This document shows positions 1 through 64,000 of a DNA stretch of 64,000 bases, piece by piece. Location of the stretch: the NCBI GenBank assembly GCA_030145055.1, contig JAQYWK010000004.1, positions 324,701 to 388,700 of the forward strand, given 5' to 3'. The notes under the pieces are model-generated. The model saw nothing but the letters and a program-made list of their open reading frames with translations, searched no databases and had not been told where the DNA came from. Numbering within the stretch: the stretch's first letter is position 1; the number at the start of each line of letters is the position of its first letter. The DNA comes from Desulfovibrio sp. (GTDB lineage Bacteria; Desulfobacterota; Desulfovibrionia; Desulfovibrionales; Desulfovibrionaceae). The position numbers and the translations under genes were made by a program.

Positions 1-75
1 AAGTTGGATGGTAAGGTTAAGTCTATATTCGGCACCGTTAACGCAATTAATATTGATAGAAAGTTGAAGTCGTAG
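1..75 (+). CDS. 3' end of an upstream gene (partial)
   Basis: Frame 1 is open from the first base and closes at a TAG at 73-75, giving 24 visible C-terminal residues rich in Lys, Val and Ile and ending in KLKS. Too little is visible to assign a family. It ends 9 bp before the preferred start of the following lipoprotein gene with no terminator between them, so it is probably the preceding gene of the same operon. Confidence 0.5.
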   Translation, partial: KLDGKVKSIFGTVNAINIDRKLKS

Positions 76-84
76 AAGATGATT

Positions 85-2577
85 ATGAAAAAAAATAGCT
101 ATGAATTTATTCCTACGTTTTTACTGATATTGCTTGTTTCAATGTTAGTAAGCGCATGTCTTACAACCAAAAATAAACAACAGCCCGTTCAGTATACCGC
201 AGAAGAAGCTATTCCATACAGGGTTGCAATTTTACCTGCTCAGTATGTGACTCATGCTGAAAATTCTACGGTGCACAAGTCTGCCTTTGTAGTTGATGAT
301 GATCGTACTTTTGTCGCTGATATTACAAGAAGTGCAATGTATAATCAGTTGGCTGGTAAGGGTTTTTTACCCTTACAGAAGAGTGTTGTGGACAACATTC
401 TCGGCGGGTCTGGTAATACTAATGCCTGGAAAAGCATGAGTAATAAAGAGTTATGCACGCTTCTTAAAGCAGATGGAATTGTTAGAATTAATATTTCAAG
501 CGCGGACATGATTACAGCCGTTGCTTTCGATCTTTTTCAATTAGATGCAGGAGTTGAGATTTTTAATTCAGAAGGGAAACTCGTGGGCAAATGGAGTGAA
601 AGTGCTTCAAAACGCAGAGTTTCTGTGCCTACTGGACTATTTTCGCTTGCGGGTACAATTTTAGAAGAGGTTCTTTCTGATCCTTCAAGACGGCAGATGC
701 GTATGGTTATTTACGACTGGGCGTGGACACTTGCCCAAATGCTTCCTGATAGTCCTAAGGGACCTAAGCTTCCCGAAGTTGTTTCAGTAGATACTAATGT
801 TGATAATAAGCTTTTCGGTGTCGGCAAAAGAATTTCTGTACGCGTGGATGCTGAGCCTGGTTTGAAATGTTCTTTTGATATAGGAAACTTTAAAAAAGAT
901 ATCCCGCTCGCCCAAACATCTGAAGGTATCTACGAAGGTTTTTATGTAGTGCATGAAGGTGAGAAAGCTGTTGATGAATCTCTCTTAATCAGGATGCGTA
1001 AAGGGAACGGAATTGATCGTTTATGGATCGAAGCCGGTTCGCTTATTACCATTGATGGGGAGTTGCCGCCGAACCCTGAAGGGGTGACCGGACATGCTGG
1101 CAAGAATGGCGTTGAAATTGTTTGGGAAGTTCCATTAGCTAAAGATATTGAAGACTTTATTATAGAAAAGGGAAGTGATCCTGTAGGTGAGTTTGAAGTT
1201 ATAGGCAGAACTCAGAGTCAGTCTTTCAGCGATGCAGAAATGTTGCAGGGTGGGACAGTTTATTACAGAGTTCGTTCAATGGATATGTCAGGCAACCTTT
1301 CTGCGCAAAATGGTGTTCTTAAAATTGTTGTGCCGCAGTTTGATGAGCGGGAACTTTTTGGAGAACTTAGGGGAGTGCTGGTTAAGGGTAACTACATAAT
1401 CACGCTGCCTGTCTCTGTGCCTGAGGGCGCAATATTTACAATTCTGCCAGGTACAAGAATTATATTTCAATCTGGTGCGAAGCTGGATGTATTGGGTCAT
1501 TTAACGTCACTCGGAGAAATACGTGCTCCTATAAAGTTCATATCTGAAAGTCCTAAAGCTGGCGAAGAGATTAAAGGGAGTGAGGGGATTAAAGTTCTGC
1601 CCGGTGGTAGCGCAGTTCTTTCACTTTGCGATTTTACAGGGTTTGATAAGGGAGTCTCCGCTGCTGGTGGGCATGCCGAAATAAGATCTTCCAATTTTGC
1701 GGGTGGTGGGGAATATGGCGTATCCGTCTCTGGTATGGGGCGCTATGCGTTCACCGGTCTTCGAATTTCTGACGTAAAAACAGGCGTAGTGCTTAGTTCT
1801 GGTAACGGTTCCGTAGTGCGTTCAAGTCTCAGTAATTGTACGATTGGAATCAGTTTCTTCGGTGGAAACAGCAATATCACTGAGAACAATATTTTTGATA
1901 ATGAAATTAATATAAATTCAAGCGCAAAGCTTGTTGTTGTGGATAATTATTTTGGGACCGCGTCGTCTGATAAAATGAAAATTACAGGTGATGTTCTTGT
2001 TAAATCCATATTGGATGCACCGTATCCACATGGGCGTAGGGTTGTATTAATTGACGATAAAACAGTTACTCCTGAGTTACTCGAAAAGAAGTTTGATCTG
2101 CTTAAAGCGCAAGGGGTGAAGGCGTTTCATGATCAACAGTATGGTGATGCTTATCAGAAGCTTGAACAGGCTTTGAATGTAAAAGATGATAGAGATATTT
2201 ACTTGTATCTTTCATATACGCTTTTAGCGCTTGATGATGATGCTAGGTTGACTCTGGTTTTAAGTGAAGGGCTTTCCAAGTATCCTTATGATGTGAGATT
2301 GCATCAGCTTTATGTGCGCAGACTATTGAATAAAGGTGAAATAGGCCATGCCAAGCAGGTGCTTGAAGAGGCTTTGCGCTTAAGCCCTGCGGACAGCAAT
2401 CTACTCTATATGAAAGATTATATTGATCAGATTATCGGTAAAAATAAGCTTACGAACGAATCTGCTGCAAGTGATGGGATAGATAAAGAGGAAGTAATTA
2501 GTAGTAAAATTGGTGTTGATACTGAAACTGTAAAGAGTCCGGAACCGGTAACTGGTGCCATTGCAGATGAAAAGTAA
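85..2577 (+). CDS. Lipoprotein with GNA1162-like, FN3, beta-helix and TPR regions
   Basis: Predicted outer-envelope lipoprotein of 830 residues. From ATG 85 the N-terminus is a signal peptide with lipobox VSAC (Cys about residue 25). ATG 79 is an alternative start, but a GAAG 6 bp before ATG 85 favours 85. Residues about 45-225 resemble the DUF799/GNA1162 lipoprotein family (the PYRVAILPAQY start is typical). A fibronectin-III-like segment follows at about 345-435, then a parallel beta-helix (repeated short hydrophobic rungs rich in Gly, Ser and Asn) at about 450-640, and TPR-like helices at about 680-790. The tail is acidic. It lies 52 bp before a SpoIID-like gene, so a role in envelope or cell-wall assembly is inferred. 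The domain combination is unusual and the specific function is unknown. Confidence 0.8.
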   Translation: MKKNSYEFIPTFLLILLVSMLVSACLTTKNKQQPVQYTAEEAIPYRVAILPAQYVTHAENSTVHKSAFVVDDDRTFVADITRSAMYNQLAGKGFLPLQKSVVDNILGGSGNTNAWKSMSNKELCTLLKADGIVRINISSADMITAVAFDLFQLDAGVEIFNSEGKLVGKWSESASKRRVSVPTGLFSLAGTILEEVLSDPSRRQMRMVIYDWAWTLAQMLPDSPKGPKLPEVVSVDTNVDNKLFGVGKRISVRVDAEPGLKCSFDIGNFKKDIPLAQTSEGIYEGFYVVHEGEKAVDESLLIRMRKGNGIDRLWIEAGSLITIDGELPPNPEGVTGHAGKNGVEIVWEVPLAKDIEDFIIEKGSDPVGEFEVIGRTQSQSFSDAEMLQGGTVYYRVRSMDMSGNLSAQNGVLKIVVPQFDERELFGELRGVLVKGNYIITLPVSVPEGAIFTILPGTRIIFQSGAKLDVLGHLTSLGEIRAPIKFISESPKAGEEIKGSEGIKVLPGGSAVLSLCDFTGFDKGVSAAGGHAEIRSSNFAGGGEYGVSVSGMGRYAFTGLRISDVKTGVVLSSGNGSVVRSSLSNCTIGISFFGGNSNITENNIFDNEININSSAKLVVVDNYFGTASSDKMKITGDVLVKSILDAPYPHGRRVVLIDDKTVTPELLEKKFDLLKAQGVKAFHDQQYGDAYQKLEQALNVKDDRDIYLYLSYTLLALDDDARLTLVLSEGLSKYPYDVRLHQLYVRRLLNKGEIGHAKQVLEEALRLSPADSNLLYMKDYIDQIIGKNKLTNESAASDGIDKEEVISSKIGVDTETVKSPEPVTGAIADEK

Positions 2578-2629
2578 TACACTGGTTATAGCTTACATTT
2601 TATCATTCGCTAGCTGAAGAGAGATCATT

Positions 2630-4234
2630 ATGAAAAAAACGAATTATATTTTATTTTTGTCTTTGATTACGACTCTACTTTTAAGTGGAGGCTTGCTTAT
2701 TGCTTCTGCGTCTGCCGCACCGAATATTGCTATGGATAATTATCAGTATTCTTCAATAGATGTGGAGGATCAAGCTCAGGCGCAGTGGCATATTAATTAC
2801 GCAAGTTATTTAATTGATGTCGGTAAATATTTTGAAGCTCTCGAACAATATGACACCGCTATTGATTATTCCCCTGTAGCAAAAACACGTGTTCATGCCA
2901 TGATGGGAAAAGCTATGGTGCTTTCTACTTTTCTAGATGCACCCGATAAAGCTGCCGATGTTTATAGGTCTATTGGGAAAAAATATCCCAAGCATTCCGA
3001 TACAGCGCTCTACAGGTTGGGCTTTCTTTATTATCAAATGAATGAGTTTGATAGGGCTCGTGCCATCATGAAGCAGTATGTTAAATATTATCCTGTTGGC
3101 CGGTTTAAGTATCAAGTGGAAGCTGTTCTTTCGGCTATGAAGGAAGACGTAAAGCCTAAGCCTGAGGTCAAGCCTATTCCCGTTGGTAAGGAGCCTGATC
3201 TTCGTGTTTGCCTTAGCCGCAGAGTTACTTCTATGGTTATAACTGTCGGGACAGAGGATGACGAAATTTGCGCGGGAAAACTTGGTTGTGGTAAAAAATA
3301 TAAGGTTGGAATTTCTGGAAATAAACTGGTTTTAGATGGTAAGGTTGTTTCCGCTACGCGAATAAAATTTACTTCGAAAGTTCCGCTTAAAGTTACTTAT
3401 GGTAAAGAGTCTAAAAAAGTACGAGGGCTAGTTGAGGTCAGCATTAGAAAGGGAAAACTACTTATTTTGAATATGGTTTCTATGGAAGAATATTTGAAGT
3501 CAGTTGTTCCTGCTGAATCATATGCATCATGGCCGAAAGAGACGCTTAAAGCGCAAGCTGTGGCGGCTAGAACCTATGCGTACTATCAGAAACTTCACCG
3601 TACTCATCTTTTTTATGATGTGTACGCAGACACTTATGATCAAATGTACGCAGGAGTTGATCGGGAAGACAAACGTACAAATAAAGCTGTGAAAGATACG
3701 CGAGGGCAGATTCTGCTTTATAATAAGAAACCTATTTTGTCGCAGTACACAGCTAATAGTGGAGGATACACTGCGGACTCTAAAGCAATATTCGGGGTAG
3801 GGAAGAAGTATCTGGTGGCTCATAAAGATCCTGCAAGTTTGAAGGGAAAGATGGCTTCATGGAGCCGTAAATACAGAGTGAGCACTATTGAATCTAAGCT
3901 TAAAAAAATAGGTATTTCCGTGCCTGGTATTATTTCGATTAAATCTCTTGAAACGGGACCATCTGGAAGAATCACTAAGGTTAGAATTAAGTACAAGGGT
4001 GGGCAGAGAGATCTGCGAACTAGAACAACTTTGGGTAGTTCGAGGGTCTTGTCGTTACCTGATATTCTTTTAAAGATTGAAAAGGTAAAAGATTCTTATG
4101 TATTCAAGGGGCACGGATGGGGACATGGAGTAGGCTATTCCCAGTGGGGAGGAGCTGAAATGGGCAAGACTGAGAAGTATGATTCCATTCTAGATTTTTA
4201 TTATCCCAGTACTAGTATTAAGCAGTTGTGGTAA
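2630..4234 (+). CDS. SpoIID/LytB domain protein with TPR repeats
   Basis: Exported protein of 534 residues with an N-terminal signal peptide (about 1-29, ending ASASAA). Residues about 50-180 form TPR-type helices (ALEQYDTAIDYSP, then DRARAIMKQYVKYYP). The rest is a SpoIID/LytB domain carrying the hallmark VPAESYASWPKETLKAQ segment, whose Glu is the expected catalytic residue of SpoIID-type lytic transglycosylases, then AVAARTYA, and the C-terminal HGWGHGVGYSQWGG motif. SpoIID-like proteins cleave or remodel denuded peptidoglycan or stimulate amidases. In a non-sporulating Gram-negative a septal or cell-wall remodelling role is inferred. It is flanked by a lipoprotein and a TPR membrane protein on the same strand. 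Confidence 0.9.
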   Translation: MKKTNYILFLSLITTLLLSGGLLIASASAAPNIAMDNYQYSSIDVEDQAQAQWHINYASYLIDVGKYFEALEQYDTAIDYSPVAKTRVHAMMGKAMVLSTFLDAPDKAADVYRSIGKKYPKHSDTALYRLGFLYYQMNEFDRARAIMKQYVKYYPVGRFKYQVEAVLSAMKEDVKPKPEVKPIPVGKEPDLRVCLSRRVTSMVITVGTEDDEICAGKLGCGKKYKVGISGNKLVLDGKVVSATRIKFTSKVPLKVTYGKESKKVRGLVEVSIRKGKLLILNMVSMEEYLKSVVPAESYASWPKETLKAQAVAARTYAYYQKLHRTHLFYDVYADTYDQMYAGVDREDKRTNKAVKDTRGQILLYNKKPILSQYTANSGGYTADSKAIFGVGKKYLVAHKDPASLKGKMASWSRKYRVSTIESKLKKIGISVPGIISIKSLETGPSGRITKVRIKYKGGQRDLRTRTTLGSSRVLSLPDILLKIEKVKDSYVFKGHGWGHGVGYSQWGGAEMGKTEKYDSILDFYYPSTSIKQLW

Positions 4235-4311
4235 TCAGCTATAGAAGTTGTTACTTGCTGCTGTGTTTGTTAAATTAATGATCTTATATGAATAAAATAT
4301 ACAGGTTTTAA

Positions 4312-5055
4312 ATGACTAAAGTCGAAAGAATTATCTGGATAGTCTGTCTTCTTGTAACGTTAACTTTACTTATTGGTATTTATGATAGCCGCGCAGAAGA
4401 TCTCAATTCAAATGCAGATGTAGTTACTGAATTATCGTGTGGGAGAATAGGGCAGGAGCTTATGGACCGTGAGGAGTATGAACTTGCTATTTCAAATCTT
4501 GAGGCTTGTTTGCGGGTTTATCCAAAATCGGACTGGCTTTATAGTCTGCTAGGACGAGCGTATTTTAAAGCCGGAGATCTTGAATCAGCAGAAGCTCAGT
4601 TTAGGCACGCCCTTGAAATTAATAAAAATAACCCTGTAGCAAAGCGTCTAGTTTTGGAGATGCGTAAAACGCAAGATCTGCTAAAAGATAGAGATCTTTC
4701 TGAGTGGGTTGGCATTATAAAAGAACGAGCTGCGGATCTCGCAACGCTTGTGATTGGAGTGTGGCTTGGTATGTTTCTTTCGGGAATTTCAAGCAGGTTT
4801 TATGCTCATTTTATGAAGACCAATTTTCGTAAGGCTTTGGCTAAAAAAGATTATGATTATGCTACAGATATATTGGAAGATCTTATTGTGGACCGCAAAA
4901 AGGCCGAGCTTCGAAAAAGGCTCAGAGAGCTTTTAGAAGAATCCAGTTTGGAAGATGCAAAAGAGATGATTATTGAGTATGTTGATGATCGTGAGATTGA
5001 AGATAAGCTGGTTCATTTTCTTGTTCAGATACATAAAAAGTCTAAGGTGTTATAG
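4312..5055 (+). CDS. TPR-containing membrane protein
   Basis: 247-residue protein with an N-terminal membrane or signal segment (about 8-26). TPR repeats span about residues 40-115 (ELAISNLEACLRVYP and DLESAEAQFRHALEI are clear helix pairs). A second hydrophobic stretch at about 140-160 (TLVIGVWLGMFLSGI) is followed by a charged, helical cytoplasmic tail rich in Glu and Lys. It has no enzymatic motif. It is the last gene of the plus-strand run that contains the SpoIID-like gene, so a scaffold role in the same envelope process is inferred. It converges on the minus-strand gene that ends at 5071. Confidence 0.8.
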   Translation: MTKVERIIWIVCLLVTLTLLIGIYDSRAEDLNSNADVVTELSCGRIGQELMDREEYELAISNLEACLRVYPKSDWLYSLLGRAYFKAGDLESAEAQFRHALEINKNNPVAKRLVLEMRKTQDLLKDRDLSEWVGIIKERAADLATLVIGVWLGMFLSGISSRFYAHFMKTNFRKALAKKDYDYATDILEDLIVDRKKAELRKRLRELLEESSLEDAKEMIIEYVDDREIEDKLVHFLVQIHKKSKVL

Positions 5056-5070
5056 ATTGTTGACGTTGTA

Positions 5071-7035
5071 TTAGTTCTCTTTTTGTCCAAGGGTTGCCAT
5101 AAATTGAGTAGCCCTTTCTTTAGCTATTTTTATATCGTCCGCGACAGGGTTGCTGGTCGTGATATGCGCGATTAGGTGGCCTATTGTAGCTATTTTTTTC
5201 TGTAGTTCGGATTCTTTTCCCGTCCCGTGAATCGCTTCAATTAAATCTCCTTGAGTTTTTATGGAGAATCCTTCTTCCGTGAGGATGTGTTTTATAAAAG
5301 CGATCCTTGCTATGCGCTGGTCCGTAGTTCCATCCCCTCCTTTAAATTTGAAATGGATGTGATTCTTTTCCTCGGAGGGATCACATACGGCGTCTACTTC
5401 GGATAAATCTTTTTTAGATTTGAGCTTAATATTAAGGTATGTCTTGGAAAGTATGGCATACCCTTCCATGCTGTTATTAGCCGACCAACCGGGATTTTTT
5501 TTGCCAAGTCCGAACAATAATGCCCACATAGGTGTGGACTTTATATCGTCGGGAGAAATGTCCATTTTACCTGCTGCCGTTGTGAATAATCCGTCACTAA
5601 GATTTAGAATTGTCAGCGAAATAAGTTCTTTTATTTTTAAATGTTTCGCGCCATCTAGCCCTAACCCCTCTTTACTTACCAACGAGAACATTTCTGATAC
5701 TGCTTTCGCGTTTGCAAAGCGGACGAGATCGTACAGTGATTTGCTTTTTTCAGGCAGAAAAACTTCGGTGTTTCTGTCTGAAATATTTAAGTTCGCAATA
5801 TAGGGCAACGCTCTTTTCATACGGTCGTCGGCTTTAATCCCTTCATTCGGATAAGGGGTGGTGGATTTGATTTTTACCCTATTTCGTAAATCTGTAATCC
5901 ATTCGCATTTTTGTGGTTCGCCAAGTAGGGCTTCAATTTTCAATGCATTAGCTGCGATTGTTTTTGCAGAATGGGTTGAAAGTGTTGAAAAATCAGGGTG
6001 CGAAAGTATGCGTTGCTTTTCCCTTCTTGATAATATGAATTGCGCAGAATCACTGTTGTTCAAAATAAACGAACATCCTGTTTTTTGGTCGGAAGGGGGG
6101 AGAGGGGTCTCCTTTTTGTACCGTGTCTCGATAATTCCTGAATCGTGCGTTTCAATCTCTGGTTGTATAAGAACGGAAACGGGTGTTTCGTGGCTTGAGT
6201 ATCCAAGTTCTATACGTATCTTTATAGATTCTGGCGAAAATTTAGCGAGAACGGCATTCTTCCATGCTGTTACGATGTCTTGCGGATTTACATTTGAAAT
6301 CATGCAACGGTTTTTTGGAAGTTCTTTATTACCTTCGTCTGGGGTGACGCTGGCCGAAAGAGTGATTCTGTTGCCGCCTAGGGCCGTTTCGAGAGCAGCT
6401 ATTTCTAGTTCATTGGAGACTACATCCGGCATTGTTCCTTTCAAAAATATTGAGTTTAATTTTTTTGATGCTGTTGTTAAATAATCATAATCAGTGGTTG
6501 TAATGGACTCTAAAACACTATTTATTTCGCTTCGCAGGTCATTGGCCTCAATGAAATAGTTATATACGTTTGAGCTAATTACTATTCCGTCAAGCACCGG
6601 AATATCTGTATCATTCATGATGCGGGAAAGATTTATAGCGTGCGTCCCAACGTGCTCTGGATATTTTGCCGAGTCAGAAAGCGGTATAGTAAATGGTGTA
6701 GATATTCCTGAATCTGGCACTGTGACTGCCATACGGACATAAAAATTTATTTTGTTGTAGTAATCCATGATATCCATAAAGCGCACTGGGTTCATGGATT
6801 GCAACTGTTCCAGCATCAAGAAAACTTTTTTGCCGAGATTCTTTGAAAGCTTTTCTACATTTGCCCAGTCAACTTCACTTAGTCCAAAACCGATATCTTC
6901 AATTCTTGAAATTATCTGTAAACATTCTTCTTCAAGCTCCATCAGTAACTTGAACGAATTGTAGCGTCTCCTGAGCAGTCTGCCGGGAGGAAAAGTCTCG
7001 TAGGTCCAGTGGTTAAATAGCTGTCTAAATTTCAT
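5071..7035 (-). CDS. Degenerate PEP-synthase-like (PPDK N-terminal) protein
   Basis: 654-residue soluble protein. Residues about 130-175 resemble the start of the PEP/pyruvate-binding ATP-grasp domain of PEP synthase and PPDK (GTHAINLSRIMNDTDIPVLD replaces the family's usual lysine-glycine-rich nucleotide loop), followed by a mixed alpha/beta region. I do not see the catalytic His domain of PEP synthase, nor a convincing ATP-binding lysine/arginine set, so it may bind a ligand or nucleotide without catalysis. It starts 12 bp after the histidine kinase stop on the same strand. This suggests one operon: binding protein, kinase, then this protein as a candidate output or effector. Confidence 0.6.
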   Translation of the reverse strand: MKFRQLFNHWTYETFPPGRLLRRRYNSFKLLMELEEECLQIISRIEDIGFGLSEVDWANVEKLSKNLGKKVFLMLEQLQSMNPVRFMDIMDYYNKINFYVRMAVTVPDSGISTPFTIPLSDSAKYPEHVGTHAINLSRIMNDTDIPVLDGIVISSNVYNYFIEANDLRSEINSVLESITTTDYDYLTTASKKLNSIFLKGTMPDVVSNELEIAALETALGGNRITLSASVTPDEGNKELPKNRCMISNVNPQDIVTAWKNAVLAKFSPESIKIRIELGYSSHETPVSVLIQPEIETHDSGIIETRYKKETPLPPSDQKTGCSFILNNSDSAQFILSRREKQRILSHPDFSTLSTHSAKTIAANALKIEALLGEPQKCEWITDLRNRVKIKSTTPYPNEGIKADDRMKRALPYIANLNISDRNTEVFLPEKSKSLYDLVRFANAKAVSEMFSLVSKEGLGLDGAKHLKIKELISLTILNLSDGLFTTAAGKMDISPDDIKSTPMWALLFGLGKKNPGWSANNSMEGYAILSKTYLNIKLKSKKDLSEVDAVCDPSEEKNHIHFKFKGGDGTTDQRIARIAFIKHILTEEGFSIKTQGDLIEAIHGTGKESELQKKIATIGHLIAHITTSNPVADDIKIAKERATQFMATLGQKEN

Positions 7036-7047
7036 AATTATATAGGT

Positions 7048-9000
7048 CTAAGCTGACCCAGTGTTTACGACTTGTTCGTCGGCAGAAATGGCATCAAGTG
7101 GTAAGACAACTTTAAACAATGTGCCGGGGCCGGATGTTTCAGCTATGTCCATTTTTGCGACAACATTCCTAGGAAGCGGGCTGATGGCTTCAATTGTCCC
7201 GCCGTGGTCTTTAATAATCCCGAACGAGACGGAAAGACCTAGTCCTGTTCCCTTACCAACAGGTTTAGTTGAATAGAATGGGTCGAAAATTGATCCCAGT
7301 TTTTGCTGATCGACTCCATGCCCGGTGTCAGCAAAAAGCGCCGTGATGGTCATTGTTGAAATGTCGAGAATTGTTGTGATTTGGATAGCTCCGTGTTCAT
7401 CAACTGCTTCCATCGCATTTGATAGGAGATTCAGCCAAACTTGTTTAAGTTTTTCAGGATCACCGTGAATGATGGGGAAACGGTCATCAAGTACCGTAGA
7501 TATTTCGATCTGCTCAAGTTTGAAGGCGTGGCTAACAAGCTGGACAACCTCAAGGATTGAGTTATTGAAGCACATTTCTTTCTTTTCACTTTCAGTCTGG
7601 CGCGAAAATCCGAGTAGATCGGACACAATTTTTCGGCAAACATGGGCTTGCTTTTCAATTGTTTTTAAGTCCTTAGAAATCTGATCTTCGGAGGCAACAT
7701 CATCTTGTAAAAGTTGGGCGTAGCCTAAAATAATGCCGAGTGGAGTGTTAATCTCATGGGCAACTCCGCCAGCAAGTTTACCGATAGATTCCATTTTTTG
7801 AGATTGAATCAACTGGGCCTGGTAGCTCTTAAGTTCCGTGATATCGCGGGCTGTGGAAAGTACGCCGATAATTCTGTCAGTCTCAGAATATACGGGGACA
7901 CGAATGGTGTGGAACCAGTGAATCGTAGAGCTTTCATCTACCATTTCCCGGGTTTCTTTATTAATAATTTCGCCCGTTTCTAAAACTTGGCGGACTTCCT
8001 GGTTTTTGATTGATAAATTGCTCTGGGGGAACAGCTCTTTGTCTGTGAGTCCAACTATTTCTTCTTCGGTTTTACCAATGTGCTCAGCTAGGGGTTTGTT
8101 CACAGCTAAATACGTCAAGGCTGGACCGATTAGAGATATAAAATCAGGTGAGACATTGATGATTGTTTTGAGAAGTTCTTTTTGTCTCGTAAGGTTAGTT
8201 TCAGTTATTTCGAGGTCCTCGATGTGGCTTTCAAGGTTCATTGCCATCGCATCGAAGGTTTCTGTTAGTTCTTGAACTTCATCTCCTTTTAGCTTTTTTC
8301 GATGAGATGAGAAAAATGATATACCTGTTTTTTTAGTGTTGGAATTGTCCCGTTTTTGAGGTCCAAGATGTGTATGGACAATTTCTTCAGCATGTCTTTG
8401 GAGTGTTCCAAGTCTGAAAGTCATGCGCCGCGCGAACTGTGTTGAAACTAAGACGGCGACGAGCAAAACAGCTCCCGTTAGCGCTGATATTGCAAAAATT
8501 AGATCTTGAACAACAGATTGAATTCCTGCCCTTGATAGGCCGATGCGGACGGTTCCAAGTTTTTTGTTGCTGATGAAAATAGGCGCAGCAAAATCATAAA
8601 TTTTTTCAGTTCCCGTATCAATCATAACCGATGCTATGGCGTTTTGATCGGTACTTGTATTTGCATTTCGTAACTGAATAGGGAAGCCGTCTCTGAAACT
8701 GTTTGCAAGCACTCGTTTTTGATCATCCATTATAAAGGCATAGACAATTTCATCATCAGCCTTTTTTACTTCATTAACCATTGTTTCCAGTTGAAGCAGG
8801 TCCGTCGAAAGTAAAGGGTCTTCAGCTCTTAGTGCTAGGTTGCTAGCAAGAACTTTTCCTCTTTTTCGGGACTGCTCCATAAGAGCTTCGGATGCCATGC
8901 TGGTAACAAAAAGAGCGATAATGAGGGCGGTGAATCCAACAATTAGCGTTAAGCCTAGATTTATTTTTGTGCGAAAGCGCAGACGGGAAAGGAATGTCAT
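7048..9000 (-). CDS. PAS-containing sensor histidine kinase
   Basis: 650-residue membrane kinase. A transmembrane segment at about 14-36 and a second at about 165-190 bracket a periplasmic sensor region. Then come a HAMP region with an inserted charged stretch (about 190-262), a PAS domain (about 275-390), the dimerisation/phosphoacceptor helix (KLAGGVAHEINTPLG, His near 410), and an ATPase domain with the N box (LLSNAMEAVDE), the G1 box (FADTGHGVD) and the G2 box (GKGTGLGLSV). Its start overlaps the stop of the PhnD-like gene by 4 bp, so translation is coupled and the binding protein is very likely its ligand sensor. No receiver domain is fused, and no response regulator lies next to it. Confidence 0.93.
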   Translation of the reverse strand: MTFLSRLRFRTKINLGLTLIVGFTALIIALFVTSMASEALMEQSRKRGKVLASNLALRAEDPLLSTDLLQLETMVNEVKKADDEIVYAFIMDDQKRVLANSFRDGFPIQLRNANTSTDQNAIASVMIDTGTEKIYDFAAPIFISNKKLGTVRIGLSRAGIQSVVQDLIFAISALTGAVLLVAVLVSTQFARRMTFRLGTLQRHAEEIVHTHLGPQKRDNSNTKKTGISFFSSHRKKLKGDEVQELTETFDAMAMNLESHIEDLEITETNLTRQKELLKTIINVSPDFISLIGPALTYLAVNKPLAEHIGKTEEEIVGLTDKELFPQSNLSIKNQEVRQVLETGEIINKETREMVDESSTIHWFHTIRVPVYSETDRIIGVLSTARDITELKSYQAQLIQSQKMESIGKLAGGVAHEINTPLGIILGYAQLLQDDVASEDQISKDLKTIEKQAHVCRKIVSDLLGFSRQTESEKKEMCFNNSILEVVQLVSHAFKLEQIEISTVLDDRFPIIHGDPEKLKQVWLNLLSNAMEAVDEHGAIQITTILDISTMTITALFADTGHGVDQQKLGSIFDPFYSTKPVGKGTGLGLSVSFGIIKDHGGTIEAISPLPRNVVAKMDIAETSGPGTLFKVVLPLDAISADEQVVNTGSA

Positions 9001-9959
9001 TTTACAAGACCCCCTTCATTCTTACGGGGACTGCTTAGACCTAACTTTTGGATAAGAGTCCTGATGGAATCGTAATCTCTATCTTTGGCTGAGATAATAC
9101 CGCGCATTCCTGCTTGTTTCAGTATTTCAGCCTGCTCTTGATTATTCATTGAAAGGTTTAACATTGCGTTGGAAATGAGTTCTTTTATCTTCGGATCTAG
9201 ACCTTTACGAGCTGCGTAGACCCAGCTTGGATAAGGTTTTGTTTCTGCTATTACGCGTATTTTAGAAATATTAACTTTGTCTTTAACAATATCAAGAGTG
9301 CCTTCACGAATAGATGCGAAGTCATACTTTCCGGCATAAACGGCAAGAACCGCTTTTTCCTGCTTGCCACCCGGCCCTGCTGCGAAAGCAATTTCTTTAA
9401 AGTCTTCGCTTGTAATGCCTTTTTCTAAAAACATACCGAGAACAAATAGATAACCACCCGCAGAAAGCGGATCAACTGCAATCCAGCTTTTGCCAATGCA
9501 GTCATTAACCTTGCGGATTATACGGTTGTCTTTTCGAGCAATAATTTGCCCTCGAAAAGTGGGGCTTCCTGATGGTTCTATTATGCGGGCAAATGCTTTT
9601 GCGCCTGAGTTTGCAATTTTTATATAAGTCAGCGGGTTTGAGAAGGATATGTCTATATCGCCATTTTCAACCATGCGACGGTGCTCTTCAAATGTGTCGG
9701 GGAAAACTTGGCGGATTGAGAGACCTGTTTCATGGGAAAGGTATTCAATCAATCTGTTGTGGCGTTGATATGAAACTTTGTGGGAATACTGGGGGAGGTA
9801 AGCATATGTAATAGCCGGCTCAGGATCGGGAGCATTGATCTCTTCCCGAACAGACATATCCACTTTGACAATATTTTCATTCAGCCCAAGGCCGCGGAAA
9901 TAGAATGCGGCTCCAAGAAGCAGTAATACAGCTGGAATTATATATTTTAGTTTCAGCAT
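8997..9959 (-). CDS. PhnD/SsuA-type binding protein, likely kinase co-sensor
   Basis: 320-residue periplasmic binding protein of the phosphate/phosphonate (PhnD-like) type 2 fold. The N-terminus carries one uncleaved-looking membrane segment (about 5-21), so it is probably membrane-anchored. Family features include AYLPQYSHKVSYQRHNRLIEYL, DISFSNPLTYIKIANSGAKAF and the SWIAVDPLSAGGYLFVLGMF hinge region. No ABC permease or ATPase is nearby. Its last bases overlap the start of the PAS histidine kinase, so a role in presenting a ligand to that kinase rather than in transport is inferred. The ligand (an oxyanion is possible) cannot be told from sequence. Confidence 0.85.
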   Translation of the reverse strand: MLKLKYIIPAVLLLLGAAFYFRGLGLNENIVKVDMSVREEINAPDPEPAITYAYLPQYSHKVSYQRHNRLIEYLSHETGLSIRQVFPDTFEEHRRMVENGDIDISFSNPLTYIKIANSGAKAFARIIEPSGSPTFRGQIIARKDNRIIRKVNDCIGKSWIAVDPLSAGGYLFVLGMFLEKGITSEDFKEIAFAAGPGGKQEKAVLAVYAGKYDFASIREGTLDIVKDKVNISKIRVIAETKPYPSWVYAARKGLDPKIKELISNAMLNLSMNNQEQAEILKQAGMRGIISAKDRDYDSIRTLIQKLGLSSPRKNEGGLVK

Positions 9960-10017
9960 TTAATTTCCTTGCGAGAGAATGACCTTCTCCCGTGGTATGC
10001 CGAGTGTGGGGGAAGTT

Positions 10018-10698
10018 TTAAGCGCTATTTTCAGCGGGGCAATGGGGAACTGTATTCACTGACTTTGAGTCTGAAATAGTCTTATTAGGAGAAGAGTCCG
10101 TTTTAAATTCTTTGCCTAATTCTGGAGCCAGTTCAGTCCATGAAGTCATTTCGCCTGCGTTAACCGCGTCTTCTTCTTTCATGACGTCAATTCTTTTTAA
10201 GAATGGTACAAACTTTCTTATTTTAGCGAAAGAATATCTTACTAGTATATAAGTTATGATGAAAACAAAAGGATAGCCAAGACCAAATTCAAAGTAAGGT
10301 ATTGTATGGACACTGATTCCGACAAACCTTTCCTGTAGCCAGCCCATAGCGAAAGCCATAGGCCATAGGGATACTGCGAAAAGAGCGGCATGCGAAAAGA
10401 AGACTTTGCCGAAATACTCATTTGCCCAGTCGTTGGCGGATTTGAATATTTTCTTGTCCTGATGGCGAATGGCTTCAACGGAAATATTGTGCATACGGGT
10501 CATTTTCTTGTTGAGGTCGGTGTAGTAGTCTCTGTTCCACATGTAGACCAGAGCCATACAGATTTCTCCCGCTATTGTGCACCATAAAGCGAGAACCGCT
10601 GTGCCGAGCCAGAACGCCGCGACGGACGGGATGGGGAGTCGGTAAGGTGTAATCAAAATAGTATCAACAACTGCGAGAATTGGGGCGACGTCAAACAT
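10018..10698 (-). CDS. Multi-pass membrane protein of unknown function
   Basis: 226-residue protein with about four hydrophobic segments (near residues 25-50, 100-120, 130-140 and 145-165). A charged loop after the first (WNRDYYTDLNKKMTRMHNIS) and a hydrophilic C-terminal tail of about 55 residues frame them. It faintly recalls Oxa1/EMC3-like topologies, but I cannot support that call. It lies 91 bp downstream of the TauE/SafE permease gene on the same strand, with a start at 10698 preceded by GGAG (TTATGAATG region), so co-expression with that permease is plausible. Confidence 0.65.
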   Translation of the reverse strand: MFDVAPILAVVDTILITPYRLPIPSVAAFWLGTAVLALWCTIAGEICMALVYMWNRDYYTDLNKKMTRMHNISVEAIRHQDKKIFKSANDWANEYFGKVFFSHAALFAVSLWPMAFAMGWLQERFVGISVHTIPYFEFGLGYPFVFIITYILVRYSFAKIRKFVPFLKRIDVMKEEDAVNAGEMTSWTELAPELGKEFKTDSSPNKTISDSKSVNTVPHCPAENSA

Positions 10699-10789
10699 TC
10701 ATAACTCCGTTTTAATCTGGTCGCCCCATGCTCATTATGTGAACAAGGGGCGACCTGCTGGTTTAGGTGCTTATAATTTAATTAGAGAC

Positions 10790-11950
10790 CTAGAATGGAG
10801 GTACTATGCTGTAACCGAGGAATCCCTTGGTTGAGTAACGGATACCAACGTAAAGTGCGAGAACGATGAAGAGTCTCTTGAGCCATACGTCAGGGATGTA
10901 CTTGGAAGTGCGTGGTCCAATGAAGGAACCAACGAGAATTCCGAGAAGTTCAACTCCGATGAGAGGCCAGAAAACAGGAGTATCTTTAACTACCATGTAG
11001 GTGAAGATAGATGTGGTCATACCGACGAGAACAGCAACAGCGGATGTTCCTGCAACAAGGTACATAGGAAGACCAGCAACACTGGTAAGGAAAGGTACGA
11101 GCAAGAATCCGCCGCCAACTCCGAGGAAGGAAGCTAGGGCTGCGATTACAAAACCACCACAAACAGGAACTAGCGGGTTGAAAGAGAATTCTACACCATA
11201 GAATGTGAATATACATTTGGTAGCAGAAAAACTGACAACTTTAACGCCGAGACATTCAGTATCAACAGCGCAACCGTCTTTTTCGCTCTGAATGGATTTT
11301 TCGAAAGCTTTTGCAGCTTCTTTAGCCTGCTGTTTGTTAGCTTGTCCTTTGGGAGTTGTTTCGTAAAAGAGGTAACAACCTAGGAAAAGAACGAAGAGTC
11401 CGAAGAATCCGATGTAGTCTTTCAAAGATACTTTACCAGCAGTCAGCCAAGGCACGAGGTATGAACCTGCGATTGAACCGGCTGCAAGGGAAAGTCCTAA
11501 AGGAAGAACTAGGCGACCCATTTTGAAATAGTTGAAAGAGGACATCGCTGCGGATGTACCTACAAGCCACTGGTTGGATACGCGAATGGAGTCTGTAACG
11601 AGCTTGTTCATTACAGGTGATGTCTTTTTGAATGTAGAAGCGAAATCACCGAAACCATAAATGGTAATGTGACCGACACCAGCCATGATTCCGCCGAATG
11701 CGCCGACAGTAGAGAAAATCCAACCTACCCAGATCGCCCATGCGAATCCTATGATAAGGGATGGAGTTGGAGCACCGCTGATTCCGAGGAATCCGGTTGC
11801 AAGTTCTGAATTGATTTCTCCAGCGCCAGTCCCTTTCGGGGTCGCGTCGATTGCAGCCTGAAGCCTGTCTGCCAATGCCGGCTCAACAAAAGCCGCCACA
11901 GTCAGCGCCGCCAGAGCCATAATCATAAGGCTTTTGCGGGATTTAAACAT
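10790..11950 (-). CDS. TauE/SafE (TSUP) family permease
   Basis: 386-residue inner-membrane permease with an N-terminal signal-like segment and about eight transmembrane helices in two related halves. The second half carries the typical GGFVIAALASFLGVGGGFLL glycine-rich stretch, and the first carries AIWVGWIFSTVGAFGGIMAGVGH. A cytoplasmic loop at about 205-250 is hydrophilic and contains two Cys. TSUP proteins export or import sulfur-containing anions such as sulfite, sulfoacetate or thiosulfate. In a sulfate reducer a sulfite/sulfate-type substrate is a reasonable inference. It has a good ribosome site (AAGGAG before 11950). A second TSUP gene lies at the right edge of the window. Confidence 0.9.
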   Translation of the reverse strand: MFKSRKSLMIMALAALTVAAFVEPALADRLQAAIDATPKGTGAGEINSELATGFLGISGAPTPSLIIGFAWAIWVGWIFSTVGAFGGIMAGVGHITIYGFGDFASTFKKTSPVMNKLVTDSIRVSNQWLVGTSAAMSSFNYFKMGRLVLPLGLSLAAGSIAGSYLVPWLTAGKVSLKDYIGFFGLFVLFLGCYLFYETTPKGQANKQQAKEAAKAFEKSIQSEKDGCAVDTECLGVKVVSFSATKCIFTFYGVEFSFNPLVPVCGGFVIAALASFLGVGGGFLLVPFLTSVAGLPMYLVAGTSAVAVLVGMTTSIFTYMVVKDTPVFWPLIGVELLGILVGSFIGPRTSKYIPDVWLKRLFIVLALYVGIRYSTKGFLGYSIVPPF

Positions 11951-11993
11951 AGTGTATCTCCTTAAGTGAAAGTTGGTTTTGCTAAGTCATTCT

Positions 11994-12027
11994 ATTAATC
12001 GCTTTCGTTGCAGCGGAAACGGTTAAT
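11994..12027. promoter_or_regulatory. Imperfect inverted repeat upstream of the TauE/SafE gene
   Basis: ATTAATCGCTTTC and GGAAACGGTTAAT face each other across 8 bp; 10 of 13 positions are complementary. It lies 44-77 bp upstream of the permease start, where an operator would be expected. The regulator is not identified. Confidence 0.3.
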
Positions 12028-12061
12028 AATCGCGAAGTCCTTAGCTCTTTCATTTGTCAAT

Positions 12062-12092
12062 CGGAGCGCATACTTAAGCTGTATGCGCTCCG
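12062..12092. repeat. Perfect 12-bp inverted repeat between DUF169 and TauE/SafE genes
   Basis: CGGAGCGCATAC and GTATGCGCTCCG are separated by 7 bp. It lies 35 bp beyond the DUF169 stop. On the minus (transcribed) strand there is no T-run after the stem, whereas the plus-strand side is followed by TTTATTTTG. It may act as an RNA-end stabiliser or weak terminator. Confidence 0.4.
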
Positions 12093-12126
12093 TTTATTTT
12101 GTTGCTCTGTAAACAGTGCAGCTTTT

Positions 12127-12909
12127 TTATTTGTCTTCGCCTTTCTTGAAAATAATCAGAGGACAATTCTTACAGACGTCAGCTCCTGGGAATCCATCAC
12201 CTGGACGAGTGATTGCTCCGCTGCCTTTTTCTTCAATGCGTTGAACGAGTCTTTCAACAACAGACTTAAATTTGGTTCCGGGGATCATTACGTTGACTTC
12301 GCCGCGTTCTGTTTTACCTGCATTGTAGCTACCGGAACATGCTGGGCACATGTTGAATTCGTCTGCAACATATGAGTAAACGGTTCCGCCACATGCGGAA
12401 GAATTCATTGTCACATTCGGGCGAAGCGGGTGAGTATCTGTTGCAGCCATGTAGTCAACTGCAAGGTGGTAGGACTGCATGTTGTCAACGTAGAAGTGAA
12501 CAACATCTGGTTCGAAAATTCCATCAACATCACCTAGTGGAGCAACCGCGATACCGATAAGTCCTTTAGGAAGTGTTGTTTTGCTTTTAACGAATTTTTC
12601 AGCCTGTTCGAGGTCGCGAGTATATTTTGCGTGTCCTTTAATTTCTGCTTCATCAAGATCTTTCCAGCCAAAGCTGTAAATTGCGTTGCCACACATGAGA
12701 CCATCTTTTTCAGCGTAAACGGTCTGACCCTTCATGCGAGCAGCAATTTCCCACTGGCAGTAAGTCATTGGTTTGAGAGGAACGAAAAATTCAGCTTTTT
12801 CTTTGAAAGTATCTACTTCCGCTTGGTCGTAGAAAAATTTTACCGCGATAGGGTAATGGTAAAGTCTCATTTCCTTCATCAATAGTTCTTGAATTTCTTT
12901 GTAGTTCAT
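12127..12909 (-). CDS. DUF169 family protein
   Basis: 260-residue cytosolic protein of the DUF169 family, common in sulfate reducers, methanogens and other anaerobes. Visible features are the opening LLMKEMRLYHYPIAVKFFYD and a set of cysteines: NMCPACSGSYNAGKTERGEV in the middle and DVCKNCPLIIF at the C-terminus. The two CxxC-type pairs could hold a metal or iron-sulfur centre. No reaction is established for the family. It lies upstream of the TauE/SafE permease on the same strand but is separated from it by 176 bp with an inverted repeat. The start is chosen from GGAG just upstream of 12909. Confidence 0.85.
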   Translation of the reverse strand: MNYKEIQELLMKEMRLYHYPIAVKFFYDQAEVDTFKEKAEFFVPLKPMTYCQWEIAARMKGQTVYAEKDGLMCGNAIYSFGWKDLDEAEIKGHAKYTRDLEQAEKFVKSKTTLPKGLIGIAVAPLGDVDGIFEPDVVHFYVDNMQSYHLAVDYMAATDTHPLRPNVTMNSSACGGTVYSYVADEFNMCPACSGSYNAGKTERGEVNVMIPGTKFKSVVERLVQRIEEKGSGAITRPGDGFPGADVCKNCPLIIFKKGEDK

Positions 12910-13134
12910 AGTTCCTCCACGTCCGTTTATTAATTTTTACCCGATCAGATTGATCGGTGGCTTTTTGACTTAAGTAGTATTTATAGGGCTGCAAAATATT
13001 CTTCAAGAAAAAGTGAAATAGAGAAAAAAATAACTTTTTCACATAGCAACAACCTTAAAAGTATAACATAATCACTACACATTGTGAAAAGAAGTACAAT
13101 ATTTTATTTTTGACTATAAAATCGGGATATTGAC

Positions 13135-13287
13135 TTATTGGTTTTTGAGATTGTGAAATTCTTTGAATGCCTTTTTAAGGGAGGGGAGATGTTTTATGTT
13201 AATGTTGTGCCACTTTTCACGCTTTTCAAGTTTGTTACATAGTGCGCACCATTTACCTTTAGGGTATTTATGGAGTAACTTTATCAT
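13135..13287 (-). CDS. Possible 50-residue CxxC protein
   Basis: In the 425-bp gap between the DUF169 and MBL-fold genes, the minus strand holds an ATG at 13287 and 50 sense codons ending in TAA at 13135. The product is basic and contains WCALCNKLEKREKWHNI followed by a helical Lys-rich tail. The CxxC motif and even amino-acid usage suggest a real small protein, but there is no clear ribosome site and no family is recognised. The rest of the gap is AT-rich with nothing else visible. Confidence 0.35.
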   Translation of the reverse strand: MIKLLHKYPKGKWCALCNKLEKREKWHNINIKHLPSLKKAFKEFHNLKNQ

Positions 13288-13334
13288 AATATTAATAAGA
13301 AATCTTTGAAGAACTGATTCAGATAGGAGACAAA

Positions 13335-14087
13335 ATGAGTAAATTTAAAATACATCCAATTGTTATGGGAACAAAAAGATTCGATAAGGGGATGATGACA
13401 TACCAGCAGGGGTATGGATCTCCATATATCATACCGATTTATTGTTGGTATTTAGAAGGTGGGGATAAAAAGATCCTGATTGATACAGGGGAAATGAAGC
13501 CGATTATTTCAGAGGACAGAGAGCGTGATCTTGGTGGTAAGATTTATACTTTCGAGGACGGCTTAGCTAAGTATGGTTTAAAGCCTGAAGATATAGATAT
13601 TGTTGTTCATACTCATCTGCATAATGATCATTGCGAAAATGATTATAAATGTGTGAACGCTAAAATTTACGCGCACCGCAAAGAACTTGAGCATGTTCAT
13701 GATCCGCATCCGCTCGATTTTAGATATCTCGAAGATTACATTGAAGATGTAGAGGATAACGGACAGGTTGAGATCGTAGATAAAGATTGTGAAATCGTCC
13801 CCGGTATTAGAGTAATGCACACGCCTGTCCATACTGAGGGTGGTCTTACTATACTTATAGATACTGATGGCGGGGTTGCCGCGATTACCGGATTTTGCGT
13901 AATTATGGAAAACTTTTATCCTCCGTTAGAGGTTACTGGGATGGAGATGGAAGTTATTCCTCCCGGCACCAGCGTGAATACCTACAACGCATATGACATT
14001 ATGCTTGAGGTAAAATCGTTGGCAGATATATTAATACCGCTTCATGAACCGTCTTTCGCAAAAGTTGATACGGTCATCGGAACTTAA
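13335..14087 (+). CDS. MBL-fold metallohydrolase (lactonase-like)
   Basis: 250-residue metallo-beta-lactamase-fold hydrolase resembling N-acyl-homoserine-lactone lactonases and related esterases. The zinc motif HTHLHNDHCEN is present at about 94-104. Further metal ligands are expected at the His in MHTPVHTEGG (about 160), an acidic residue, and LHEPS (about 236). The usual Asp in the ATGF-type loop appears as AITGFCV rather than TGD, so the dinuclear site may be altered. AGGAG lies 7 bp before the ATG. It precedes an MDR dehydrogenase by 21 bp and probably forms a two-gene operon with it. The substrate is unknown. Confidence 0.85.
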   Translation: MSKFKIHPIVMGTKRFDKGMMTYQQGYGSPYIIPIYCWYLEGGDKKILIDTGEMKPIISEDRERDLGGKIYTFEDGLAKYGLKPEDIDIVVHTHLHNDHCENDYKCVNAKIYAHRKELEHVHDPHPLDFRYLEDYIEDVEDNGQVEIVDKDCEIVPGIRVMHTPVHTEGGLTILIDTDGGVAAITGFCVIMENFYPPLEVTGMEMEVIPPGTSVNTYNAYDIMLEVKSLADILIPLHEPSFAKVDTVIGT

Positions 14088-14108
14088 AATAATGAGAAGG
14101 AATGATTT

Positions 14109-15098
14109 GTGAAAGCTGCATATTTTAAAGATGGAACAATAGAACTTATTGATAAAGATCGTCCTGAACTTCTTGCGGGTGAGGCTCTTTTAAAGGTCAT
14201 TGTTGCTGGGATTTGTAATACTGATATCGAACTGCACAAGGGATATTACGGCTTTGAAGGTGTCCCCGGACATGAGTTTGTTGCAATTGTTGAGGAGTGT
14301 CCTGATTACCCTGAGCTTATAGGGAAAAGGGTGATTGCGGATATTAATGTTCCTACGGTGGGCGCAGGTAGTGCGTATCATGGAGATCGCAGACATGCTC
14401 CGGGCAGAACCGTGATTGGAATTGTGAATCATGATGGGGCGTTTGCGGAATATTTAAAAGCTCCCGTAGATAATCTCTACGTGGTTGATGATAACGTTGC
14501 CAGCGAAGCTGCGGTTTTTGCTGAGCCTCTTGCTGCCGGACTTGAAGTTAGTCAGCAGATCCATATTACAGGTGATATGAAAGTTATGGTTCTTGGTGAC
14601 GGGAAGCTTGGAATATTAACCGCGCTAGCTTTAAAACTTTATAATCCTAATGTGCTCCTAGTTGGTAAGCATGAAGATAAACTCGCACTTGCTGCGGCGC
14701 AGGGTGTTTCGACTCACTGTATCCAAAATGCGGAGGAGCTAGCTGACTTGGCTGCAAAGTTATCGGTAACCAATGGTAAATATGATTTGGTAGTCGAAGC
14801 TACAGGTAGTGAAGCTGGTTTAGGATACGCGATAGAGTTGGTGCGTCCTGAAGGGACGGTGGTGGCGAAAACCACTTCACATAAACCTACTTCGTTAAAC
14901 TTAGCGAAAGTTGTGGTTGATGAAATATCAATTGTGGGATCACGGTGCGGAGATTTAGGGCTTGCGCTCTCGATTCTTAAGCAAAACCTCATTTCCGTGT
15001 CCGAATTAATAGAATATACGTACGATTTTGATGACTTTTCGGCCGCTTTTGACCATGCGAAGCGTAAAGGTGCTAAAAAAGTGATTGTTAGAATGTAA
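14109..15098 (+). CDS. Zinc-type MDR alcohol dehydrogenase-like protein
   Basis: 329-residue medium-chain dehydrogenase/reductase. The GroES-like catalytic domain has the Cys ligand in AGICNTDIELHKG and the His-Glu pair in GVPGHEF. The Rossmann domain has VMVLGDGKLGILTALAL, and the family segment GIVNHDGAFAEYLKAP is present. The structural-zinc lobe, normally four spaced cysteines, is replaced by a cysteine-free segment (VPTVGAGSAYHGDRRHAPGR). The start is GTG at 14109 with AGAAGGAA upstream. It probably oxidises an alcohol or polyol with NAD(P), alongside the MBL-fold hydrolase. A rho-independent terminator follows at 15169. Confidence 0.88.
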   Translation: MKAAYFKDGTIELIDKDRPELLAGEALLKVIVAGICNTDIELHKGYYGFEGVPGHEFVAIVEECPDYPELIGKRVIADINVPTVGAGSAYHGDRRHAPGRTVIGIVNHDGAFAEYLKAPVDNLYVVDDNVASEAAVFAEPLAAGLEVSQQIHITGDMKVMVLGDGKLGILTALALKLYNPNVLLVGKHEDKLALAAAQGVSTHCIQNAEELADLAAKLSVTNGKYDLVVEATGSEAGLGYAIELVRPEGTVVAKTTSHKPTSLNLAKVVVDEISIVGSRCGDLGLALSILKQNLISVSELIEYTYDFDDFSAAFDHAKRKGAKKVIVRM

Positions 15099-15168
15099 TA
15101 TTTTATTGTTTAATTAAGACCTAATTAAAGAGATATATTCTTTATATATTAGTAGTTTGTATATTAAA

Positions 15169-15203
15169 AGCCCTCTTCAAGATTATTTGAAGAGGGCTTT
15201 TTT
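15169..15203 (+). terminator. Rho-independent terminator after the MDR gene
   Basis: AGCCCTCTTCAA pairs with TTGAAGAGGGCT across a 6-nt loop and is followed by a T-run. It isolates the dehydrogenase operon from the phage-type operon that begins at 15243. Confidence 0.9.
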
Positions 15204-15242
15204 ACGTCTTCGGTCTAAAATTATTTGAACATTTAGTCGGCT

Positions 15243-15287
15243 TCGGACCTGACTCGGCTAAATTGTGTCCGGCCTTCTTGGTATTCT
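15243..15287 (+). promoter_or_regulatory. Palindromic virion-unit promoter, copy 1
   Basis: The 30-bp element (15243-15272) begins TCGGACCTGA, has spacer CTCGGCTAAA, and its right arm is degenerate (TTGTGTCCGG). The -10-like TATTCT starts exactly 9 bp later (15282-15287). The ATG at 15308 follows 20 bp further on, so the leader is very short. This is the most degenerate of the five copies. Confidence 0.65.
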
Positions 15288-15307
15288 TTGTACATAAGGA
15301 GGAAGAA

Positions 15308-15517
15308 ATGAATGAAAGTTCAACTGTAACACTCGCTGCTCTGTACCCATTGGAGAATAGACGACTGTTAAAAAATTACGGACGTTTTGTAGAGGATAAT
15401 CCAGATTGGCTGGAACTAGGTCTGTGCCTTGGCGATTACAAAAGTAAACGCAACGTGCCGGGGCTGAGTAGTTGGGAGTCTCGAGAGCATCGTGATGGCG
15501 CCGGAGGGATGTCATGA
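15308..15517 (+). CDS. Small phage-type protein, first gene of the packaging operon
   Basis: 69-residue soluble protein, polar, with no family recognised. The start is ATG 15308 with AAGGAGG 5 bp upstream. An in-frame upstream non-ATG start would fall inside the promoter palindrome and is rejected. It overlaps the holin start by 4 bp (ATGA), so translation is coupled. Confidence 0.7.
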   Translation: MNESSTVTLAALYPLENRRLLKNYGRFVEDNPDWLELGLCLGDYKSKRNVPGLSSWESREHRDGAGGMS

Positions 15518-15903
15518 TCGGTTCAATTATTGATATTGGTTCGACCATTATTGATAAAATTTGGCCTGATGCCGGAGAAAGGGAGAAAGCGAAGCTTAGG
15601 CTCGTAGAACTCCAAAGTCGGGGGGAGCTTGTTGAGATTGAGTCTAGGCTGAAAGTTATGCTCGCTGAGATGTCCGGCAACTGGCTTCAGCGATCATGGC
15701 GGCCTATTTTAATGCTTACGATTATCGGCATCGTGGCAAATAATTACCTTTTGTATCCGTACTTGGCTTTGTTCTGGGATGAAGCCCCGATACTTGATTT
15801 GCCTAAACAGCTCTGGTCTCTGATGGAGCTTGGTCTTGGCGGTTATGTGGTTGGTAGAAGTGCGGAAAAAGTAACTAAAGCGTGGAGGGAAAATGGTGGC
15901 TGA
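15514..15903 (+). CDS. 3TM-type holin (GTA_holin_3TM family-like)
   Basis: 129-residue membrane protein. Residues 1-55 form an amphipathic charged helix (PDAGEREKAKLRLVELQSRG is typical of this family). They are followed by WLQRSWRPILMLTIIGIVAN, the hallmark stretch at the first membrane helix, then a second and probably a third hydrophobic segment (ELGLGGYVVGRS). The family (Holin of 3TMs, for gene-transfer release) occurs in phages and in the gene-transfer agent of Rhodobacter. It makes membrane holes for particle release. Here it leads the packaging operon. No recognisable endolysin is in the window. Confidence 0.85.
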   Translation: MIGSIIDIGSTIIDKIWPDAGEREKAKLRLVELQSRGELVEIESRLKVMLAEMSGNWLQRSWRPILMLTIIGIVANNYLLYPYLALFWDEAPILDLPKQLWSLMELGLGGYVVGRSAEKVTKAWRENGG

Positions 15904-16105
15904 AGAAAGAGGCGAATTACAGGATCTGCTGATTCGCATTGATGAACGGGTCAAGTCAATTCAGGAGGATATTTCTGAAATTAACGGAGCTAGGCGGTGT
16001 CACACTCATGCGGAAAAGTTCCGCAACCTTGAACGTACTGTTTGGGGAACCGCAACTATTCTTGTCGGGGTTACGGCCCGGGCTGTTTATGAGGCTTTCA
16101 AATGA
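15893..16105 (+). CDS. Small coiled-coil membrane protein, holin partner
   Basis: 70 residues: a charged N-terminal coiled coil (about 1-45, with one Cys-His pair) and one C-terminal hydrophobic segment (TVWGTATILVGVTARAVYEA). This layout matches XhlA/hemolysin-type holin partners. It overlaps the holin by 11 bp and the next gene by 4 bp, so it belongs to a lysis cassette. GTG 15896 is an alternative start. Confidence 0.7.
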   Translation: MVAEERGELQDLLIRIDERVKSIQEDISEINGARRCHTHAEKFRNLERTVWGTATILVGVTARAVYEAFK

Positions 16106-16326
16106 TTGTTACTGCATTACTTGCCGACACCGCAACATGGTTAGGTGGCTCTTTTGAAGGGCGCAGATGTGATTGTTGTGGACGAACTGATCATCTTGAA
16201 TATTTCAGGATGGAAACTCGTTTTGCCGGAAAAATTGTTTTCCGTGAGGCGCATTTATGCCGCAAGTGCATGAGAAAGGCAGAGGCTGGAGTATATGAAG
16301 CTTTAGGTGAAAAAAGTGTTCATTAA
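16102..16326 (+). CDS. Small zinc-binding phage protein
   Basis: 74 residues with two metal-binding pairs, RRCDCCGRTDH and HLCRKCMRKAE, forming a likely single zinc site. The N-terminus is hydrophobic. It starts at ATGA overlapping the previous stop. No family is recognised; a regulatory or structural role is possible. Confidence 0.6.
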   Translation: MIVTALLADTATWLGGSFEGRRCDCCGRTDHLEYFRMETRFAGKIVFREAHLCRKCMRKAEAGVYEALGEKSVH

Positions 16327-16373
16327 CACGGGGAAAATAACTCAATTCATTCAGAGCTGTGAGGGCGAAATTT

Positions 16374-16664
16374 GTGAGTAAAGAAGTAAGTAAAAGTGGA
16401 GTTGTTAAACGTCAGAAGGAGGAGCTCGAAAGGTTTCGGGAAGTCTTTGCACTTGCTGTGGAATCCAGTGATTCGGATATGGTTAAAGATTTAAAGGCGA
16501 AGCTCGACATTATGCATAAACGGCATGACATGGAGCGGAAAGCTTGGTGCATCGGTGAAGTTAAAAAGGATGCAGCGCCTGCTAAAAAACGTGCAGTCAG
16601 TAAAACAATAAGTCCTGAACTAAGGGAGAAGCTTGATGAAATTTACGGATCTGAGCAGTGCTAA
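16374..16664 (+). CDS. Candidate small terminase or packaging accessory protein
   Basis: 96-residue, mostly helical and highly charged protein (Lys/Glu-rich, with predicted coiled coil over about 10-55 and a basic KKRAVSKTIS linker). It lies directly upstream of, and overlaps by 29 bp, the large terminase gene, the usual place for a small terminase subunit. GTG 16374 is preferred because GAGGG lies 6-10 bp upstream; GTG 16359 lacks a ribosome site. No family match is recognisable, so the terminase call rests on position, size and charge. Confidence 0.5.
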   Translation: MSKEVSKSGVVKRQKEELERFREVFALAVESSDSDMVKDLKAKLDIMHKRHDMERKAWCIGEVKKDAAPAKKRAVSKTISPELREKLDEIYGSEQC

Positions 16665-18177
16665 TAATTGGTATGCCGCCGTGCTTCGTCAAGCGGAGGA
16701 TAAGAAGGAAGTTTTGCAGGTCATGGCTGAACTTGGCCGAAACGATTTGTTCTTTTTGCTGACAAGGCTTCTAGGGCGAGTGGATGCCAATAATGATTGG
16801 GTTTTTGCTAGGTGTCAGGATGTTCAGCGTGACTCAGACGGGCATCTCGATTTGTGGAGTCGTGAACATTATAAATCGACCATTATTACCTTCGCACTGA
16901 CCATTCAGGATATTTTGCGTGACTCAGAAGTTACTGTTGGAATTTTTAGCCACACTAGGCCTATTGCGAAAGGTTTTCTGCGTCAGATCAAAATGGAATT
17001 TGAGCGCAATGAGCTTTTAAAGCAGTGCTATTCCGATGTTTTGTGGGCGAATCCTAAAAAAGATTCACCTAAGTGGTCGGAAGAGGACGGGATAATTGTC
17101 AAACGTAAATCTAATCCTAAGGAAGCTACTGTCGAGGGATGGGGGCTTGTGGATGGACAGCCGACAGGCAAGCATTTTTCAAGATTAATTTATGATGATG
17201 TGGTTACGCGGGACTCTGTTTCAACGCCGGATATGATTTTCAAAACCACTGAGGCGTGGGCCTTATCCATAAATCTAGGAACCCGTGAAGGGGTTAAGAG
17301 GTATGTCGGAACCCGCTATCATTTTAATGATACCTATCGTGATATTTTGAAGCGGCAGGCTGCAATTCCGAGAATTTTTCCGGCAACTGCAGATGGAACT
17401 CTTGAAGGAGATCCTGTTCTGCTTACTAGGGAACAGCTTGAAACTAAAAGGCGTGAAATGGGGCCTTATGTTTTCGGTTGTCAGATGATGCAAGATCCGA
17501 GAGCTGATGATGTTCAAGGATTCAAGGAAGAATGGATCAACCGCTGGGATCAGCATGGCCAGGGCGGCAAGCCTAGGTGGCGTGAATTTAATCGCTATTT
17601 GCTTGTGGACCCCGCTAGCGAAAAAAAGGTCGGAAGTGATTACACGGTAATGCTTGTCATAGGTCTCGGGCCGGACCGGAATTATTACCTGATTGACGGC
17701 ATTAGGGACCGACTAAATCTGACTGAGCGCGCAAGGGCATTATTCAGATTGCACAGAACGTATTCACCGCAAGTTGTTGGTTATGAAAAATACGGCCAAC
17801 AGGCGGATGTTGAGCATATGCAATACGTTATGGGTGAGCAGAATTACAGATTTTCCATCGAACCGATGGGCGGGAATATTCCTAAAACCGACCGCATTCG
17901 AAAGCTTGTTCCTATTTTTGAGCAGGGACGTTTCTGGTTGCCGTGGCGAGGGAGGTTCATGGACCATCAGGGGCGCGAAAGAGATTTGGTGCGGGAATTT
18001 ATTGATGACGAATTTCTCGCATTTCCAGTCGCTCCGCATGACGACATGCTCGATTGCATGGCGCGGATTATGGATCCGGCACTGGGGGCTGTTTTTCCGA
18101 ATCCGCATAGCAGTGTTCAGCAAAACGAATCTATTCAGGGGATTATGGATTACGATATCTTTACGGGAGGGCAATAA
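16636..18177 (+). CDS. terL: Phage terminase large subunit (TerL)
   Basis: 513-residue packaging motor and nuclease, full length for the family. The ATPase domain has a T7-like Walker A region (LWSREHYKST, residues about 73-82) and Walker B LIYDD (about 184-188). The RNase-H-fold nuclease domain has acidic residues at LLVDPA (Asp about 325), GYEKYG (Glu about 384) and APHDDMLD (Asp about 469-470). The start is ATG 16636 with AAGGGAG upstream; an in-frame TTG precedes it. All catalytic motifs are intact, so packaging capacity seems to have been retained. Confidence 0.95.
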   Translation: MKFTDLSSANNWYAAVLRQAEDKKEVLQVMAELGRNDLFFLLTRLLGRVDANNDWVFARCQDVQRDSDGHLDLWSREHYKSTIITFALTIQDILRDSEVTVGIFSHTRPIAKGFLRQIKMEFERNELLKQCYSDVLWANPKKDSPKWSEEDGIIVKRKSNPKEATVEGWGLVDGQPTGKHFSRLIYDDVVTRDSVSTPDMIFKTTEAWALSINLGTREGVKRYVGTRYHFNDTYRDILKRQAAIPRIFPATADGTLEGDPVLLTREQLETKRREMGPYVFGCQMMQDPRADDVQGFKEEWINRWDQHGQGGKPRWREFNRYLLVDPASEKKVGSDYTVMLVIGLGPDRNYYLIDGIRDRLNLTERARALFRLHRTYSPQVVGYEKYGQQADVEHMQYVMGEQNYRFSIEPMGGNIPKTDRIRKLVPIFEQGRFWLPWRGRFMDHQGRERDLVREFIDDEFLAFPVAPHDDMLDCMARIMDPALGAVFPNPHSSVQQNESIQGIMDYDIFTGGQ

Positions 18178-18743
18178 TGTACGGATTTGAGGTGGATGGA
18201 GGCTTTATATTCTACAAATATAGAGATTTGGACGGAACTTTGAGCTTAACGGAGGGCCATTTGAAATGGTTCTGGGATGTAATGTCTCAGGCTGGGCAGA
18301 TTCCGACTATTTTCTATGACGGTTCAGTAGAATGTTTCGAGGAATTTAAAAAACTTGCAAATGATAAAGGACAACATTTTTTCTTTGGTTTTAATGGGAA
18401 TGAGCCTTCGGGGATGTTTTGGATAAATGGTTTGGCTCATCGTTCTTGCTTTGTCCATTTAGCCATAATGCCCGGTTTTTATAGAGAAGGATCTTTGCAG
18501 ATGGGAAAAGGCGTTTTGCGTCATTTGCTGACAGCACGTGACGTCTCTGGTCGGTATATCATGGATTGCATTAAGGGATTGATTCCATCTCGCAATACGC
18601 TTGCGTGTCGAATGGCTGAAAAGTCTGGGTTCGCAAAAATTGGAATTATTCCACAGGCTACATACTTTGCAGCCGAAGATAAAAGTGTGGATGCCGCAAT
18701 TTTTTGTGCGGTTAGAAATAGTCAATATGAGCAGCCTTCGTAA
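18177..18743 (+). CDS. GNAT-like acyltransferase, phage-encoded
   Basis: 188-residue protein with a GNAT-type C-terminal half. FVHLAIMPGFYREGSLQMGK resembles the central strand and P-loop of the fold, followed by helix and strand IKGLIPSRNTLACRMAEKSGF, which carries the typical N..AxxxAEKxGF signature. The start overlaps the terminase stop by 1 bp. Such proteins are common beside terminases in podoviruses but uncharacterised. The Com-like gene four genes downstream raises the possibility of a link to Mom-type DNA modification (Mu Mom is also GNAT-fold), but I see no direct similarity to Mom. Confidence 0.75.
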   Translation: MYGFEVDGGFIFYKYRDLDGTLSLTEGHLKWFWDVMSQAGQIPTIFYDGSVECFEEFKKLANDKGQHFFFGFNGNEPSGMFWINGLAHRSCFVHLAIMPGFYREGSLQMGKGVLRHLLTARDVSGRYIMDCIKGLIPSRNTLACRMAEKSGFAKIGIIPQATYFAAEDKSVDAAIFCAVRNSQYEQPS

Positions 18744-18783
18744 GGTTGCTTGTAAATTTTAAACTTAAAAAAGGAGAATGATC

Positions 18784-19047
18784 ATGGGCGGATCTGGATC
18801 AAAATCACCCTCAGCACCTATAGCCGCGGCTCCGGCACCACCTGTAACAGCAGCACCGGCACCGCCAGTGCTTGATGCTGATTTGCAGCAAAGTGAAGAG
18901 GCTCTAAAGGCCAAGAAAATGCGTGAACTTGATAGGCTTAAAAAAGGCAGGAGTTCGACAGTCCTTACTGGTGGGCAGGGAGTTCTAGGGCAATCTGAGA
19001 CTGATAATGCAACTTTGCTTGGGCAGAAAACCAAGCTCGGACAGTAG
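18784..19047 (+). CDS. Small Pro/Ala-rich phage protein with TVLTG motif
   Basis: 87 residues: a Gly/Ser start, a low-complexity Ala-Pro segment (about 10-32), a charged helix, and the C-terminal motif KGRSSTVLTGGQGVLG. Start ATG 18784 is preferred over 18778 because AGGAG is 7 bp from it. The same motif recurs in the C-terminal part of the next protein. It is a hypothetical protein of the type found just before podovirus portals. Confidence 0.65.
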   Translation: MGGSGSKSPSAPIAAAPAPPVTAAPAPPVLDADLQQSEEALKAKKMRELDRLKKGRSSTVLTGGQGVLGQSETDNATLLGQKTKLGQ

Positions 19048-19058
19048 GGGGGCAGTTT

Positions 19059-19538
19059 ATGAGTGACTACTACAGGCCAACTCTCCCAACTGCCAACGGC
19101 AATGAATCTAAGGTTTGGTATGACTATGGTTCTCCCGGGTTTAATGGCTACTTTAAATGGCATAAAACAACATACGGAACAAACCCATCGTCTAATACCA
19201 AAGGGCTCAAAGCTCCGGCTGGATGGGGAGTCCCTGAGGATTGGACGTTTTCAGGGAAAACCGGGCATTGGTATACGCCGGGAGAAATGACGAATGCGGG
19301 GTTCAGTCAGATTGATAATGAATGGCTGCACCCTAATGACATTCGTAAAAGAGAAGTTGATGCGCAGAATGCCGAATTGGATTTGAAAATAAAGACTCGG
19401 CGGGCGACAGAAGGGCGGATGAGAAACGTTCATTCGCTTGGAAGGAAGAAAACCATACTGACCGGACCTGACGGAGTTGCCGCTGGGGCGAAAGTTCAGA
19501 AGAAGATCCTACAGAACTCAAAAGGAGTGATGCAATGA
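19059..19538 (+). CDS. Phage protein with repeated TILTG motif
   Basis: 159 residues, rich in Gly, Trp, Tyr and Asn in the first two thirds (repeated W-containing turns), then a charged helix and the motif GRKKTILTGPDGVAAG. It shares this motif with the preceding gene. GGGGGG lies upstream of ATG 19059. It overlaps the Com-like gene by 4 bp. No function is known; a virion structural or cargo role is possible. Confidence 0.6.
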   Translation: MSDYYRPTLPTANGNESKVWYDYGSPGFNGYFKWHKTTYGTNPSSNTKGLKAPAGWGVPEDWTFSGKTGHWYTPGEMTNAGFSQIDNEWLHPNDIRKREVDAQNAELDLKIKTRRATEGRMRNVHSLGRKKTILTGPDGVAAGAKVQKKILQNSKGVMQ

Positions 19539-19654
19539 TTGATCACAGATGTCCGGTTTGCGGAAGATTGTTGATGAAAGGGAAACTGATAGAAGTTCAG
19601 GTTAAGTGTCCTAAGTGTAAAAAAATAGTAAAGTTGGTGTGTGAAAAGATATAA
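19535..19654 (+). CDS. com: Com-like zinc protein (Mu Com family)
   Basis: 39 residues, with ATG 19535 and AGGAG 7 bp upstream, overlapping the previous stop. It has the compact two-knuckle layout of phage Mu Com: RCPVCGRLLMKGKLIEVQVK, then CPKCKKIVKL. The four cysteines would bind one zinc. In Mu, Com binds mom mRNA and opens its start for translation. Here no mom gene is evident; the next gene is the portal, preceded by a hairpin, so a translational role on the following or a distant mRNA is inferred. Confidence is high for the family and low for the target. Confidence 0.8.
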   Translation: MIDHRCPVCGRLLMKGKLIEVQVKCPKCKKIVKLVCEKI

Positions 19655-19673
19655 ACAGTTATTGTTAAACTTA

Positions 19674-19708
19674 GGGGCTTTCATTGCAAGTAATTGAAAG
19701 CTCCTTTT
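19674..19708 (+). terminator. Hairpin before the portal gene (terminator or attenuator)
   Basis: GGGGCTTTCATT and ATTGAAAGCTCC pair at most positions and are followed by TTTT. It lies inside the packaging operon, between the Com-like gene and the portal, so partial termination or an RNA-binding target is possible. Confidence 0.5.
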
Positions 19709-19734
19709 AAATTAAAGGTAATATTGGATAAAAA

Positions 19735-21405
19735 ATGAATTCGAATAATAAAAACAGGTATGAATCCCGTTTAAAGTCTCTCTTACAGGAGCGAAGTTCT
19801 TGGGAGGGGCATTGGAAGGAAATAAGTGATTATATCCTTCCTCGAAAAGGTCTTTATGCTGGAAGTCAGCCTAACGACGGGCGTAGAAAGGGCAACCGCA
19901 TAATTGATTCAACGGCTACAAGATCATTGCGGATTCTTGCAGCCGGGCTTCAAGGTGGTTTAACTTCTCCGGCTCGTCCGTGGTTCAGGCTTGGCATAGC
20001 TGATCGTGACTTGGCCAAACATAAAAGTGTGCGTGATTGGATTTCAAAAGTTGAAACCGTTATGTACAGAGCTTTGGCGCGGAGTAACTTTTATTCTTGT
20101 ATCCATTCGCTATATACTGAGCTTGCAGGGTTCGGAACTGGTATTTTGTATTGTGAACCGGATGACGAACGTGGAATTAGGTTTCGCACTTTGACTGCCG
20201 GAGAGTATTGTTTGGCAACGGATGCGCAGGGGCGGGTTGATACTGTCTATCGCGAATTTAAAATGACGGCGCGGCAACTTGAAAAAAGGTTCGGAATTGA
20301 TGCGCTTCCGGCAACGGTTCGTACAAGTCTTAAGAGCAATCGAGATCATTGGTTTGATGTTCTTCACGCTGTTCAGCCGCGTGATGAGTTTGATTCCGAC
20401 AAGATAGATAAGCAGAATATGCCGTTTGAGTCTGTGTTTATGCTTAGCGGTAGAGGTAATGAAATCCTTTCTGAAAGCGGATTTATGGAGAATCCGTATA
20501 TGGCTCCGCGCTGGGATACTTCTGCAATGGATGTATATGGGCGCTCACCGGGCATGGATGTGCTGGCTGATGTGAAAATGTTGATGGAGATGAGCAAAAG
20601 TCAGATACAGGCTGTACACCTTACGCTTCGTCCGCCCATGAAGGTTCCGTCCATGTATTCGCGTCGTTTGAATCTTCTTCCCGGTGGGCAGAATCCGGTG
20701 GAGCAGAATCAGCAGGATTCCATTTCTCCGCTTTATCAGGTTAGGCCAGATCTTGGCGGAGTTAGTGCTAAAATTCAGGACGTTAGAACTGCGATTCGTG
20801 AAGGGTTCTATAATGATGTATTCATGATGATGGCTGGGTCGCATCGCAAGATGATTACAGCGGCTGAGGTTGCTGAGCGTCATGAGGAAAAATTGATTCA
20901 GCTCGGGCCTGTTATTGAACGCCAGCATACCGAGCTTCTCGATCCTCTTATTGATCGCGTTTTCGGAATTCTGACTCGTTCGGGGCAATTGCCTGAGCCG
21001 CCGGCTTTTCTTGATGGTGCTGACATCCGTATCGACTATATTTCGATTCTTGCTCAGGCTCAGAAGATGGTCGGCACTCAGTCAATCCAATCTTTATCCG
21101 ATTTTGTGGGCAGGCTTGCAGGAGCAAATCCAGAAGTTTTAGATAAGGTAGATATGGACCGCGCTATTGACGAATACTCGGACTTGATAGGGGTTCCGAT
21201 TGGTATCGTTCGCTCTGATAGCGAAGTTGAAAAGTTCAGGGCGCAGCGGCGGAATATGCAAAATCAGCAAATGAGGATGCAACAAGGGATGGCTGCGGCA
21301 ACCGCGGGAGCTGGAATGATGAAGGACTTGTCACAGGCTGGCCTTAATACCAGTGAAGTTATGGGGATAGCCGGAAAGGCTGAGCAGATTATGAGTTCAA
21401 TGTAA
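19735..21405 (+). CDS. Podovirus portal (head-to-tail connector) protein
   Basis: 556-residue portal of the T7-gp8-like Head-tail_con family. Diagnostic stretches are LLQERSSWEGHWKEISDYIL, IDSTATRSLRILAAGLQGGL, TSPARPWFRL and the C-terminal AAEVAERHEEKLIQLGPVIE. A Gln/Met-rich tail (MQNQQMRMQQGMAAATAG) forms the end. It is full length for the family (about 520-560) with no internal stop. It is the last gene of unit A. The scaffold and capsid genes that normally follow are at 30.8-32.6 kb. Confidence 0.95.
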   Translation: MNSNNKNRYESRLKSLLQERSSWEGHWKEISDYILPRKGLYAGSQPNDGRRKGNRIIDSTATRSLRILAAGLQGGLTSPARPWFRLGIADRDLAKHKSVRDWISKVETVMYRALARSNFYSCIHSLYTELAGFGTGILYCEPDDERGIRFRTLTAGEYCLATDAQGRVDTVYREFKMTARQLEKRFGIDALPATVRTSLKSNRDHWFDVLHAVQPRDEFDSDKIDKQNMPFESVFMLSGRGNEILSESGFMENPYMAPRWDTSAMDVYGRSPGMDVLADVKMLMEMSKSQIQAVHLTLRPPMKVPSMYSRRLNLLPGGQNPVEQNQQDSISPLYQVRPDLGGVSAKIQDVRTAIREGFYNDVFMMMAGSHRKMITAAEVAERHEEKLIQLGPVIERQHTELLDPLIDRVFGILTRSGQLPEPPAFLDGADIRIDYISILAQAQKMVGTQSIQSLSDFVGRLAGANPEVLDKVDMDRAIDEYSDLIGVPIGIVRSDSEVEKFRAQRRNMQNQQMRMQQGMAAATAGAGMMKDLSQAGLNTSEVMGIAGKAEQIMSSM

Positions 21406-21428
21406 AATTTTTTGCAAAAAGTATTTAA

Positions 21429-21461
21429 GCGGAGTCTTTTTAAAAAGGCTCCGCTTTTTTT
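21429..21461 (+). terminator. Terminator of virion unit A
   Basis: GCGGAGTCTTTTT pairs with AAAAAGGCTCCGC (one G-U) and is followed by seven T. It is placed 23 bp after the portal stop and ends the packaging operon before the block of bacterial genes. Confidence 0.9.
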
Positions 21462-21728
21462 CGGAGATATTATAAATAGTTCACGGTTTGAGGAGTTGAA
21501 ATTCGTCACGATTAAACATACAATCATTTATGGCTGTATGTGGCTGAGATTGGTTCATAGGTTATAATTTTGTAATTTTATAAAAAGCACAAATTTAATT
21601 TTAATTGCATTAATTCAGATCTCTAATGGTGACATGTTCGGTTAATACCTGTAGGGATAATCGTTATAATGTTGTGGAGCGGTGAGTTACTTTTTAAATG
21701 GAGCCTGAGGGGTTGGGCAGAGGGAATT

Positions 21729-22421
21729 ATGAAGTTGGTGGTTACAGATATAACTCGTTTTAAAGACAACAATGATGTTTGCATGGCTCTGCTTGATGTA
21801 GAAAACTGCACTTGTCATAGACCTTTGCCGTACGCGACTAAGGAACTTGTCGCTCAGAAAGGCATTCGTCCGGGAATGCTTGTCGATGCTACCGTTTTGC
21901 CCATAGAAGACGCAACCCGCCCGCATGTTGAAGATTGCCATATGGTGAATGATTTATGGCTTGAAATGATGGATGACAATTCATTCAAAGATTTACTGGA
22001 ACACACTGCATTTGATTCAGTAAGCGAAGCATTTAATGGAATGATCACACCTAAAAAACGTTGTGCACCGCATGATTGCCCCCCTGAATTTTCCATAAAA
22101 ACCATTAGAGTTGATCCTCTGTCGATGGCTCTTTCCGTAATGGACTGTGGCGAGAAAAAAATCCGATTAAGTTTTCAAGACAAGTCTGGCGAGACATTCC
22201 GACATACCCCTATTGCAGATTTGAATTTTCATTCTTGCGTTTTGAAATATATTCAGCAAGATCGAATGGATGAACTGAATGCTCTTCTTGCCGGCGGCGA
22301 AGACGTCTATATCCGGTTAGGGCTTAGCAGATTGTACAAAGGCAAAAGCGGCAAACAGGGTTACTGGATGCAGGCCAACGGAATCTACTGTTTTCCTGGG
22401 TATTTTTGTTCTACTATGTGA
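21729..22421 (+). CDS. Dual-OB domain protein
   Basis: 230-residue soluble protein. The N-terminal half opens KLVVTDITRF and runs through CTCHRPLPYATKELVAQKGI and RPGMLVDATVLP. The C-terminal half ends VYIRLGLSRLYKGKSGKQGY and WMQANGIYCFP. Both are patterns I associate with a dual OB-fold domain family found in scattered bacteria, likely nucleic-acid binding. ATG 21729 with AGAGGGA upstream is preferred over ATG 21669. It lies immediately after the first phage-type unit and is the first gene of the intervening block; its 3' end abuts the convergent DUF4198-like pair. Its biological role is unknown. Confidence 0.55.
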   Translation: MKLVVTDITRFKDNNDVCMALLDVENCTCHRPLPYATKELVAQKGIRPGMLVDATVLPIEDATRPHVEDCHMVNDLWLEMMDDNSFKDLLEHTAFDSVSEAFNGMITPKKRCAPHDCPPEFSIKTIRVDPLSMALSVMDCGEKKIRLSFQDKSGETFRHTPIADLNFHSCVLKYIQQDRMDELNALLAGGEDVYIRLGLSRLYKGKSGKQGYWMQANGIYCFPGYFCSTM

Positions 22422-22892
22422 TTACTGTTTTTTTCTTCCAATAAGTCGTGACGCTAAAAACATATTAAAAATCAAACTGATTCCAAGTGCTATTCGCATA
22501 TAGAGTGACGATTTTAAGGGTGATGGTTTGTTTTGGACTTCAATTATATTCCCACCAGATAAATCCGCAATAACAACATCAAAAATTATTTTGTGCCCCA
22601 TTCCCCCATTTACCTCTATTTTCCACTTTCCATTTTTATCTGGCAAGAATGAAAATTGCCCGAGCTTATCGGTTCTACCGTTTTGGTATTCCACTTCAGA
22701 GTTTTCTGGAGAGTATATTAAAACTTCTCCGTATGAGATGGGTTCTCCTGATGAAAATACTGTTTTAAAAGTTATAGTCTTTGGGGATTCAAGCAGTTCA
22801 TAAGAAACTCCATGCGCCCTAGCTGTGTTGCAATATAGGATGATGCCGACCGTAATTAATATTACGGTCGGTATTGTTTTGTGCGCTGCCAT
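22422..22892 (-). CDS. Exported Ig-like protein with C-terminal membrane anchor
   Basis: 156 residues: signal peptide (about 1-26, ending ARA), a carboxypeptidase-regulatory-type beta-sandwich (SGEPISYGEVLIYSPENSEV, then LGQFSFLPDKNGKWKIEV), and a C-terminal transmembrane helix (IALGISLIFNMFLASRLI). This layout occurs in accessory proteins near metal (Ni/Co) uptake systems. It is encoded directly after the DUF4198 protein with no gap, so the two probably work together at the periplasmic face. No transporter is adjacent. Confidence 0.7.
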   Translation of the reverse strand: MAAHKTIPTVILITVGIILYCNTARAHGVSYELLESPKTITFKTVFSSGEPISYGEVLIYSPENSEVEYQNGRTDKLGQFSFLPDKNGKWKIEVNGGMGHKIIFDVVIADLSGGNIIEVQNKPSPLKSSLYMRIALGISLIFNMFLASRLIGRKKQ

Positions 22893-23672
22893 TTATTTCA
22901 CTTCGAAAACTAAAACTGCACGTAGTACATTGCTGTCATAGTCGGCTGTTGGCTTATCTATTTTATGCTGAACGCGAACCATCCAGACTCCCGGGTGAGA
23001 AATTTTAACTTTAGCAAGTCCCTCTCCGTAAGGTTCAGTGAAATATGCGTAGGTGTTAGGATTCAGTGAGAATCCGTCATAGGAGGCAAGAACATTTTCT
23101 ACGGAAACGGGTTTTCCCTCGAAAAGAGTTTTGAAAACTATCTCATCACCAACGTTTGCTTGTGTAGGGTCGGAAAGCGGAACGATTTCTAACTTGTGCC
23201 CAATAGTTTTTCCGAAACTGCCATCAGCTTTACCAACAGTGACTAGTGCCTTGCTGAACTTTTCATATTTTCCACTGCGAATAACTCCTTTTAGACCTTT
23301 CTTTGACTGCTGTTTCCAGCCTTGAGTTGTTTGTGTCCAGATCATCCCTTTTCTATGTCCTGCGATAATTGCTGTACCTTCTAATGTCGGGGTGCATTGT
23401 CCACTCAATGACATCAGCATTTTATCTTCTTCAAGCGTTAGTTTTTCAGATTTATCTTTGAAGATAAAATTAGCTTCAACCTTGTTCATGGGTTCCATCT
23501 CTTCACTGATCATAAAAGCGTGTGCTGAAATAATTCTGAAGGGGAGCACATTGTTTACCTCTGTGGTTAACTGCACGGGTTTGATTATGAACTCATGTGC
23601 AAAAGCAGAACTTGCAGACATCAAAGTTAGAACAAAAAGAAGAGAAAAAGCAGGAAGATTTGAAATTTTCAT
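22893..23672 (-). CDS. DUF4198 family periplasmic protein
   Basis: 259 residues with a signal peptide (about 1-25, cleaved near SAFA-HE). The mature start HEFIIKPVQL is characteristic of DUF4198. A second beta-sandwich follows, including ANVGDEIVFKTLFEGKPVS and a C-terminal GVWMVRVQHKI strand. The family is often found with cobalt/nickel transport or TonB-dependent metal uptake. Here it pairs with the membrane-anchored Ig-like gene (stop and start adjacent). Metal-related function is an inference from the family only. Confidence 0.8.
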   Translation of the reverse strand: MKISNLPAFSLLFVLTLMSASSAFAHEFIIKPVQLTTEVNNVLPFRIISAHAFMISEEMEPMNKVEANFIFKDKSEKLTLEEDKMLMSLSGQCTPTLEGTAIIAGHRKGMIWTQTTQGWKQQSKKGLKGVIRSGKYEKFSKALVTVGKADGSFGKTIGHKLEIVPLSDPTQANVGDEIVFKTLFEGKPVSVENVLASYDGFSLNPNTYAYFTEPYGEGLAKVKISHPGVWMVRVQHKIDKPTADYDSNVLRAVLVFEVK

Positions 23673-23803
23673 AAAACACCTCTGGTTAATGATTTTTAAA
23701 AAAATATAGCATGAGTGCTACCTATTAAGAAATGATATGTCAACACTGTGTTTTAATTTAAAAATAAGGCTTGTCTGAAGTGAGCTGTTTTTGCTTTTCC
23801 CAC

Positions 23804-23841
23804 AAAAAAGCCCTTCGACCATAAAATGGGCGAAGGGCTAA
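23804..23841. terminator. Bidirectional terminator between DUF4198 and ABC genes
   Basis: AAGCCCTTCG and CGAAGGGCTAA flank a short loop, with A-run on one side and AT-rich sequence on the other. The minus-strand reading (for the ABC operon ending at 23878) gives a stem followed by TTTTTTG. Confidence 0.8.
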
Positions 23842-23877
23842 TAGGTTGTCTTAGCAGATATTTTATTACTAAATCAT

Positions 23878-25020
23878 TTAATCCAACGTCTGCCGATATC
23901 TCTTAAGCCCCACAGTAAGGACGATCAGCCAGAAAATAATGATAGGCCACAGATGGTGTGTCGATTCTACCCAGCCGCTTCCTTTTAGTAGAACTCCTCG
24001 TACTAACCGCAGATAATGCGTTAGTGGCAAAACTGAGCCTATTGTTTGCGCCCATTGCGGCATTCCGCGAAATGGAAACATGAATCCTGATAGCAGTAGC
24101 GATGGCAAAAAGAAGAAAATGGACATCTGCACTGCTTGGAGTTGATTTTTGGCAACTGTTGAAATTGTTACTCCCACAGTCAGATTCGCGGCAATGAATA
24201 TGGATGAGTATAGAAATATGATCACCGGATTGCCGTTAATCGGCACATGAAACAGAAAGATTGACGCCACCATAATTAACATCACCTGAATGTACCCGAC
24301 CATTACGTAGGGGATGATTTTACCAAGCATTACCTCAAGCGGGCGCACTGGCGTTGTCAGTAAATTTTCCATAGTACCGCGTTCGCGCTCTCTTGTAATT
24401 GCAAGTGACGTAATCATTGAAAGTGTCAGGGTCAGGATTACTCCCATTAACCCCGGCACAATGTTATATTGGCTGATGGCTTCGGGGTTGTAGTCCGCAT
24501 GAACTCGTACATCTACTGGCGATTTTTCCGGTAGCAAATAACTTAGCGATCCTTTTAAATTTCGGCGCATGGCACGGTCCACTATTTCGCGCATGGAATT
24601 TACGGCATTGCCTGTTGCCATCGGGTCAGTCGCGTCAGCTTCAATTAATAAGACAGGGCGCTCACCGCGTTCAATTTTCTGTCCGAACTGTTCAGGAATT
24701 GTCAGAACGAACTGCACATCACCAAGTTCTAGTAAACGGTTGGCCTCAGCTCGTGAGCTAATGAATCTGTCCACATCAAAATATGTACTGGCCTGCATGC
24801 CGGACACAATCGACCTTGAATACTGGGTGTTGTCCCCAGATAATATCGCAAGTGGCAAATGTCTGGGGTCCGAGTTTATTGCGTATCCGAAAAGGATAAG
24901 TTGAATCAGCGGTATGCCGATCATCATTGCGAAAGTTAGACGGTCCCTGCGCATTTGCACAAATTCTTTGCCCGCCATTGCCATGAATCTTTTAAATGAA
25001 AACAACTTAAGAGCTTTCAT
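23878..25020 (-). CDS. ABC-2 type permease of a drug/solute exporter
   Basis: 380-residue ABC-2 family membrane protein. One N-terminal transmembrane helix (about 28-50) is followed by a large extracytoplasmic domain (about 50-185) and five C-terminal helices. The signature REREMGTMENLLTTP-type loop is present (TRERERGTMENLLTTPVRP). It matches YbhR/YbhS and YhhJ-like exporters. The start overlaps the ATPase stop by 4 bp. With the ATPase and the HlyD-type adaptor it forms a tripartite efflux pump. Only one permease is encoded here, so it probably acts as a homodimer. Confidence 0.92.
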   Translation of the reverse strand: MKALKLFSFKRFMAMAGKEFVQMRRDRLTFAMMIGIPLIQLILFGYAINSDPRHLPLAILSGDNTQYSRSIVSGMQASTYFDVDRFISSRAEANRLLELGDVQFVLTIPEQFGQKIERGERPVLLIEADATDPMATGNAVNSMREIVDRAMRRNLKGSLSYLLPEKSPVDVRVHADYNPEAISQYNIVPGLMGVILTLTLSMITSLAITRERERGTMENLLTTPVRPLEVMLGKIIPYVMVGYIQVMLIMVASIFLFHVPINGNPVIIFLYSSIFIAANLTVGVTISTVAKNQLQAVQMSIFFFLPSLLLSGFMFPFRGMPQWAQTIGSVLPLTHYLRLVRGVLLKGSGWVESTHHLWPIIIFWLIVLTVGLKRYRQTLD

Positions 25021-25931
25021 GGATTCATCCCCTGCATTAGATCTATGAAGACTTCTTCGAGACTAGTTTCAGATGGATTAAAACTATTTTCCGCACTTGC
25101 AACTGCGCGGATTCCTCGTTCAATAATATTGGAATCCCTGCCACTGATATGCAGAGTATTCCCGAAGGCAACAACTTGGTCGATGCCCTCGGTTGCGCGC
25201 AATAGGGGAGTCATTTCATTCAGCCGCGGCCCCTTTAATGTCCATGTATGAAGTCCCGACTGCTCAATTAATTCCTCTAATGTTCCTTTTGCCAAAAGTT
25301 TGCCGTACGCAATATATGCCAGTCTGTGGCAACGCTCGGCTTCGTCCATATAATGTGTGCTGATGAGGGCAGTTATTCCCTGCGCTGCAAGGTTGTGAAC
25401 CTCGTCCCAGAAATCTCTGCGGGCGGATGGATCAACTCCGGCTGTTGGTTCATCTAAGAGCAAAAGTTTCGGGCTGTGCAGAGTACAACCTGTCAAGGCA
25501 AGCCGTTGCTTCCATCCGCCAGAAAGGCTGTCCGCTAATTGGTTCGTGAATCTGCCGAGGCCCATGCGTTCTATCGCATCGGAAATTAGCTTTTTGCGGT
25601 TAGGTAATTGGTAGGCACGTGCGAGGAAATCGAGGTTTTCCTGTACGGTAAGATCGCCGTAAAGGCTGAATTTTTGCGCCATGTAGCCTACTTGCGGCTT
25701 GATTTGATCAGACTCGGTAATGATGTCGTGACCTAGGCAAGTTCCAGATCCGCCGTCAGGATGCAGAAGTCCGCAAAGCATGCGGATGAATGTGGTTTTG
25801 CCTGATCCATTGGGACCGAGAAAACCATATATCTCACCTTTTTTGACCTGCATATCCAGCCCATCAACAACCGTGCGTTTGTCGAATATCTTAGTGACAC
25901 CTTTAACGTCTATAACAGTTTGATCATTCAT
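25017..25931 (-). CDS. ABC exporter ATPase
   Basis: 304-residue nucleotide-binding subunit. Walker A GFLGPNGSGKTTFIRML, the Q loop (VGYMAQKFSLYGDL), the ABC signature ADSLSGGWKQRLALT, Walker B KLLLLDEPTAGVDPS and the switch His (LISTHYMDEAERC) are all present. The C-terminal extension is typical of YbhF/DrrA-type ATPases. It overlaps the HlyD gene by 8 bp upstream and the permease by 4 bp downstream, so the operon is tightly coupled. It powers export by the permease encoded at 23878. Confidence 0.95.
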   Translation of the reverse strand: MNDQTVIDVKGVTKIFDKRTVVDGLDMQVKKGEIYGFLGPNGSGKTTFIRMLCGLLHPDGGSGTCLGHDIITESDQIKPQVGYMAQKFSLYGDLTVQENLDFLARAYQLPNRKKLISDAIERMGLGRFTNQLADSLSGGWKQRLALTGCTLHSPKLLLLDEPTAGVDPSARRDFWDEVHNLAAQGITALISTHYMDEAERCHRLAYIAYGKLLAKGTLEELIEQSGLHTWTLKGPRLNEMTPLLRATEGIDQVVAFGNTLHISGRDSNIIERGIRAVASAENSFNPSETSLEEVFIDLMQGMNP

Positions 25932-26961
25932 TCTTGCCTCGGAAGAAAGACTTAACTGTTTCGATTAAACTGGTTTTACCATTAAAATATTTTGCATCAC
26001 GGCTTATGTCTACAGGCTGACCGGGCTTAAGGAGCAGGGCTTCACTCGGCGTAGGGTAAGCTTCAAGCATAAACACAAGTTTTGCTCTGCTTTCGCTGGA
26101 ATAAATAACAGGCGGCGTGTATTCGGCTTGCGGCGCAATGTACGTAACCTTAACTTTTACGGGTTCTTTTATACCATCGTAGTTTAGGAGCAGTTCTTCA
26201 CCAACTGCGAAGCTGCCTACGATTGGTTCCGGCACATAAAATATAACTTTACGGTTCTCAGGTGGTAAAATTGATAGGATCGGTTTACCTGCCGGAACCC
26301 ATTCACCTTTATATCTAATAGTGTCGAAGACTAAACCTGTGCGGGGCGCAGCTTGTTCCTTTTGATCATAATTCCAGCGCGCTTGATCTAAGCGAGCTTT
26401 CGCGGCCTCAACTGCAGATTCCGCGGCTTTGATTTCATCGGACCTTGAACCGAGTGTCGCGGTGGTAAGTTCGGATGAAATTTGCATTACCTGCTGAGTT
26501 GCCTGCTGATAATCTGAACTTGCTTTGTCGCGTTCTTCTTCCGAAATGGTGCGAGATTTATACAGGTTTGCTCTGCGCTTATATTCGACTGATGCCAGAG
26601 ATTCGGCCGATTTGGCTTTTCTCAGCTGAGCTTTAATGGAAGCTATTTCTGATGGCCTTCGTCCTTTACGTTTATCCGCAAGGTCATTGAGGGCTGTATC
26701 CATGTTCTCGGAAGCTACGCTTACTCCCGCTTTTTCGAATTCTCTTTCGAGGGTGAATAATGGATGACCTTCGGTTATTTGCTGACCTTTCTTGACCTTT
26801 ATCTCGTCGAGTTGGCCGCCAAGAGGGGAGGATACGTATACAAATTCACCTTCAACATAACCTTGCCATAGGAAATTTTCTTGATCTGTGCAGGAGAACA
26901 TCAGGTAACATAACGATATTAGCAATATTGTTTTATGAATGCGAATGCTAGGGATATTCAT
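25924..26961 (-). CDS. HlyD-family periplasmic adaptor
   Basis: 345 residues. The N-terminus is a signal sequence with a possible lipobox (LMFSC), so it may be a lipoprotein. A biotinyl-lipoyl-like half (GYVEGEFVYVSSPLGGQLDE) and a long coiled-coil hairpin (about 75-190, Ala/Glu/Lys/Arg-rich) follow, then the second lipoyl half (RTGLVFDTIRYKGEWVPAGK) and a beta-barrel domain. It resembles YbhG. It links the ABC pump to an outer-membrane channel, which is not encoded here. It starts 1 bp after the TetR stop. Confidence 0.92.
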   Translation of the reverse strand: MNIPSIRIHKTILLISLCYLMFSCTDQENFLWQGYVEGEFVYVSSPLGGQLDEIKVKKGQQITEGHPLFTLEREFEKAGVSVASENMDTALNDLADKRKGRRPSEIASIKAQLRKAKSAESLASVEYKRRANLYKSRTISEEERDKASSDYQQATQQVMQISSELTTATLGSRSDEIKAAESAVEAAKARLDQARWNYDQKEQAAPRTGLVFDTIRYKGEWVPAGKPILSILPPENRKVIFYVPEPIVGSFAVGEELLLNYDGIKEPVKVKVTYIAPQAEYTPPVIYSSESRAKLVFMLEAYPTPSEALLLKPGQPVDISRDAKYFNGKTSLIETVKSFFRGKNE

Positions 26962-26962
26962 A

Positions 26963-27574
26963 TTACACTTCCTCGTTATTTTCTCTGAACTTTACTGCGT
27001 CTTCAAAAAGCATCAGGTTTTTTTGGACTTGAGGTCTGGGATCGAATTCTCCATCAGAAATGTGAAAGAGGAATGAAGGAGGTACAACGGTTCCGAGAAG
27101 CATGAAAACGATATCTTCAGGCTTAACATCATTTCGCAGTTCACCTGATTTTTGTCCGTCTTCGGCAATTGAAGCTGCGGTAGCGCGATACTCAGTCATA
27201 ACAGCAAGGAATGCTTTGCGTCTAAGTGAATTTTTACCAGAGATTTTATCAGAGAATATGAGACGCGGAATGCCGGGATATTTGTATAGTAGATCAGCAT
27301 GTCTGGTCGCAAGGTTCTTTAGAATTGCCATAGGGCTTTTTTCTTCTTTAGCAGCAAGGGTTGCATTTTCAATTAGTTTGTCGCGCACAAGGTCGCGCAA
27401 ACCGTCAAAAACTTCGTCTTTGTTGCGGTAGTGACGGTAAAGGGCGGAAGGAACAATGCTGCATGCCTTTGCAACGCTCTCCATTGTTATGAAAGAGACA
27501 CCTTTTTCGGCCAGTTTAAGTGCTGCTTCTGCGATCTGTTCGCGGCGAGATTGTCTATTCATTCGTTTACTCAA
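26963..27574 (-). CDS. TetR-family repressor of the ABC efflux operon
   Basis: 203 residues. The N-terminal helix-turn-helix is seen in REQIAEAALKLAEKGVSFIT and MESVAKACSIVPSALYRHYR; the C-terminal domain is ligand binding. It resembles the YbiH/CecR group that controls ybhGFSR-type pumps. TTG 27574 is chosen because GGAG lies 6 bp upstream; ATG 27562 is an alternative. It is the first gene of the pump operon, and two perfect palindromes lie in its promoter region, so autoregulation is likely. Confidence 0.93.
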   Translation of the reverse strand: MSKRMNRQSRREQIAEAALKLAEKGVSFITMESVAKACSIVPSALYRHYRNKDEVFDGLRDLVRDKLIENATLAAKEEKSPMAILKNLATRHADLLYKYPGIPRLIFSDKISGKNSLRRKAFLAVMTEYRATAASIAEDGQKSGELRNDVKPEDIVFMLLGTVVPPSFLFHISDGEFDPRPQVQKNLMLFEDAVKFRENNEEV

Positions 27575-27593
27575 AGTGCGCTCCTATTAAGTG

Positions 27594-27658
27594 AAAGTGA
27601 ATTCACTTTAACAAAGTGTAGTAGATTGAGTCAAACGATATGTGAATTTAAATTCACA
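27594..27658 (-). promoter_or_regulatory. TetR operators and promoter of the efflux operon
   Basis: Two perfect palindromes share the half-site GTGAATT: AAAGTGAATTCACTTT at 27594-27609 and TGTGAATTTAAATTCACA at 27641-27658. On the minus strand TTGACT and TTAAAG, 17 bp apart, lie between them and reach into the first palindrome. Binding there would block transcription of the tetR-hlyD-ABC operon. Confidence 0.7.
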
Positions 27659-27660
27659 AC

Positions 27661-27705
27661 AAAAAAGCCCCTTGATTCGTACGTAATCAAGGGGCTTTTG
27701 GGGGC
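27661..27705. terminator. Bidirectional terminator between nhaC-like and tetR genes
   Basis: AAAAAAGCCCCTTGATTC and AATCAAGGGGCTTTT form a strong stem with A-run and T-run on opposite sides. It follows no plus-strand gene; its minus-strand reading lies upstream of the antiporter gene stop and seems to insulate it. Confidence 0.6.
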
Positions 27706-27720
27706 TTATATTATTGTGAT

Positions 27721-29427
27721 CTAGTTTGGTACAGGCTTACCTAGGAAGCGTACTGTTGCTAATACTGCGATGATAGCCATAGGCAGTATTATGAATAGCG
27801 GCATTCCCAGTCCTGCTGGAATATATCCGAAAACAACGGATATAATAGCAACGGGGACGGCGTAAAACAATTGGGTCTTTGTGTGGTCAATGTGGTCACA
27901 TGCTGACCCCATTGAGGATAGGATTGTTGTGTCTGAAATGGGAGAGCAATGATCTCCGAATATGGCTCCGGTAAGGACCGAACCTATATTGAGAATGACA
28001 TAGGACTGATCTGGAGAAAGCGCATAAGCGAGTGGAATACACAGTGGCATCAGAATTCCCATTGTTCCGTACGAAGTTCCTGTTGCAAAGGATATGACCG
28101 ATCCCATAATGAATATGATGGATGGCAGTAGGAAAACAGGGATGGTATCGGATAAGATGCTGACTAGATATGCGGCCGTTCCGAGTTCTTTAATAATTCC
28201 TGAAAGTGACCACGCCAATAAAAGAATAACGGCTGTGATGTTTAAGGACTTTACGCCTTGGACCCAAGTAGAGATTGCTTCATCTACTTTGAGGATCTTT
28301 TTACCTATGGCGAGTGCGAGTGCAACAATTCCAGCTATAAGAGCAGCCTGAAAGAGAACAACTGACGCATCTGATGCTCCGAAAGCTTCGCGAATTGCTG
28401 CAAAACTAGTTGGAGAATCATTGAGAAGAGCGATAATCTTCGCATTGTCTCCGTCCATGATGGAGTTGTATCCATTAAAATAAAATCCGAGGAACGCAGC
28501 CACTATTAAAGTGCCGATTGGAATGATTGCATCCCAGATACTTGGAGTAATATTAGGGTCAGGCTGCAAGTCTGTCGCTTCGTCAGCAACCATTGGTTTT
28601 GCGTTGTCAGCTAACAGTTTACCCGTCGTGCGCGCGCGTTGCTCAGCTTTATACATTGGGCCGAATTCGCGCATGAACCAAATTGTGGCAAGTATGAAGA
28701 CGAGAATAAGAATGTTGTAAAATCTATAAGGGACGGTTTCAACAAATACACCATAGGCGTTTATATCGTATCCGATACCTTGAAGCCCGTCGCGGATTAG
28801 GCCAACTTCATATGCAACCCATGTAGAGATAAGTGCTATACCTGCGATAGGCGCTGCTGTCGCATCAATGATGAAAGCTAGTTTTTCTCTTGAAACTTTC
28901 ATTTTATCTGTAACGGGTCGCATGATGGGGCCGACTGTAAGTGAGTTTGCGTAATCATCAAAAAAGATGAGTAGGCCTAGCAGCCATGTTACAAACTGTG
29001 AGCTTCTTGGGCTTCTTGCTTTTTTAGCGAGGGCATCTGCAATAGCTTTAGCACCGCCCATCTTAGAAACAAGAGCTATCAGGCCGCCGATGGCGAGACA
29101 TTGCAAAACAATACCAGCGTTCCACGGGTCGGCAAGAGATGAAAGTATTTCGTTGGAAAGTCTGAGAAAGCCCTGAACAAAGCCATTATAAATGTTGAAC
29201 CCTGTTGCTTCGAGCATGAACGCTCCGGAGAAAACTCCGAGTAGCAGTGAAAGGACAACGTTTTTGGTGGCAAAGGCCAATACAATTGCAACAAATGGTG
29301 GAATGAGTGTTAGCATCCCAAATTTTTCAGCATTGGCCGGGCCAAGGCTAGAATCCGCTGCAAATGCTGGCTGACAAAATAGTAGAATGAAAGAAAAAAG
29401 CAAAAAAACTGTTCTGTAATTACGCAT
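27721..29427 (-). CDS. NhaC-family Na+/H+ antiporter-like transporter
   Basis: 568-residue membrane protein with a signal-like N-terminus and about 11-13 transmembrane helices. Family features are IDATAAPIAGIALISTWVAY, LLIFFDDYANSLTVGPIMRP and ATGTSYGTMGILMPLCIPLA followed by FGDHCSPISDTTI. The family exchanges Na+ for H+, or malate/lactate in some members. It is transcribed alone, with a 200-bp upstream gap to the hemolysin III gene. In a marine anaerobe, sodium and pH homeostasis is the likely role. Confidence 0.92.
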   Translation of the reverse strand: MRNYRTVFLLFSFILLFCQPAFAADSSLGPANAEKFGMLTLIPPFVAIVLAFATKNVVLSLLLGVFSGAFMLEATGFNIYNGFVQGFLRLSNEILSSLADPWNAGIVLQCLAIGGLIALVSKMGGAKAIADALAKKARSPRSSQFVTWLLGLLIFFDDYANSLTVGPIMRPVTDKMKVSREKLAFIIDATAAPIAGIALISTWVAYEVGLIRDGLQGIGYDINAYGVFVETVPYRFYNILILVFILATIWFMREFGPMYKAEQRARTTGKLLADNAKPMVADEATDLQPDPNITPSIWDAIIPIGTLIVAAFLGFYFNGYNSIMDGDNAKIIALLNDSPTSFAAIREAFGASDASVVLFQAALIAGIVALALAIGKKILKVDEAISTWVQGVKSLNITAVILLLAWSLSGIIKELGTAAYLVSILSDTIPVFLLPSIIFIMGSVISFATGTSYGTMGILMPLCIPLAYALSPDQSYVILNIGSVLTGAIFGDHCSPISDTTILSSMGSACDHIDHTKTQLFYAVPVAIISVVFGYIPAGLGMPLFIILPMAIIAVLATVRFLGKPVPN

Positions 29428-29621
29428 ACACGATTACTCCCTAGAAATTTATTGCTATTCGTTAAAAATAGCGATTTTGGATTTACAAGATAATTAATAT
29501 AAAAGCAATGTTGTTGCTTTTTGGTCTGAAGCCATACACACCCTTATATGTTGCGGGGATATTATTAAGTATATATTAAAGTATGCAGTTTGAACGAACT
29601 TCTTAAAATAACAGGTGACTA

Positions 29622-30275
29622 GTGTCTCTATATTTCCGCGAACCTATGAACGGGTTTACTCATTTTATTGGCTTTTGCCTTGCCATTGCTGGGCTTGTGC
29701 TGCTTCTTGATAAATCACTGCATCCTTTTAATATGATGCATGTGATTACTTTTTCTGTGTTTGGCGGTGGGATGATTCTTTTATATCTGGCCAGCACTCT
29801 TTACCACTGGCTTCCTTTGTCCGCGAAAGGGCAGGCGTGTATGCGCAAAGTGGATCACAGCATGATATTCATATATATAGCTGCAACCTATACTCCCATT
29901 TGTCTTGTAGGGCTGAAAGGGACGTGGGGTTGGTCCTTATTTATATGTATATGGGCCATGGCTGCTGGCGGGATTATTACGAAGTTGTTTTGGATGCATG
30001 CGCCGCGTTGGCTTTCTACTGGTTTTTATCTTGCCATGGGCTGGCTCGCGATTGTCGGAATATGGCCGCTTATGCAAGCTTTGCAGACTGGAGCACTATT
30101 TTGGCTCGTTGCGGGAGGCTTTTTTTACTCAATTGGAGCAATTATTTATGCTCTGAAACGCCCAAATCTGCATTCTCGTGTCCTAAATTTCCATGAAATC
30201 TTTCATATCTTCGTTATTTTGGGCAGTTTATCCCATTTTTGGGTCATGTATAAATATATTTCTGTCATGAGTTAA
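29622..30275 (+). CDS. Hemolysin III / TrhA (PAQR) family membrane protein
   Basis: 217 residues with seven predicted transmembrane helices. Family motifs are EPMNGFTHFIGFCLA, STLYHWLPLSAKG, KVDHSMIFIYIAATYTPICL and the C-terminal FHEIFHIFVILGSLSHFW, whose Ser/His/Asp set matches the zinc-binding site of PAQR proteins. It starts at GTG 29622 with AGGTGA upstream. It is the last gene of the bacterial block before the second virion cluster. Bacterial members influence membrane-lipid homeostasis; true haemolytic activity is not established for this one. Confidence 0.9.
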   Translation: MSLYFREPMNGFTHFIGFCLAIAGLVLLLDKSLHPFNMMHVITFSVFGGGMILLYLASTLYHWLPLSAKGQACMRKVDHSMIFIYIAATYTPICLVGLKGTWGWSLFICIWAMAAGGIITKLFWMHAPRWLSTGFYLAMGWLAIVGIWPLMQALQTGALFWLVAGGFFYSIGAIIYALKRPNLHSRVLNFHEIFHIFVILGSLSHFWVMYKYISVMS

Positions 30276-30413
30276 TGTTATTTTTAGCTACTCGCATTCT
30301 AATCTTAACCGACTAATTTAATGGTATTATCTATCTAAATAATTTTCTCTTTCGACCTTCCTATCTCGTCAAATATTCTCCAAAATTCACTTTATTTTAA
30401 AAGAGTTGTCCTC

Positions 30414-30458
30414 CCGGACCTGAGTCGGCTGATTCGGGTCCGGGTATTTTTATATTCT
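30414..30458 (+). promoter_or_regulatory. Palindromic virion-unit promoter, copy 2
   Basis: 30-bp element at 30414-30443: CCGGACCTGA, spacer GTCGGCTGAT, TCGGGTCCGG (one G-T pair; the stem extends one more bp). TATTCT at 30453-30458 is exactly 9 bp downstream. It leads unit B, whose first ATG is at 30516. Confidence 0.75.
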
Positions 30459-30515
30459 ATGTCTTGTAGGGGGGAGAAACAAATACAACTCCCTCTTTCA
30501 GGAGGAATAGATTTT

Positions 30516-30854
30516 ATGACGATCGAACCCATTTTTTTAGAAGATGAACAATTGGAAGCGGAGAACATCAAAAAAGAACATCGCAGATTAACTGAGCAGT
30601 TTCTGGCTGATGTGAAAACTACTTTTGGTTCTCCACATGGAAAAAGAGTGTTCACCTTTTTACTTGAACAGGGAGGAGTAAACGCAACTCTTTATTCCAA
30701 AGAGTCGGATATTTATCGGAATGTGGCTGTTCATGATTTTGTGGTTGAAAATATTCTTGCGCCAGTTGTTACGGCGGATGAGGGAATCTACCTATCTATT
30801 ATTCGTGAACGTGCTCAAAAATTAAGGGATGAGGAGGAAAAGAGAAATGAGTGA
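30516..30854 (+). CDS. Bbp19-like phage protein
   Basis: 112 residues; the central stretch GKRVFTFLLEQGGVNATLYS then NVAVHDFVVENIL matches the Bbp19-like phage family (Bordetella phage BPP-1 gene neighbourhood). It is charged and helical at both ends. ATG 30516 with CAGGAGG upstream is chosen. It overlaps the scaffold gene by 8 bp. In relatives it sits just before the scaffold and capsid genes, as here; its virion role is not known. Confidence 0.75.
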   Translation: MTIEPIFLEDEQLEAENIKKEHRRLTEQFLADVKTTFGSPHGKRVFTFLLEQGGVNATLYSKESDIYRNVAVHDFVVENILAPVVTADEGIYLSIIRERAQKLRDEEEKRNE

Positions 30855-31536
30855 TTCTATTACACCGGATGAGGCGCAAAATGCAGTAGCAGCAACTGGC
30901 GCTGAGGGCCCGAGCAACGAAGGTCAGAACAGTAAAGATCAGACTAGTGAGAGTGAAGCTTCTTTTGCCGATAACTATGATCCGGCCAAAGCTGGGCGAA
31001 ATTCGCAAGGGGCGAATGTAAATCCTGCCGAGAGATTGGCTAACAGTGAGGCGCAGGGAAAAGGTGAAGCTCAGCCTTCAGTCGATCCTGCTGACTACAA
31101 CATTAATTATGGAGAAGGGGCGAATGTTCAGCCTTATATTGACAAACAGTTCAGAGACTTTGCTAGAGAAAATGGTGTTTCCGGCGAAATGGCTCAAAAG
31201 TTGGTGGATTTTAACAGTCAGCTCGAAGTTGCGAGGGGGCAAGACCAAAAGTTGCAAGCTGGCAAGTGGCGTGAAGAAACAAAGTCTCTCCCTGGTTGGC
31301 AGGGGGCTTCGTACAATAAAAACATGGGTATCGCGAATAATGCGCTTCAGGCTTTTGCGTCTCCTGAACTTGTAAATATGATTGTGGAAGCCGGCTATCA
31401 GAATCATCCCGAAATAATTAAAGCTTTTCACGGCATCGGAGTGAAAATGTCTGAAGATAGCTATGTAAATAACACAGGCCCTACTGGGCGCAAAAAAACA
31501 ATGGGTGAGATTCTTTATCCGAATCAGCCTGTTTAG
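30847..31536 (+). CDS. Capsid assembly (scaffold) protein
   Basis: 229-residue acidic protein. The N-terminal half is low-complexity (Ser, Asn, Glu, Gly, Asp), and the C-terminal half has amphipathic helices (QFRDFARENGVSGEMAQKLV, then LEVARGQDQKLQAGKWREET). This composition and its place just before the capsid gene fit T7-gp9-like scaffolding proteins. ATG 30847 is chosen (GAGGAGG about 9 bp upstream) over ATG 30829. Confidence 0.8.
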   Translation: MSDSITPDEAQNAVAATGAEGPSNEGQNSKDQTSESEASFADNYDPAKAGRNSQGANVNPAERLANSEAQGKGEAQPSVDPADYNINYGEGANVQPYIDKQFRDFARENGVSGEMAQKLVDFNSQLEVARGQDQKLQAGKWREETKSLPGWQGASYNKNMGIANNALQAFASPELVNMIVEAGYQNHPEIIKAFHGIGVKMSEDSYVNNTGPTGRKKTMGEILYPNQPV

Positions 31537-31641
31537 ATTCAGTGATAATCGTTCATAGAGGACGATTGAATATATATTTCGAACGCTTAAAGCGTCCTTA
31601 AAATAGAGCTTCCAGAAAGCCGAATTTCAAGGAGATTTTTT

Positions 31642-32610
31642 ATGGGAACTATTGGTGGAAACGCACTTACTCTTGCAGATTGGTCCAGCCGTCTTGGCGC
31701 TAATGGTGAAGCTACTTCTATTGTTGAAGCTCTTTCACAGACTAACGAAATCCTAGTAGACGCCGCATGGGTCGAGGGTAACCTCCCAACTGGTCACAGA
31801 ACCACTGTCCGTACAGATTTACCAACTGTCAGCTGGCGTAAACTTAACTACGGTATCAAACCTAGTAAGTCTCGTACTAAACAGATTGATGATAGCTGTG
31901 GTATGCTTGAGTCTTATGCTGAAATCGATAAAGCGCTGTCTGATCTCAATGGCGATTCCTCAACTTTCCGTACCTCAGAAGAACGTGCGTTCCTCGAGGC
32001 GATGAATAAGGAATTTGCAGATACATTCGTTTACGGTGATACCGCACTTGAGCCAGAGAAATATTTGGGATTGTCTGCACGTTTCGGCTCCCTTGATCAT
32101 GAGAACGTCGTAAACTTTGGCGGAACTGGCGACAACTGCACATCTATCTGGATCGTTTGCTGGTCTGACCAGACTGTGCATTTCACCTTCCCTAAAGGAA
32201 GCGCTGGCGGCCTTTCTCACAAGGATCTTGGCGAGGTAACTCTCGAAGATACTAACGGTGGTAAATATCAGGGCCTTCGTACCCATTTCAAATGGACTCC
32301 GGGTCTTGTTGTCCGCGACTGGCGTTATGTCATGCGCATTGCTTCCATCGACACCACAAACTTTGGAACAGAATCTCTGCGTCATGCTTTAATTGAAGCT
32401 ATGAACAAGATTCCAAATACCAACATGGGTAAGACCGTAATTTACTGTAACCAGACTGTGAAAACTCAGCTCGATATTGAAGCATCAGACAAGAACAACG
32501 TCATGCTCAAGACTGAAAACTGGGAAGGCAAGCCTGTAACAACATTCTGGGGATGTCCGATTCGCAGAGTTGATTCAATTCTTAACACTGAGTCTGCGGT
32601 AACTGCATAA
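31642..32610 (+). CDS. Major capsid protein
   Basis: 322 residues, soluble, with even composition and no signal. Features typical of podovirus capsid proteins related to BPP-1: an opening ALTLADWSSRLG, then SQTNEILVDAAWVEGNLPTG, the internal RYVMRIASIDTTNFG, and a C-terminal ENWEGKPVTTFWGCPIRRVD. AAGGAG lies 8 bp before the ATG. The fold is inferred to be HK97-like. A 105-bp leader with two small hairpins separates it from the scaffold gene, which may adjust its high expression. It is intact. Confidence 0.9.
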   Translation: MGTIGGNALTLADWSSRLGANGEATSIVEALSQTNEILVDAAWVEGNLPTGHRTTVRTDLPTVSWRKLNYGIKPSKSRTKQIDDSCGMLESYAEIDKALSDLNGDSSTFRTSEERAFLEAMNKEFADTFVYGDTALEPEKYLGLSARFGSLDHENVVNFGGTGDNCTSIWIVCWSDQTVHFTFPKGSAGGLSHKDLGEVTLEDTNGGKYQGLRTHFKWTPGLVVRDWRYVMRIASIDTTNFGTESLRHALIEAMNKIPNTNMGKTVIYCNQTVKTQLDIEASDKNNVMLKTENWEGKPVTTFWGCPIRRVDSILNTESAVTA

Positions 32611-32661
32611 TTGGTTGGGTTTCTGATTTTTTTAAACTGATAAAATTGAAAGGATAATAAT

Positions 32662-33054
32662 ATGTATTTGGATAAAGAACTTTGTTTTTGTGAAGAGCAG
32701 GCCGTAACAGGAAACGCTGTTTCTCAGAATGTTATCAATGTTGGCGAAGATTGCGGAAGTGGCAACGGCGTCAAATTAAAAGTGTTCGTAGATACTGAAG
32801 ACTTCGCAGGTCTAACTGATCTTAGGATTGCTTTACAGGCATCCGAAACAGACAGTTTCGGTCTATTTGATACCGTATTCGAATCCGGTGCAATTCCAGT
32901 GGCTAATCTTGTAAAGGGGTACAGCTTTCCGCTGCCATCCCTGCCTGTGAAGCATAAAGGATTTGTAAGATTGTCCTTCACCGTTGGCGGAAGTGATGCA
33001 ACTGCTGGTAAAATCAGCGGCTATCTTATCATGGACGACCAGACAAACGTATAA
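32662..33054 (+). CDS. Capsid cement protein, Bbp16-like
   Basis: 130 residues, mainly beta. It opens MYLDKELCFCEEQAVTGNAV and contains VKLKVFVDTEDFAGLTDLRI and FESGAIPVANLVKGYSFPLP, matching the Bbp16 capsid-cement family that decorates BPP-1-like heads. It follows the capsid gene by 51 bp. Confidence 0.85.
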   Translation: MYLDKELCFCEEQAVTGNAVSQNVINVGEDCGSGNGVKLKVFVDTEDFAGLTDLRIALQASETDSFGLFDTVFESGAIPVANLVKGYSFPLPSLPVKHKGFVRLSFTVGGSDATAGKISGYLIMDDQTNV

Positions 33055-33069
33055 CTTAAAGAGATTATT

Positions 33070-33357
33070 TTGAAATATATCTGTGAAAAGAATTGTTTTG
33101 TAAGGAATCCGCAGGGCGTATTTGAGCGATTCAATGTAGGCGATGAAGTTGAATTTGGAGATGTCGAAAAAGTATCAGACCATTTCAAACGTGAGGGCGG
33201 TGGTGATAGCTCTAATGAAGATGGCGCTGATAAAAAAGGGTCAAAAAGTGAAAGAGAAGAATTGCAAGGTAAGCTTAAGAAGCTCGGAGCGACTTTCTCT
33301 CCGAAAGACAGTTTGCCAAAGTTGCGTACCATTCTCAAGGAGGCCAGTGCAGATTAA
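33070..33357 (+). CDS. Small head protein with HeH/SAP-like C-terminus
   Basis: 95 residues from a TTG start (GAGAT upstream). A beta-rich N-terminal part (CEKNCFVRNPQGVFERFNVG) is followed by an acidic/basic linker and a C-terminal helix-extended-helix segment, LQGKLKKLGATFSPKDSLPK, resembling HeH/SAP motifs that bind nucleic acid or protein. It is the last gene of unit B, before a terminator. It may be a head-completion or decoration factor. Confidence 0.65.
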   Translation: MKYICEKNCFVRNPQGVFERFNVGDEVEFGDVEKVSDHFKREGGGDSSNEDGADKKGSKSEREELQGKLKKLGATFSPKDSLPKLRTILKEASAD

Positions 33358-33412
33358 ATTATAACCGTACTTCATTCTGTAAAACGCAATTGGTAGTCGT
33401 CATTTTCCTATT

Positions 33413-33447
33413 AGCCCCCGGAATTTATTCCGGGGGCTTCTTTTTTT
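33413..33447 (+). terminator. Terminator of virion unit B
   Basis: AGCCCCCGGAA and TTCCGGGGGCT pair across a very short loop, followed by TCTTTTTTT. It lies 25 bp before the next palindromic promoter. Confidence 0.95.
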
Positions 33448-33471
33448 GTTTTTTTTAATATTTATTATCAG

Positions 33472-33516
33472 CCGGACCTGACTCGGCTGTTTCGGGTCCG
33501 GCTTAACCGCTATCCT
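33472..33516 (+). promoter_or_regulatory. Palindromic virion-unit promoter, copy 3
   Basis: CCGGACCTGA, spacer CTCGGCTGTT, TCGGGTCCGG at 33472-33501 (the stem extends by a G-C pair), with TATCCT exactly 9 bp downstream (33511-33516). It leads unit C. Confidence 0.78.
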
Positions 33517-33600
33517 GAATGTATTAAGCAATGGTTAGTCTCCATTAATATGGAAAAGGTTCGTGTTTTTGGTGACTTCCAGAAAAAACAGAGAGGTTTT

Positions 33601-34230
33601 ATGAATCGTTCAGGTGAAAGTATGGCAGAAGAAAAAAATGGTAAAAATGTGAATTCTGTGTCCGCGCAAGGGGGCATGGGAAAGTCGCGCGAGCCGGAAG
33701 TTGACTCTGAGGGTGGTCCTAATAATGAGTTGAACGCACTGAGAAATGCGGCTACTCGTAGTACTACAGGGCAGGATGGTTTTAAGGGTAAGCCTGATCC
33801 TAAGAAGAACACATATGGAACTTCTCACATAGATGATTACCATAAGCAGGTTAATGATCATCTATTACAGAATGGAACAAAGCCTTCAGATATAGCTTAT
33901 AACTATGAAGGCAAGCCCATTGTTACATATGACGCAATGGGTAACCCTGTGGCAATACCCCCGGGGGACTATGCCGACTCTGTTAAAAAGCTTGGAGATA
34001 TGCATGCAAAGAGAGAGCAAAATAAGGCAGATGGTGTTTTCTCTAAAATGTTTTCAGGAATGAGCGATGCTACCGCCTCAATTGCAGCAGGCCTTGATGG
34101 TGTGGCAGATAAAAGTATTGAAGGCATCGGAAGGCTGTGGTTGAAGGTGGTAAGGCGGCTGGTGAAGCTGTTGGGAAGACTGTTGATGAATTTAAGAATA
34201 ATGAAGAGTTGCAGAAGTATACGGGTATAG
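33601..34230 (+). CDS. Unknown unit-C protein, 5' part (probably frameshifted)
   Basis: Polar, Gly/Asn-rich protein. Residues 1-60 are low complexity, 60-130 look globular (NTYGTSHIDDYHKQVNDHLL, then YEGKPIVTYDAMGNPVAIPP), and an Ala/Ser/Gly stretch follows (SDATASIAAGLDGVADKSIE). After about 34128 the frame becomes a basic Leu/Arg-rich tail unlike the rest (RLVKLLGRLLMNLRI), while the -1 frame continues with an Ala/Gly-rich sequence in the same style. The likeliest reading is one gene, 33601-34577, broken by a one-base change near 34129. ATG 33601 has GAGAGG upstream; other ATGs exist at 33550 and 33622. No family is recognised. Confidence 0.55.
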   Translation: MNRSGESMAEEKNGKNVNSVSAQGGMGKSREPEVDSEGGPNNELNALRNAATRSTTGQDGFKGKPDPKKNTYGTSHIDDYHKQVNDHLLQNGTKPSDIAYNYEGKPIVTYDAMGNPVAIPPGDYADSVKKLGDMHAKREQNKADGVFSKMFSGMSDATASIAAGLDGVADKSIEGIGRLWLKVVRRLVKLLGRLLMNLRIMKSCRSIRV

Positions 34231-34577
34231 CTCTTGGGGCAGGAGGATTGCCTATTGCTATGGCTTCTGGGGTAGCGGTGGCACCTGCCTTAATTCGAAC
34301 AGGGACAGCCGTAAGTGGTATTGTCGAGAATGCAGCTCAAGGAGTAGCCAGTAGAATTGCAACTAGCCCTAGCACAGTAAAAAACCTTAAAAGAGGCTAT
34401 GATTTTGTGTCGGCATTTAACCCCGGAGAACTTCCCCCGGTTAGTTGGGCAGGAGCTCTAGGGACAGCAATTGCTAATAGGGATAGAATTCGTGAAACGG
34501 GTGAAGTTATTCGTAAACAGTTAAAGCCACACTTAGGAGATATTGTACATGAAAGGACTGCTAAGGATAATAGATAG
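34137..34577 (+). CDS. Unknown unit-C protein, 3' part (glycine-rich, membrane-active-like)
   Basis: The frame starting at GTG 34137 encodes 146 residues. It opens with an Ala/Gly/Lys helix (EGGKAAGEAVGKTVDEFKNN), then a hydrophobic Gly/Ala-rich stretch (TGIALGAGGLPIAMASGVAV) long enough to enter a membrane, and a basic C-terminus. It overlaps the 5' part by 94 bp in the -1 frame and has only a weak ribosome site, so it is best read as the displaced C-terminal half of the same protein. A separately translated protein remains possible. It overlaps the next gene by 29 bp. Confidence 0.5.
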   Translation: MVEGGKAAGEAVGKTVDEFKNNEELQKYTGIALGAGGLPIAMASGVAVAPALIRTGTAVSGIVENAAQGVASRIATSPSTVKNLKRGYDFVSAFNPGELPPVSWAGALGTAIANRDRIRETGEVIRKQLKPHLGDIVHERTAKDNR

Positions 34578-34983
34578 AATGTGTGAGTTTTTTGAACAAT
34601 GGGATAAATTAATTAGTAGAGCGATGTACATTGCTACTGGAATTCTCTTTATCCTTTGGAGTATGCCATTTTTGGATTCGGCAGATCCATTCTTTAGAAT
34701 TGCAAGCTTAAATATGATTGCTCGCTGGGGAATGACAGTCTTTGGTTGTATTAGCATTGCGTATGGATTGTTTAAGAAGGATTTTATAAGAGAAAACAGT
34801 CAAGGGATGATATGTCCTCTATGCGAAAAGACCTTTTCTTTCGGTGTCTTACGAATTCTTAAAAGTCTAGTTTGTCCAGAATGCAAAATCGAATTAGAAC
34901 CCCTTGAAGGATTCTATGATCGGTACCCTGAATTAAAAGAACTAGAAGAAGATCTTCCAGATGAGATAGAAGATATTAAGTAA
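34549..34983 (+). CDS. Small membrane protein with zinc ribbon
   Basis: 144 residues: two transmembrane segments (ISRAMYIATGILFILWSMPF and MIARWGMTVFGCISIAYGLF) followed by a cytoplasmic zinc ribbon (ICPLCEKTF and LVCPECKIEL) and an acidic tail. ATG 34549 with AGGAG 9 bp upstream is chosen over TTG 34543. It overlaps the preceding gene by 29 bp, so the two are co-translated. Paired with the glycine-rich, possibly membrane-active protein, it could act as a partner or immunity-type protein, but no family supports this. Confidence 0.65.
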   Translation: MKGLLRIIDRMCEFFEQWDKLISRAMYIATGILFILWSMPFLDSADPFFRIASLNMIARWGMTVFGCISIAYGLFKKDFIRENSQGMICPLCEKTFSFGVLRILKSLVCPECKIELEPLEGFYDRYPELKELEEDLPDEIEDIK

Positions 34984-34991
34984 TATAATCA

Positions 34992-35020
34992 GCCCCGACT
35001 TCGGTCGGGGCATTTTTTTT
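34992..35020 (+). terminator. Terminator of virion unit C
   Basis: CCCCGAC and GTCGGGG close on a TTCG tetraloop and are followed by CA and eight T. Confidence 0.95.
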
Positions 35021-35045
35021 GCCTTTTTCCACATTTTTTCCCAGT

Positions 35046-35090
35046 CCGGACCTGACTCGGCTGTTTCAGGTCCGGCTTGTCGCTTATCCT
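35046..35090 (+). promoter_or_regulatory. Palindromic virion-unit promoter, copy 4
   Basis: Perfect 10-bp arms CCGGACCTGA and TCAGGTCCGG around CTCGGCTGTT (35046-35075). TATCCT starts exactly 9 bp later (35085-35090). It leads unit D. Confidence 0.8.
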
Positions 35091-35146
35091 GACTTTGTAT
35101 TGGGTTTACTTTTAAACCTTAACCAAAACAAAGAAAGGAGATTTTT

Positions 35147-35740
35147 GTGGCAATTTCAGAAGTTAAAATTTGTAATCTGGCTCTTAGAAAACTTGGTGCT
35201 AGGCTTATAGAATCGCTTAGTGACAGCTCTCAGGAGGCTGTTACCTGTAATTTATTTTATGAGCAGGTTCGGGATGCAGTCCTTCGGGATCACCCTTGGA
35301 ATTTCGCAGCACGTCGGGCTAGATTAGCTAAACTTGTCGAGGGTCCAGCTTTTGGTTTTTCATTTCAATATCAGGTCCCAGTTGACTGCTTGCACTTGCG
35401 TCAACTGAATAGCCCTGATGATGAATTTGTAGTGGAAGGCGATAAGATCCTCACCAATTTTGATGGCGCATCAGTCGTTTATACTTGCCGAGTTACTAAT
35501 CCGGTACTCTTTGATTCCTCTTTTATAATGGCCTTATCCGCACGTCTTGCGGCTGAAATGGCTGATGACATTACGGGATCTGCCTCCAGAGCCAGAGAAA
35601 TGTGGACGCTATACCTGAATGCTATGCAGTCAGCCAGATTGGCGGACTCATCTGAAGGGCGCGAGGACGAGGTCTTGAATGATCCTTGGCTCGAAGCCCG
35701 TGGTATTTATGGCGCTGACTCACCTGTGTGGGGGGCATAA
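35147..35740 (+). CDS. Tail tubular protein A (T7 gp11-like)
   Basis: 197 residues. The opening EVKICNLALRKLGARLIESL and the stretch YEQVRDAVLRDHPWNFAARR are diagnostic of podovirus head-tail adaptor/tail tubular protein A. It forms the ring between portal and tail nozzle. The start is GTG 35147 with AAAGGAG 6 bp upstream. It is the first gene of unit D and precedes the nozzle gene by 2 bp. Confidence 0.92.
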   Translation: MAISEVKICNLALRKLGARLIESLSDSSQEAVTCNLFYEQVRDAVLRDHPWNFAARRARLAKLVEGPAFGFSFQYQVPVDCLHLRQLNSPDDEFVVEGDKILTNFDGASVVYTCRVTNPVLFDSSFIMALSARLAAEMADDITGSASRAREMWTLYLNAMQSARLADSSEGREDEVLNDPWLEARGIYGADSPVWGA

Positions 35741-35742
35741 AT

Positions 35743-37836
35743 ATGTCCGTTTCATTAATCATGACCAATTTCAGCGCGGGGGAACTTTCCCCGCGCCTTG
35801 GCGGACGCGTTGACCTTGCGAAATATTCAAACGGGCTTGCTGCTCTGGAAAATATGTACACGCACCCTCACGGCGGTGCATCACGCCGAACTGGATTCCG
35901 CTTTATCCGCGAAGTCCTCGGGCGTGATCTGTTGCGCGAAGGCTGTTTTACCTCTGTAGATGATTGGACCGTTGGAACCGGCTGGTCTGTTTTAAACTCC
36001 GTTGCGCCGTGTAATGGGGCTCAGGCAGGAGAGTCTGTTCTCAGCCGCGATCTGAGTCTCATTGAAGGCAAAACCTATGAAATCGGTTTCACCGTATCTA
36101 GCTTTCAAGCTGGCTCAGTTCATGTTGTTGCAGTTGGATCAGGGGTAAGCGAGTCTGCTACTGTGAACGGGAAATTTATTTCACGCCTTGAAGCCGGAAG
36201 TTCGGGGTCGATTGCAATCATTGCCGATGCAGATTTTATTGGTCAAATAGATTCCATTTCCGTGCGCGAAGTCGGACCTAAAACACGGCTTATTCCTTTT
36301 GAATTCTCAACTGAGCAGGCTTACGTCCTTGAATTTACCGATAAGAATATTCGGATTTATAAGGATGGCGGCATTGTTGTGGATGCGGATGGCGATCCAG
36401 TAGAAGTTCCAACTTTATACCTTGGTAGCGATCTCGAGAAGTTGAGATTCACTCAGTCCGCTGATGTCATGTATCTGGTGCACCCTGAGGTCCAGCCTTA
36501 TAAATTGTCCCGAACCTCTCATGTCGATTGGACTATGAAAATTGTCGAATTTTCCTCGCCTCCTGCCGAGTGGAATAGTGATAAGGGTTACCCTTCCTGT
36601 GTGACTTTTTTCGAGGAGCGTTTGTGCTTTGCTGCAAGCCCCGCCAATCCGCAAACAGTTTGGATGAGCAAAAGCGGTTCATATGAGAACTTCGGCGTTT
36701 CATCCCCTATTGTGGATGATGATGCTTGTACTTATACACTGTCCGCAGATCAGGTTAATGCCATCCGCTGGATGGTCAGTTCCAAGAAACTCATAATGGG
36801 CACCTCAGGCGGTGAATGGTGGCTTTCCGGCGGCGGGAGTGCTGATTCTGTCACGCCCAATTCCGTAATGGTGCGCCGTGAAACAACCCATGGTTCCGCG
36901 TCGATTCCACCTGTTGTTGTCGGCGGGATCATGATTTTCCTTCAGCGTGAGGGCAGAACCATTCGCGAACTGTCTTATTCGTTTGAGGCGGACGGCTATG
37001 TTGCGCCTGATCTAACTATTCTAGCCGAGCACCTTACTAGGTCAAATTCCATAACAGAGTGGGCATACCAGCAGTCACCGGATTCTGTAATTTGGATGAT
37101 TCGTGATGATGGTGTGCTCGTGGGACTTACCTATCAGCGCGAGCATGAAGTGGTCGGATATCATCGTCATGTTACCGAAGGACAGTTCCGCTCTGTCTGC
37201 GTCATCCCCGGAACTAATCAGGAAGAGGTTTGGATTGTTGTCACCCGGGAAGTTGAAGGCGTGAGCCGTAATTATATTGAGCGACTCGAAGAGCAGTTTA
37301 ATGGTGAAGATTCAGTTGAGGCGTTCTATGTGGATTCCGGCCTCAGCTATGAGCAGGATGTTGCAGATACCGTGTTCACAGGACTTGATCATCTTGAAGG
37401 TAAGACAGTCTCAATCTTAGCAGACGGAGCTGTGCGTCCTGAAGTGGTGGTTGAGAACGGGAGCATCACGCTAGCGGCCCCTGCATCAGTGGTGCATGCG
37501 GGGCTTCCTTTTATCTCAAATCTTAAAACTTTGCGTTTGGAAGGCGGCGCAATGGCCGGAACCGCTCAAGGGCGCATGAAACGTATTTCGCATGTAACGG
37601 TAAGGCTTTTCCAGTCTCTAGGACTACAGGTTGGCTACGACGAGGACCATCTGGAACGCGCTCCTTTCCGTACCTCTGCGGATAAAGTCGGGGGCCCTCC
37701 TTCGCTGTTTAGCGGGGATTATGAGGTGAAATTCAACCGTGGATATGATCGCGATGGGCAGATTTATATCAGGCAGGATCAGCCGCTTCCGCTGACCATA
37801 CTTGCGCTTATCCCAGAAGTTACGGTCTATTCATGA
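35743..37836 (+). CDS. Tail tubular protein B / nozzle (T7 gp12-like)
   Basis: 697 residues, mostly beta. The N-terminus MTNFSAGELSPRLGGRVDLA then NMYTHPHGGASRRTGFRFIR is the strong signature of the podovirus tail nozzle/stabilisation family. ATG 35743 is used (a run of G 7 bp upstream); an in-frame GTG lies at 35728. It overlaps the next gene by 4 bp. The protein forms the tail tip through which DNA passes. It has no internal disruption. Confidence 0.92.
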   Translation: MSVSLIMTNFSAGELSPRLGGRVDLAKYSNGLAALENMYTHPHGGASRRTGFRFIREVLGRDLLREGCFTSVDDWTVGTGWSVLNSVAPCNGAQAGESVLSRDLSLIEGKTYEIGFTVSSFQAGSVHVVAVGSGVSESATVNGKFISRLEAGSSGSIAIIADADFIGQIDSISVREVGPKTRLIPFEFSTEQAYVLEFTDKNIRIYKDGGIVVDADGDPVEVPTLYLGSDLEKLRFTQSADVMYLVHPEVQPYKLSRTSHVDWTMKIVEFSSPPAEWNSDKGYPSCVTFFEERLCFAASPANPQTVWMSKSGSYENFGVSSPIVDDDACTYTLSADQVNAIRWMVSSKKLIMGTSGGEWWLSGGGSADSVTPNSVMVRRETTHGSASIPPVVVGGIMIFLQREGRTIRELSYSFEADGYVAPDLTILAEHLTRSNSITEWAYQQSPDSVIWMIRDDGVLVGLTYQREHEVVGYHRHVTEGQFRSVCVIPGTNQEEVWIVVTREVEGVSRNYIERLEEQFNGEDSVEAFYVDSGLSYEQDVADTVFTGLDHLEGKTVSILADGAVRPEVVVENGSITLAAPASVVHAGLPFISNLKTLRLEGGAMAGTAQGRMKRISHVTVRLFQSLGLQVGYDEDHLERAPFRTSADKVGGPPSLFSGDYEVKFNRGYDRDGQIYIRQDQPLPLTILALIPEVTVYS

Positions 37837-38339
37837 GCAAATTAGGCAATACTACAAAGGTGACTTTGAGCGTGCCCACAGCAGAGCATATTGAGCTTGT
37901 TGCTAGCAGGGTTCGGCTGTGCGATCGCGAGGATATGGAAGGTCTAAGGCCGCATACTTCTATCATAGATGTCATTATGGGTGACGTAAAACTGTCGAGG
38001 TTTGTTTATGCGCTTTACCTTGATGGCGTTCCGCACTCCGTTCTGGGAGTGATTCCCGGCCGTATTGATGGGGTGGGTATTCCATGGTTGGTCGGAACTA
38101 CTGATGTTGATGAAAATCCACTGCCATTTGCGAGGATTTCATTGTCAGTACTTGAATTAATGCAAACCGATTTTCCTGTTTTAGAAACATTTGTTTGTGC
38201 ACGAAACAGGAAAAGCACGCTCTGGCATCGTTGGTGTGGGTTTAAGTTTGACCCAGAAAAAATAATGCTTGGGCGTGATTATTATTATCGTGCGAGTCGA
38301 AATATTGGAACAATTAATAAAAAGAGAGAGGGAATATAA
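37833..38339 (+). CDS. Internal virion protein, T7 gp13-like
   Basis: 168 residues with a GNAT-like fold and the layout of phage T7 gp13: ASRVRLCDREDMEGLRPHTS near the start, RFVYALYLDGVPHSVLGVIP in the middle, FVCARNRKSTLWHRWCGFKF at the end. It sits between the nozzle and a gp14-like gene, the T7 order. It has an ATGA overlap with the nozzle gene and a 1-bp overlap with the next. Confidence 0.82.
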   Translation: MSKLGNTTKVTLSVPTAEHIELVASRVRLCDREDMEGLRPHTSIIDVIMGDVKLSRFVYALYLDGVPHSVLGVIPGRIDGVGIPWLVGTTDVDENPLPFARISLSVLELMQTDFPVLETFVCARNRKSTLWHRWCGFKFDPEKIMLGRDYYYRASRNIGTINKKREGI

Positions 38340-39016
38340 TGGCAACAGGGGCAATGTTAGCAGTTGGTTCAATGGCAGTTTCAGTGGTTGGCGGGGCAAT
38401 GAGCAGTGGTGGCGGAGGTGGTGCGGGGGCTGCCGTTCAGGCCGCTGGCTCCGCTATGGGGAGTGCAAGTGGGGGGGGCGGGTTTAATGTCAGCTCTGGA
38501 ATCGGCATGATGACCGATTTCGGCAAGTCTGTTTTTAGCAGTGGAAATGATCAGAGTGAAGCTGCATATAACTCACAAGTGTCAGATTTGCGAAGCATGA
38601 ATAAATTGCAGGGCGGGGTCTATAATCGCGATACCAGCTACAAAGAGGCTCAGCTTGTGCGGCAGGATGCGGATATTAAGTTGGCTGCTTTGCGCAGAGA
38701 ATTATACCGTAGAGAACACTCTCTCGGCGGATACAAAGGAGTCCGTTTGGATTCCGGCTCTATTGTGGATGTTAAGGAAGATACAATCCGTCAGGCAAAT
38801 CATGATGCTGAAATTGTAAAATATCAGGCTGATATTGCGGCAGGCAGGTATGAATCCCAAGGAGATATGTCTTTATGGTCGACAGCAACTAGTCTTGCTC
38901 TCGATAAAATAGATTCTGATCACGATAGTGAAAAGGAGGCGGATAGTCGAACCAGTTCCCTCGTTGATAAGGCTGAAAGCAATCTAACCAGTCTGGTCAG
39001 TTTGGCTGCTGAGTAA
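38339..39016 (+). CDS. Internal virion protein, T7 gp14-like
   Basis: 225 residues. A hydrophobic, extremely Gly/Ala/Ser-rich N-terminal third (MLAVGSMAVSVVGGAMSSGG and further repeats) is followed by a helical charged remainder (AQLVRQDADIKLAALRRELY). This matches the ejection protein gp14 family, which inserts in the outer membrane during infection. It is the last gene of unit D; the large gp15/gp16-type ejection proteins that usually follow are absent here. There is no strong terminator before the next promoter at 39035. Confidence 0.78.
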   Translation: MATGAMLAVGSMAVSVVGGAMSSGGGGGAGAAVQAAGSAMGSASGGGGFNVSSGIGMMTDFGKSVFSSGNDQSEAAYNSQVSDLRSMNKLQGGVYNRDTSYKEAQLVRQDADIKLAALRRELYRREHSLGGYKGVRLDSGSIVDVKEDTIRQANHDAEIVKYQADIAAGRYESQGDMSLWSTATSLALDKIDSDHDSEKEADSRTSSLVDKAESNLTSLVSLAAE

Positions 39017-39034
39017 ATTTATATTTTTTGTCGC

Positions 39035-39079
39035 CCGGACCTGACTCGGCTGTTTCAGGTCCGCTTTACGAAGTAACTT
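39035..39079 (+). promoter_or_regulatory. Palindromic virion-unit promoter, copy 5
   Basis: CCGGACCTGA, spacer CTCGGCTGTT, TCAGGTCCGC at 39035-39064 (the last pair is lost). The -10-like box TAACTT is at 39074-39079, again exactly 9 bp downstream. It leads the tail-fibre unit E. Confidence 0.72.
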
Positions 39080-39130
39080 ATAGATATATGGCGACGGTTT
39101 TTTATTGATAAAATTTTTAAGGAGAAAATT

Positions 39131-42100
39131 ATGACAGTGGTTTCAAGCAGCAACAACATTACCTTCGCGGGTGATGGAGTGCAAATTTTATTCGATTTCA
39201 ATTTTAAAATTTTCAGAGAAGAGGATCTTGCGGCTGTTGTTCGTGACAGTTTGGGATTCGAAAAACAGTTGGTAACGGGAACCGATTTTAAGTTGATCTC
39301 AGGTCCGGAAATAGAATCCGGCGGAAGAGTCAGCTATCCGCTTTCAGGCAACCCTCTTCAGGTTGGCGAAAGTATTACTTTATTCAGGGATATTGCATAT
39401 TCCCAAGAACTGGAACTGGTGGATAACGATCCGTTTTCTGCAGGGCTTCTTAATGAAGCATTCGATCGCGGAGTTATGCGTGACCAGCAGTTGCAGGAGC
39501 AGATTGCGAGGTCTTTAAAATATGACATTTCTACTCCGACTGAAGAACAGCTTATGCCACAGGAGTTTATGAACACTGTCATTAACTCTCGTGATGCGGC
39601 TAATATCGCTGTAAGCGGAGCTGAAACAGCAAAGGCAGATGCTCAGGTTGCTCAGTCCGCCGCAGAGGTGGCTAAAGCTGGAGCAGAAGCGGCCCAGATT
39701 GCCGCCGAGTATGCAAAAGATCAAGCGGAAGAAATAGCCTTGGGCGAGCTTACTAGTCTTCGCAGTGATACACCTGTTCTCGCAGGGGTTGCGACTGCAA
39801 CAGAAGGGGAAACCGTTGAGATCTCTATAACTGACTATGTTGAAGATTCTCTGACAAATTACGAAATTGATGTTGTTGGATTTGGTTCAGCTCAACTCGT
39901 AGGGGGTTTAATTAACTGGACTTTAGGGCCAGTGGCTATTGATACCCCATATTCAGTTAATGTCATTAGACGTAAACGCGGTGAACTTTATTCAGAAACT
40001 GCTGTTCATCAGGTTTTGGTGAAAAATGTTCAGGTCAATGATGGTCCTACTGTGGTTTTTTCAAATGATTCTGTCGGCTGGCCCGGTGCGACTATTGATG
40101 ATGACGGGATTCATTCTCCAGCTAATTCTGTTGGGGCAATTAACACAAAACAGATCGTAAGTGGAGAAATGGAGATTGAGGTTGCAGGCTCTGAATTTCC
40201 TGTCCTTGGCGGAACCACAGGCGAACTTCTCAAGACCTCAGTAAAGCCGACCAAGGATGCGAAGTACGTTGCTAACAATGGTAGTGGTTATTTTGGTGAT
40301 GTTACTGAGGTGATGAGCGACTCTGACATAATATTGCATGAAGAGCCTTATGAATATTCTGGAATGTCAGCAGGGTGGGTTGATAAAACCGCGCCTCTAC
40401 CCGTTGGCGTAACAATAACACATCTTGGGTTCAACTCAACTAGTGCTACTTCCGCAGGGCGTATGCACATTGTGCGAAAAGACTCCGCAACTCTATATAC
40501 CTGTGTTGCTGAATACTTAAGCATCCTTGCTCATACAGGCGATGGGACTTTTCAGTACGCGATATTGTCGGTGCCATTCACTGTTCCTGATGATGGAAAT
40601 GAATACTACCTACATGTTAGTGCAGTACCAGCTAACTGCGCCTATAAGATTGTAGAATCTGGTCTTGCTTTGTATGGGGGCGATGTAGATTTAATTATAG
40701 GGTCACAGTATACCTTCTCAAACACAACAACATGCCCAATGCTTGCTTATAGTGTGGATAAAGCGGTTGTAGAAAGTTACGAAGCAGCAATAGCCCTTCC
40801 CGAAGCACCAACAAAAATCTTTGCTGACCCTACTCAGGGTGAAATTATAAAAGTAGATGAGGCTTCAACTAGCACAAGTTTTGTGTCTTCGGACGAGATT
40901 ATCGAGGGGCAGGAGTTTGATTCAAACCTAGGCGGTTTTAAGGCGGTGGCTTTATCAACTTCGGTTGGCGGCACTGAGCTTATAAAGAATGATGTTCCAA
41001 CTCTTGTTGATCATGGAACGTTTACTTTTGGTGTCATGGATAAACGCACAAAGTTAACCGGTACGGTTAATAAGATTGGTATTGTTGAAGCCGCGCATAG
41101 TGGCATTAACTATATGGCTGTTGCGAAAGACAATACAGACGGTACATTTGATATCATTGAACAGGTGGCTTACTCGACAGATACAGTTGTTGATGGATTT
41201 TACATGCACACTCTTGTAACTTCAATAGACACAACTGACGGTGATTATTACATAGCCGGAATTGGGCCTGTATCAGCTAAAACAGTATCAGGTGTTGCTG
41301 GAACAGGTACGTACTACAATGGTACAATTGTTGACTCGTTGTGGACTCCTGTTATTACTGCCGATAATGGATATGCACTAGTTGTTGCGTATGAAGGTGA
41401 CGGCACTCTTTACACAGCAGACATAACAGCCGCAGGGTTCGCAGAAGCTCCAAGCAACGTTTCCCGTAAAGCTGATAACGTCTTTGCAATCGGTGCGGGT
41501 AATACTGGCGAGTATATTGGTAAGCCAATTGAATTGGCGCTTGCTGGTGGGGGGGAAGTAGATGGGGCAGAAGGAACAATACATACCACTACAGTGACAT
41601 ATCCAGAAAAGGCTTTTGATGGTGACCCTGCTACGTACGCATATGACGGTGGCACTCCTGAATGGCCTTTCATACTAGGGAAATTGTGGGATAGCGCAAG
41701 AGTTGTTTCCAGTGTGCACGTTGCCAGTATTACAACTGGATGGTCTAACATAGTCGGGACTCCTGCTAGTGTAGAGATTTATTTAGAAGGTAGTAATGAT
41801 GGTATGAGTTGGGATATTCTTGGAAGTACAGGGGCTATAGTGAATGTTGAATCCGCTGACGTTAATGTTGTTTCGGCAAGTGCTATTGCATATACTAATC
41901 ACAGAATACGTCTTGAAGATTTGATCGGGACAGGGAATGGGGCTGTAAACTCTATGGTATCTTTAATTGAGTTTACCGAAGTTAGTAACACCACTGCTCA
42001 AGTTTTAGTGTTTACCTCTGTCGAGTCCATCACAGACAAGTTACATACTGACGGAGGCTTTCATAACAACCTTGATTGCACAATGTTAGACGGTAGTATC

Positions 42101-42394
42101 GAGACTGCCATTATTGAGAGCGTTAGCGAAGAGCTTGTTGACGGTAAATTTAAAACAAACGCAACTTTAAGCGAAGCACTAGCTGATGTTCCGGTAAGCG
42201 TGACCATTCCCGACAGGTGCACTTATACACCTACTGATGTAACTGCGTCCCTTTCCGGTGAGGCACTAAAAATTAAATCTGATAAAGTTCAATTGCCGGA
42301 TAATGCGGAACTTAAACAGATTGCTATGGCTGTTCGTGCAACGGACGATATGTGCTTCACGGACGGTAAAATTTATATTCAGGAGACAATGTAA
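39131..42394 (+). CDS. Tail fibre with T7 gp17-like N-terminus and discoidin-like domain
   Basis: 1087 residues. Residues about 1-150 resemble the virion-attachment domain of T7 gp17 (ITFAGDGVQILFDFNFKIFR, then NPLQVGESITLFRDIAYSQE). Residues about 155-205 form an Ala-rich trimeric coiled coil (AKADAQVAQSAAEVAKAGAE). A series of beta domains rich in Thr, Ser and Val follows. Residues about 820-955 form an F5/8-type C (discoidin-like) sugar-binding domain (KAFDGDPATYAYDGGTPEWP, then VEIYLEGSNDGMSWDIL). The C-terminus is beta-rich. The protein is intact. It has AAGGAG 8 bp before its ATG and is translationally coupled to the small gene at 42394. It probably sets the host range. Confidence 0.88.
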   Translation: MTVVSSSNNITFAGDGVQILFDFNFKIFREEDLAAVVRDSLGFEKQLVTGTDFKLISGPEIESGGRVSYPLSGNPLQVGESITLFRDIAYSQELELVDNDPFSAGLLNEAFDRGVMRDQQLQEQIARSLKYDISTPTEEQLMPQEFMNTVINSRDAANIAVSGAETAKADAQVAQSAAEVAKAGAEAAQIAAEYAKDQAEEIALGELTSLRSDTPVLAGVATATEGETVEISITDYVEDSLTNYEIDVVGFGSAQLVGGLINWTLGPVAIDTPYSVNVIRRKRGELYSETAVHQVLVKNVQVNDGPTVVFSNDSVGWPGATIDDDGIHSPANSVGAINTKQIVSGEMEIEVAGSEFPVLGGTTGELLKTSVKPTKDAKYVANNGSGYFGDVTEVMSDSDIILHEEPYEYSGMSAGWVDKTAPLPVGVTITHLGFNSTSATSAGRMHIVRKDSATLYTCVAEYLSILAHTGDGTFQYAILSVPFTVPDDGNEYYLHVSAVPANCAYKIVESGLALYGGDVDLIIGSQYTFSNTTTCPMLAYSVDKAVVESYEAAIALPEAPTKIFADPTQGEIIKVDEASTSTSFVSSDEIIEGQEFDSNLGGFKAVALSTSVGGTELIKNDVPTLVDHGTFTFGVMDKRTKLTGTVNKIGIVEAAHSGINYMAVAKDNTDGTFDIIEQVAYSTDTVVDGFYMHTLVTSIDTTDGDYYIAGIGPVSAKTVSGVAGTGTYYNGTIVDSLWTPVITADNGYALVVAYEGDGTLYTADITAAGFAEAPSNVSRKADNVFAIGAGNTGEYIGKPIELALAGGGEVDGAEGTIHTTTVTYPEKAFDGDPATYAYDGGTPEWPFILGKLWDSARVVSSVHVASITTGWSNIVGTPASVEIYLEGSNDGMSWDILGSTGAIVNVESADVNVVSASAIAYTNHRIRLEDLIGTGNGAVNSMVSLIEFTEVSNTTAQVLVFTSVESITDKLHTDGGFHNNLDCTMLDGSIETAIIESVSEELVDGKFKTNATLSEALADVPVSVTIPDRCTYTPTDVTASLSGEALKIKSDKVQLPDNAELKQIAMAVRATDDMCFTDGKIYIQETM

Positions 42395-42618
42395 TGGGCA
42401 GTATTAAACATAAAGTAGATCAGCAGACAGGAGTAACCGTTCACCGTGAAATTCCTGAAATGCGTAGCTCCGATGATTTTGATGTCAGTAAAATGAGTGT
42501 AGAAACCCGTGAGGCGTGGGGCAGGGTTTGTGATACTGGCGGTGCAACTCCGGAAGATTTTAAACACGTTTTTGCTTCCATTATGAGTAGCGGTGTTGTG
42601 GAGGGGGTTTTACAATAA
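42394..42618 (+). CDS. Small tail-fibre-associated protein
   Basis: 74 residues, soluble and polar, beginning MGSIKHKVDQQTGVTVHREI, with a helical C-terminus. It overlaps the tail-fibre stop by 1 bp and is the last gene before the unit-E terminator, so it may be a tail-fibre chaperone or assembly protein. No family is recognised. Confidence 0.6.
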   Translation: MGSIKHKVDQQTGVTVHREIPEMRSSDDFDVSKMSVETREAWGRVCDTGGATPEDFKHVFASIMSSGVVEGVLQ

Positions 42619-42626
42619 TTAACCAG

Positions 42627-42658
42627 ACGGGGCACTTATTTAAGTGCCCCGTTTTTTT
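42627..42658 (+). terminator. Terminator of virion unit E
   Basis: ACGGGGCACTTA and TAAGTGCCCCGT pair across TT and are followed by TTTTTTT. Confidence 0.95.
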
Positions 42659-42777
42659 ATGGTAAAAACGGGTTGCCATTCTGCTCGATGAATTATATTT
42701 TTCTTTCGCCTGTTCAATCTTTTAGGTGAATATAAATTTGTCTTACTTTTTTCCGGGAAGCCTGACTTAGGAATTAT

Positions 42778-43956
42778 ATGACGTCAAAATGGTTTAATCA
42801 GCATATCAGTAAAGAGTTAGCCGCCCTTGAAGAGTCTTCTCTTTTTAGGCGGATTCCCGCTGTAGAAAATGGTGCAGATAAGGAACTTATTTTCAATGGT
42901 CGAAAGCTGCTTAACCTTGCTTCAAACGACTATCTTGGTCTTGCGCATAGCCAGCAACTTTGTGAAACTTCGATTCTAGCCATTCGTGAGTATGGAACAG
43001 GTGCGGCTGCTTCCCGTTTGGTCACAGGTAATTTCAAGTTGTATGAGGATCTCGAACGCGAATTTTCTGCTTTTAAGGAGCAGGATGATTCAATGCTCTT
43101 TTCTTCTGGCTATGCGGCCAATCTTGCTATTTTGGATTCACTTGCTGATCGCCATACTGTTGTTTTTTCCGACAAGCTCAATCATGCCAGCATTATCGAT
43201 GGCATAAAAATGTCTGGAGCCAAACATGTTCGCTACCGTCACAATGATATCGATCATTTAAAAAAACGGTTGGAATATTTCGCAAATATTCCTTCAAAAA
43301 TTCTAATTACCGATACAATATTCAGCATGGACGGCGATCTCGCGCATATCGAGCAAATAGCGCAGCTTTGTACGGATTTTGATGTCCTGTTCATAGTAGA
43401 TGAGGCTCATGCAGAAGGGGTCTTCGGCGCAGGCAAGGGGCTTTGCTTCGAGCGCAAAATTTCTGAGATGGTAGATCTGCATATGGGTGCTTTTTCCAAA
43501 GCTTTCGGGTCACTGGGCGGTATGGTCGCTGGAAGTTCGGACCTAATCTCTTTCCTTAGAAATAAAGGACGTTCATTTATATTTTCTACAGCACTTCCTC
43601 CCGCTGTTGTCGGCGCAAATTTAGCCGCATTGCGGTTAGTTTCTTCTGACCCTTCGCGCGGGGAGAGGGTTCTTGAAATTAGCCGAGATTTGAAAATTTT
43701 TCTTGAAAGCGAAGGGTTTGATTGTGGTAATTCCGGTAGTCAGATCATTCCGGTTGTTTTGGGCGAAAACTCATTAGCTTTGAAAGCTCAGGCGTTCCTT
43801 GTGGATGAAGGTATATACGTGGCTGCCATTCGTCCTCCCACCGTCCCCGTTAATACGGCCAGACTTCGGCTTTCTTTGCGCGCAGATTTAACTTCGCAGG
43901 ATTTAGATAAAATTATGCGATCATTTGTTTTACTTAGAAGAGAGATTCTGTCGTGA
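42778..43956 (+). CDS. bioF: 8-amino-7-oxononanoate synthase
   Basis: 392-residue PLP-dependent alpha-oxoamine synthase that joins pimeloyl-ACP and alanine to 7-keto-8-aminopelargonate in biotin synthesis. Visible are LLNLASNDYLGLAHSQQLCE, TGAAASRLVTGNFKLYEDLE, FIVDEAHAEGVFGAGKG and the PLP-lysine region GAFSKAFGSLGGMVAG (Lys about 240). The length is as expected for the family. It overlaps the following esterase gene by 4 bp. It opens a bioF-esterase-bioC operon that begins just after the virion cluster terminator. Confidence 0.95.
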   Translation: MTSKWFNQHISKELAALEESSLFRRIPAVENGADKELIFNGRKLLNLASNDYLGLAHSQQLCETSILAIREYGTGAAASRLVTGNFKLYEDLEREFSAFKEQDDSMLFSSGYAANLAILDSLADRHTVVFSDKLNHASIIDGIKMSGAKHVRYRHNDIDHLKKRLEYFANIPSKILITDTIFSMDGDLAHIEQIAQLCTDFDVLFIVDEAHAEGVFGAGKGLCFERKISEMVDLHMGAFSKAFGSLGGMVAGSSDLISFLRNKGRSFIFSTALPPAVVGANLAALRLVSSDPSRGERVLEISRDLKIFLESEGFDCGNSGSQIIPVVLGENSLALKAQAFLVDEGIYVAAIRPPTVPVNTARLRLSLRADLTSQDLDKIMRSFVLLRREILS

Positions 43957-44555
43957 GTTTGATTTTTGTTGGGGGATGGGCAACATCTAAAGACCAGTAT
44001 CCTGTTATTGCCAAGTCTAGTACTTTTTTGATTCCTTTCGTAGATTTTAAGCCTGAAGAACTTCCGGACTTAATCAGCGGAGGAGGCAATACTCTTGTGG
44101 GCTGGTCCACTGGGGCGCATATATTGCTGAAAGAATGCCGCGCTTATTTTTCTAAGTTTGATAATGTTATTTTGATTGGACCATTTTTGTCTTTTACAGA
44201 ATCTTTTCCGGAAATAATTCTTCGCAAAATGATATCTGGAATGTCTAAAAACCCTGCGCGCGTTCTAGCTTCTTTTCATAAAAATTGCGGCGAGAAGAAC
44301 AAAATTAATTTTTTTGACAGTCAAGTGGGTGCGCTTGTGGAAGGATTGGAGTATCTCATTTCTTCGCGCATTGAATTTGAAGGTGCGATTCCAAACGATA
44401 ATTTAATTTTAGTGCATGGAAATGATGATAAAATAGTACGCCAAACTGCTTTTGAATCTGTTGCAAAAAGTATCAGCGGCGCGCGGATTGTTACGCTTGA
44501 TTCCGATCATAAAATTTCTGAAGATGAAATATTAAATTTGATTAAGGGGCTTTAA
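43953..44555 (+). CDS. Alpha/beta hydrolase, probable pimeloyl-ACP methyl ester esterase
   Basis: 200-residue alpha/beta hydrolase. The nucleophile elbow GWSTGAH carries the Ser, a C-terminal DSDHKIS holds the candidate His, and ILVHGNDDKIV holds the acidic member. It lies between bioF and bioC, so it most likely removes the methyl ester from pimeloyl-ACP, the step done by BioH, BioG or BioV in other bacteria. It is closest in style to BioG-like short hydrolases, but the exact subfamily is unclear. The start is GTG overlapping the bioF stop. Confidence 0.82.
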   Translation: MSLIFVGGWATSKDQYPVIAKSSTFLIPFVDFKPEELPDLISGGGNTLVGWSTGAHILLKECRAYFSKFDNVILIGPFLSFTESFPEIILRKMISGMSKNPARVLASFHKNCGEKNKINFFDSQVGALVEGLEYLISSRIEFEGAIPNDNLILVHGNDDKIVRQTAFESVAKSISGARIVTLDSDHKISEDEILNLIKGL

Positions 44556-44559
44556 TAGC

Positions 44560-45312
44560 GTGAAGAACAGGATTCGCCAATGTTTTGGAAAAGCCGCATC
44601 CGGCTATGGTGACGCTGCCTCTGTTCAGAGGAAAGTAGCTTATAAGTGTGCTCAAAACACTCTTGAAGGACAGTATCATAATGTTTTGGACGCAGGGTCC
44701 GGCGTTGGCTTTTTATATAGTGAATTAGAAAAAATAATTTCCTTCGAAAATTATATTTCACTAGATCTAGTTCATCCAATGCTTATGGAACAGAGGAAGT
44801 TATCAGGGCCTCTTTTGGTCGCTTCAGATGGCGAAAGTCTCCCCTTTAAAGAAGGTCAGTTCGATCTGTTGGTCAGCTCTTCTGCCATGCAATGGTATGC
44901 AGAACCGGAAAAATCCATCCCTGATAGCTTTAAAATGCTGAGGAAGGGCGGACGTTTTTCAATCGCAATTTTTGTAAAAGGGACACTCGGCGAACTTGCA
45001 GAGGTGAGCGCTAGAACTGGATTTGGATCTGTGAAAGATCTGCAAACAGCATCTTTTTATAGAAATTTACTTTCATCTATTCCTAATTTAAGCGTGAATT
45101 TTAAAGATGGGCATCACGAAGTTTACTTTTCTTCTGTCGTTGAATTTTTGAGAAATCATAAAAAGACAGGTGCTGTTGCATCCACTGGTGATATTTCATG
45201 GGGAAAGGAAAAGTATATCCGTTTCCTAGAAGAATATGAAAAAACGTATGGCGGGGAACAAGGGGTACGCGCTTCGTATGAGGTGTTGTATGCTTCGGGG
45301 GAAATGTTATAG
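44560..45312 (+). CDS. bioC: Malonyl-ACP O-methyltransferase
   Basis: 250-residue SAM-dependent methyltransferase. It opens KNRIRQCFGKAASGYGDAAS (the typical BioC N-terminus), has the SAM motif VLDAGSGVGFLYSEL and later LPFKEGQFDLLVSSSAMQWY. BioC methylates malonyl-ACP to prime pimelate assembly by fatty-acid enzymes. Its GTG start is 4 bp after the esterase stop, completing the bioF-esterase-bioC operon. Confidence 0.92.
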   Translation: MKNRIRQCFGKAASGYGDAASVQRKVAYKCAQNTLEGQYHNVLDAGSGVGFLYSELEKIISFENYISLDLVHPMLMEQRKLSGPLLVASDGESLPFKEGQFDLLVSSSAMQWYAEPEKSIPDSFKMLRKGGRFSIAIFVKGTLGELAEVSARTGFGSVKDLQTASFYRNLLSSIPNLSVNFKDGHHEVYFSSVVEFLRNHKKTGAVASTGDISWGKEKYIRFLEEYEKTYGGEQGVRASYEVLYASGEML

Positions 45313-45413
45313 TTTTGTGGGATGAATATTAAAGTCTCTTTCTTTTTGACTTTTTTGCTTTGTAGGCAGACTATTCATTAGTTTCTGGGGTTACGAATTT
45401 TTAGGAGTTGTAT

Positions 45414-46088
45414 ATGTTAGTTGGGGATTGGATGACTGAAGAGGTGATAACCCTCTCTACTAATGCGTCGATTAGTGACGCTGCTGAGATGATGAAAGAG
45501 CGCGGAATCAGACAGATTCCTGTGACGGAGGCTTCTGGCCTTGTTATTGGGATCGTATCCGATAGAGATGTTCGGGATGCTATGCCTTCGAAATTTTTGC
45601 CAGGCGATAGTGCCGCTGTTGTCGGCGAGGGGCTTAAGGGTCTTAAAGTAAAAAATATAATGACTCACGACCCCTTTATTGTTGCTCCTGACACATGTAT
45701 GGAAGTTGCCGCCAGCATTTTGCTTGAGAATAAAATTGGCGGGCTGCCCGTTGTGGATGAATTCGGTCTTGTCGGTATTATTACCGAGGTTGATATCTAC
45801 AGATTTTTAACAACGGTCACAGGTGTGAATCGCGGAAGCTCTCAGTTTGCATTTGTTCTAGAAGATTCATCTACAGCTTTACAGGATTTGTTGGATGATC
45901 TGTGGGCGAGAGGGATTAGACTTTCAACTGTTTTTACCTCTTACGAAGGCGTAGACCATGGACTCAGAAGAGTTTTTATATGGGTTCAAAAGCTTGATGA
46001 TGATTCCGTTACAGCTTTGGTCATGCATCTTAAAAAAGCATATGGATTGAAATATCACGTTCATAAAGGCGAAACTTTTAGAGATTAA
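45414..46088 (+). CDS. CBS-domain protein with C-terminal ACT-like region
   Basis: 224 residues. Two CBS motifs (about 5-60, VGDWMTEEVITLSTNASISD, and about 78-130, VKNIMTHDPFIVAPDTCMEV) form a Bateman module for adenosine nucleotides. The C-terminal 85 residues look like an ACT-type regulatory fold. ATG 45414 is used (AGGAG 6 bp upstream); TTG 45408 is an alternative. No enzyme domain is fused, so it is likely a small ligand sensor acting on another protein. Confidence 0.85.
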   Translation: MLVGDWMTEEVITLSTNASISDAAEMMKERGIRQIPVTEASGLVIGIVSDRDVRDAMPSKFLPGDSAAVVGEGLKGLKVKNIMTHDPFIVAPDTCMEVAASILLENKIGGLPVVDEFGLVGIITEVDIYRFLTTVTGVNRGSSQFAFVLEDSSTALQDLLDDLWARGIRLSTVFTSYEGVDHGLRRVFIWVQKLDDDSVTALVMHLKKAYGLKYHVHKGETFRD

Positions 46089-46160
46089 TTGTCCTATTTA
46101 GATATATTGTTTTTTAGTAAAGCCGGTTTTTTAGTAAAGCCGGCTTTGTTATTATGGAAC

Positions 46161-46207
46161 AAAAAAAGTTGCCACATCGGAAATATCCGGTGCGGCAACT
46201 TTTTTTT
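46161..46207. terminator. Bidirectional terminator between CBS gene and small membrane genes
   Basis: AAAAAAAGTTGCC and GGCAACTTTTTTT bracket a nested stem (CATCGG/CCGGTG). It serves the CBS gene from the left and the minus-strand gene ending at 46231 from the right. Confidence 0.92.
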
Positions 46208-46230
46208 AGGGACAGTAAGTGTAGAAAAAA

Positions 46231-46647
46231 TTATTTACGGAATTTAACTTTCTTAGCTTTTTCGTAGACTTCAACAGAAATGATGTCGAGCGTAAGCATT
46301 GCCGACAATATGCCCATATTCTTATCTTTAGAAAATTTTTCTGCAGTTTCAAATTGGCTATCGTCGATTTGTTGCTGGCTGCTTATCCATGATTTTAAAT
46401 CAATTTCAGCGCTTGCTGACGTCTGATTTTTTTCAGCATTTTTTGCGTTTGGGACACTTTGTTTGATGTTAAGAAGTTCTCTTTTAAGGTTCCGCCTTTT
46501 TTTTGCAAGTTCTTTTTGAGTAATAGTAAGGTTGTGCTCTTTTTCAATCAACTCAGTGTTTTTTTTGTCAAACCTTGTGGTGATTGATTTGCAACAAAAT
46601 ACTGTTGCGATTGCAGCAACTAAGATGAGAAAGGCGGCTATGATCAT
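46231..46647 (-). CDS. Membrane-anchored coiled-coil protein
   Basis: 138 residues: one N-terminal transmembrane helix (about 2-20), then a long coiled coil (about 28-65, Lys/Glu/Leu-rich), a short variable linker, and a basic C-terminus. No enzymatic motif and no family is recognised. It is co-oriented with the similar 75-residue gene upstream, which ends 39 bp before it, so the two may act together at the membrane. Confidence 0.7.
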   Translation of the reverse strand: MIIAAFLILVAAIATVFCCKSITTRFDKKNTELIEKEHNLTITQKELAKKRRNLKRELLNIKQSVPNAKNAEKNQTSASAEIDLKSWISSQQQIDDSQFETAEKFSKDKNMGILSAMLTLDIISVEVYEKAKKVKFRK

Positions 46648-46686
46648 GTAATTACCATTCGTATTTTGGTTGTGATGCTGAAGAAA

Positions 46687-46914
46687 TTATTGAACTTCTT
46701 CACTATAATCGCCGAAGTTTTCTTTCGCAATTTTTATTTCATTTTCAATAGCTGTTATCTCTGCCCTTATGCGATCCATTGATCTATTCATGTGAGCTTC
46801 TTTGAGTTCTAACGCTCTGTTTCTTTGAATAAATTTTGAGTTGCGGCCCGAATAAACAGAATAAATAATAAAAGCAAAGACTATGATAGATATTAAAACT
46901 ATGAGCATTTCCAT
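46687..46914 (-). CDS. Small PspB-like membrane coiled-coil protein
   Basis: 75 residues: a transmembrane segment at about 3-21 and a charged coiled coil (about 25-70). The layout resembles phage-shock protein B, which stabilises PspC and helps sense membrane stress, but similarity is only in layout. It precedes a second membrane coiled-coil gene on the same strand. ATG 46908 is an alternative start. Confidence 0.6.
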   Translation of the reverse strand: MEMLIVLISIIVFAFIIYSVYSGRNSKFIQRNRALELKEAHMNRSMDRIRAEITAIENEIKIAKENFGDYSEEVQ

Positions 46915-47134
46915 GTGAGTATTCCTTTAAAAAATTAACACCGTAAGATTAGATGAAGTGGGCCGTAATGACAAGATAAAATAAGTATTGCTTTAAGATG
47001 CTTCATTGCGAGTGTACAGGTGTTTAATTGAATAAAAACTCAATTTTGCATAACAATATATTTAAATTTAATTCGAACTGAGTTATGTTTAATTAACGAT
47101 GAAATAAAAATGCAATCGGCCTATGGGGTTTTTG

Positions 47135-48289
47135 ATGCAGGATACAGAGTTGTTTACCGATGATGAGCTTCTTTTTACTGGTGAGGATGTTGATGATGCC
47201 CCTGTAAAAAAAATAGAGCCTTGGCGTGTGCTCATTGTTGATGATGAACCGGATGTTCACGCTATGACTAGAATGGTTCTCGGGGATTACACTTTTGAAG
47301 GGCGTAGTCTTGATTTTGTTAGTGCTTTTTCGGGGGAGGAAGCTTTAAGGGTTTTTAAGAGTGACTTTAGTATTGCTGTAGTTCTTTTAGATGTTGTTAT
47401 GGAAACGAGTACTGCTGGTTTAGATGTTGCTCGCAGGATAAGAACTTTTATTAATAATTCGCTTGTACGAATCATCCTCAGAACCGGACAACCTGGGATT
47501 GCTCCTGAACATAAGGTTATCACAGATCTTGATATCAATGACTATTGGCAGAAGGCAGAGCTGACATCTCAGCGGTTGACTACTTCCATCACAACGGCAC
47601 TGCGCTCTTATCGTGATTTGTGTAAGATTGAACAAAATCGAGTCAGCCTTGCACAACTTGCAATGTCTGTTGCACATCAAATAAGAAATCGAACTATGAC
47701 AATTACAGGGTTCGCGAACCTTGCATCCCGCAAATTTGATGTTGATTCAGAAGTAGCTGAGTATCTTAACACTATCGTCGAAGAGTCTCGCAGATTGGAA
47801 GAGGTGGTGGACAGTGTCTCTGAGTATGCCTCTATTGATAATTGCGACCACTTAAATTCAGAAATTTTCAATCTTCTAGAAGATGTCGTCAGTGATACCA
47901 AAGTTTATGCTTCTACATTAGGTAAAGATATTGACTTTGTTGTCACCATTAAAAGGGCCGTTGTGGATTCCAGGGCAGATCTTTTTAAAAAGGTTGTATT
48001 TGAATTGCTTAAGAATGCGGTTTTCTTCAGTGATGAGACTTCTCCTTGGGTGGAGCTTGTTGTTGAGGTTGATTCTGAGTTATGCCAGATACGCGTTTCT
48101 GACAATGGGGCTGGTATTGATGATGTTGATTTACCATATATTTATGATCCCTTTTTTACCAAGCGCCCTGAAGCTGTAGGGATGGGGCTGAGTATCGTTC
48201 GCAGGGTTGTTGATGGGTATAATTGGACACTGGAAGTTTCAAATGGAGTCCCTCATGGAGCTGTGTTTTCTTTAACAGTTCCTATATAA
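47135..48289 (+). CDS. Receiver-histidine kinase hybrid
   Basis: 384 residues. A receiver domain (about 35-155) has the acidic pair VDDEPD and the phosphoacceptor VVLLDVVME. A His-containing dimerisation helix follows (MSVAHQIRNRTMTITGFANL), then an ATPase domain (ELLKNAVFF N box, SDNGAGIDD, AVGMGLSIVRR). ATG 47135 is chosen because GGGG is 6-7 bp upstream and the N-terminus then aligns with its neighbour; ATG 47123 is the alternative. It is cytosolic and lacks a sensor domain, so it probably receives phosphate from another kinase. It is paired with the HD-GYP gene. Confidence 0.88.
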   Translation: MQDTELFTDDELLFTGEDVDDAPVKKIEPWRVLIVDDEPDVHAMTRMVLGDYTFEGRSLDFVSAFSGEEALRVFKSDFSIAVVLLDVVMETSTAGLDVARRIRTFINNSLVRIILRTGQPGIAPEHKVITDLDINDYWQKAELTSQRLTTSITTALRSYRDLCKIEQNRVSLAQLAMSVAHQIRNRTMTITGFANLASRKFDVDSEVAEYLNTIVEESRRLEEVVDSVSEYASIDNCDHLNSEIFNLLEDVVSDTKVYASTLGKDIDFVVTIKRAVVDSRADLFKKVVFELLKNAVFFSDETSPWVELVVEVDSELCQIRVSDNGAGIDDVDLPYIYDPFFTKRPEAVGMGLSIVRRVVDGYNWTLEVSNGVPHGAVFSLTVPI

Positions 48290-48321
48290 TTTGTCTGTGA
48301 AATATTTAAGAGAGGGAATGT

Positions 48322-49896
48322 ATGGTTGCTGATGACGACATTGATGTAACTGATGAACTTCTTTTTGCAGAAGAGACCTTTGAGGATAGTCACTCCATTG
48401 TTTGTGATTCCGATCGCACTTGGAAAATTCTTATAGTTGATGATGAAAAAGACGTGCACAGTACGACGCGTCTTGTGTTGGATGATGTGACTTTCGAAGG
48501 TGGGAAGCTTGAGTTCATTAGCGCTTACTCCGGTGAAGATGCTCTTGAAATCATGCGCACGCATTCTGATATTGCTGTTATTCTTCTTGATGTTGTCATG
48601 GAAACGACTCATGCGGGCCTTGATGTCGCACGGATTATCCGTGAAGAAATGCATAATAAGATGGTTCGCATTATTCTTAGAACTGGTCAGCCAGGCCAGG
48701 CTCCAGAGCGTAAAGTAATTATCGAATATGATATTAATGATTATAAACACAAGGGTGAACTTACGGCTCAAAGGTTGTTTACGTCTGTCCTATCTGCCTT
48801 GCGTTCGTATCGTGATATTACTGTCATTGATCAAAATCGCAAGGGACTGAAGCACATAATTGAAGCCTCCGGGAGTCTTTTCAAGCAGAAATCCATTAAC
48901 CACTTGGCGCAGGGGGTTTTGACTCAGATTATATCTTTACTGGGACTGAGGGACTCTGTTTATATGGAGAGCAGTGGCTTTGCTGTTTCTAGCGCAGGCA
49001 AGGGGCCGATGAATATTATTGCTTCAACCGGTAAGTATGGCCAATGCCACTCCACTGTTGAAGATTGTCCTGAAATTTCAGATGAGACAAAAAAACATTT
49101 TGACGAAATTCAAAGCTCTGGTCGCGGCCAGTTTTTTGGTGGTGATTATTTAGGCTTTTTACCTACAAGACAGAAAGGATCGCACCTTTTATATATTGAG
49201 GGGTGTGGACCTGTTCATGATAAGCAGGATGATGATTTGCTTCGTATTTTTTCCGATAATGTAGGCATCGCGTTCGACAACCTTTATTTGAACCAGGAAA
49301 TCCTAGATACGCAGAAAGAGATTGTAAGGATGCTTGGAGAGGTTGTAGAGAATCGCTCAAAGGAGACGGCCTGCCATGTTGTGCGAGTTTCAGAAATAAC
49401 CAGAATTCTCGCGGAAGCTCTTTCTCTCGATCCTGAATATGTGGATGAGTTGTATTATGCTTCCCCTATGCACGATGTTGGAAAAATTGGAATTCCGGAT
49501 TCTATTTTGCTAAAGCCCGGCAAGCTTACTCCTGCTGAATTTGAAATCATGAAAAATCATACTGATATAGGTCATAGTATTCTGGTGGCCAGCAATAGAA
49601 AACTGCTCAAAACTGCAGCAATTATTGCTCATCAGCATCATGAGTACTGGAATGGGTCAGGTTACCCTAGAGGTCTCAAAGGCGAAGCCATAGATCTTGC
49701 TGGGAGGATTACCTGTATCACGGATGTATTTGATGCTCTCTGCTCACAAAGAGTTTATAAAGAGCCTTGGGATGTTGATCAGGCGCTTGAGTTTATAAAG
49801 AAGAATCGTGGTATTATGTTTGATCCTACAATCGTAGATGTTTTCTTTGACAAACTCGACCTTATTATGGCTGTCCGTTTAGAATATAAAGACTGA
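48322..49896 (+). CDS. Response regulator with DUF3369 and HD-GYP domains
   Basis: 524 residues. The receiver domain (about 35-160; VDDEKD, VILLDVVME) is strongly similar to the neighbouring kinase's receiver. A DUF3369-type region (about 165-340) follows, then an HD-GYP phosphodiesterase: the HD pair in MHDVGKIGIPDS (about 383), and HHEYWNGSGYP with AIDLAGRITCITDVFDAL. All metal-binding and GYP residues are visible, so cyclic-di-GMP hydrolysis is expected. It lies 32 bp after the hybrid kinase, and the two probably form a phosphorelay that lowers c-di-GMP. Confidence 0.93.
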   Translation: MVADDDIDVTDELLFAEETFEDSHSIVCDSDRTWKILIVDDEKDVHSTTRLVLDDVTFEGGKLEFISAYSGEDALEIMRTHSDIAVILLDVVMETTHAGLDVARIIREEMHNKMVRIILRTGQPGQAPERKVIIEYDINDYKHKGELTAQRLFTSVLSALRSYRDITVIDQNRKGLKHIIEASGSLFKQKSINHLAQGVLTQIISLLGLRDSVYMESSGFAVSSAGKGPMNIIASTGKYGQCHSTVEDCPEISDETKKHFDEIQSSGRGQFFGGDYLGFLPTRQKGSHLLYIEGCGPVHDKQDDDLLRIFSDNVGIAFDNLYLNQEILDTQKEIVRMLGEVVENRSKETACHVVRVSEITRILAEALSLDPEYVDELYYASPMHDVGKIGIPDSILLKPGKLTPAEFEIMKNHTDIGHSILVASNRKLLKTAAIIAHQHHEYWNGSGYPRGLKGEAIDLAGRITCITDVFDALCSQRVYKEPWDVDQALEFIKKNRGIMFDPTIVDVFFDKLDLIMAVRLEYKD

Positions 49897-49928
49897 TTTT
49901 GTTAAATTAGATTACGTTATTACAATTG

Positions 49929-49978
49929 AAAAAGCCCGAAATTTACTTGCATTGTTTGCGAGTAATTTCGGGCTTTTT
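49929..49978. terminator. Bidirectional terminator after the HD-GYP gene
   Basis: AAAAGCCCGAAATTTACT and AGTAATTTCGGGCTTTTT form a long stem with A and T runs at its ends. It serves the HD-GYP gene and the convergent plsY. Confidence 0.93.
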
Positions 49979-50032
49979 AGTGTGCTGTTATTGACGTTAG
50001 TTCCGTCATTTATGTCTAAATTAAGGGCTACA

Positions 50033-50617
50033 TTATTTCTTTTTCCATGAGATTTCTTTACCCGCAGCTAAGCGGCGAATATTTTCTCTGTGAGTCCAGA
50101 ATAGAATCAAAGTGATAATACACCCGAGGACTATCGCTCCGAAGCTCCCTGTGAGTAGAGCCAGAACAGGAAGAGCGACTGCAAGGGTTAATGACCCCAT
50201 TGAAACATATCCTGATAATAGAATAATTATCACGCAGAAAAGTACCGCCCAAAGAGTTGCTGCAGGAGCTATTGCCAAAAATGCGCCGATAGATGTCGCA
50301 ACAGCCTTTCCGCCACGCATGTCCAAAAATATGGAAAAAACATGGCCGATTATTGCTGATAAAGCTACGAGCGACAGGAACATCCAGTTGTCGTTGTATT
50401 GTGATGCCATAACGACTGGAATAAAACCTTTCGCAATATCTAAAATTAGTGCTGTGATTCCGTATTTGAATCCGCAGAGGCGGGCTACATTTGTAGCGCC
50501 TGTGTTTTTGCTTCCTTCGGTACGTGGATCAATACCGCAAGAAATTTTTGCAATCAAAAGTCCGAATGGTAGTGATCCGAGAAAATATGCAAAGAGTAAC
50601 CAGAATATCAAGAGCAT
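50033..50617 (-). CDS. plsY: Glycerol-3-phosphate acyltransferase PlsY
   Basis: 194-residue inner-membrane enzyme with five predicted helices. It transfers the acyl group of acyl phosphate to glycerol-3-phosphate, the first step of phosphatidate synthesis. The motifs GSKNTGATNVARLCGFKYG and FLDMRGGKAVATSIGAFLA correspond to the family's conserved loops. ATG 50617 (AAGGAG 7 bp upstream) is used; TTG 50623 is too close to the ribosome site. It is downstream of the RNB gene (34 bp), suggesting one minus-strand operon. Confidence 0.95.
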   Translation of the reverse strand: MLLIFWLLFAYFLGSLPFGLLIAKISCGIDPRTEGSKNTGATNVARLCGFKYGITALILDIAKGFIPVVMASQYNDNWMFLSLVALSAIIGHVFSIFLDMRGGKAVATSIGAFLAIAPAATLWAVLFCVIIILLSGYVSMGSLTLAVALPVLALLTGSFGAIVLGCIITLILFWTHRENIRRLAAGKEISWKKK

Positions 50618-50651
50618 GTACAAACTCCTTTAGGTCTTTATGTTAATAGAA

Positions 50652-52715
50652 TTATTCTTCGAGGGCTTCAACCACCCTGAGTTCATTTGTTAGCGGATCA
50701 ATTTTATTGAACCTGATTTGAAAAAGTTGTCCCGGATATAGCTTATCTCCGAGCATTGGCCGTGGAACTCTGACATTTATCTGAATTTCCGGCATAGAAA
50801 GCGATGCTAGTTGCCCGCCATCATCAACAACTGCAGCGGACTGCCATTGTTTTTTGTTTTGTGCAAGGTAGAGAAGTTTCCAATATCTTGGCCTGAACCT
50901 TTGGATTTTCATTACAGCCTGCAACCGTGTTTGAAGCGCGCTGGCTATTTCTTTTAATTCATCACTGTTCCAGCGGGGCAGTTTTTCATGTAAATAGTGG
51001 CAGAGTTGCGCCATATTTATCAAGTCTGCGTACCGTCTGAGTGGGGACGTTATTGGGCTGTATCCACTTACCGCGAGTGTTGCGTGTCTTTTAGGAACTG
51101 TCTCCATTTGAGGCGGAGCCATTAGCCTTACGCGCTTAAAAATTTCGTGCGGTTCAGTGACAATTCCGCTTAGATCAGATGGAATGACAATATCTTGCGT
51201 TCTGTAGAGAAGCGGGAAGTTGTGCTCTTCAGCGAATCTGCCAAGGCCAGAGTTCGCTAGAATCATAAATTCACTGATAATCTGGTCAGCTTTCTGAGTG
51301 TCTTCTTTTGACGTAAGTTTTACAACGGGCTTTTCTGGCCAGCCATCAAGGGAAAGATCCGGTTCCGGCCTACGGATGACAACTGCCCCGTTTTTTATTC
51401 TGCGCTTAATAAGTTTTTCAGATAACTCGTAAGCCAGAGACATTTCATCATCTGTGCCTTCATCAAGCATTTTTTCAACACCGATATAGGTGCTGTTGTC
51501 TGTAATCTTGACCCATCCTGTTTTAGGATGAATAGAGTTCAGTTCTCCGCTTGAGTCCAGTTCGAAAGTTGTAATCAGTGCAGGTCTGATTTCTCCTGCA
51601 AATAAACTTAAAGCACCAACTCCTAGTTCTTCGGGAAGCATGTGACTGGTACCTTCAGGAAGGTAAATACTGGTGCCTCTATCGAATACGGCCTTATCCA
51701 GTTCTCCTCCAAAATCCCAATCCATGCAAGGGCGGGCAAGAGCAATGGTTAAAGTGTACCCGCCGTCTTCATTTTTTACTAAATTGAAAGCGTCATCAAT
51801 ATCGCGAGTTGTAGCGGCATCAATACTGCGCATAGCAAGGGGGCATGGAATCGCTGCTTTGGTCTCAACAGACTTGATGAGTCTGTCAATCTCTTCGGGG
51901 TGATCAGCGGCCCAGCTATTGTCTGGAACGTAGTCAGCTTCGTTAAATAGAAAGTTGTGATGTGGATATATTATTCCCCATCCCTGAGCTAGAAGAAGAG
52001 CTAAGTGAGGATGATCGGGAAGTGATTTTTTTAGTCCGATCCACATTTTGTGTGATTTTTCATCACTTGTACCGGCAATGCGTTCAAGCAGGAACCTTTT
52101 TAAACTTTCGGCAGTGTCTTCAGACATGTCAGGAATTTGATCAGGACGAAGTGTGCTACCGGTTTCTCTCGCGGCCCAGATGGCTTTGAAAAGGTCTTGT
52201 CCGGCTGTCATCGCTTCTTCGCGCTGTTTTTCTTCCGTTTGTAAGGTAAGACGTTGTTCAACCTTTTCTTCGGTGTAAACTACGAATTCAGGGGGCTGGA
52301 ATTTAAAGTGAGTTTTAGCCGCGAGCATGGAGCGGCCCATGGCTGAAATCTGGTCAGCATCCGGGTTTTCCCAGAGTAAACCTGCGAACCACTTAAGTGG
52401 GGCTTTTTCAACTTCTCCCTGAGCAAGTTCCCAGATGTCCATGACATCAAGTCCAGCCTGTAGTTCTCCGCGCTTTTCTTGATGACTTATCATCAGATCC
52501 AGCATTTCCTGACGCGATGCATCAGGAGAATATTGCGGCCCAACCCATGGTAAAACACGGGCGGCAGGCATTTTGGTTTCGCGCTTATTAATCGTGTAGA
52601 GTTTTAGCTTGCCGGATTGCTCTTCGATTACAAAAGCAAGCTGGGGCTGATTGCCATGCATAAACTCTACAATATTTCCAGGCGCGACATAACGCCCATC
52701 CGTGAATAAAGACAT
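50652..52715 (-). CDS. RNB-domain ribonuclease (RNase II/R-like)
   Basis: 687 residues. An N-terminal small beta domain (about 10-60) is followed by a long helical region and the RNB catalytic domain (about 290-610). The latter has the acidic cluster RSIDAATTRDIDDAFNL, DRGTSIYLPEGTSHMLPEEL, and PITSPLRRYADLINMAQLCH. A C-terminal S1-like segment ends the protein. It is expected to degrade RNA 3' to 5' in the cytosol. The N-terminus differs from canonical RNase II/R. Confidence 0.92.
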   Translation of the reverse strand: MSLFTDGRYVAPGNIVEFMHGNQPQLAFVIEEQSGKLKLYTINKRETKMPAARVLPWVGPQYSPDASRQEMLDLMISHQEKRGELQAGLDVMDIWELAQGEVEKAPLKWFAGLLWENPDADQISAMGRSMLAAKTHFKFQPPEFVVYTEEKVEQRLTLQTEEKQREEAMTAGQDLFKAIWAARETGSTLRPDQIPDMSEDTAESLKRFLLERIAGTSDEKSHKMWIGLKKSLPDHPHLALLLAQGWGIIYPHHNFLFNEADYVPDNSWAADHPEEIDRLIKSVETKAAIPCPLAMRSIDAATTRDIDDAFNLVKNEDGGYTLTIALARPCMDWDFGGELDKAVFDRGTSIYLPEGTSHMLPEELGVGALSLFAGEIRPALITTFELDSSGELNSIHPKTGWVKITDNSTYIGVEKMLDEGTDDEMSLAYELSEKLIKRRIKNGAVVIRRPEPDLSLDGWPEKPVVKLTSKEDTQKADQIISEFMILANSGLGRFAEEHNFPLLYRTQDIVIPSDLSGIVTEPHEIFKRVRLMAPPQMETVPKRHATLAVSGYSPITSPLRRYADLINMAQLCHYLHEKLPRWNSDELKEIASALQTRLQAVMKIQRFRPRYWKLLYLAQNKKQWQSAAVVDDGGQLASLSMPEIQINVRVPRPMLGDKLYPGQLFQIRFNKIDPLTNELRVVEALEE

Positions 52716-52786
52716 TTAATTCCCGAACTCCGCCGCTATGTGTGCGGAAAGAGTTAGTAAGTACTTGATTGAAATTTAGTGGATAT

Positions 52787-52821
52787 CTAAAATCCCGGAC
52801 ACCTCTTGCAAGGCGTCCGGG
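52787..52821 (-). terminator. Terminator of the AICAR formyltransferase gene
   Basis: On the minus strand CCCGGACGCCT and AGGTGTCCGGG pair across TTGCAAG (one mismatched pair) and are followed by ATTTTAG. A second, weaker hairpin lies nearer the stop (about 52858-52893). Confidence 0.75.
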
Positions 52822-52907
52822 AGGTTTCGTACCATAATTAGTCTGGTATTGAAAATGGCACTAATCAACCATATTGGATTGTAGTCGCCATTTCAAATCA
52901 GCAGTTC

Positions 52908-54182
52908 TTAATGCTTAAATGACCGCTGTCCGGTGAAGACCATTGCAACCTGCGGTGAAGCTTCATTTACAGCCTGGATGATTTCATTATCTCTAATGGA
53001 ACCGCCGGGTTGAGCAATTGCAGTAATGCCTGTTGCCATGCAGATATCAACGCCGTCACGGAATGGGAAGAACCCGTCAGAAACGAGAACAGACCCGATA
53101 AGTCCGCCTTTGGCTTTAACAGCTTTTTCTTCAATAATAGCGAGGCTGGCAGCAGCTTCTTTATCTTTCATAGCTTTCAATTTTAATTCAAAAATAGACA
53201 TTTTGAATTCTTCGAATGCTAGAAGGTCAGCATATTTAGTGCGCGCTTTCGTTACAGCAAGCTCAACACAACCAACTCTGTCCTGCTCGCCAGTTCCGAT
53301 CGCGGTGGTAACACCGTTGCGGACGAATATAACTGAGTTAGAAGTAACGCCTGCTTCAACTGCCCATGCAAAGAGTAGGTCGTCAGCTTCTTTTTTTGTA
53401 GGGGTACGAGCTGTGTAGCTGGTTCCGTCTTTTTCAGCTGTAGCGGGAATGAAATCGTCTGCGCTGAGGATTTTGTTGCGGAAAGAGAACTGTATAACCA
53501 TACCGCCGTCCATGAGCGACTTGATGTCGAGGAAAGGCTGGCCGATAAGCTTATCGAGATTCATGATTCCAGGGATTTGGAGAATGCGTAGATTTTTGCG
53601 TTTCTTAAGAACTTCCAGAGTACCCTCTTCGAAAGCAGGAGCTGCTACGACTTCGAAATATGCGCTGTCGATTACTTCAACAGCTTCCATTGTCAAAGGA
53701 CGGTTGACAATAATTGCTCCGCCGAAAGCGGCGATGCGGTCAGCCTGAAATGCGTTTTCGAGGGCTTTGCCTATACCTTCTTCGGTCCATGCTGCTCCGC
53801 AAGGGTTGTTATGTTTAAGGATAACAGCTGCGGGTTTAGCTGAAAGATATTGTAAAATGTTTAGAGCATTATCAACATCGGTAAGGTTTGTTTTACCGGG
53901 GTGTTTTCCTGCTTGCAGCATGTTCTCTTCGGTTAAAGCTGAAACAAGTCCCTGACCTTCTCCGCGAAATTTAACACCGTCAAATTCGAGTCCGCCGGCA
54001 ACAAGTTCATAAAGAGCTGCGGGCTGATCAGGATTTTCGCCGTAACGAAGCCCTTTGGTTTCACCTTCGATATCCCAGGTTCTTTTTTTGAAAGTTAATT
54101 CCTGCTCACCTAAACGGACGGTCATGTCCGCAGGAAAGGGGTCCTGAGAAAGAGTATTGTACATTTTTTTGAGATCGCTCAT
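52908..54182 (-). CDS. purH: AICAR formyltransferase (stand-alone PurH domain)
   Basis: 424 residues corresponding to the transformylase part of PurH, without the N-terminal IMP cyclohydrolase domain. It transfers formyl from 10-formyl-tetrahydrofolate to AICAR in purine synthesis. Diagnostic stretches are LRYGENPDQPAALYE, VILKHNNPCGAAW and ATGITAIAQPGGSIRDNEII. The IMP cyclisation step must be coded elsewhere. A ribosome site (AGGAGAATACT) precedes ATG 54182. The split form is known in deltaproteobacteria. The symbol purH refers to the domain homology. Confidence 0.93.
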   Translation of the reverse strand: MSDLKKMYNTLSQDPFPADMTVRLGEQELTFKKRTWDIEGETKGLRYGENPDQPAALYELVAGGLEFDGVKFRGEGQGLVSALTEENMLQAGKHPGKTNLTDVDNALNILQYLSAKPAAVILKHNNPCGAAWTEEGIGKALENAFQADRIAAFGGAIIVNRPLTMEAVEVIDSAYFEVVAAPAFEEGTLEVLKKRKNLRILQIPGIMNLDKLIGQPFLDIKSLMDGGMVIQFSFRNKILSADDFIPATAEKDGTSYTARTPTKKEADDLLFAWAVEAGVTSNSVIFVRNGVTTAIGTGEQDRVGCVELAVTKARTKYADLLAFEEFKMSIFELKLKAMKDKEAAASLAIIEEKAVKAKGGLIGSVLVSDGFFPFRDGVDICMATGITAIAQPGGSIRDNEIIQAVNEASPQVAMVFTGQRSFKH

Positions 54183-54357
54183 GAGTATTCTCCTGAATTA
54201 TTGCCTTGTGGATGCACGCTAATAGCACAGCATTACCCGGTGGGCAATTTTGAATTGCGGTGTTACCCCGCTTTTTGTTAGGCTTGCCCGTCCGAAGGTT
54301 TTTTATGAATGTTTATATTTTTAATAACTTCGGTCACTACTTTATCTGGAGATAATA

Positions 54358-54747
54358 ATGTCTGAAGGTTATATGGAAAAGGCTCTACTGAAGCTAGCAA
54401 GGCAACTTAACGCTTACGATGAAGCTTCTTTGACCGCGCTATGGGATAAATATGAAGCCATTGTGTCTGAATTCGAACCCACTAGAAAGTGGGAGGAAGC
54501 AGCAGTTGTTTTCGGCATGATACAGGCCGTACGCCTTAAAAACCAACTTTTCAATTATCATTGGGCAGATTCTTGTGGGCCGGAGGCCATGTCTCCGAGG
54601 CCGGATTTTGTTCCTGTAAAAGGCGAAAAAGCGCTATTTGATGGAGCCGGTCAAAAGCCTGATTCAAAGTCAGACGGCGAATCAGGGACCGGGGACGATA
54701 AGAAAAGGCGTAAGGTACTTAGCTTCACGTCCCGGAAGGATAGCTAG
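54358..54747 (+). CDS. Conserved-looking small protein of unknown function
   Basis: 129 residues: a helical N-terminal 80 residues (EKALLKLARQLNAYDEASLT, then WEEAAVVFGMIQAVRLKNQL) and a disordered, charged, Lys/Ser/Asp-rich C-terminus. GGAGATAAT lies 4-10 bp upstream of the ATG. Its last 66 bp overlap the 3' end of the convergent transglycosylase gene. No function is recognised. Confidence 0.7.
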   Translation: MSEGYMEKALLKLARQLNAYDEASLTALWDKYEAIVSEFEPTRKWEEAAVVFGMIQAVRLKNQLFNYHWADSCGPEAMSPRPDFVPVKGEKALFDGAGQKPDSKSDGESGTGDDKKRRKVLSFTSRKDS

Positions 54748-56145
54748 CCCTCTCATTGTATAATAGTAGTAGCGAATGCTTTCTACGTAATCGACTCCTT
54801 CATATCCGCGAGTGTACCCATAGCGAGTCTGTGAATGATATTTGGGCATGGTCAGCAAAGGAAAGATCTGTTTTAAGGATCTCCACGTGTCAGGAGATTT
54901 TCCTAGGTAATCAGAAATATCAATTGCATCATAAACATGCCCTAACCCCTGATTGTAAGCTGCCAGAGTGAATAACCAGCGGTCCCATCCATCAACATCG
55001 CGGCTACCTAATTTATTCCATAGAAATCTTAAGTACTTGGCCCCGCCAGTTATAGACTGTTCGGGGTCAAGCCTGCTGGAGATACCCATGAGCTGGGCTG
55101 TATCTTCGGTTAATTGCATTAATCCTCTGACTCCGGTTTTACTCCGGGCTAGAGGATCAAATCGCGATTCCTGATACATGACAGCTGCGATGAGTAGTGG
55201 GTCAATATTATATTTTTTAGCAGCTTTAAGAATATATTTGCGGTAAAATGGAAGCTTTTCTCTGATATCTTTTCGTAGCGAGTAAAGGTCATAAAAGTCC
55301 GTTTCATCTGGAATAAAGCCAAAATACATTTCACGCTTGTCCTCAATCGTTCCGTTGGTCGTAATCTGGTTCCAGAAATCTTCGTTTGTTTCAGATAGTC
55401 CGCGAATGTCATCCCGCCAGTACCATCGGTATTCAAGATCATCGCCAAAGTTGTCTGTTACTCTCAGTCTATGTAAAAAAGGCTGGAGGGGTTTAAATGC
55501 TCCTGCTTCAACGAGGTGGAACCTGAAATTTTTGTCACCATTAAACTCAAGAAGCGGAGCTAAATGGGTGGCGTTGTTGCTAGTAATAAGCATTGGTTTG
55601 CAGACCAAATAGTCCGACAGGTTATCAAAAATTGTTCGAAGTCCTGGATGTTTAGGCGCAAAAATAGTTTGGTCGCACAACTCAAATGGAGTTCTAAGCT
55701 CAAATCTGCGGATATTATGCAGAATAAGTGCTGGGCTTTTTTCGTAGACAGGTCCGGCTTTTATAGGGGTGGACGGTTTGAAAATATCAGGGTTATAACC
55801 GCTTGCAAGCATCAAGTCGGCACGCCCCTTCAAAAGAGCTTCAAAGGCCTCTTTATGGGTCGAGTATGGCGTTATTTCTAGATCTATGTTGCTGTAATTA
55901 CTGAATTCGTCTAGTATTTCACGGTCAAATCCAGGTCCCCATGGGGAAAGTCTTGGGAAATTTCTTTCAATATCCACAGCCGCGACTCGGATGGTCTTTG
56001 GAAGTGGTATTTCATGTTTTATTGAATATAAATATAAAAAGGCTGAAAGGCACAGTAAGTACACAACAATATTGAAGATATGTTGTGAAAAAAGTATCAT
56101 AGTGCCCTTTGTGGGGCGATTTAATTTACTAAAGTGTATTGACAT
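54682..56145 (-). CDS. MltF-like membrane-bound lytic transglycosylase
   Basis: About 487 residues. An N-terminal membrane anchor (about 18-44) is followed by a solute-binding-protein type 3 domain (about 48-290, RVAAVDIERNFPRLSPWGPG) and a SLT lytic transglycosylase domain (about 305-470). The SLT domain carries IAAVMYQESRFDPLARSKTG (catalytic Glu), GVRGLMQLT, AAYNQGLGHV and ESIRYYYY. It cleaves peptidoglycan in the periplasm. The start is uncertain: 56145 (GAGGA close upstream) is used; 56100 and 56196 are possible. Its 3' end overlaps the convergent gene at 54358-54747 by 66 bp. Confidence 0.9.
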   Translation of the reverse strand: MSIHFSKLNRPTKGTMILFSQHIFNIVVYLLCLSAFLYLYSIKHEIPLPKTIRVAAVDIERNFPRLSPWGPGFDREILDEFSNYSNIDLEITPYSTHKEAFEALLKGRADLMLASGYNPDIFKPSTPIKAGPVYEKSPALILHNIRRFELRTPFELCDQTIFAPKHPGLRTIFDNLSDYLVCKPMLITSNNATHLAPLLEFNGDKNFRFHLVEAGAFKPLQPFLHRLRVTDNFGDDLEYRWYWRDDIRGLSETNEDFWNQITTNGTIEDKREMYFGFIPDETDFYDLYSLRKDIREKLPFYRKYILKAAKKYNIDPLLIAAVMYQESRFDPLARSKTGVRGLMQLTEDTAQLMGISSRLDPEQSITGGAKYLRFLWNKLGSRDVDGWDRWLFTLAAYNQGLGHVYDAIDISDYLGKSPDTWRSLKQIFPLLTMPKYHSQTRYGYTRGYEGVDYVESIRYYYYTMRGLAILPGREAKYLTPFLIVPGP

Positions 56146-56157
56146 TGTCCTCAATAA

Positions 56158-57633
<1,476 letters not shown>

Positions 57634-57635
57634 AT

Positions 57636-58496
57636 ATGTTTACAGGCATAAAAGAGACTGCATCACGGCAGACAATCGTTCTGCCCCGGTTAGCTAAATT
57701 GGCTTTGCAGCCTCCGCAGTGCTTGCTCATTGAAGGTGGAACCGCCGAAGACCGGCTGGATATGTCCCGTTACTGGGCTTGTCTGCTCAACTGCGAAGGT
57801 GAGAATACTCCCTGCGGCAGTTGTCAATCCTGTCTTCAAATTGCGGATAACGCTTTTAATGATTTCTTGCTGATTGACCGCATCGACGAAGATGGTGTTG
57901 AGAGGCAGAATATTCCCGTAGATAATGTTCGCAAGTATCTCTCGGTCTGGGGCCAACCGCCCCATGGCCGAGGTACTCGCGTGACTGTTGTTGAGGAAGC
58001 ACAGTACCTCAACCTCAATTCCGGAAATGCCCTCCTCAAAACTCTCGAAGAACCACGCCCCGGCAATGTATTTGTTCTCACAGCACCACAACGTGAAAGA
58101 CTCCTCGGAACTTTGGTGTCGCGAAGCTGGGTAATAACTCTCGCATGGCCCACAGAAGTCAATAACACTCCTGAAGTAGCTGAGTGGGTGAGTGGTATGC
58201 TTGCTTTCTGGCGCTCAGGGCAGGGCTGGTTTCAACGAACTTCTGCAAAGGGAGCCCTTACCAAGGAACAGGCCCTGAAAGTTGTCATAGGGTGTCAGAG
58301 AGAGCTTCGCAATTCCTTGATGAGTCCTGAAATGACTCCCGCCGCCAGTGCAATGTCCGGCCTATTTGATCCCAAAGGACTACGCAGGCTCGATCTTATT
58401 CTGGGCAAAGCGCAAGATTCCCTTAATTACAATGTAAATCCGGCCCTCGTCCTCGACTGGGTTTGCACTGCCGCCATGCCTCGCAAAAGAAGATAA
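57636..58496 (+). CDS. holB: DNA polymerase III delta-prime-like subunit
   Basis: 286 residues of the clamp-loader AAA+ type. A zinc-binding Cys cluster (CEGENTPCGSCQSC) is followed by VVEEAQYLNLNSGNALLKTL and EEPRPGNVFVLTA, the sensor-1 region typical of DnaX/HolB. The Walker A loop is degenerate (EGGTAEDRLD), as expected for delta prime, which does not hydrolyse ATP. It follows purA with a 2-bp gap, so the two are co-transcribed. It is somewhat shorter than E. coli HolB (334). Confidence 0.88.
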   Translation: MFTGIKETASRQTIVLPRLAKLALQPPQCLLIEGGTAEDRLDMSRYWACLLNCEGENTPCGSCQSCLQIADNAFNDFLLIDRIDEDGVERQNIPVDNVRKYLSVWGQPPHGRGTRVTVVEEAQYLNLNSGNALLKTLEEPRPGNVFVLTAPQRERLLGTLVSRSWVITLAWPTEVNNTPEVAEWVSGMLAFWRSGQGWFQRTSAKGALTKEQALKVVIGCQRELRNSLMSPEMTPAASAMSGLFDPKGLRRLDLILGKAQDSLNYNVNPALVLDWVCTAAMPRKRR

Positions 58497-58618
58497 AATT
58501 TCCCTTTTCATTTAATACTGTTGTAACTGAATAGTGGCTTGAGCCTTTCTTTAGGTTTATGTCATGCTATTCTTGTGTTTTTTGCCAATTACAACGGTCC
58601 AAATGAACGGGGTTTTAT

Positions 58619-61147
58619 ATGGATTTATTTAGCGATAATTTCTGGTCAAAAAGTTCCGATTCGGTATTGGCTGATTTAAAGTCGAGTACGGACGGCCTTA
58701 GTCAGGCTGAAGCCGCAGCTCGGCTTAAAGAATTCGGTCCGAATACCCTCAAGAAAGAAGCGCATCACAGCTTGCTATATTTATTTCTAGAACAGTTCAA
58801 AAGTCCCATCATAATAATACTTATTTGCGCCGCAATTCTATCAGTTGCCCTTGGCGATAGTGTAGATGCCATCATCATAATGGTGATAATTTTGGCTAGC
58901 GGTTTGCTTGGATTCTGGCAGGAAAAAGGCGCCGCTGGCGCAGTTGAATCCTTGCTTGAGACTGTCGAAACCAAAGCAGATGTCATGCGTGGCGGCAATA
59001 GTATCCAAGTCCCCGTTGATGAAATTGTTCCTGGAGATATAATTAAACTTCACGCCGGAAAGGGCATTCCGGGTGATTGCCGAATAATCGAATCTCGAGA
59101 TTTATTTGTTAACGAAGCCGCGCTCACGGGCGAAACTTTTCCTGTTGAAAAAGATGCAGAACCACGTGCGCTAGATGCTCCGCTTGCTGGAAGGTCGAAT
59201 AGCCTTTTTATGGGCACTCATGTCATGAGTGGAAAGGGTAAAGCTGTGGTTGTTTCAACTGCATTGGCTACTGAGTTTGGTAAAATTTCTAAACGTTTGA
59301 AACTACGTCCCGCTGAAACCGAATTTGAACGTGGAATTAGAAAATTCGGTTATCTTCTAATGGAAGTGACGCTTGTTCTGGTCGTTCTTATTTTCGCATT
59401 TAATGTCTATTTTCATAAACCTATTCTCGATTCCCTTCTTTTTTCGTTAGCACTTGCAGTAGGGCTAACTCCGCAACTTCTTCCCGTGATTATCAGTGTT
59501 AATCTAGCGAACGGTGCAAAACGTATGGCGCAGCATAAAGTCATCGTGCGCCGGCTTTCATCTATCGAAAATTTTGGTAGTATGAACGTCTTATGTTCGG
59601 ATAAAACTGGAACTCTTACCGATGGCACTGTTAGACTTAAAGGAGCATATGATATTCACGGTAAAGAGAGTGAATTAATCCTCAAGCACGCATATCTCAA
59701 TTCATATTTTGAAACAGGTTTTATAAGCCCGATTGACGAGGCTATTCGGTCTATGGAGTCGTTTGATGTTTCCGAATATACGAAAACAGATGAAGTGCCT
59801 TATGATTTTATCCGTAAAAGATTGAGCGTCCTTGTAAAAAAAGAGGGCGACACTAAATCTGTCATGGTTACGAAAGGGGCCTTAAGTAATATTTTAGATT
59901 CGTGCACCAAAGCTGTGACTGATGGTGGAAAGGTTGTGGATGTAGCGGATGTTGTGGATAGTATTCAAGCTAAATTTGAGGAGTTCAGCTCTCAAGGATT
60001 TCGTGTTCTAGGAGTCTCGAAACGCGAATTTACATTTGATGCTGAAGTTAATAAAGATGATGAAATAGATATGACCTTCATAGGCTTTTTGGCGTTCTGG
60101 GACCCTCCGAAAGTTGGTATTGCTGAGACCATTGCTAAGCTGAATAGTATGGGAGTCGCTCTAAAAGTTATCACTGGCGATAATAGGCATATTGCTGCGA
60201 AGGTTGCTTCGGAGATCGGTTTGAAAGATCCGGTGATTCTGACGGGGTCAGATATAAACCAGATGCGCGATGAAGCTTTGGTTCAGCGTGTGCGTTCTGT
60301 CAATATTTTCGCTGAAATCGAACCAAATCAAAAAGAAGATATTGTGCTTGCGCTTAAAAAAGCTGGCGAGGTCGTCGGCTATATGGGGGATGGAATCAAT
60401 GATGCTTCCGCACTCAGAGCAGCCGATGTAGGTATTTCAGTTGATAGCGCCGTAGATGTTGCAAAGGAAACCGCAGACATTGTTCTGCTTGAAAAAGATC
60501 TCGGAGTGCTCGAACATGGCATAATAGAAGGACGCAAGACCTTTGCCAACACGCTCAAATATGTGTTCATGGCAACCAGTGCGAATTTCGGGAATATGTT
60601 CTCCATGGCGGGTGCTAGCTTGTTTCTGCCGTTCTTGCCGCTACTTCCGAAGCAGGTTTTGCTTACCAATTTATTTACCGACTTGCCTGAAATGACCATT
60701 GCAACGGACAATGTGGATCAGATTAATATTGATAAGCCGCGCCGCTGGGATATCGGGTTTATCAAAAAGTTCATGATCGTTTTTGGCATAGTCAGTTCAG
60801 TTTTCGATTTCATGACCTTTGGCGTTCTTCTATATATTTTAGATGCTTCTCCGGAAGAGTTTAGGACGGGCTGGTTTCTGGAATCGATTGTATCGGCAAC
60901 AATGATTGTACTTGTTATCCGCACCAGACTTCCGTTTTATAAGAGTAAGCCCGGCAAACATCTTGTGTATGCGACACTTGCCGTAATCGCCATGGTGCAT
61001 GTACTTCCATATAGTCCTATTGCGCCGCTCTTGGGATTCAAGCCACTGCCGTTAAGCTTTTTGGTAGCAATGTGGCTAATCGTAGGTTTGTACGTGGTCG
61101 GGGCAGAGTATGCGAAGAAGCTGTTTTATAAACATATTGGCGGATAG
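58619..61147 (+). CDS. mgtA: Mg2+-transporting P-type ATPase (MgtA-like)
   Basis: 842 residues. A cation-ATPase N-terminal domain (LSQAEAAARLKEFGPNTLKK) leads. The actuator loop has AALTGETFPVEKD, the phosphorylation site CSDKTGTLTDG (Asp about 327), and the hinge MGDGINDASALRAADVGISV (about 590). About ten transmembrane helices are seen, with NLFTDLPEMTIATDNVD near the cytoplasmic end. It imports Mg2+ in the family. The start is ATG 58619. No MgtC, MgtL-type leader or sensor is evident upstream; its tail is convergent with the minus-strand ncRNA pair at 61.2-62.2 kb. Confidence 0.93.
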   Translation: MDLFSDNFWSKSSDSVLADLKSSTDGLSQAEAAARLKEFGPNTLKKEAHHSLLYLFLEQFKSPIIIILICAAILSVALGDSVDAIIIMVIILASGLLGFWQEKGAAGAVESLLETVETKADVMRGGNSIQVPVDEIVPGDIIKLHAGKGIPGDCRIIESRDLFVNEAALTGETFPVEKDAEPRALDAPLAGRSNSLFMGTHVMSGKGKAVVVSTALATEFGKISKRLKLRPAETEFERGIRKFGYLLMEVTLVLVVLIFAFNVYFHKPILDSLLFSLALAVGLTPQLLPVIISVNLANGAKRMAQHKVIVRRLSSIENFGSMNVLCSDKTGTLTDGTVRLKGAYDIHGKESELILKHAYLNSYFETGFISPIDEAIRSMESFDVSEYTKTDEVPYDFIRKRLSVLVKKEGDTKSVMVTKGALSNILDSCTKAVTDGGKVVDVADVVDSIQAKFEEFSSQGFRVLGVSKREFTFDAEVNKDDEIDMTFIGFLAFWDPPKVGIAETIAKLNSMGVALKVITGDNRHIAAKVASEIGLKDPVILTGSDINQMRDEALVQRVRSVNIFAEIEPNQKEDIVLALKKAGEVVGYMGDGINDASALRAADVGISVDSAVDVAKETADIVLLEKDLGVLEHGIIEGRKTFANTLKYVFMATSANFGNMFSMAGASLFLPFLPLLPKQVLLTNLFTDLPEMTIATDNVDQINIDKPRRWDIGFIKKFMIVFGIVSSVFDFMTFGVLLYILDASPEEFRTGWFLESIVSATMIVLVIRTRLPFYKSKPGKHLVYATLAVIAMVHVLPYSPIAPLLGFKPLPLSFLVAMWLIVGLYVVGAEYAKKLFYKHIGG

Positions 61148-61197
61148 AGGCGGTGAACTTTTTGTGAGTATGTAGATATCAATTTTATGTTGCCCAT

Positions 61198-61233
61198 AAA
61201 AAACCCCGATCAGACAAATGAGTCCGATCGGGG
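61198..61233 (-). terminator. Terminator of ncRNA copy 1
   Basis: Minus-strand stem CCCCGATCGGAC with GTCTGATCGGGG followed by a T-run of six. On the plus strand the stem is not followed by T, so it belongs to the minus-strand RNA rather than to mgtA. Confidence 0.85.
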
Positions 61234-61609
61234 GTTAGATACTCTTTTCAAGTTACTTAACTACGCGCTTAAACTCTTAAATCGTTTTAAATCAGTTTTT
61301 TTCCGAGTTAATTCAGAATACGATTTTCAACTACTTAACTGTTTAATTTGTTTGTTTCGAGTTAATTCGAGTTACGCGCTATAACCGCATTGAGGGGTTC
61401 CATTTAATCGCTGTGCCGGATTGCCCGGCTGTTTCCAGTCTCTCCGTGGGCCCGGAAGAGGAGATTCTAACAGAACTCTCGCAGTAGGATTACCCCTCGG
61501 CTTGAGCCATCATCAATCTCGGCTCGTTATGGGAAAGTGATTTCAAGACTATATTCACTCCCGTTGGGGTTAAGTAAGAAAAACTTTTTTAAGGTTTTCC
61601 CTTACCGTT
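61198..61609 (-). ncRNA. Structured non-coding RNA, copy 1 (unknown family)
   Basis: Minus-strand transcript of about 412 nt, bounded by a promoter at 61616-61644 and a terminator at 61198-61233. The core (61392-61572) matches copy 2 at 61989-62163. Features shared by both copies: a closing stem GAGGGGT/ACCCCTC (61392-61398 with 61492-61498), a GCCGG/CCGGC hairpin (61415-61429), a TCTCC/GGAGA hairpin carrying GGGCCC (61448-61453), and a GAGCC/GGCTC hairpin (61504-61525). Loop sequences differ while stems hold. About 150 nt of AT-rich sequence with short repeats lies between core and terminator, absent from copy 2. No open frame fits and no Rfam family is recognised. A protein-sequestering RNA (several GGA loops) is one idea. 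Confidence 0.7.
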
Positions 61610-61615
61610 GACTAG

Positions 61616-61644
61616 AATCTACGCCCGTTGGATATACCCGTCAA
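61616..61644 (-). promoter_or_regulatory. Sigma70-type promoter of ncRNA copy 1
   Basis: Minus strand: TTGACG (61639-61644), a 17-bp spacer, and TAGATT (61616-61621). The start site is predicted near 61609. Confidence 0.7.
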
Positions 61645-61893
61645 TATGTTTTTAGGTTTTTGTTGGTTCTTTTTTGTTTATAAATGAGTATAAAGTGAGT
61701 AAAACCCATTATATTGGGGTGTTATGTTGTGGTTGGACGTTAATTTTTTTTTGAATATATATGAATTTTATTGAGTTGAATTGTACAATTGAAGACTGTT
61801 TTACTGAAAAGTGAGTTTTTCAAAGCTAGCTTTTTAGGGCAGAATGAGCTGTTTTTATCTCGAAAAAATCGGAACATAATTCCAAAAAAACGC

Positions 61894-61934
61894 AAAAAAA
61901 AAGCCCCGATCAGAATATAGCATTCCGATCGGGG
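61894..61934 (-). terminator. Terminator of ncRNA copy 2
   Basis: Minus-strand stem ACCCCGATCGGAAT / ATTCTGATCGGGGC followed by nine T. It shares its stem core with the copy-1 terminator. Confidence 0.88.
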
Positions 61935-62199
61935 TGTTTTAAATCTGTTTCTTACGAGTTTCTTCAAAAACGCGTTTTAACCATTTGTAGGGGTTCCGCC
62001 ATTTCGCTGTGCCGGATGCCCGGCAGTTTCCAGTTTCTCCTAGGGCCCACAAAGGAGATCCGTGCAGAACTTTCGCGTTTGGTCACCCCTCTGGCCGAGC
62101 CTCTAAGTCAGGCTCATTATGGGATTTAAATATCAACGCTTAGTTGACTCCCGTTGAGGGTTAGATAAAAAGTCATTTCCATGACTGCCTTTACCTCTT
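61894..62199 (-). ncRNA. Structured non-coding RNA, copy 2 (unknown family)
   Basis: Minus-strand transcript of about 306 nt, with its own promoter (62206-62234) and terminator (61894-61934). The core shared with copy 1 spans 61989-62163: closing stem AGGGGT/ACCCCT (61989-61994 with 62085-62090), hairpin GCCGG/CCGGC (62011-62024), a TCTCCT/AGGAGA hairpin with GGGCCC (62043-62048), and hairpin GAGCC/GGCTC (62097-62115). A 5' hairpin GTCAT-GGAA-ATGAC is specific to this copy. The promoters are near-identical, so this is a tandem duplication with its control region. It lies downstream of the FMN-dehydrogenase gene, not in a leader. Confidence 0.7.
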
Positions 62200-62205
62200 G
62201 ATTAA

Positions 62206-62234
62206 AATATACGCCTCTGGGAATAATGCGTCAA
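62206..62234 (-). promoter_or_regulatory. Sigma70-type promoter of ncRNA copy 2
   Basis: Minus strand: TTGACG (62229-62234), a 17-bp spacer, and TATATT (62206-62211). The start site is predicted near 62199. The -35 box is identical to that of copy 1. Confidence 0.75.
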
Positions 62235-62292
62235 CACATTCCTAGATTTTATTTAGAACTTTTAATAATACCCTAAATAAACTAACAATTAT

Positions 62293-63303
62293 TTAGAAAT
62301 AAAGTGCTGTTGGAGCAACGGAATCAGCCTTTTCTGTGCCAGTAAGGACCATTGCCTGAGTAAATTCAGACTTCAATTGATCGATATATTTCTCAGCGCC
62401 TTCTTGTAATCCACCCATGGTTGCAATGGAGAAAGGGCGTCCTATCATGACTGCGTCTGCTCCTAGAGCTAGCATTTTAAGAACGTCAATTCCGGTTCTA
62501 ACGCCGCCATCAACCATTATGCAGCACTGACCTGCAACAGCTTCGGATATAGCTTGCAGCACTTCGGCTGTTCCAGGGCATGAATCAAGAACGCGTCCGC
62601 CATGATTTGAAACAACAATGCCCTTAGCACCGGCATCAATAGCCATCTTTGCTTCATCAGGGGTCATTATTCCTTTTAAGATGAAGTCGGCATTAACGGA
62701 TTCGATTATGTCTCGCAATTTACTAATTGGCTTGGGCGTAACAGGCCTGCCCATTTTTCTGAGGGTGATAAGGCCGGCCGCATCAATATCCATTCCGATG
62801 ATTTTAGCACCTGTCTGGTCAGCTTTTTCTAATTTCATATGAAGTTCAGCTTCTTCCCACGGCTTGATGAAAGGAATGCCGTGTCCGCCTAATTCTTCAA
62901 TCGCGTTAAATCCGCTTTGATAGATGAATTCCGGCACTCCATCTCCGGTGCAACCGATGATTCCTTTCGCTGCACAAGCTTTGAGTTTAGCCGAAATGTA
63001 ATCCGCTTCCTCTATTTTTCCGCCCATATTAAAGGACACTCCGCCAATTGGAGCGGCTAGAACAGGAATATCAAGCTTCATACCCATGATATTTACGCTG
63101 GTGTCGGGTTCACTAAATTCGTGGATGGTGCGCATGTTCAGTTTTATGTTTGCAAGAGCTGTAACATTGTTTTTAAAGCTGGAAGCTGTACCTAATCCGC
63201 CCATTCCGGGCACTTCGCCTGTACAGGCTTTGCCGTTGCATACTGGACAAACCTTACAGTAACCTTTCATTAATTCTTTTGCGTGTTCGCGAACTGTTTT
63301 CAT
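62293..63303 (-). CDS. FMN-dependent alpha-hydroxy-acid dehydrogenase
   Basis: 336 residues, a TIM-barrel flavoenzyme of the lactate/glycolate oxidase family. PVLAAPIGGVSFNMGG, IKGIMTPDEAKMAIDAGAKG-like VSNHGGRVLDSCPGT (catalytic His region) and VMVDGGVRTGIDVLKMLALG are visible, with the FMN-phosphate loop AVMIGRPFS. Unlike typical members, the N-terminus carries a Cys cluster (CKVCPVCNGKACTG) that could bind metal or iron-sulfur. This variant is known in anaerobes. It probably oxidises a 2-hydroxy acid such as lactate. A start at ATG 63303 with AGGAG upstream is used. Confidence 0.85.
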   Translation of the reverse strand: MKTVREHAKELMKGYCKVCPVCNGKACTGEVPGMGGLGTASSFKNNVTALANIKLNMRTIHEFSEPDTSVNIMGMKLDIPVLAAPIGGVSFNMGGKIEEADYISAKLKACAAKGIIGCTGDGVPEFIYQSGFNAIEELGGHGIPFIKPWEEAELHMKLEKADQTGAKIIGMDIDAAGLITLRKMGRPVTPKPISKLRDIIESVNADFILKGIMTPDEAKMAIDAGAKGIVVSNHGGRVLDSCPGTAEVLQAISEAVAGQCCIMVDGGVRTGIDVLKMLALGADAVMIGRPFSIATMGGLQEGAEKYIDQLKSEFTQAMVLTGTEKADSVAPTALYF

Positions 63304-63389
63304 GTAAATTACTCCTGAATATAAATTAAAGTACTTTCAAAAACATAATTTAGTGACGGCTTATTATCTGTAATGTGAAATTTTTTAAA

Positions 63390-64000
63390 TTAAAAGAGGC
63401 TGATCAGCATTTTAGTTGCTACAATGAAAAGTAAAATTGCAAAAATCATTTTCAGTTTAGCGACTGGCAAGCTGTGAGCCAATTTTGCACCGATCGGGGC
63501 CGTAAGCATGCTTGTGGACACAATACCGAGAAGAGCTGGTAAATATACGTAACCGATTGTCCATTCAGGAAGTCCTTGAGCACCTATGCCTGTCCAAACA
63601 AAACCTGCTGTTCCGGCCAAAGCAATGGGTAGCCCAATTGCCGCGGCGGTACCTATCGCTGTGTGAATTTGAATGTTGCACATGGTCAGGAATGGTACAG
63701 AAAGTGTTCCCCCGCCGATACCTACAAGGCTGGACATAGCCCCGATAAGATTACCTGCTCCGAACATTCCCCATTTTTTAGGTATATCGCGAGAAGCTTT
63801 TGGTTTAAGGCCTAGAAGCATCTGAGATGCTACATAGTATAGGAACACGATGAAGATTACCTTCAAGACAGTTGTATTTAAGTAAGCCGCGAAACAAGAT
63901 CCTAGAAAAGTACCGATCAGAATTCCCGGGGTAATTGTTTTGAAAATATCCCAGCGGATCGCTCCTCTTTTATTATGAGCTTTCATGCTCGAAATAGATG
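63390..64000 (-). CDS. TauE/SafE (TSUP) family permease, 5' truncated by the window
   Basis: The frame stays open from an internal ATG at 63986 to the window edge (64000) with no stop, so the N-terminal 60-80 residues lie outside. The visible part has the family's second-half pattern: ITPGILIGTFLGSCFAAYL, SLVGIGGGTLSVPFLTMCN and GTAAAIGLPIALAGTAGFVW, with about six transmembrane helices. It would move a sulfur-containing or other organic anion. It is 86 bp upstream of the FMN-dehydrogenase gene and may be co-transcribed. Confidence 0.88.
   Translation of the reverse strand, partial: SISSMKAHNKRGAIRWDIFKTITPGILIGTFLGSCFAAYLNTTVLKVIFIVFLYYVASQMLLGLKPKASRDIPKKWGMFGAGNLIGAMSSLVGIGGGTLSVPFLTMCNIQIHTAIGTAAAIGLPIALAGTAGFVWTGIGAQGLPEWTIGYVYLPALLGIVSTSMLTAPIGAKLAHSLPVAKLKMIFAILLFIVATKMLISLF

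What the first reader, a model, noticed from the sequence alone, without database searches (positions are those of the whole stretch)
15243..39079. Five virion units start with the same 30-bp palindrome at a fixed distance from a -10 box
CCGGACCTGA-N10-TCAGGTCCGG occurs at 15243, 30414, 33472, 35046 and 39035, always at the 5' end of a virion unit. In all five a TATyCT-like hexamer (TATTCT, TATTCT, TATCCT, TATCCT, TAACTT) begins exactly 9 bp after the palindrome. Taking that as the -10 box, the palindrome is centred near -36.5, overlapping the -35 region, as for a class II activator or a repressor operator. The middle (CTCGGCTGTT) is also conserved. The copies span 24 kb and flank host genes. 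This would be a private regulon for particle production, driven by one dimeric regulator not encoded here.
Basis: partly seen in the sequence, partly recalled or inferred. Interest (0 to 1): 0.87.

Follow-up and report, generated by a model that had tools for sequence, protein, structure and literature searches.

The report
Shared switch for phage-like particles, toxins
In a marine sulfate-reducing bacterium the same DNA switch sits in front of tame, virus-derived particle genes and in front of toxin-immunity genes scattered round the chromosome, which suggests that particle and toxins are made together.

Summary
The palindromes are real and far above chance. They belong to one promoter element of a genome-wide regulon that is larger than proposed. 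This genome has 17 copies, 5 in the window and 12 elsewhere. All 17 head a virion or a toxin-like unit; 16 have a -10-like TAnnnT exactly 9 bp downstream. Five lead units of a podovirus-like particle, twelve lead polymorphic toxin cassettes, mostly short RHS toxins. The copy at 33472 leads a (frameshifted) toxin cassette, not a virion unit. The element is found in 16 of 16 same-genus genomes; in 23 other genomes hits equal the control. In three single-contig genomes the units lie 0.18-1.8 Mb apart, so the particle is gene-transfer-agent-like rather than a prophage. Five satellite-like islands carry the same element. The half-sites lie two helical turns apart, as for 186 CII, and a conserved CII-like gene (17 of 17 genomes) is a candidate regulator, unproven. 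Against a pure protein operator: in half the genus the repeat covaries like a hairpin. Against functional co-regulation: some promoter regions are plainly copies of one another. Delivery of the toxins by the particle is inference.

The parts
15243..15272 (+). operator dyad, unit 1 (lysis/terminase/portal); right arm degenerate
15282..15287 (+). -10-like TATTCT, 9 bp after the dyad
15514..15903 (+). holin (phrog_3427)
   Evidence: E 1.5e-32
16359..16664 (+). small protein before terL, possible small terminase; no PHROG match
   Evidence: position only
16633..18177 (+). terminase large subunit (phrog_38)
   Evidence: E 1.1e-53
19735..21405 (+). portal/head-tail adaptor (phrog_332)
   Evidence: E 1.2e-171
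30414..30443 (+). operator dyad, unit 2 (scaffold/capsid); also scores as a terminator-like hairpin
30453..30458 (+). -10-like TATTCT
30829..31536 (+). scaffold-position head protein (phrog_458, 'protease')
   Evidence: E 2.3e-32; no Pfam match
31642..32610 (+). major capsid protein (phrog_212)
   Evidence: E 1.4e-78; homologues
33472..33501 (+). operator dyad, toxin cassette inside the virion locus
33511..33516 (+). -10-like TATCCT
33550..34577 (+). toxin-like gene, broken by a frameshift (ORFs 33550-34230 and 34137-34577); an intact relative exists in the genome; no Pfam match for the first ORF
34543..34983 (+). immunity-like small protein; a look-alike stands beside another toxin (by eye)
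35046..35075 (+). operator dyad, unit 3 (tail tube), exact match to the pattern
35085..35090 (+). -10-like TATCCT
35147..35740 (+). tail tubular protein A (phrog_394)
   Evidence: E 4.7e-55
35728..37836 (+). tail tubular protein B (phrog_376)
   Evidence: E 1.4e-212
37833..39016 (+). two internal virion proteins (phrog_308; phrog_418 weak, E 3e-05)
39035..39064 (+). operator dyad, unit 4 (tail fibre)
39074..39079 (+). -10-like TAACTT
39131..42394 (+). tail fibre/spike (phrog_13893 N-terminus)
   Evidence: E 4.8e-15

Best explanation
Each dyad is the operator of a sigma-70-type promoter: 8-bp half-sites CGGACCTG/CAGGTCCG, 20 bp centre to centre (about -46.5 and -26.5), flank a -35-like stretch (column consensus CTGAYT), with a TATyCT-like -10. 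One trans-acting dimeric regulator, not encoded in the window, switches on together (a) the dispersed units of a domesticated podovirus-like particle and (b) a variable set of polymorphic toxin-immunity cassettes. Shown by computation: the element, its spacing, its target genes, its conservation in the genus. Inferred: that a protein binds it; that this is an activator, perhaps a 186-CII-like (Phage_CP76) protein; that the particle is gene-transfer-agent (GTA)-like and not self-transmitting; and that the toxins leave the cell with it, inside it or by the same lysis.
For: 17 copies in this genome at 0-1 mismatches to the core (up to 3 mismatches 40 hits against 7 in the control; 12 hits, control 0); 17 of 17 lead virion (5) or toxin-like (12) units, 16 of 17 have the -10. 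16 of 16 same-genus genomes have it; in 23 others 16 hits against 15 control hits. Spacing 68 of 78. Of 158 distinct sites 79 lead virion units (one G010 fibre gene counted twice), 62 toxin-like genes, 5 islands; 3 sit at contig ends, 3 are weak matches, 6 have no such gene. Of 44 toxin-side ORFs extracted I aligned 29 long ones: 29 of 29 have Rhs_assc_core, partly by choice; tips include Ntox44, Tlde1, PPPDE. Tips and downstream ORFs go together: 43 pairs share both, 9 tip only, 11 ORF only, 343 neither, permutation p 0.0005. Ejection-type protein: 41 viral fold matches at E<=1e-3, TM 0.2-0.5. Unit distances. 186 CII binds half-sites two turns apart at -38/-58 and contacts sigma and alpha (PMC6593788, passages). 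A full-length CP76 protein occurs in 17 of 17 genus genomes, 87-98% identical in the 6.
Against: Binding, transcription start and regulator are untested. In clade B (73 sites) the repeat covaries beyond shuffles, with A.C more depleted than G.T, as for an RNA hairpin; clade A, the window's, shows little. CTGAYT is exact in only 43 of 145 sites. 5 of 28 assessable large RHS genes in 8 genomes lack the dyad. G015 keeps tail and fibre genes without a recognisable dyad. Upstream flanks of the tail-tube site, the ejection-type site and one toxin site are 82-93% alike, so promoter regions have been copied. The CII-like candidate also occurs in G173, which has a capsid gene but no dyad; related HTH proteins are widespread (61 of 109 genomes); its sigma-54-like promoter is missing in G000 itself. 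The half-sites sit about one turn nearer the promoter than those of 186 CII. No signal shared by toxins and virion proteins was found beyond one 16-residue start.
Confidence: 0.7

Rival explanations
1. The inverted repeat works as a hairpin (RNA terminator or insulator against read-through, or DNA cruciform) and the promoter lies beside it; no dedicated dimeric regulator reads it.
For: Clade B covariation: outer pairs 1-3 and inner pair 10/19 exceed 500 of 500 shuffles, outer 5 and inner 12/17 all but 3; Watson-Crick 578 observed against 484 expected of 803 cells, A.C 34 against 61, G.T 83 against 99; T-runs after 29 of 73 clade B sites; 30414 scores as a terminator.
Against: Clade A: Watson-Crick 372 against 365 of 792, conserved mismatches inside, T-runs in 8 of 72, though outer pairs 1 and 9 exceed all but 14 and 2 of 500 shuffles; a fixed distance to a -10 is not needed for a terminator; the genes served are one functional class.
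Confidence: 0.2
2. The dyad is an operator for a repressor that silences the particle and toxin genes, not for an activator.
For: It covers the -35 region; in three islands a TATAAT or TACAAT follows it, one bp closer, and in one of them a CI-like repressor gene stands beside it.
Against: The commonest virion and toxin -10s are TATCCT and TATTCT, away from the consensus, as in activator-dependent promoters; half-sites flank rather than cover the -10.
Confidence: 0.3
3. Toxin genes share the element only because toxin loci and virion 5' ends are copies of one another; co-regulation has no function.
For: Leaders of the ejection-type gene and of the toxin at C1:235910 are near-identical down to the first 16 codons; upstream flanks are alike between these two and the tail-tube site (82-93%) and within two RHS groups (57-75%).
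Against: The other flanks in this genome are not alike; toxins with different N-termini, and islands, keep dyad and spacing; kept across the genus.
Confidence: 0.17
4. The dyad is a packaging or recombination site that favours packaging or shuffling of these loci.
For: Palindromic, dispersed, next to mobile toxin cassettes and islands.
Against: Directional, at the 5' end of units, with a -10 at one spacing.
Confidence: 0.05

Closest known systems
RcGTA/CcGTA regulons (GafA; GafY in Caulobacter)
   Same: one activator serves dispersed GTA genes; GafY is reported to bind about 20 sites and to contact RpoD (PMC11150451, passages)
   Different: GafY's site lies far upstream with IHF; no toxin set is mentioned in the passages seen; particle kinship not compared here
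Desulfovibrio desulfuricans Dd1 GTA
   Same: same family of bacteria; capsid relatives (about 40% identity) in 19 genomes of one other genus, by inference the genus of the D. piger and D. desulfuricans records
   Different: whether Dd1 is this gene family was not tested; no repeated dyad in the 29 loci scanned
186-type CII (Phage_CP76)
   Same: inverted half-sites two turns apart at a CII-dependent promoter
   Different: half-sites at -46.5/-26.5 here against -58/-38; regulator not shown
MuF polymorphic toxins of temperate phages (PMC5576092)
   Same: phage structural context plus polymorphic toxins, hypothesised to be loaded in the head (passages)
   Different: toxins here are RHS or other types at scattered chromosomal loci, not MuF fusions
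P4-like satellites and PICIs (recalled)
   Same: primase, own terminase, integrase, no capsid gene found; possible use of a helper's regulation
   Different: the apparent helper is a GTA-like regulon, not a phage

Membership tests
Gene transfer agent | phage structural genes without replication or integration genes in the cluster | tested here: met
   for 20 ORFs of the units; the rest of the window read by eye
Gene transfer agent | cannot package its own full gene set | tested here: met
   units 0.18-1.8 Mb apart in G001, G004, G016; rests on the remote protein being a needed virion part
Gene transfer agent | vertical inheritance with the host | tested here: inconclusive
   capsid gene in 16 of 16 relatives, bioF in the same fetched stretch in 13 of 16; no tree was made
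Gene transfer agent | particles carry and transfer host DNA | not testable with these tools
   needs particles
RHS polymorphic toxins | RHS/YD core with the conserved core end | tested here: met
   29 of 29 aligned, 29 chosen from 44; the window's own cassette has no such match
RHS polymorphic toxins | variable toxin tips with cognate immunity gene | tested here: met
   by sequence only and with relatedness not removed; activity not tested
186-CII-regulated promoter | inverted half-sites about 20 bp centre to centre | tested here: met
   matrix
186-CII-regulated promoter | half-sites centred at -38 and -58 | tested here: not met
   -26.5 and -46.5 if TATyCT is the -10
186-CII-regulated promoter | bound by a CP76 protein | not testable with these tools
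   candidate only
Phage satellite (for the islands) | integrase, replication and packaging genes, no capsid genes | tested here: inconclusive
   primase in 5 of 5, large terminase in 4, integrase in 3; no capsid, portal or tail family among the 30 island proteins scanned; ends not mapped, not every ORF scanned
Phage satellite (for the islands) | mobilised by a helper | not testable with these tools
   shared operator only
MuF toxins | MuF N-terminal domain | tested here: not met
   1 of 29 with a weak hit, E 0.0052

The most novel reading that the evidence does not exclude
A gene-transfer-agent-like particle has been turned into a kin-discrimination weapon: one phage-CII-like master switch co-produces capsids, lysis and a rotating set of RHS toxins that are delivered with the particle, recipients being protected by chromosomal immunity genes; and small satellites have adopted the same operator to ride these particles.
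Probability: 0.3. Interest if true: 0.93.

Novelty: new variant of a known kind. Interest (0 to 1): 0.82.

Why it matters
GTAs are usually seen as DNA-sharing devices. A regulon that unites such a particle with a polymorphic toxin set would tie DNA transfer to selective killing and make the question of why hosts keep GTAs testable. It offers a 28-bp genomic signature that finds members of the regulon, including toxins that homology alone would not link to virions, and a possible case of satellites living on a GTA.

Tried and rejected
Regulator beside a dyad: none recurs genus-wide; the HTH genes next to the dyad in the islands are alike in L351 and L356 but not in L353 and L355. Repeated dyad in Desulfovibrio-type virion clusters: none in 29 loci (the first version was swamped by runs of N). 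N-terminal toxin domain in virion proteins: no match. Ejection-type protein in phage records: none by tblastn; no solved fold below E 0.5. Candidate regulator against solved structures: nothing convincing, best E 0.12. Candidate as predictor of the dyad outside the genus: failed; that G173's portal runs straight into its head genes is my reading by eye. Simple promoter scan: 14 found, 13.6 expected. Papers (open-access library; partial listings, e.g. 20 of 70, 20 of 200 shown): I saw no title or abstract start joining GTAs with RHS/polymorphic toxins or GTAs with satellites that use them. Two listed papers hold both 'gene transfer agent' and 'polymorphic toxin' (PMC12846349, PMC11654794); their passages do not join the two. 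Passages only were read of PMC11841831, PMC9662315 (reference list only), PMC12724379, PMC11409702, PMC6593788, PMC7708051, PMC11150451, PMC11434368, PMC5576092. The model of an RHS toxin (pLDDT 68.5) has a helical N-terminus, a low-confidence linker, a beta shell and a low-confidence tip; not searched further.

Counts with drops: the 158 sites leave out copies identical over 88 bp to one already counted (at least the G006 capsid-unit site seen). Ten genomes' sites came from a pattern that included TAT at the -10 with 3 mismatches allowed, so only the 78 sites of the other seven genomes were used for the spacing test. Orientation was chosen by the better -10; 31 unclassed sites were re-read on both strands. 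Two large RHS genes at contig ends of G000 were left out of the 28; RHS genes were matched to dyads by hand from coordinates.
Full report
Observation. One is exact, three have one mismatch, 15243 has four. The window is G000:C5:324701-388700 of a 3.9-Mb genome in 7 contigs.

The whole genome. A search with up to 3 mismatches gives 12 copies, control 0. The core CGGACCTGAvTCGGCTnnnTy gives 17 places at 0-1 mismatches (at up to 3 mismatches 40 hits, many of them the reverse strand of the same dyads, control 7), read with flanks. In 16 of 17 a TAnnnT begins 9 bp after the 30-mer (9 TATCCT, 5 TATTCT, 1 TATTAT, 1 TAACTT); the exception, C1:295066, lacks that stretch and heads a truncated toxin gene. 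Of the 12 copies outside the window one heads a 569-aa protein and eleven head toxin-like genes, some broken. With 33472 that makes 5 virion and 12 toxin units. Some promoter regions are copies: upstream flanks of the tail-tube, ejection-type and C1:235910 toxin sites are 82-93% alike, those of 295066 and C4:518702 75%.

What the units encode. Virion genes are podovirus-like: holin, terminase, portal, scaffold-position protein, capsid, tail tubes A and B, internal virion proteins, fibre; tail tube B is closest to Pelagibacter podoviruses, at up to 49% identity. The remote 569-aa protein is all-helical (pLDDT 75), has no solved relative, but 41 viral fold matches at E<=1e-3 with TM 0.2-0.5, among them an internal virion protein B and transglycosylase- or peptidase-bearing proteins, many unnamed: probably an ejection-type protein. 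Its first 16 residues and its leader are shared with the toxin gene beside it, which may be duplication or a sorting signal; no signal common to all toxins was found.

Toxins. From 44 extracted ORFs 29 long ones were aligned: conserved N-terminus and YD core, variable tips; 29 of 29 match Rhs_assc_core and TEN_YD-shell at E<=0.01; tips include PPPDE (3), Ntox44 (2), Tlde1 (1), YkuD (1). Among 29 toxins with a downstream ORF, 43 pairs share tip and ORF, 9 tip only, 11 ORF only, 343 neither (permutation p 0.0005; relatedness not removed). In 8 genomes 23 of 28 assessable large RHS genes have the dyad (matched by hand).

Conservation. The core is found in 16 of 16 same-genus genomes; in 23 other genomes 16 hits stand against 15 control hits. 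158 distinct sites were read in 17 genomes: 79 virion, 62 toxin-like, 5 island, 3 contig ends, 3 weak, 6 without such a gene. In 78 sites found without a -10, TAnnnT lies at the one offset in 68. Positions 15-20 of the 28-mer have the column consensus CTGAYT, 18 bp from the -10, exact in 43 of 145 sites. Sites stand before holin/terminase in 16 of 17 genomes, scaffold/capsid in 17 (G006), tail tube in 15, fibre in 15, ejection-type gene in 16 (the last in G002 and G013 by hand). G015 is poor in sites: its tail and fibre genes have none recognisable; in G002 tail and fibre were not settled. In three single-contig genomes terminase and capsid units lie 177-1045 kb apart and the ejection-type unit 1.4-1.8 Mb from both (coordinates). 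Such a set cannot travel as one packaged piece; hence GTA-like.

Geometry and regulator. Half-sites CGGACCTG and CAGGTCCG are 20 bp apart centre to centre. 186 CII is reported to bind an inverted repeat two turns apart at -38/-58 and to touch alpha and sigma. Here the half-sites would be at -46.5/-26.5. Phage_CP76 members occur in 17 of 17 genomes, several in each; one full-length group of about 161 aa is present once in each, beside a dapF-like gene (name recalled) in the four loci whose ORFs I listed. A sigma-54-like GG-N10-GC lies 65-69 bp before it in 14 of 17 genomes, not in G000, G006 or G012 (background 3.9% of 160-mers from the same loci). Short HTH-only members also recur in the genus and are other candidates. 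Outside the genus a 57% relative in G173 goes with a capsid gene and no dyad. So this is a candidate, which I put at about one in three.

Hairpin question. Clade B (73 sites) shows pairing covariation beyond 500 of 500 shuffles in outer pairs 1-3 and inner pair 10/19, and A.C is more depleted than G.T. Clade A (72 sites), the window's, shows little. Related sequences inflate such counts, and template switching can perfect palindromes (recalled), but a hairpin role beside the operator remains open.

Islands. In five genomes the dyad stands before an operon with a D5-type primase (5 of 5), a CII-like Phage_CP76 gene (L351, L355, L356; shortened in L352, not seen in L353), and small and GpA-type large terminase (L351, L352, L355, L356); integrases were found in L353, L355 and L356. 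No capsid, portal or tail family matched among the 30 island proteins scanned with PHROGs. In L351 and L356 TATAAT, in L355 TACAAT, follows the dyad one bp closer than in virion units. The large terminase differs from that of the particle (phrog_15 against phrog_38). L354 holds a dyad but none of these genes.

Verdict. Real and larger than described: an operator-defined regulon joining a domesticated particle to a toxin set. As stated 0.70; particle-borne delivery and satellites remain inference.

Noticed in passing
L351, L352, L353, L355, L356 (G014, G015, G013, G016, G008): Satellite-like islands (primase in all five, own terminase in four, integrase found in three) carry the same dyad; L354 has a dyad with no island genes, perhaps a scar.
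   Followed up: partly
L348-L349 (G016 C1:1542605-1567506): The capsid gene is split by an about 25-kb insertion with genes that look like type I restriction genes (by eye).
   Followed up: partly
L110, L120 (G010, G004): A dyad with changed arms (complementary in G004) lies just past the end of a response-regulator-like gene in two genomes; it may be a terminator.
   Followed up: no
G000 C1:89134, C4:60148, C1:605324 and others: Short RHS core ends follow toxin genes, like silent replacement tips.
   Followed up: no
L359-L375: The CII-like gene has a sigma-54-like promoter in 14 of 17 genomes.
   Followed up: partly
window 42778-45312: Biotin-type genes bioF, bioG, bioC (names recalled) follow the fibre gene; bioF lies in the fetched stretch of 13 of 16 relatives.
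   Followed up: partly
window 21669-22421: Gene after the portal with a weak dual-OB match, role unknown.
   Followed up: no
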